Of a stretch of DNA of 17,820 nt, positions 1 to 17,820 are shown one piece after another. Made by a program: the position numbers and the translations under genes. The DNA lies in assembly GCA_030066475.1 (NCBI GenBank), contig JASJBO010000207.1:1-17820 (forward strand). Reading direction: 5' to 3'. The stretch's first letter is position 1; every line of letters begins with the position of its first letter. Below the pieces are notes generated by a model, which saw nothing but the letters and a program-made list of their open reading frames with translations, was not told where the DNA came from and ran no database searches. The stretch comes from Myxococcota bacterium (GTDB lineage Bacteria; Myxococcota_A; UBA9160; PR03).

Positions 1-219
1 CGCAGCGAGCCGCAGGCGAGCGAAGTCCATCAGGCCGTCTTCGCCTGGCAGCGAGGCCCTTGGCGGCACCCCGCAAGCGGAGGCGAAGCCGGAGCGCGCA
101 GCGAGCCGCAGGCGAGCGAAGTCCATCAGGCCGTCTTCGCCTGGCAGCGAGGCCCTTGGCGGCACCCCGCAAGCGGAGGCGAAGCCGGAGCGCGCAGCGA
201 GCCGCAGGCGAGCGAAGTC
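1..219. repeat. Tandem array of a 96-bp repeat, truncated by the left edge
   Basis: Positions 1-96 and 97-192 are identical, and 193-219 repeats the first 27 bases, so the period is exactly 96 bp. Each unit is a core of about 55 bp (69-123 and 165-219, ending GAGCGAAGTC) plus a 41-bp linker beginning CATCAGGCCGTC. The same core, as its reverse complement, occurs three times at 2536-2716, and in this orientation once at 16220-16274. The array ends 7 bp past the stop codon of the cystathionine gamma-synthase gene, which lies on the opposite strand. Ninety-six is a multiple of three, and five of the six reading frames through the unit are open; the exception is a TGA on the minus strand at the GGCCTGATGG word. 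There are no unique spacers between units, so this is not CRISPR. The array probably continues beyond the left edge. Confidence 0.95.
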
Positions 220-226
220 GACCAAA

Positions 227-1411
227 CTAAACCTGGGACAGCGCCTGCTCCAGGTCGGCGATCAGGTCGTCGGTGTCCTCGATGCCGAGCGCCAGCCGCA
301 CCAGCGAGTCGGTGATGCCGAGGGCGTAGCGCTCCTCGCGCGACTGGTCCCAGTAGGACATCGTGGCCGGCAGCTCGATCAGCGACTCGACGCCGCCCAG
401 GCTGGGGCCGATCTGCGGCACGGTGCAGGCGTCGACGAAGCGGCAGGCGCCCTCGAAGTCGGTGTCGACCTCGAAGGTCACCAGGCCGCCGAAGCCGCGC
501 ATGGTGCGCCGGGCCACCTCGTGGTCGGGATGGCTGGCGAGCCCCGGGTACCAGACGCGGCGCACCTTGGGATGCGCCTCGAGCCACTCGGCCACGCGCT
601 GGCCGTTCTGGTTGTGGCGCTCCATGCGCAGCGCCAGCGTCTTGGCGCCGCGCAGCAGGAGCCAGGCGGCATGGGGGTCGAGCACGCCGCCCAGCACGCC
701 CACGGCCTTGCGCACGCGGTCGATCGACTCGCCCGAGCCGATCGCGACCCCCGCCATCAGGTCGTTGTGTCCGCCGACGTACTTGGTGCCGCTGTAGATC
801 ACGATGTCGGCGCCCTCGGCGAGCGGGGTCACGTTGACGGGCGAGGCCAGCGTGGTGTCGATCACCACCTGCGCGCCGCGCGCGTGGCAGACGCGCGCCG
901 TCTCGGCCACGTCGATCACGCGCAGGTAGGGGTTGGTGGGGCTCTCCGTGAAGAACAGCGCGGTGTCGTCGCGCAGGGCCGCCTCGAGCTTCGAGATGTC
1001 GGCGGGCTCGATCACCGTGGTCTCGACCTCGAGCTTGGTCAGGTACTCCCGCGTGAACTGGCGCGTGCGCCGATAGCAGTCGCTGGTCGTGATCAGGTGG
1101 CCGCCGCGCGGCAGCAGGGCGAGGAACAGAGTGGTGGCCGCGCACATGCCGGAGGCGAACAGCACCGCCTCCTCGCCCCGGTCGAGCTCGGCGAGCTTGC
1201 CCTCGACGGCGCGCCAGGTGGGGTTGCCGTAGCGGCCGTACTCGTCGCGCTCGAGCCGGCCCTCCTGGAAGTCGATCACCTCGGCCTGGTCGCGGAACAC
1301 GTAGGTGGAGGTCTGGAAGATCGGGGTGGTGAGGGAATCCCGCTGCGGGTCCCGCTCCCCGGCGTGCACCGCACGCGTGGAATCGCCCGCCGGCTTGCGG
1401 CGCTCGCTCAT
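227..1411 (-). CDS. metB: Cystathionine gamma-synthase family PLP enzyme (plant-like type)
   Basis: This 394-residue protein belongs to the Cys/Met-metabolism PLP-dependent family (fold type I). Cystathionine gamma-synthase joins an activated homoserine ester and cysteine to make cystathionine in the transsulfuration route to methionine, in the cytoplasm. Visible marks are the YGRYGNPT segment (58-65) that reaches the neighbouring subunit's PLP, SGM (87-89) at the phosphate site, the PLP-ring aspartate D185 in VVIDTT, the Schiff-base lysine K210 in SGTKYVGGHND, and SLGGVES near the C terminus. The stretch DCYRRTRQF followed by VIEPAD resembles plant cystathionine gamma-synthases more than E. 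coli MetB. The ATG at 1411 gives a normal family length; its ribosome site is weak. The gene is alone on this strand here and ends beside the 96-bp repeat array. Cystathionine gamma-lyase, O-acylhomoserine sulfhydrylase or methionine gamma-lyase activity cannot be excluded from sequence alone. Confidence 0.85.
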   Translation of the reverse strand: MSERRKPAGDSTRAVHAGERDPQRDSLTTPIFQTSTYVFRDQAEVIDFQEGRLERDEYGRYGNPTWRAVEGKLAELDRGEEAVLFASGMCAATTLFLALLPRGGHLITTSDCYRRTRQFTREYLTKLEVETTVIEPADISKLEAALRDDTALFFTESPTNPYLRVIDVAETARVCHARGAQVVIDTTLASPVNVTPLAEGADIVIYSGTKYVGGHNDLMAGVAIGSGESIDRVRKAVGVLGGVLDPHAAWLLLRGAKTLALRMERHNQNGQRVAEWLEAHPKVRRVWYPGLASHPDHEVARRTMRGFGGLVTFEVDTDFEGACRFVDACTVPQIGPSLGGVESLIELPATMSYWDQSREERYALGITDSLVRLALGIEDTDDLIADLEQALSQV

Positions 1412-1557
1412 GTGCTGCTCGTGTCGAGGGCGCTTAGCAGCTCCGGGTGCGGAACCCGAGGACGGTCCATCGGGGGGCCTGCAAGCGCCTGAAATCGCCC
1501 CGCTCGCGCCGGGTCGGCGGCTGGTGCGCCGAGCCGCAACGCGAGCTTCGCGGAAAG

Positions 1558-1911
1558 TTACGGGCGGCGACGCCCTGCGTCAAACGGCGTCCCATGCTGC
1601 TGTCGCCGGACCCGTACGGGTTCCAGCCGTCGCACCTGGGCCAGCAGACCGAGCAATCCGACCGCGAGCAGCGCCAGCGTCAGGGGCTCCAGGATGGGAC
1701 TCAAGCGGGACTCCTGCTGCGCGAGCGGCTCGCGCACCGGTCTGGGTTGGAGCCCACCGAATCCGTGCGGTCTCGGCGAACCCGGACCGGCTTCCGCGAC
1801 CGGCGGACGGCGACTCCCTTCCCACTCGCATCGATGCGCAAGTGGTGCGCCAGTCGCGGTGCCGCGCTCCGGAGGGCCGATTCCGACAACGCGAACGGTG
1901 ACTTGACTCAC
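1558..1911 (-). other. Possible PEP-CTERM-like remnant or small membrane-anchored ORF
   Basis: A minus-strand frame starting at a GTG (1911) could encode 117 residues. Residues 75-93 read EPLTLALLAVGLLGLLAQV and are followed by arginines. This resembles the PEP-CTERM sorting signal: a Pro-Glu-Pro-like box, a leucine/alanine/glycine-rich helix and a basic end. Differences from a true signal are the LEP instead of PEP box and about 20 further residues after the arginines. The N-terminal part has no signal peptide or recognisable domain, and there is no ribosome site before the GTG. It could be the decayed 3' end of a PEP-CTERM protein gene, a small membrane protein, or a coincidence in GC-rich DNA. 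No exosortase gene is in the window. Confidence 0.25.
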
Positions 1912-1947
1912 CGAACGGGTGCAGCGCGAAGCGCGATTCCGCAGCCA

Positions 1948-1986
1948 CGCGGCAAATGTTTTCCGCGGCCCTATGGAAATGTTTTC
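1948..1986. promoter_or_regulatory. Candidate operator: two AAATGTTTTC direct repeats 23 bp apart
   Basis: AAATGTTTTC occurs at 1954-1963 and again, identically, at 1977-1986. The start-to-start spacing of 23 bp is close to two helical turns, which suits a dimeric regulator on one DNA face. The first copy is also flanked by complementary 5-bp arms, CGCGG (1948-1952) and CCGCG (1963-1967). The site is AT-rich in a very GC-rich region and lies about 150 bp upstream of the FHA gene and about 540 bp upstream of the divergent metB-like gene. The regulator is unknown, and binding is inferred only from the repeat pattern. Confidence 0.35.
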
Positions 1987-2126
1987 TCTCGCCGAGCCGT
2001 CGATCCCGCTGGCCGCATCGCGTGTTGCAGCGCCCCGCTACGCGCGCGCCGCACCCCGGCTGCACCCCTCGCGCTATCAAGCCCGGCCCGCGTCCGCCGC
2101 TAACGAGGGCGCATGCTGGAAGCCCC

Positions 2127-2131
2127 GGAGG
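2127..2131 (+). promoter_or_regulatory. Ribosome binding site (GGAGG) of the FHA gene
   Basis: GGAGG ends 6 bases before the ATG at 2138. This strong Shine-Dalgarno match decides the start of the FHA gene over the longer in-frame extension that opens at 1919, whose extra 73 residues look non-coding. Confidence 0.8.
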
Positions 2132-2137
2132 TGTCCG

Positions 2138-2533
2138 ATGACAGCGACGCGCAAGATCGAGCGTCCCGGCGAGGGACTCGACTTCGACACGTACCTGGCC
2201 GCCAGCCGCCCCGTGCTCGTGGTGATCACCGGCGGTACGGCGGGCAGCGAGCACCTGCTGGATCGGCCCCGCATCGCCCTCGGCCGCGGGCCCGACGTGG
2301 ATCTGGCGCTCGACGAGTCGTCGTTGTCGCGCCGCCACGCCCTGGTGGAGTACGTCGACGGGGGCTTCCGGCTGCGCGACCTCGGCAGCACCAACGGGAC
2401 GCTGGTCAACGGCGCGGCCGTCGAGACCGCGGAGCTGAAGCACGGCGACCGCATCGAGCTGGGCGAGCTGATGCTCCAGCTCGTGATCGAGCCGCGGGAG
2501 TCCGAGCCGAAGGCCTACGTCGTCCCGGAATGA
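2138..2533 (+). CDS. Small FHA-domain protein
   Basis: This 131-residue protein is essentially one forkhead-associated domain, a beta-sandwich that binds phosphothreonine peptides. The core motifs are present in order: LGRG around residues 48-51, SSLSRRH (61-67) with the phosphate-contacting serine and arginine, and DLGSTNGTLVNG (81-92). A 20-residue leader precedes the domain. There is no signal peptide or membrane helix, so it should be cytoplasmic. The start is the ATG at 2138 behind GGAGG. The next gene on the strand is a Ser/Thr kinase, a frequent FHA partner, which suggests the FHA protein reads threonines phosphorylated by that kinase; this is inferred from context. The stop codon TGA coincides with the first bases (TGATGGACTTCGC) of the downstream repeat, so the repeat may have set the present C terminus. 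Confidence 0.88.
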   Translation: MTATRKIERPGEGLDFDTYLAASRPVLVVITGGTAGSEHLLDRPRIALGRGPDVDLALDESSLSRRHALVEYVDGGFRLRDLGSTNGTLVNGAAVETAELKHGDRIELGELMLQLVIEPRESEPKAYVVPE

Positions 2534-2719
2534 TGGACTTCGCTCGCCTGCGGCTCGCTGCGCGCTTCGGCTTCGCCTCCGCTTGCGCCGGCCTTGTCGA
2601 CTTCGCTCGCCTGCGGCTCGCTGCGCGCTTCGGCTTTGCCTCCGCTTGCGCCGGCCTTGTCGACTTCGCTCGCCTGCGGCTCGCTGCGCGCTCCGGCTTC
2701 GCCTCCGCTTGCGGGGGTG
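2531..2719. repeat. Three tandem copies of a 63-bp repeat (same family as 1-219)
   Basis: Copies start at 2536, 2599 and 2662 with GACTTCGCTCGCCTGCGG, giving an exact 63-bp period. Copies 1 and 2 differ at one base (TTCGCC against TTTGCC). Copy 3 has CTCCGG where the others have CTTCGG, and it diverges after its core. The copy-3 core (2662-2716) is identical to the reverse complement of 69-123 in the left array over 55 bp. The linker here is only GGCCTTGTC, compared with 41 bp in the left array, so the core is what is conserved and the linkers vary. The array fills most of the gap between the FHA stop and the kinase start. In both places the sense strand of the upstream gene reads GACTTCGCTCGCC. 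Confidence 0.95.
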
Positions 2720-2750
2720 TCCGCGTAGGAACCGCTTGCCGGCGCACGCC

Positions 2751-2780
2751 CGGCCTGATGGCCCCACGGCTCGCTGGGCG
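2751..2780. repeat. Degenerate fragment of the same repeat family
   Basis: CGGCCTGATGG (2751-2761) matches the linker-to-core junction of the 96-bp unit read on its other strand. After a short mismatched stretch that looks like an internal deletion, ACGGCTCGCTGGGCGG resembles the core word GCGGCTCGCTGCGCG. It looks like a decayed further copy in the space before the kinase gene. Confidence 0.45.
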
Positions 2781-2812
2781 GATCCCGACTCTCACGTCGG
2801 CCTCGTAGCCCC

Positions 2813-3895
<1,083 letters not shown>

Positions 3896-3935
3896 GGCGC
3901 CGGCGCTCGCGACCCCAGGGGGAAGGAAGGCGCTG

Positions 3936-3964
3936 GTAAGGAAACGGTCACCCGCGCGTAAGGG
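3936..3964 (+). promoter_or_regulatory. GTAAGG direct repeat upstream of the methyltransferase gene
   Basis: GTAAGG at 3936-3941 recurs as GTAAGGG at 3958-3964, a 22-bp spacing, in the short gap between the kinase stop and the methyltransferase start. Two-turn spacing in a promoter position suggests an operator or an activator site. No standard -35/-10 pair is obvious, and a hexamer repeat can arise by chance. Confidence 0.2.
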
Positions 3965-4010
3965 TTCGCGGCCGATGCCTCCGTAGCCTGCTCGCCATGG
4001 CTCGCACACG

Positions 4011-4017
4011 GAGGAAC
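4011..4017 (+). promoter_or_regulatory. Ribosome binding site (GGAGGAA) of the methyltransferase gene
   Basis: GGAGGAA ends 6 bases before the ATG at 4024. It selects that start over the in-frame ATG at 3997, which lies upstream of this site and has no comparable signal. Confidence 0.8.
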
Positions 4018-4023
4018 CCGGCC

Positions 4024-4785
4024 ATGTCCCGCATCGCCTGCTTCGCCTACGGCCTGCTCTGCTACGCCGTCTTCTTCGCGACATTCCTCTACTCGATCGG
4101 ATTCGTGGGCAACCTCTGGGTGCCGAAGTCGATCGACTCCGGCACGCCCGGTCCGGTCGGCCTCGCCCTGGCCATCAACCTGGCTCTGCTCGGCGTCTTC
4201 GCGCTGCAGCACAGCGTGATGGCGCGGCCCGCCTTCAAGCGCTGGTGGACGCGCCTCGTGCCCGAGCCGATCGAGCGCGCCACCTACGTGCTGGCGTCGA
4301 GCGCCGCGCTGGCGCTCCTGTACTGGGGCTGGCAGCCGATCGCCGGGGTGGTCTGGCAGGCGGAATCGGTGCTGGCGTGGGGCGCGCTCACGGCGCTCTA
4401 CTTCACCGGCTGGGCGCTGGTGCTGTACTCGACCTGCCTGATCAGCCACTTCGACCTGTTCGGGGTGCGGCAGGTCTGGCTGCACCTGCGCGGCCGGGCC
4501 TACGAGGGCAAGCCGTTCATGACGCCCTCGCTGTACCGCTACATCCGGCACCCGCTCTACGTCGGCTGGTTCACCGTGTTCTGGGCCACGCCCACCATGA
4601 CGATCGGGCACCTGCTGCTGGCGCTGGTCGTCACGGCCTACGTGCTCGTCGCCGTGCGGATCGAGGAGCGCGACCTGCTCCACTACTTCGGCGACGTCTA
4701 CGCCCGCTACCGGCGGCGTACCCCGGCCTTCGTGCCGATTCCCTCGATGATCGCGCCGCCGCCTCCGCGGCGCCGCGTCCCGTAG
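4024..4785 (+). CDS. mddA: MddA/NnrU-type membrane S-methyltransferase
   Basis: This 253-residue integral membrane protein has about five hydrophobic helices (near 7-28, 45-62, 88-103, 118-142 and 181-210). The signature is YRYIRHPLYVGW (171-182) followed by RIEERDL (212-218) and YARYRRRTPAF near the end. This is the SAM-binding C-terminal pattern of the isoprenylcysteine methyltransferase/NnrU superfamily. Length and overall pattern fit MddA, which methylates methanethiol to dimethyl sulfide using SAM. The superfamily also holds NnrU-like proteins and other methyltransferases, so the exact substrate is inferred. The start at 4024 is chosen from the GGAGGAA site. The gene stands alone, about 130 bp after the kinase, and converges on the lipoprotein gene. 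The metB-like sulfur gene about 2.6 kb away fits a sulfur role but is not proof. Confidence 0.75.
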   Translation: MSRIACFAYGLLCYAVFFATFLYSIGFVGNLWVPKSIDSGTPGPVGLALAINLALLGVFALQHSVMARPAFKRWWTRLVPEPIERATYVLASSAALALLYWGWQPIAGVVWQAESVLAWGALTALYFTGWALVLYSTCLISHFDLFGVRQVWLHLRGRAYEGKPFMTPSLYRYIRHPLYVGWFTVFWATPTMTIGHLLLALVVTAYVLVAVRIEERDLLHYFGDVYARYRRRTPAFVPIPSMIAPPPPRRRVP

Positions 4786-4803
4786 GCGAGCGGTCTGCCG
4801 GTC

Positions 4804-4818
4804 GCCCCCTCGGGGGGC
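4804..4818. terminator. Candidate bidirectional terminator hairpin between convergent genes
   Basis: GCCCCC (4804-4809) can pair with GGGGGC (4813-4818) around a TCG triloop. It sits in the 32-bp gap between the convergent methyltransferase and lipoprotein genes and reaches the first base of the lipoprotein stop triplet. The position suits a shared terminator. There is no T-tract on either side, so it is not a canonical intrinsic terminator. Confidence 0.4.
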
Positions 4819-5711
4819 TACTGCTGCCCGTCGTCTACCATGATGGCGCGGCGCTGGGAGTGGTACTCGGCCTCGCTGATATCGCCGTTGCGGCGCAGCT
4901 CCTCCAGGTCGGCCAGCGCCCGCAGCGCCTCGGGCGACAGGCTGGAGGGCGGGATCAGGGGCGCCTCGTCGCCGGCCATCTCGCCCTCGAGCGCCTGCTC
5001 CCCGCTCTCGAGCAGGATGGTGCGCCGCACCACCCGGCCGCCGGGCCGCACCCGGATCGCGCCCAGGTTGCCGAAGGCGGGGTCGCGCCAGATCGCCGCG
5101 ACCGTCTGTGGCCCGAGGGCGACGACGCCCTCGGTGGTGACGGCCCGGTACTCGTTGCGAACATCGTCGGCCCACGGCTCGGGCACCTTGTCGCGCGGAT
5201 TCCTCGAGAGCGGCTCGTCGAGGACGCCCAGGTGGGTGAAGAAGCGGTCGCCCTCGACCCAGATCACCATGCTGGTGAGATAGTCGTTGGTGAAGATGTA
5301 GTGGGTCTTGCGGCGATCCTTCGCCATCACCACGATCTCCTGGCTCGAGTCCGCCGCCTTGAGCGCCTCTGACACCCCATCGCCGATCGCGTAGATGACG
5401 CTGGTGGGGATTGCGGCCCGCCGGCCCTCGTCGTCCTTGCGCCCGCGCACGTCGATGCGCGCCAGGATGTTGACGATGCGCACGGGGGCGATCGTGACCG
5501 GGTGTTCGAAGCCGCGGTCGACAGGCTCGCCGCCCCGGGTCTGGTGGCGCAGGAAGACGCGCACGTGGTTGTCGTCGTAGACCGGCGTCCGCACCGCGCG
5601 GGCGCAGCCGGTGGCGAGCGCCACCAGCAGGAGCAGTGCCAGGCCGGCCGTCCGAAGCGCCGGGCGGCGCTCACCGCGCTGGGGTCGTGAGCTGCGGGAC
5701 ACGGGCTCCAC
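4818..5711 (-). CDS. Lipoprotein with C-terminal SHOCT domain, function unknown
   Basis: This 297-residue protein has an N-terminal basic stretch, a hydrophobic segment (about 21-34) and a lipobox ending ALATGC, making C36 the predicted acylated cysteine. It should be an exported lipoprotein. The central part (about 40-250) has beta-rich sequence that I do not recognise. Residues about 259-291 (LSPEALRALADLEELRRNG, then ISEAEYHSQRRAI) match the short SHOCT helical hairpin found at the C termini of many unrelated proteins and thought to mediate oligomerisation. The GTG at 5711 is used; another in-frame GTG three codons in has a better-placed GAGG and could be the true start. It lies 103 bp downstream of gpsA on the same strand and may be cotranscribed. 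The stop codon is in the hairpin shared with the convergent gene. Confidence 0.8.
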   Translation of the reverse strand: MEPVSRSSRPQRGERRPALRTAGLALLLLVALATGCARAVRTPVYDDNHVRVFLRHQTRGGEPVDRGFEHPVTIAPVRIVNILARIDVRGRKDDEGRRAAIPTSVIYAIGDGVSEALKAADSSQEIVVMAKDRRKTHYIFTNDYLTSMVIWVEGDRFFTHLGVLDEPLSRNPRDKVPEPWADDVRNEYRAVTTEGVVALGPQTVAAIWRDPAFGNLGAIRVRPGGRVVRRTILLESGEQALEGEMAGDEAPLIPPSSLSPEALRALADLEELRRNGDISEAEYHSQRRAIMVDDGQQ

Positions 5712-5814
5712 CTCACCGGGAAGCGCCCGGAGCTGCCGGGCGCCCCGAGAGTACCGGCGCCGGCGCGATCCGCCGCCCTGGACGCGTCCGGAACGATCTT
5801 GCGAACGAGTTCGC

Positions 5815-6822
5815 TTAGTCCTTTTCGCTGCGAAGCTGGCGGGTTAGCAGCCGGGTCACCCCCTCGCGCGGGTCCACCTCGCCGTTCAGCAGGGTGCGGA
5901 CGCCCTCGGTGATCGGGAGCTCGAGGCCCACCCGGTCGGCCAGGACGCAGGCCGCGTAGGTGGTGCGCACGCCCTCGGCCACCTCGCCCAGCTCGTCCAG
6001 GATCTCCTCGAGCTTGCGGCCCTGGCCGAGGGCCAGGCCCACGCGCCGGTTGCGCGAGAGATCGCCGGTGCAGGTAAGGACCAGGTCGCCCATTCCCGAG
6101 AGCCCCAGAAAGGTGAGCGGATTCGCGCCCATGCGGACGCCGAGGCGCGAGATCTCGGCGAGCCCGCGGGTCATCGTGGCAGCCCGCGCGTTGTGCCCGA
6201 GGCCGAGCCCGTCGCTGATGCCGGTGGCGATCGCGATCACGTTCTTGAGCGCCCCGCCGATCTCGACGCCGACCACGTCGGGATCGGAGTACGCCCGGAA
6301 CCAGGGGCACGACAGGTGCGCCTGGGCCGCGATCGCGTACGTCTCCCGTTTGCAGGCGATCGTCACCACGGTGGGCTGGTGGCGCGCGATCTCGCGGGCG
6401 AAGGAGGGGCCCGACAGGAACACGAGGCGCGGGTGGTGCGCCGCAGGCAGCACCTCCTCGAGCACCCCATTCATCGTCTTGCCGGTGTGCTCCTCGAGGC
6501 CCTTCACGGTCGAGACGATCAGCGCGCCGTCGGGCAGCAGCGGGCCGGCGCGCGTCATGACCTCGCGCACGGCCTGGCTCGGCACCGCCACGATCACCAT
6601 CTCGCGGTCGGCAAGCGCCTCCGCCAGGTCCGCAGTCGGCCGGATCCTGGGCGGGATGTCGACGTCCTTCAGGTAGCGCGGGTTGCGGCGGTCGCGTTCG
6701 ATCGCCGCGACGACGGCGCGGTCGCGCGCCCACAGCGTGACGTCGTGGTCGCGGTCCGCGCACAGGATCGCAAGGCAGGTACCAAAGCTACCGGCGCCGA
6801 TCACGCCGACCGGGATGCCCAC
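5815..6822 (-). CDS. gpsA: Glycerol-3-phosphate dehydrogenase [NAD(P)+]
   Basis: This 335-residue cytoplasmic enzyme reduces dihydroxyacetone phosphate to sn-glycerol 3-phosphate, the backbone for phospholipid synthesis. Its length is that of bacterial GpsA. The N-terminal Rossmann fold shows GVIGAGSFGT (6-15). Further signatures are VPSQAVREV (80-88), STVKGLE with active-site lysine K107, LSGPSFAREIA (136-146), EIGGALKNV with catalytic lysine K193, and LSGMGDLVLTCTGDLSRNR, which forms the substrate pocket. No key residue is missing. The start is a GTG at 6822. The gene diverges from the complex I operon, with 132 bp between the two starts, and the lipoprotein gene follows on the same strand. 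Confidence 0.95.
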   Translation of the reverse strand: MGIPVGVIGAGSFGTCLAILCADRDHDVTLWARDRAVVAAIERDRRNPRYLKDVDIPPRIRPTADLAEALADREMVIVAVPSQAVREVMTRAGPLLPDGALIVSTVKGLEEHTGKTMNGVLEEVLPAAHHPRLVFLSGPSFAREIARHQPTVVTIACKRETYAIAAQAHLSCPWFRAYSDPDVVGVEIGGALKNVIAIATGISDGLGLGHNARAATMTRGLAEISRLGVRMGANPLTFLGLSGMGDLVLTCTGDLSRNRRVGLALGQGRKLEEILDELGEVAEGVRTTYAACVLADRVGLELPITEGVRTLLNGEVDPREGVTRLLTRQLRSEKD

Positions 6823-6840
6823 GGCGCGCAGTCTATCGCG

Positions 6841-6869
6841 TTGACTGGATCGGGGGCCACGGCTACCGT
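6841..6869 (+). promoter_or_regulatory. Candidate sigma-70-type promoter of the nuo operon
   Basis: TTGACT (6841-6846), one mismatch from the -35 consensus, is followed after exactly 17 bp by TACCGT (6864-6869), a weak -10 match sharing T, A and the final T. It lies in the 132-bp gap between divergent gpsA and nuoA and would give a leader of about 80 bases before the nuoA GTG. It is the only -35-like hexamer I noticed in this gap. The lineage's promoter consensus is unknown. Confidence 0.4.
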
Positions 6870-6942
6870 TCGGGCCGTTTCCGTAGCGATTCCGCGCGCT
6901 TCAGCGGCTGTTCGCACTTCCGCCAAGCCCTCGCCCCCCGAC

Positions 6943-6947
6943 GGAGG
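6943..6947 (+). promoter_or_regulatory. Ribosome binding site (GGAGG) of nuoA
   Basis: GGAGG lies 7 bases before the GTG at 6955. It fixes the nuoA start at this GTG, although the same frame stays open for another 760 bases upstream, antisense to gpsA. Confidence 0.85.
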
Positions 6948-6954
6948 ATTCCCC

Positions 6955-7308
6955 GTGCTCGCCGAGTACAGCGGCGTCGTGGTGATCCTCGCAATCGGGC
7001 TGATCATCGCCGGCGGGCTGCTCGGCATCCACCTGCTGGTGGGGCCGCGGCGCGTCTTCTCCGAGAAGTCCGAGGCGTTCGAGTGTGGCGAGCGCCCGAT
7101 CGTCTCGCCGCGCCAACGCTTCTCGGTCAAGTTCTACATCGTCGCGATGCTGTTCATCCTGTTCGACGTCGAGGCGGTCTTCCTCTACCCGTGGGGCGCG
7201 CTGTTCCTCGAGCTCGGCTGGTTCGGCTTCTTCGAGATGCTGACCTTCGTGGCCGTCCTGTCCGTGGGCCTCGCCTACGTCTGGACCAAGGGCGCGCTCG
7301 AGTGGTGA
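6955..7308 (+). CDS. nuoA: NADH-quinone oxidoreductase subunit A
   Basis: This 117-residue membrane subunit of respiratory complex I sits beside the quinone chamber. It has three predicted helices (about 8-28, 59-80 and 88-110). The loop between helices 1 and 2 holds FECGERP (42-48), the family's conserved cysteine loop. The second helix region carries RFSVKFYIVAMLFILFDVE (55-73), including the invariant acidic pair flanking a phenylalanine-valine pattern, and YPWG follows. The start is the GTG at 6955 behind GGAGG. It is the first gene of the operon, and its stop codon overlaps the nuoE start (GTGA). In most bacteria nuoB follows at this position; here it is absent. Confidence 0.95.
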   Translation: MLAEYSGVVVILAIGLIIAGGLLGIHLLVGPRRVFSEKSEAFECGERPIVSPRQRFSVKFYIVAMLFILFDVEAVFLYPWGALFLELGWFGFFEMLTFVAVLSVGLAYVWTKGALEW

Positions 7309-7769
7309 TCCCCGAGCCGATCCGCGCCCGCATCGATGCGGAGATCGCCAAGGTGCCGCAGCGGCGGGGCGCCCTGCTGCCGGCGCTGCATCTGGTCGAG
7401 CGCGAGCTGGGCTGCGTGGCGCCCGAGGCCGCGCGCGAGCTGGCCGAGATCTTCGGGATCCGCCCCGTCGAGGTGATGGAGGTGGTCTCCTTCTACAACA
7501 TGTTCCACGAGCGGCCGCTGGGCCGGCACCGCGTGTACGTCTGCACCAACCTGCCCTGCTCGCTGCGGGGCGCGCGCGCCCTGCTGCGCGAGCTCGAGCG
7601 CCACCTGGACGTCGAGGCGGGCCGGACCACGGCAGACGGGCGCATCCACCTGGACCACGAGGAGTGTCTCGGGGCCTGCGCGTGGGCGCCGATGATGCGC
7701 GTGGACGACACCTATCACGAGGATCTCGACGCCGCGGCCGCCAGGCGGATCGTCGACGAGCTGGACTGA
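7305..7769 (+). CDS. nuoE: NADH-quinone oxidoreductase subunit E (24-kDa type)
   Basis: This 154-residue thioredoxin-fold ferredoxin subunit of the NADH module binds the off-path [2Fe-2S] cluster N1a. The four ligands are visible as C80-x4-C85 (VCTNLPCS) and C121-x3-C125 (ECLGACAWAP). The helical N-terminal part (LLPALHLVERELG, IRPVEVMEVVSFYNMF) is typical of the family, and the length is normal. The GTG at 7305 forms a GTGA overlap with the nuoA stop; another GTG one codon earlier is possible. nuoF follows after 3 bases. Its place directly after nuoA, where nuoB-C-D usually lie, is the odd feature of this operon. Confidence 0.95.
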   Translation: MIPEPIRARIDAEIAKVPQRRGALLPALHLVERELGCVAPEAARELAEIFGIRPVEVMEVVSFYNMFHERPLGRHRVYVCTNLPCSLRGARALLRELERHLDVEAGRTTADGRIHLDHEECLGACAWAPMMRVDDTYHEDLDAAAARRIVDELD

Positions 7770-7772
7770 CGC

Positions 7773-9068
7773 GTGCAGCGGGCTCCCCACGTCACCGGCT
7801 ACCTCACCGAGCACTGCGACGACGACGCGTTCGGCACGCTCGAGGGCTACCGGGCCCGCGGCGGCTACGAGGCCGCGAAGCGGGCCCTCACCGAGCTGAC
7901 GCCCGACGAGGTGGTCGAGCTGGTGAAGGACGCCGGCCTCCAGGGACGCGGCGGCGCCGGGTTCTCGGCGGGCCTCAAGTGGTCGTTCATGCCGCGCGAG
8001 GGCGACGGCCCGCGCTACCTGGTCTGCAACGCCGACGAGTCGGAGCCCGGCTCCTTCAAGGACCGCTTGCTGCTGGAGCGGGCGCCGCACCAGGTGCTGG
8101 AGGGCATCCTGATCGGCGCCTGGGCGACCGGCGCCGAGAAGACCTTCGTCTACGTGCGCGGCGAGTACGCGTTCCCGGGCCGCCAGCTGCAGCGCGCCAT
8201 CGACGAGGCCTACGCCGACGGCGTGCTGGGCGCCGACGCGCTCGGTACGGGCTTCCGCCACGACGTGATGCTCCACTTCGGTGCGGGCGCCTACATCTGC
8301 GGCGAGGAGACCGGGCTGCTCGAGTCGCTCGAGGGCAAGAAGGGGCAGCCGCGCAAGAAGCCGCCGTTCCCGGCCCAGGTCGGCGCCTTCGGGCGGCCGA
8401 CCACGGTGAACAACGTCGAGACCTTCTCGCACGTCCCGCACATCCTCAGGCACGGCGTGAGCTGGTTCCGCGCCATCGGCACCGAGCGCAGCCCGGGCAC
8501 CACCCTGTTCGGCGTCTCCGGCCAGGTGCGTCGTCCCGGCCTGTACGAGCTGCCGCTCGGCACGCGCCTCGACGAGATCGTGTTCGAGCACGCGGGCGGG
8601 CCCTTCGAGGGGCGCAAGGTCAAGGGCGTGATCCCCGGCGGCCTGTCGATGCCGATCCTGCCGGTCAGCCAGCTCGACGTGCCGATGGCGAACGAGTTCC
8701 TGCGCGAGCGCCACACCATGCTCGGCACCGGCGGCGTGATGGTGATGGACGACACGACCTGCATGGTGCGCGCGGGCTGCGTGATCACCTGGTTCTTCCG
8801 CGACGAGTCCTGCGGGCAGTGCACGCAGTGCCGCGAGGGCACCGGCTGGCTGCACAAGCTGATGCAGCGCATCGAGCGCGGCGCCGGCAGCGAGAGCGAC
8901 CTCGACCTGCTGCTCGACGTCGCCGGCAAGATGGAGGGCCAGACCATCTGCGCCTTCGCCGACGCGGCCGCGTGGCCCGTGCAGGGCCTGCTGCGCCACT
9001 TCCGCAGCGAGTTCGACGCGCACGTCCACCAGGGCAAGTGCCCGTTCCCCGAATCGTTCGAGCTCTAG
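7773..9068 (+). CDS. nuoF: NADH-quinone oxidoreductase subunit F (NADH-binding)
   Basis: This 431-residue subunit oxidises NADH, holding FMN and the [4Fe-4S] cluster N3 in the peripheral arm. The FMN/NADH site motifs are GRGGAGFSAGLKW (58-70), CNADESEPGSFKDR (85-98) and GAGAYICGEETGLLESLEG (170-188). Cluster N3 ligands are C347, C350, C353 (ESCGQCTQCREGTGW) and C393 (TICAFADAAAWP). All are intact, and the length equals that of typical bacterial NuoF. Translation starts at a GTG 3 bases after nuoE, and nuoG begins 2 bases after its stop, so the E-F-G set is tightly coupled. NADH input indicates a true NADH dehydrogenase rather than the NADH-module-free 11-subunit type. Confidence 0.97.
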   Translation: MQRAPHVTGYLTEHCDDDAFGTLEGYRARGGYEAAKRALTELTPDEVVELVKDAGLQGRGGAGFSAGLKWSFMPREGDGPRYLVCNADESEPGSFKDRLLLERAPHQVLEGILIGAWATGAEKTFVYVRGEYAFPGRQLQRAIDEAYADGVLGADALGTGFRHDVMLHFGAGAYICGEETGLLESLEGKKGQPRKKPPFPAQVGAFGRPTTVNNVETFSHVPHILRHGVSWFRAIGTERSPGTTLFGVSGQVRRPGLYELPLGTRLDEIVFEHAGGPFEGRKVKGVIPGGLSMPILPVSQLDVPMANEFLRERHTMLGTGGVMVMDDTTCMVRAGCVITWFFRDESCGQCTQCREGTGWLHKLMQRIERGAGSESDLDLLLDVAGKMEGQTICAFADAAAWPVQGLLRHFRSEFDAHVHQGKCPFPESFEL

Positions 9069-9070
9069 CG

Positions 9071-10609
9071 ATGCCGCGGATCACGGTCGACGGGGTCGAG
9101 CTCGAGGTCGCCGAGGGACGCACCATCCTGCAGGCGCTCGACGACCTGGGGCTCCTCATGAACGGCGTCGACGTGCCCCACTACTGCTGGCACCCGAAGC
9201 TCTCGGTCGACGGCTCCTGCCGCCTGTGCCAGGTCGAGGTGGAGGGCATTCCGAAGCTCCAGATCGCCTGCAACACGCCGGCGGCGGACGGCATGGTGAT
9301 CCACACCACCAGCGAGCGCGTGCGCCGCGCGCGCGAGGGCGTGATGGAGCTGCTGCTGGTCAACCACCCGCTCGACTGCCCGATCTGCGACCAGGCCGGC
9401 GAGTGCAAGCTCCAGGACTACGCCTTCGAGTACGGCGTGGCGCACGGCCGCAGCGTCGAGCCGCGGCGCGCCGGGCGCAAGCGCGTCGAGCTGGGACCCA
9501 CGATCGTGTTCGACGAGGAGCGCTGCATCCTGTGCCGGCGCTGCGTGCGCTTCTGCCGCGAGGTGCCGGGCACCGGAGAGCTGGCGGTGCGCGAGCGCGG
9601 CGACCGCTCGACGATCGCGACCTTCCCCGGCCAGGAGCTCGACAACGACTACTCGATGAACGTGGCCGACGTGTGCCCGGTCGGCGCGCTCACCACCCGG
9701 GACTTCCGCTTCCGGATCCGCGTGTGGTTCCTCGAGGACGTGCCCGGCGTCTGCACCGGCTGCGCGCGCGGCTGCAACGTGCACCTGGGGGTCGCCAACA
9801 ACCGGGTCTACCGCTACGTGCCGCGCCGCAACGACCGCGTGAACGGCACCTGGATCTGCGACGCGGGCCGGCTGTCCTACAAGCGGATCGGCGCCGAGGA
9901 CCGGATCACCGCGGCCTGGGTGCGCGGCGAGGACGGGGTGCGCCAGGAGCTGGCGGTCGACGCGGCGCTCGGCGTCGCGGCCGAGCGCCTGCGGCGGGTG
10001 ATCGAGACGCACGGCGCCGGCGCGGTGGGTGGGCTCGCCTCGCCGCACGCCACCAACGAGGACCTGCTGGTGCTGCGCCGCTTGCTGGCGGCGCTCGGGT
10101 CGACGCAGAGCGGCTTCGCGCTGGCGCGCGGCGCCGCGGACGACCTGCTGCTGCACGCCGAGAAGGCCGCCAACGCGGAGGGCGCGCGCCGCCTGGGCTT
10201 CGGGGACGCCGCCCCGCTGCTCGAGCGCCTGCGCGGCGGCGCCGTCGAGGCGCTGCTGGTGCTCGGGCACGACCTGCTCGATCCGGCCTACCGGGCGGGT
10301 CTCGACGCGCTCCGCGAGATCGACACCGTCGTCCTGCTCGACACCCACCACTCCGAGATCGAGACCGTCGCGCACGTGGTGATCCCGACGCGCCACGCCG
10401 CCGAGAAGCACGGGACCCTCACCAACGCCGACGGCCTGGTGCAGCGCGTCGTTCCGGCCGTGACGCCCGCCTTCGACGCGCGCGACGAGGGCGCGGTGCT
10501 CTGGCAGCTCGGGGCGGCGCTCGGCCTGGAGGGCTTCGCGGAGCCCTGGGACGCGCAGGGGCTCGCCCGCGAGCTCGACGCGGCGGCGCCGGCCGCGGAA
10601 GGCGCCTGA
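9071..10609 (+). CDS. nuoG: NADH-quinone oxidoreductase subunit G, short form
   Basis: This 512-residue subunit carries electrons through the peripheral arm. Ligand sets are visible in order: [2Fe-2S] N1b C39, C50, C53, C67; N5 as H99, C103, C106, C112 (HPLDCPICDQAGEC); N4 as C152, C155, C158 and C202 (CPVGAL); and an N7-type set C228-x2-C231-x3-C235 with C263 (WICDAGR). Beyond about 270 comes a molybdopterin-oxidoreductase-like region with LLVLGHDLLDPAY and VVIPTRHAAEKHGTLTNADG (436-455). It is far shorter than in E. coli NuoG (about 900 residues) or Thermus Nqo3 (about 780), so part of the large domain is missing. Both ends are clean: the ATG lies 2 bases after nuoF, and nuoH starts 2 bases after the stop. 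It therefore looks like a natural short form rather than a frameshift. Confidence 0.92.
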   Translation: MPRITVDGVELEVAEGRTILQALDDLGLLMNGVDVPHYCWHPKLSVDGSCRLCQVEVEGIPKLQIACNTPAADGMVIHTTSERVRRAREGVMELLLVNHPLDCPICDQAGECKLQDYAFEYGVAHGRSVEPRRAGRKRVELGPTIVFDEERCILCRRCVRFCREVPGTGELAVRERGDRSTIATFPGQELDNDYSMNVADVCPVGALTTRDFRFRIRVWFLEDVPGVCTGCARGCNVHLGVANNRVYRYVPRRNDRVNGTWICDAGRLSYKRIGAEDRITAAWVRGEDGVRQELAVDAALGVAAERLRRVIETHGAGAVGGLASPHATNEDLLVLRRLLAALGSTQSGFALARGAADDLLLHAEKAANAEGARRLGFGDAAPLLERLRGGAVEALLVLGHDLLDPAYRAGLDALREIDTVVLLDTHHSEIETVAHVVIPTRHAAEKHGTLTNADGLVQRVVPAVTPAFDARDEGAVLWQLGAALGLEGFAEPWDAQGLARELDAAAPAAEGA

Positions 10610-10611
10610 CC

Positions 10612-11769
10612 GTGCTGCTCGCCGTGATCCTGAAGACGCTCTTCATCGTGGTGGTCGCCATCGCCGCCTTCGCCCCGCTGATCACCTGGGTGGAGCGCAA
10701 GCAGAGCGCGCTCATGCAGGACCGGATCGGCGCCAACCGGGCCGACGTCGGCGGCATCCGGCTGCTGGGCCTGCTCCACCCGATCGCCGACGTGCTGAAG
10801 CTGATCGCGAAGGAGGACCACGTTCCCGCCGGCGCCAACCGCGCCCTGCACCTGGTGGCGCCCGTGATCGCGGCGGTCCCCGCGATCGTCTCGTTCGCCG
10901 TGATCCCCTACGGCGGGATCTACCGCTTCGGCGACACGACCGTGAACCTGGTGGTGGCCGACATCGATTGGGGCCTGCTGTTCATCTTCGCGGTCGGCTC
11001 GATCGCCGTGTACGGCACGGTGATCGCGGGCTGGGCCAGCAACAACAACTGGTCGCTGCTCGGCAGCCTGCGCGCGTCGGCCCAGATGATCTCCTACGAG
11101 GTCACCATGGGGCTCTCGGTGGTCGGGGTCTTCATGGTGTTCCAGACGCTGCGCCTCACCGACATGGGCGTGGCCCAGGACACCACCTTCCGGGTGCTGG
11201 GCTTCCTCGAGCACTTCGGCTGGGTCGAGTCGCTGTCCGCGCCGCTCTCGTGGGTCACGCTGCCGCGCTGGGGGATCTTCGTCCAGCCGCTCGCCTTCGT
11301 GATGTTCCTCACCTGCGTGATGGCGGAGAACAAGCGGCCGCCCTTCGACCTGCCCGAGGGCGAGAGCGAGATCATCGCCGGCTACCACATCGAGTACTCG
11401 GGCATGCGCTTCGGCCTGTTCTTCATGGCCGAGTTCATCGAGGTGGTGGTGATCGCCGGTCTGATGACGGCCATCTTCCTGGGCGGCTGGTCGATTCCCT
11501 GGCTGCCGCAGGAGACCCTGATCGGCGCGCTGGCGCCGGTCTTCGGCGAGGGCTTCGCCACCGGCGTGTGCCTGGTGGCCCACGTGCTCACGTTCCTGTC
11601 GAAGGTCGCGGTGATGATCTGGCTCCAGATGCAGATCCGCTGGACCCTGCCGCGGCCGCGCTACGACCAGGTGATGGACCTGTGCTGGAAGGTGATGCTG
11701 CCGCTCTCGCTGGCCAACGTGATGCTCACGGGCGTGGTGCTCCTGATGGCGCGGGGAGGGCCGGCGTGA
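10612..11769 (+). CDS. nuoH: NADH-quinone oxidoreductase subunit H
   Basis: This 385-residue membrane subunit (ND1 type) forms most of the quinone-binding chamber at the junction of the two arms. About eight hydrophobic helices are visible. Signatures are [18 protein letters not shown] (26-43), [19 protein letters not shown] and ISYEV in the central part, and [15 protein letters not shown] (from E239) followed by [18 protein letters not shown]. Together these form the acidic cytoplasmic loop that lines the quinone tunnel. The start is a GTG 2 bases after nuoG. Its stop overlaps the nuoJ start (GTGA). nuoI, which normally follows nuoH, is missing. Confidence 0.96.
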
Positions 11770-12272
11770 GCGCGGCGGAGTGGTTCTTCTACGGCTTCGG
11801 CGCCCTCGCGGTCGGCTCGGCGCTCGCGATGGTGGCGAACGTGCGCAACGCGGTGGCGGCCGCGCTGAGCCTGATCGTCACGATGATCTCGCTGGCCGGA
11901 ATCTACGTGCTGCTCGAGGCGCACCTGATCGCCGCGCTCCAGGTGATGATCTACGCCGGCGCGATCGTCGTGCTGTTCCTGTTCGTCGTCATGCTGCTCA
12001 ACCTGCGGCAGGACCGCTTCCCGCGCTCGCGGCGCGGCGCGGTGCGGGCGCTCGCGCTCGGACTGGGCGTGGCGCTCGCCATCGGCCTGGTCTCGCTGCT
12101 GCCGAGCGCGCTGCCCGAGTCGCGTCCGCTGCCCGAGGGCTTCGGCGGCTACCGCGTCGTGGGGCTCGCGCTCTACCGCGACTTCGTGCTGCCCTTCGAG
12201 GCCAGCTCGTTCCTGCTGCTCGCCGCCATCGTGGGAGCGGTGGTCCTCGCGAAGCGGAGGCTCGACCCGTGA
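11766..12272 (+). CDS. nuoJ: NADH-quinone oxidoreductase subunit J
   Basis: This 168-residue membrane-arm subunit (ND6 type) has five hydrophobic segments. The family core is the third helix, [20 protein letters not shown] (51-70), containing the pi-bulge segment MIYAGAI that rotates during the catalytic cycle. It is followed by FVVMLLNL and a basic cytoplasmic stretch. Length is normal. The GTG at 11766 overlaps the nuoH stop (GTGA), and its own stop overlaps the nuoK start in the same way, indicating translational coupling across H-J-K. Confidence 0.94.
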
Positions 12273-12571
12273 TCCCGCTGGCGCACGTGATCGCGCTCTC
12301 GGCGATCCTGTTCTCGATCGGCGCGATCGGGGCGCTCACGCGGCGCAACCTGATCGTGGTGCTGATGTCGATCGAGCTGATGCTGAACGCGGCGAACCTG
12401 GCCTTCGTGGGCTTCGCGCGGGCCTGGGCGGCGGTCGACGGCCACGTCTTCGTGCTGATGGTGATCGTGGTGGCGGCCGCCGAGGTGGCGGTGGGCCTCG
12501 GCATCGTGATCGCCCTGTTCCGCAACCGCGAGTCGGTCGACGTCGAAGAGGCGAGCCTGCTCAAATGGTAG
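12269..12571 (+). CDS. nuoK: NADH-quinone oxidoreductase subunit K
   Basis: This 100-residue subunit (ND4L type) has three helices and takes part in the proton path of the membrane arm. The two key membrane glutamates are present at the same positions as in E. coli NuoK: E36 in [13 protein letters not shown] and E72 in [17 protein letters not shown]. The protein ends in LLKW. Its GTG start overlaps the nuoJ stop, and its stop lies inside the first codons of nuoL, a 7-base overlap. Confidence 0.97.
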
Positions 12572-14622
12572 AGACGGGCGCCGACACCGTGACGCGCTTC
12601 GAGTGGCTGCGCTGGATCCCGCTGCTCCCGCTGCTGGGTGCCGCGCTCCATGGCGTCATGCTCGGCCTGCTGCGGCGCGAGGCGCCGCGCAGCGCCGTGG
12701 CGATCGTCTCGTGCGGGGCGCCGATCCTGGCGTTCGTGCTCACGGGCGCGGCCTTCGTGCAGCTGGTCTCGCTGCCCGGCAACGGCGCGATCCTGGTCGA
12801 TCCCGTCTACGCCTGGCTCGGCGCCGGGCGCCTCTCGATCGACCTGGCCTTCCACTTCGACGCACTCGCCGCGGTGCTGGCGCTGGTGGTGACCGGCGTG
12901 GGCTCGCTGATCCACGTCTACTCGGTCGGCTACATGAGCCACGACGAGCGCGACGACGGCGGCTTCCAGCGCTTCTTCTGCTATCTGAACTTGTTCACTT
13001 GCGCGATGCTGCTGCTGGTGCTCGGGGACAACCTGCTGGTGATGTTCCTGGGCTGGGAGGGCGTGGGGCTGTGCTCCTACCTCCTGATCGGCTTCTGGTA
13101 CGGCGACCGCTGGAACGCCTACTGCGGCACCAAGGCGTTCGTGTTGAACCGCGTCGGCGACTTCGGGTTCCTGGTGGGCATGCTGCTGATCGTCTCGGCG
13201 CTGGCCGACGTCGGCGCGCCGTCGCTGGCATTCCGCGACGTCGCCGCCGCGATCGGCGAGCTGTCGGCGCGCACCGTGGCGGTGCCCGGCTGGCTGCCCG
13301 GTCCCGAGACGTGGCGGCTCACCACGCTGATCGGCCTGTGCCTGTTCCTCGGCGCCTGCGGCAAGTCGGCGCAGATCCCGCTCCAGACCTGGCTGCCCGA
13401 CGCGATGGCGGGCCCCACCCCGGTGTCGGCGCTGATCCACGCCGCCACCATGGTCACCGCGGGCGTCTACATGGTGTGCCGGATGGGCTTCCTGTACGCA
13501 GAGGCGCCTGGTGCCTCCGCGGTCATCGCCTGGACGGGGGCGCTGACCGCGCTGTGGGCCGCCACGGTGGCGGTGGCGCAGACCGACATCAAGAAGGTGC
13601 TGGCGTACTCCACCGTGAGCCAGCTCGGCTACATGTTCCTGGCGGCCGGCAGCGGCGCCTACGCCGCCGCGATGTTCCACGTCTTCACCCACGCCTTCTT
13701 CAAGGCGCTGCTGTTCCTGGGCGCGGGCGCGGTGATCCTGGCGCTGCACCACGAGCAGGACACCGACCGCATGGGCGGCCTGTGGCGGCGCCTGCCGCGC
13801 ACGCACGCGGTGTTCGCGATCGGGGTGCTCGCGATCGCGGGCTTCCCCGGGCTCTCCGGCTTCTTCTCGAAGGACGAGATCCTGCTGGCGACCTGGCTGT
13901 CGCACGGGCCTGGCCACGCCGCCCTGTACGCGATCGGGCTCGTCACGGCCGGGATCACCGCCTTCTACATGGTGCGACTCCACTGCCGCGTCTTCTACGG
14001 ACCCGCGCGCGTGCCCGAGGCCACCCGGGAGGAAGTGACCGATCCCGGTCCGGTGATCCTCCAACCGCTCTACGTGCTCGCCGCCCTGTCCGTGTTCGGC
14101 GGGCTCGTCGGGCTGCCGCAGGTCTACGGCGACTGGTTCGAGATCCCCGACTCGAACAGCTTCGCCAACTTCCTGAACCGGGTGGTGCCGCACGAGCCGC
14201 ACGCGATCGAGGCGAGCACCGAGCTGTGGCTCGGCGCGCTCACCACCGCCGTGGCGCTGGGCGGCGGCGGGCTCGCCGCGTGGCTGTACCTGCGACGGCC
14301 CGAGCTGCCGGCGCGCATCCGCGGCGCGCTGGGCGCGGGCTTCCGCCTGGTGCGCGACCGCTACTACGTCGACGAGGTCTACGACGCGCTGATCGTGCGG
14401 CCCCTGGTGCTCGTCTCGGACCGCGTGCTGTTCCGCGTGGTGGACGCCGGCCTGATCGACGGCCTCGCCGTGAACGGCACGGCCGCGACCGTGCGCGGGC
14501 TCGCCGCGCGCGGGCTCAAGCACCTGCACTCGGGCCTGACGCAGGGCTACCTGCTCGGGGTCGTGGTCGGCGGCGCCGGGGTCGTGCTCTGGCTGCTCCG
14601 CGGGATCGGCGGGTCGCCGTGA
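12565..14622 (+). CDS. nuoL: NADH-quinone oxidoreductase subunit L
   Basis: This 685-residue antiporter-like subunit lies at the far end of the membrane arm and pumps protons. Conserved points are [12 protein letters not shown] (117-128), the essential glutamate E165 in [19 protein letters not shown], lysine K267 in [18 protein letters not shown], the HAATMVTAG helix, and [18 protein letters not shown]. The C-terminal portion has [13 protein letters not shown] and a long helix region with a final membrane anchor, as expected of the lateral helix. The start ATG lies within the last codons of nuoK, and the stop overlaps the GTG of nuoM (GTGA). Confidence 0.96.
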
Positions 14623-16328
14623 GCCTGCTCGAGAGCCACGCGCTCGCGGTCCTGACCTTCCTGCCGCTCGTCACCGGGCTGGTGCTGCTGGCCTTCCCGC
14701 GGCTGCCCGAGTCGGCCTGGCGTGGCATCGCGCTGGCCAGCACCGGGCTCACCTTCGCGCTCGCGGTGCAGCTCTTCCTGGGCTTCGACCCGGCGCGCGG
14801 CGGCTTCCAGTTCGTCGAGTACGCGCCGTGGCTGCCGGCCTACGGGGTCAACTGGTTCGTCGGCGTCGACGGCACCAGCCTGCTGCTGGTGCTGCTCACG
14901 ACGTTCCTCACTCCGCTCGTGCTGCTCGGCTCCTGGACCGACGTGCGCCACTCGGTGCGCAGCTTCGTGTTCATGAACCTGTTCCTCGAGACCGGCATGC
15001 TCGGCGCCTTCGTCTCGCTCAACCTGTTCCAGTTCTACGTGTTCTGGGAGGTCATGCTGATCCCGATGTACTTCATCATCGGGATCTGGGGCGGGCCCCG
15101 GCGCGTCTACGCCGCGCTCAAGTTCTTCCTGTTCACGATGCTCGGGTCGCTGCTGATGCTGGTGGCGATGCTCGTGCTCTACCAGCTCCACGGCGAGCAG
15201 TTCGCCGTCCGCAGCTTCGACCTGGTGCGCGCGCCCGCGAGCGCGGTGCCGGGCCTGCTCGAGACCCTCGTGCCGGTGGGCGGCGACCCCTGGTGGAAGA
15301 GCCAGCTCTGGCTGTTCGGCGGCTTCGCGCTGGCCTTCGGCATCAAGGTGCCGCTGGTGCCCTTCCACACCTGGCTGCCCGACGCGCACGTCGAGGCGCC
15401 CACCGCCGGCTCGGTGATCCTGGCCGGTGTGCTCCTCAAGATGGGGACCTACGGCTTCGTGCGCTTCGCGCTGCCGCTGTTCCCGGTCGCCGCCGAGACC
15501 TTCGCGCCGGTGATGTTCGGGCTGGCGCTGGTCGGCATCCTGTACGGCGCGCTGGTGGCGATGGTGCAGACCGACGTCAAGAAGCTGGTGGCGTACTCGT
15601 CGGTCGCGCACCTGGGCTTCGTCGTGCTCGGCCTGTTCGCGCTCAACCCGGAGGGGCTCGAGGGCTCGATCCTGCAGATGGTGAACCACGGGCTGTCGAC
15701 GGGCGCCCTGTTCCTGCTGGTGGGCATGCTCTACGAGCGGCGTCACACCCGCGAGATCGCCGCCTTCGGCGGCCTGGCCAAGCCGATGCCGGTGTTCGCG
15801 GCCGGCTTCGGCATCGTGGCGATGTCGAGCCTGGGGCTGCCGGCGCTGAACGGCTTCGTGGGCGAGTTCCTGATCCTGGTGGGCGCCTTCCTGGTGAGCC
15901 CGTGGGTCGCGACCGCCGCCACCCTCGGTGTGATCCTGGCCGCCTGCTACCTGCTGTGGATGGTGCGCCGCGTGCTGTTCGGCCCCTGCGAGGATCCCGA
16001 GAATCTCTCGCTGATCGACCTCGGCCTGCGCGAGAAGCTGGTCCTGATCGCCTTCCTGGTCCCGATCGTGTGGATCGGTCTCTACCCCAACCCCTTCCTG
16101 CGCCGCCTCGACGCCTCGGTCTCCGACCTGCTGCACACGATGGAGACGCGGAAGGCCGCCGTCCTCGAACAGCAAGCAGACCCCGTAGCGAGCAACCACT
16201 CGCACAGCGCCCGAAGTTCCCCCGCAAGCGCCGGCGAAGCCGGCGCGCGCAGCGAGCCGCAGGCGAGCGAAGTCCATCAGGCCGTCTCCGCGTCGGCAAC
16301 CATCGCGGCCCGGAGCCCGGAGCGATGA
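14619..16328 (+). CDS. nuoM: NADH-quinone oxidoreductase subunit M with repeat-derived C-terminal tail
   Basis: This 569-residue antiporter-like proton-pumping subunit of complex I is normal up to about residue 508. Conserved points are the essential glutamate E144 in FWEVMLIPMYFI, lysine K243 in FGIKVPLVPFHTWLPDAH, the APTAGSVILAGVLLKMGTYG helix, and TDVKKLVAYSSVAHLGF. NuoM proteins normally end about where LLHTM (504-508) stands. Here about 60 further polar residues follow. Residues 535-556, including GEAGARSEPQASEVHQA, are encoded by a copy of the interspersed repeat found at 1-219. No membrane helix is predicted in the tail. The start GTG overlaps the nuoL stop. The stop TGA overlaps the nuoN ATG (ATGA), so coupling to nuoN has survived the lengthening. 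Confidence 0.95.
   Translation: MSLLESHALAVLTFLPLVTGLVLLAFPRLPESAWRGIALASTGLTFALAVQLFLGFDPARGGFQFVEYAPWLPAYGVNWFVGVDGTSLLLVLLTTFLTPLVLLGSWTDVRHSVRSFVFMNLFLETGMLGAFVSLNLFQFYVFWEVMLIPMYFIIGIWGGPRRVYAALKFFLFTMLGSLLMLVAMLVLYQLHGEQFAVRSFDLVRAPASAVPGLLETLVPVGGDPWWKSQLWLFGGFALAFGIKVPLVPFHTWLPDAHVEAPTAGSVILAGVLLKMGTYGFVRFALPLFPVAAETFAPVMFGLALVGILYGALVAMVQTDVKKLVAYSSVAHLGFVVLGLFALNPEGLEGSILQMVNHGLSTGALFLLVGMLYERRHTREIAAFGGLAKPMPVFAAGFGIVAMSSLGLPALNGFVGEFLILVGAFLVSPWVATAATLGVILAACYLLWMVRRVLFGPCEDPENLSLIDLGLREKLVLIAFLVPIVWIGLYPNPFLRRLDASVSDLLHTMETRKAAVLEQQADPVASNHSHSARSSPASAGEAGARSEPQASEVHQAVSASATIAARSPER
16220..16287. repeat. Single copy of the interspersed repeat inside the 3' end of nuoM
   Basis: These 68 bp align without gaps to 69-136 of the left array and differ at three bases (CC for GA, and C for A). 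Two of the changes create CGCCGGC-GAA-GCCGGCG, a perfect 7-bp stem with a GAA triloop (around 16229-16245) that the other copies lack. Unlike the copies at 1-219 and 2531-2719, this one reads in the opposite orientation relative to its host gene and is translated. Confidence 0.95.
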
Positions 16329-17820
16329 CGCCCCCCCTCGACGCGTCCGCACTCGCGCCCATGGGCTTCGTCGCGCTCGGCGCCGTGTTCACGCTGCTGG
16401 GCGAGATCGTCCTGTCGCGGCGCGCGACGTTCCTGGGGCGGCCGGTCACGGACATCTGGATCGGCACCGTGCTGGCGATGGTGTCCGCGCTGTTCCTCGG
16501 GCTCGCCGTCTACGCCGCCGGCTTCGCCTTCTACAGCCAGGCCGACACGGCCTTCAACCTGGCCAACCCGATGATCCGCCTCGACCGCTTCTCGGCGTTC
16601 GGCATCGGGCTCGTCGCCGTGGCGTCGTTCCTCGTCTGCTGGCTCTCGATCACCTACCTCGCCGAGCTGCGCATCAACCACGGCGAGTACTACTCGCTGG
16701 TGCTGCTCTCGACCGCGGGCATGATGCTGCTGGTCGCGGCCACCGACCTGATGATGGTGTTCCTGGGCCTCGAGCTGACGAGCGTGCCGATCTACGTGCT
16801 GGCCGGCTTCGACCGGCGCAACCCGCGCAGCAACGAGTCGGCGCTCAAGTACTTCGTGGTGGGCTCGTTCGCGAGCGCCGTGCTGCTCTACGGCATGGCG
16901 CTGGTGTTCGGTGCGACCGGCGCGCTCGACTTCGCCTCGATTCGCGCCGGCTTCCCGCCCGGCAGCCCGCTGGCGCTGATCGGCCTGGGCTTCCTGGTGG
17001 TGGGCTTCGGCTTCAAGGTCTCCTCGGTGCCGTTCCATCAGTGGGCGCCCGACGTCTACCAGGGTGCGCCCACCTCGGTGACCGCCTTCATGGCGATCAC
17101 GGTGAAGGTGGCGGCCTTCGCGGCGCTGCTGCGGCTGCTCACCGGGGCCTTCGGCGACGTGCTGGCCGACCTGGGCGGCCTGTTCTGGATGCTGGCCGTC
17201 CTGACCGTCGTGGTGGGCAACGTGATGGCCGTGATCCAGCAGGACCTGAAGCGGCTGCTGGCCTACTCGAGCATCGCGCACGCCGGCTACGTGCTGATCG
17301 GCTTCGCCAGCGGCACGCTCGACGCCTTCGCGGCGGTGCTGTTCTACCTGCTGGTGTACGTCTTCATGAACCTGGGCGCCTTCGCCGTGCTGGTGGCGCT
17401 CGCCCACCGCGGCCGCGACTGCGAGACCTTCGACGACCTGGCGGGCCTCGCGTCCACGCGCCCCGGCCTGGCGGCGCTGCTCACCCTGTTCGCGCTGTCG
17501 CTGGCCGGCATCCCGGGCACGGCCGGATTCATCGGCAAGTTCCTGATCTTCGAGGCGGCGGTGAACGCCGGCCAGGTGCCGCTGGCGGTGATCGGCGTGC
17601 TCGGCAGCGTGGTGTCGGTCTACTACTACCTGCGCCTGCCGGTGGCGATGTACATGCGCGAGCCGGGCGCCGCCCCTCTGCGCGCCGAGAGCTCGACCGG
17701 CGAGCTGCTGGTGCTCGCGGTGTGCGCCTTCCTCGTGCTGGCGCTCGGCTTCTTCCCCACCAGCGGCCCCGGCCTGCTGTCCGGCCTGCGCCCCCTCCAG
17801 TGGGCCCGCGAATCCGCCGC
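16325..17820 (+). CDS. nuoN: NADH-quinone oxidoreductase subunit N (partial, runs off right edge)
   Basis: The frame from the ATG at 16325 stays open to the window edge, giving 498 codons without a stop. This is already about the full length of bacterial NuoN (about 480-500), so only the last residues are missing. It is the third antiporter-like proton-pumping subunit of complex I. Conserved points are glutamate E150 in FLGLELTSVPIYVLAGF, KYFVVGSF, lysine K231 in GFGFKVSSVPFHQWAPDVY, QGAPTSVTAFMA, and QQDLKRLLAYSSIAHAGY. The start codon overlaps the nuoM stop (ATGA). It is the last gene of the canonical nuo order. Confidence 0.95.
   Translation, partial: MTPPLDASALAPMGFVALGAVFTLLGEIVLSRRATFLGRPVTDIWIGTVLAMVSALFLGLAVYAAGFAFYSQADTAFNLANPMIRLDRFSAFGIGLVAVASFLVCWLSITYLAELRINHGEYYSLVLLSTAGMMLLVAATDLMMVFLGLELTSVPIYVLAGFDRRNPRSNESALKYFVVGSFASAVLLYGMALVFGATGALDFASIRAGFPPGSPLALIGLGFLVVGFGFKVSSVPFHQWAPDVYQGAPTSVTAFMAITVKVAAFAALLRLLTGAFGDVLADLGGLFWMLAVLTVVVGNVMAVIQQDLKRLLAYSSIAHAGYVLIGFASGTLDAFAAVLFYLLVYVFMNLGAFAVLVALAHRGRDCETFDDLAGLASTRPGLAALLTLFALSLAGIPGTAGFIGKFLIFEAAVNAGQVPLAVIGVLGSVVSVYYYLRLPVAMYMREPGAAPLRAESSTGELLVLAVCAFLVLALGFFPTSGPGLLSGLRPLQWARESA

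Follow-up and report, generated by a model that had tools for sequence, protein, structure and literature searches.

Short hairpin repeats of the REP type are the described bacterial systems closest to the repeat analysed here. According to parts of PMC3733652, described REPs come predominantly from gamma- and alphaproteobacteria, cover eight phyla overall and include some from delta-group species. The same parts portray REPs of the GTAG and CGTC superfamilies as short palindromic hairpins of high copy number that lie in intergenic regions, downstream of genes and between co-directional or convergent ORFs; their ends adjoin or supply stop codons, clusters repeat together with flanks, some copies are in frame, and subfamilies have compensatory stems (PMC3733652). 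REPINs with RAYT are non-autonomous, combine conserved blocks with a variable hairpin interior subject to compensatory changes, and occur in tandem clusters that include flanks, as described in parts of PMC3116915. Rickettsia palindromic elements insert in frame into unrelated conserved genes, to which they add a peptide (PMC10969869, in part).

Here, we describe a repeat family that appears to be a new relative of these bacterial hairpin repeats and shares all of the above features of REPs, REPINs and Rickettsia palindromic elements. However, it carries neither a GTAG nor a CGTC tag and has the feet GCAA, GCA-GC-GA and 3' GAAG, and its hairpins stand head to tail, whereas HT dimers are absent or under-represented among the REPs treated in parts of PMC3733652. 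In REPINs, two inverted REPs form one long hairpin, unlike the direct and separately folded modules of the element (PMC3116915, in part). Rickettsia palindromic elements, compared by description, measure about 150 bp and lie in ORFs in nearly half of cases, in contrast to nine of 154 clusters of the element (PMC10969869, in part). It is likewise by description, not letter by letter against REP consensus sequences, that the element is set apart from REPs (PMC3733652, in part). Also unlike in REPs are its tandem G.A pairs in mid-helix, its GNA triloops and the lack of an element-flanked RAYT among the loci searched. REPs typically have a tagged foot and often form inverted pairs, and the element lacks both traits. 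Pneumococcal BOX elements are structured, intergenic strings of modular units in variable number; the element resembles them, by description rather than by sequence comparison, in being a modular string, but has another host and other modules.

Table 1. Copies of the repeat and neighbouring genes in the window
Feature	Position	Strand	Remarks
Exact 25-nt cores	1-25, 97-121, 193-217, 16248-16272	+	
Exact 25-nt cores	2538-2562, 2601-2625, 2664-2688	-	
Left tandem array	1..219	+	96 bp period, 2.3 units, mutually identical
Partial element	1..25	+	hairpin 2 core only, at window edge
Complete element, left array	73..121	+	GCAA-hairpin 1-GCA-hairpin 2-GAAG; 45.6 bits; antisense to gene 227-1411
Complete element, final copy of 96-bp array	169..217	+	
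Complete element, first copy of 63-bp array	2538..2586	-	46.4 bits; after FHA-domain ORF (end 2533)
Complete element, middle copy of 63-bp array	2601..2649	-	
Complete element, third copy of 63-bp array	2664..2712	-	
Lone complete element	16224..16272	+	52.4 bits; 8-bp stem 1 = GCGCCGGC-GAA-GCCGGCGC
Cys/Met metabolism PLP-dependent enzyme gene	227..1411	-	PF01053
FHA-domain ORF	1919..2533	+	PF00498
NuoM-like ORF	14619..16328	+	PF00361, PF01059; element in 3' end
NuoN-like ORF	starts 16325		second PF00361 ORF

The window, i.e., the whole stretch of 17,820 nucleotides that was analysed, holds seven exact copies of a 25-nt core (Table 1), compared with a mean of 0.01 in dinucleotide shuffles, none of 200 of which reaches seven. 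This agrees with the original prediction of a single repeat with seven copies at three loci, and both predicted array periods, 96 and 63 bp, were recovered. As an amendment to the predicted core of about 51 bp, the repeat in the window reaches 24 nt beyond the 25-nt core on its left (GCAA and a hairpin). Identity between distant copies, put at 55 bp, extends to 58 nt (165-222 vs 2659-2716, in opposite orientation), and the 96-bp unit is indeed open in five of six frames, the 63-bp unit in all six. The linker of the left array opens with 15 nt, TCCATCAGGCCGTCT, that also follow the copy ending at 16272. Each of the three loci adjoins or occupies a 3' gene end. On the left, the array reaches to 219, near the stop of the Cys/Met-metabolism enzyme gene (minus strand) at 227; the middle array begins at 2536, behind the FHA-domain ORF; and the lone element lies in frame in the C-terminal part of the NuoM-like ORF (..PASAGEAGARSEPQASEVHQA..).

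The unit has the form 5'-GC-AA-[stem 1, loop, stem 1']-GC-GCA-GC-GA-[stem 2, GNA loop, stem 2']-GA-GC-GAAG-3' and amounts to a pair of hairpins in head-to-tail order on a single strand; their stems vary among copies with pairing kept. The earlier contrast with REP/BIME elements is not supported: the core is made of two consecutive hairpins with compensatory changes, and most REP habits recur (3' gene ends, convergent and co-directional spacers, tandem units with their flanks, in-frame copies within genes). Structure-aware scans yielded 246 elements as opposed to one match in the reversed-sequence control, and reversed sequence gave eight matches in a scan of 377 genomes; these scans replaced a loose anchor regex, which was abandoned because it matched reversed and real sequence equally (3071 and 3026). 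GCAA lies 11-59 nt upstream in 207 of the 246 elements, compared with 31 of 207 control windows, and the first three pairs of stem 1 are matched at 2.47 of 3 positions vs 1.87 with shuffled partners (maximum 1.99 in 200 shuffles). Across 128 distinct rows of an alignment fitted to the structure, pairing amounts to 97.7% and the covariation score to 0.197 vs 0.045 (0 of 500 shuffles). Stem 2 exchanges whole pairs (CG 227 vs GC 14 and CG 196 vs TA 8), and the two G.A pairs are conserved in 243 and 244 of 246 elements. In two sister genomes most copies are followed by a third hairpin (GC 54, CG 28, mismatch 1). The element is thus a string of two or three hairpins with compensatory stem evolution.

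Many dispersed copies had been anticipated and were found: the exact core occurs in 92 public-genome stretches, of which 85 belong to records whose label is Deltaproteobacteria, Myxococcota/Myxococcales or Proteobacteria, and with two mismatches allowed a genome (G001) contains up to 150 copies. Distribution is patchy within one phylum, with element-rich and element-free genomes side by side in one order. One scan of viral contigs gave no core match. Rfam returned nothing for the window at gathering score and only a tRNA for seven loci (E up to 0.5), and searches by sequence, peptide or topic, which reach neither sequences printed in figures nor most subscription papers, retrieved no published description of this repeat family. 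Sister genomes differ in the presence of elements at individual sites, in line with the predicted empty sites in relatives, and at the 3' end of one and the same gene the window and G011 carry elements of opposite orientation. Some absences are losses rather than empty sites; G010 retains an element remnant opposite L233:3015. Not scored as absences were L249:10358, where G010 has an element, and L269:8099 and 8385, which are apparently the contig-end sites L233:311 and L234:329 over again. Short target-site duplications, for which a search of the flanks had been suggested earlier, are not seen by eye in six aligned sites. A long duplication of the flanking gene end is clear at one of 181 clusters (L007) and probable at another (L249). 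Terminal inverted repeats, as in a DDE-transposon MITE, are absent, the ends being GCAA on one side and GAAG on the other, without inverted symmetry.

Placement supports the notion that the repeat lands in or beside genes. Of the placements, 45 are convergent vs 23 expected and 11 divergent vs 41 expected, and the 3' end of the upstream gene is the nearer one in 70 of 89. With our own gene caller and the repeat masked, 145 of 154 placed clusters are intergenic and nine lie in frame inside conserved protein genes; the unmasked caller put 31 of 114 inside genes, a count inflated in part by the repeat itself, most of whose frames are open. A Pfam domain is present in all nine ORFs with in-frame clusters, which include HemF, MoeA and a penicillin-binding protein.

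It is attractive to propose, with a probability of roughly 0.7, that the repeat is a REP-like, non-autonomous mobile element whose fold is conserved more than its sequence. From the earlier mobile-repeat interpretation, dispersal, presence/absence and gene-adjacent landing are retained, and the contrast with REP/BIME is given up. The element occurs dispersed in one phylum, is present or absent among sister genomes, prefers 3' gene ends and has in-frame copies in proteins. Briefly, it would persist where it is least harmful, i.e., after a stop codon, in the spacer of two co-directional or convergent genes, or in frame as a hydrophilic loop of the RSEPQASE type, and arrays would grow locally by tandem duplication of the element plus flank, each site with its private period. 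We tentatively suggest, at odds below even, that the mobile form is a folded single strand and that a protein supplied in trans, most likely a HUH-type (RAYT-like) nuclease, recognises it.

The unit itself encodes no transposase, as stated originally, and no cognate enzyme was identified in the genomes searched either. Y1_Tnp (PF01797) was detected in 12 of 18 element-rich vs two of 16 element-free genomes, a count that is not independent because the rich genomes are interrelated (G009 and G010 are sisters). Six of the 18 rich genomes lack it, including the single-contig chromosome G007 and the 150-copy genome G001; G001, G007 and G012 are all without a match. Such gene absence counts for little because the hosts are MAGs. 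A full-length RAYT-like match to our own profile, with up to 30 candidates scored per genome, was obtained in eight of 16 rich genomes, as against 11 of 63 others from the order (p 0.018); once the three genomes that supplied the profile were removed, the association read 5/13 vs 11/63 (p 0.13), and this recheck slightly lowered our confidence in the HUH step. Four proteins tested score 55-72 bits vs the NCBIfam REP_Tyr_transpos cut-off of 80. G009 has a RAYT-like protein encoded at L125:1435-2271. The 38 RAYT-like or Y1_Tnp loci contain one element of the hairpin-2 type, situated in L350 some 0.9 kb away from the gene, compared with an element in one of 30 nuoM loci, all with nuoM present, and one of 30 hemF loci, so RAYT-like loci are no richer. 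A covariance model applied to 30 loci gave one strong match of 45.9 bits, plus four of only 16-19 bits, and in eight loci nothing above 13.7 bits. None of the 38 loci has a RAYT gene flanked by element copies (REPtron arrangement), and G072, G038 and G069 have 11-30 RAYT-like matches yet at most four elements each. An exclusion of RAYT was nevertheless dropped, since Y1_Tnp is commoner in rich genomes, though the association is weak. Other candidates were set aside as well: reverse transcriptase (PF00078) is not associated with the element (5/16 rich vs 3/16 free genomes), and an attC-like site was discarded as no GTTRRRY-type box was noticed in the element. Likewise, the linkers repeat together with the unit and leave no unique spacers, which upholds the earlier distinction from CRISPR.

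Selection could alternatively act on transcripts, with the repeat being a functional RNA element at mRNA 3' ends (stability, attenuation or termination) rather than a selfish one. The 3'-end location and the avoidance of divergent spacers fit this view, as does the RNA fold predicted for the copy at 16224, which is stabler on the element strand (-27.5 vs -24.7 kcal/mol). Pair C5-G19 points the same way by tolerating T.G wobble but hardly C.A (35 vs 1; 9 vs 1 among distinct 25-mers), but G.T is the milder mismatch in DNA too. We regard an RNA function as unlikely, given that sense and antisense copies are similarly frequent in co-directional spacers (52 vs 37, p 0.14), both window arrays are antisense to the gene that each follows, some copies sit in the middle of coding regions, and rich and empty genomes share one order.

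The repeat could also have arisen with no transposition at all, by slippage or template switching, quasi-palindrome correction of the stems and spread by gene conversion. Such processes would agree with stems that differ among copies yet stay complementary, with duplicated flanks at L007 and, probably, at L249, and with tandem arrays whose periods are specific to the site, range from 42 to 144 bp and frequently take in flank. They leave unexplained, however, why identical linkers (GCAA, GCGCAGCGA, GAGCGAAG) recur at scattered sites in many genomes, and how alleles with and without the element came about, e.g., in HemF, for which 26 loci are readable and all but that of G010 lack the element, including that of G020, whose HemF is 85% identical to the one of G010; this makes an origin by local processes quite improbable. 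Spread at the protein level, by way of an encoded hydrophilic peptide that is tolerated or of use (the case made for Rickettsia palindromic elements), would account for the nine in-frame clusters being all in sense, seven of them in the RSEPQASE frame, and for array periods divisible by three in 19 of 32 arrays (p 0.002, with arrays partly non-independent). Yet most placed clusters are intergenic, 15 of 246 copies have a GTA variant of the GNA loop that puts a TAG stop into the RSEPQASE frame, and the stems evolve with pairing and not with codons, so that we give a protein-level element very little credence.

Compared with these alternatives, the REP-like mobile repeat is the reading that we retain, and the class would be broadened by a direct multi-hairpin relative of REPs that reaches 150 copies per genome in uncultured hosts. 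A more far-reaching and doubtful proposal is a separate class of mobile hairpin-string repeats, built of two, three or more GC-RA-stem-GNA-stem'-NN-GC modules head to tail. These would be selected jointly for a single-strand fold and an open hydrophilic frame, be able to insert at operon junctions and in loops of enzymes, be able to copy as much as about 60 bp of the gene end at which they land, and be moved by an enzyme other than the classical REP-flanked RAYT. Natural experiments are offered by sister genomes that have or lack copies, by stems that change but remain paired, and by enzymes such as HemF with and without an inserted peptide; they can show what the mobilising enzyme reads, i.e., fold or letters, and, from HemF-type enzymes, how proteins tolerate inserted sequence. 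As a minor point, GCAG before hairpin 2 matches the letters of GYAG, a variant of the tag that is unpaired in REPs, but the fold predicted for the element pairs three of these four bases.

The copies read from the sequence alone are real: CGCAGCGAGCCGCAGGCGAGCGAAG occurs seven times in the window, always exactly and at the predicted positions. Both array periods, 96 bp and 63 bp, were likewise reproduced, as was the identity of distant copies (165-222 against 2659-2716, 58 identical nucleotides in opposite orientation). All three window loci lie at gene 3' ends. The window's proteins fit the order of genome G001, the best matches reaching 76% with the PLP enzyme (80.6% in DNA) and 77-78% with NuoM.

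Elements and adjoining features in the window and in other genome stretches (L handles)
Feature	Position	Neighbouring gene	Relation or state
Left array	1-219 (+)	Cys/Met-metabolism PLP enzyme	array antisense to gene
Middle array	2536-2716 (-)	FHA-domain ORF, Ser/Thr kinase behind	array antisense to ORF
Single copy	16224-16272 (+)	NuoM-like ORF (PF00361, PF01059)	inside C terminus, sense, in frame
Single copy, other neighbour		NuoN-like ORF (PF00361)	
Sister-genome difference	L249:7737		element in G009 only
Sister-genome difference	L249:1166 (two copies)		element in G009 only
Sister-genome difference	L260:8240		element in G010 only; spacers align poorly
Sister-genome difference	L260:13350		element in G010 only; spacers align poorly
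Sister-genome difference	L233:3015		deletion, because G010 retains a remnant
Long-form element	L058:3689-3730	tRNA gene, L058:3808-3880 (Rfam match)	near

Aligned copies consist of GCAA, a complementary hairpin 1 with variable stem (2-11 bp; a good hairpin 1 is not present in every copy), GCGCAGCGA, hairpin 2 (GCC-GNA-GGC) and GAGCGAAG. GCAA stands 11-59 nt upstream in 207/246 elements versus 31/207 control windows, and of stem 1's first three pairs 2.47 are matched versus 1.87 after shuffling (shuffle maximum 1.99). In the same 246 elements, which were pre-filtered for at least partial pairing, hairpin 2 pair C9-G15 swaps to G-C (227 vs 14), pair C5-G19 appears as T-G 35 times, as T-A eight times and as C-A just once, the two G.A pairs are conserved in 243 and 244 elements, and the loops are GCA (152), GAA (71) or GTA (15). 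With the pairing filter removed (262 sequences, up to six substitutions) most cells were still paired. A covariance-model alignment, itself fitted to the structure, had 97.7% of cells paired and a covariation score of 0.197 versus 0.045 shuffled (reached by 0/500 shuffles) and at most 0.018 with slid partners; the pair counts of seed set A1 are not independent, as A1 was picked for a complementary stem 1. The predicted RNA fold has two modules of the same design (GC-2 nt-stem-triloop-stem-2 nt-GC) with an A between them. With six strands of three copies folded as RNA, the predicted energies for the copy at 16224 were -27.5 kcal/mol for the element strand and -24.7 for its complement, and DNA parameters separated the strands less clearly. 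A copy in genome G011 (locus L195) has a long stem 2 and retains the GA/GA pairs.

The predicted dispersal is borne out by copy number. Among 377 sampled genomes of the phylum, 51 had a match (two mismatches) and 23 at least ten, with up to 150 copies per genome, while the reversed-sequence control gave eight matches in total. In the order of G001, a covariance-model match was found in 50/79 genomes and at least 20 matches in 17/79, the high counts being lower bounds with about 79 candidates scored per genome. Across 84,980 species, one genome each, the exact core occurred in 92 stretches of 18 assemblies, 17 of which, searched whole, held between 1 and 146 copies apiece when as many as three mismatches were allowed, against 0 or 1 in the reversed control. 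Record labels were Deltaproteobacteria, Myxococcota, Myxococcales or Proteobacteria for 85/92 stretches, only bacterium for five, Planctomycetaceae for one (L075, a 3.1-kb contig with its copy at the contig edge) and Oscillospiraceae for one (L087). The last two may be misbinned; for L087 (WQXP01000071.1, 6.4 kb, GC 0.51, several elements) either that holds or the host lies outside the phylum. Contigs L031, L064, L065 and L086, all from MAGs, stop inside an element or array, as if assembly breaks there, and copy numbers from MAGs may be underestimates.

Gene calls came from an in-house script run on the masked sequence of 157 loci, 1.55 Mb in all. From 202 clusters, 48 were removed (18 at a contig edge, 30 lacking a neighbour on one side). 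Mapping to gene ends, as the original prediction had proposed, placed the remaining 154 in co-directional (89), convergent (45) and divergent (11) spacers and within coding sequence (9); intergenic bases predict 81, 23 and 41 for the three spacer types, a background that is local rather than genome-wide because the loci were mostly fetched as element carriers. The upstream gene's 3' end was the nearer one for 70/89 co-directional clusters, and orientation in these spacers was not significantly biased (52 sense, 37 antisense, p 0.14).

All nine in-frame copies are in sense, seven in the RSEPQASE frame, and each of the nine ORFs contains a Pfam family: molybdopterin oxidoreductase, an ATP-grasp/succinyl-CoA ligase type enzyme, two CoA-transferase III, MoeA, penicillin-binding protein, coproporphyrinogen III oxidase, T2SSE and, on L087, a PD-(D/E)XK nuclease. 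The HemF insert of genome G010 lies between ANIRFF and WWFGGGFD, where two solved homologues compared have a short loop. HemF matched in 43 genomes; 30 loci were retrieved, and among the 26 readable at this site the insert was confined to G010.

Sister genomes G009 and G010 (95.5% identity at the nuoM locus) were compared over 40 stretches each. Both flanks fell on one contig of the sister in 18 rows from 50 G009 clusters and 19 from 51 G010 clusters, two G010 sites being counted twice. Most comparable sites are common to both, and the flank alignment suggested at the outset revealed five that differ. The cleanest is L249:7737, between what we take by eye to be sucC and sucD, where G010 has a plain TGATG overlap and, in G009, the first gene's 3' end is repeated beyond the element, over 20 aligned nt (score 17.8) or roughly 30 nt as judged by eye. 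As 2/362 shuffled flank pairs reach 16 and none 18, this duplication is, on score alone, probable but not certain. At L007 in genome G006 it is unmistakable: 68-69 nt of gene end including the stop are repeated (score 50), presumably between atpG and atpD. Of the 181 clusters tested, three more score at least 16: an element tail, a partial array and an array of two copies. A copy at the nuoM 3' end occurred in 1/29 covering loci (G006, same place and frame as in the window), and one at the PLP-enzyme 3' end in 1/30 (G011); the latter is opposite in orientation to the window's and therefore an independent event. Array periods (n=32) range from 42 to 144 bp, are particular to the site and often include flank; the first period was divisible by three in 19/32 (p 0.002), a count from a listing in which some arrays are possibly the same event.

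These genomic habits resemble those of GTAG/CGTC REPs, for which Di Nocera, De Gregorio and Rocco describe positions at 3' ends, in spacers between convergent or same-direction genes, repeats that provide stop codons, in-frame copies within genes, clusters reiterated with flanks, and one CGTC class without known transposase (PMC3733652). REPINs have conserved ends and a variable but pairing interior (PMC3116915). For in-frame insertion the closest likeness is to Rickettsia palindromic elements (PMC10969869). We regard the element as a variant of the REP kind, but outside the described REP families, compared by description only, because it lacks the GTAG/CGTC tag and its modules are direct, not inverted. 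Literature searches by literal sequence, peptide and topic, to which sequences in figures are inaccessible, found no description of the family.

A RAYT would be the candidate mobiliser. Y1_Tnp (PF01797) was found in 12/18 element-rich genomes tested versus 2/16 element-free ones (p 0.002), the rich genomes being akin to one another, and four proteins tested resemble RAYTs by profile (NCBIfam REP_Tyr_transpos 55-72 bits, below the cut-off of 80). A profile built on four such proteins, of which three came from rich genomes in G001's order, matched at full length in 8/16 rich versus 11/63 other genomes (p 0.018; up to 30 candidates scored per genome), and in 5/13 versus 11/63 without the three source genomes (p 0.13). 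A simple REPtron is disfavoured: the profile had no match at all in the rich genomes G001, G007, G012 and G026; G072, G038 and G069 carry 11 to 30 RAYT-like partial matches each, yet at most four elements; a covariance model on 30 RAYT-like loci gave one strong and four weak matches; and RAYT-like loci showed no excess of elements (1/38, versus 1/30 at nuoM, 1/30 at hemF and 0/30 at the PLP enzyme, where the scan misses the L195 copy). This evidence slightly lowers our confidence in an HUH-nuclease step, the leading candidate but one that we consider less likely than not; our other assessments stay as they were. Reverse transcriptase (PF00078) showed no association with element richness. Genomes G072, G038 and G069 may carry another repeat family.

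In G009 and G010, 87/118 distinct elements continue as GGxCT... Among the 83 tails fitting GGxCTCGGCCGyC, the x/y pair of this third hairpin is G-C in 54, C-G in 28 and mismatched in one; a further 12 of the 118 have another self-complementary tail. The upstream blocks AGCCC and GGCCCGCAAG are each present in 81/114 elements, and in one aligned orthologous pair these blocks are conserved while the loops diverged. With its third hairpin, upstream AGCCC ... GGCCC blocks and variable loops, this long form (stretches L231-L309) may represent a larger structured unit, either of RNA or of DNA.
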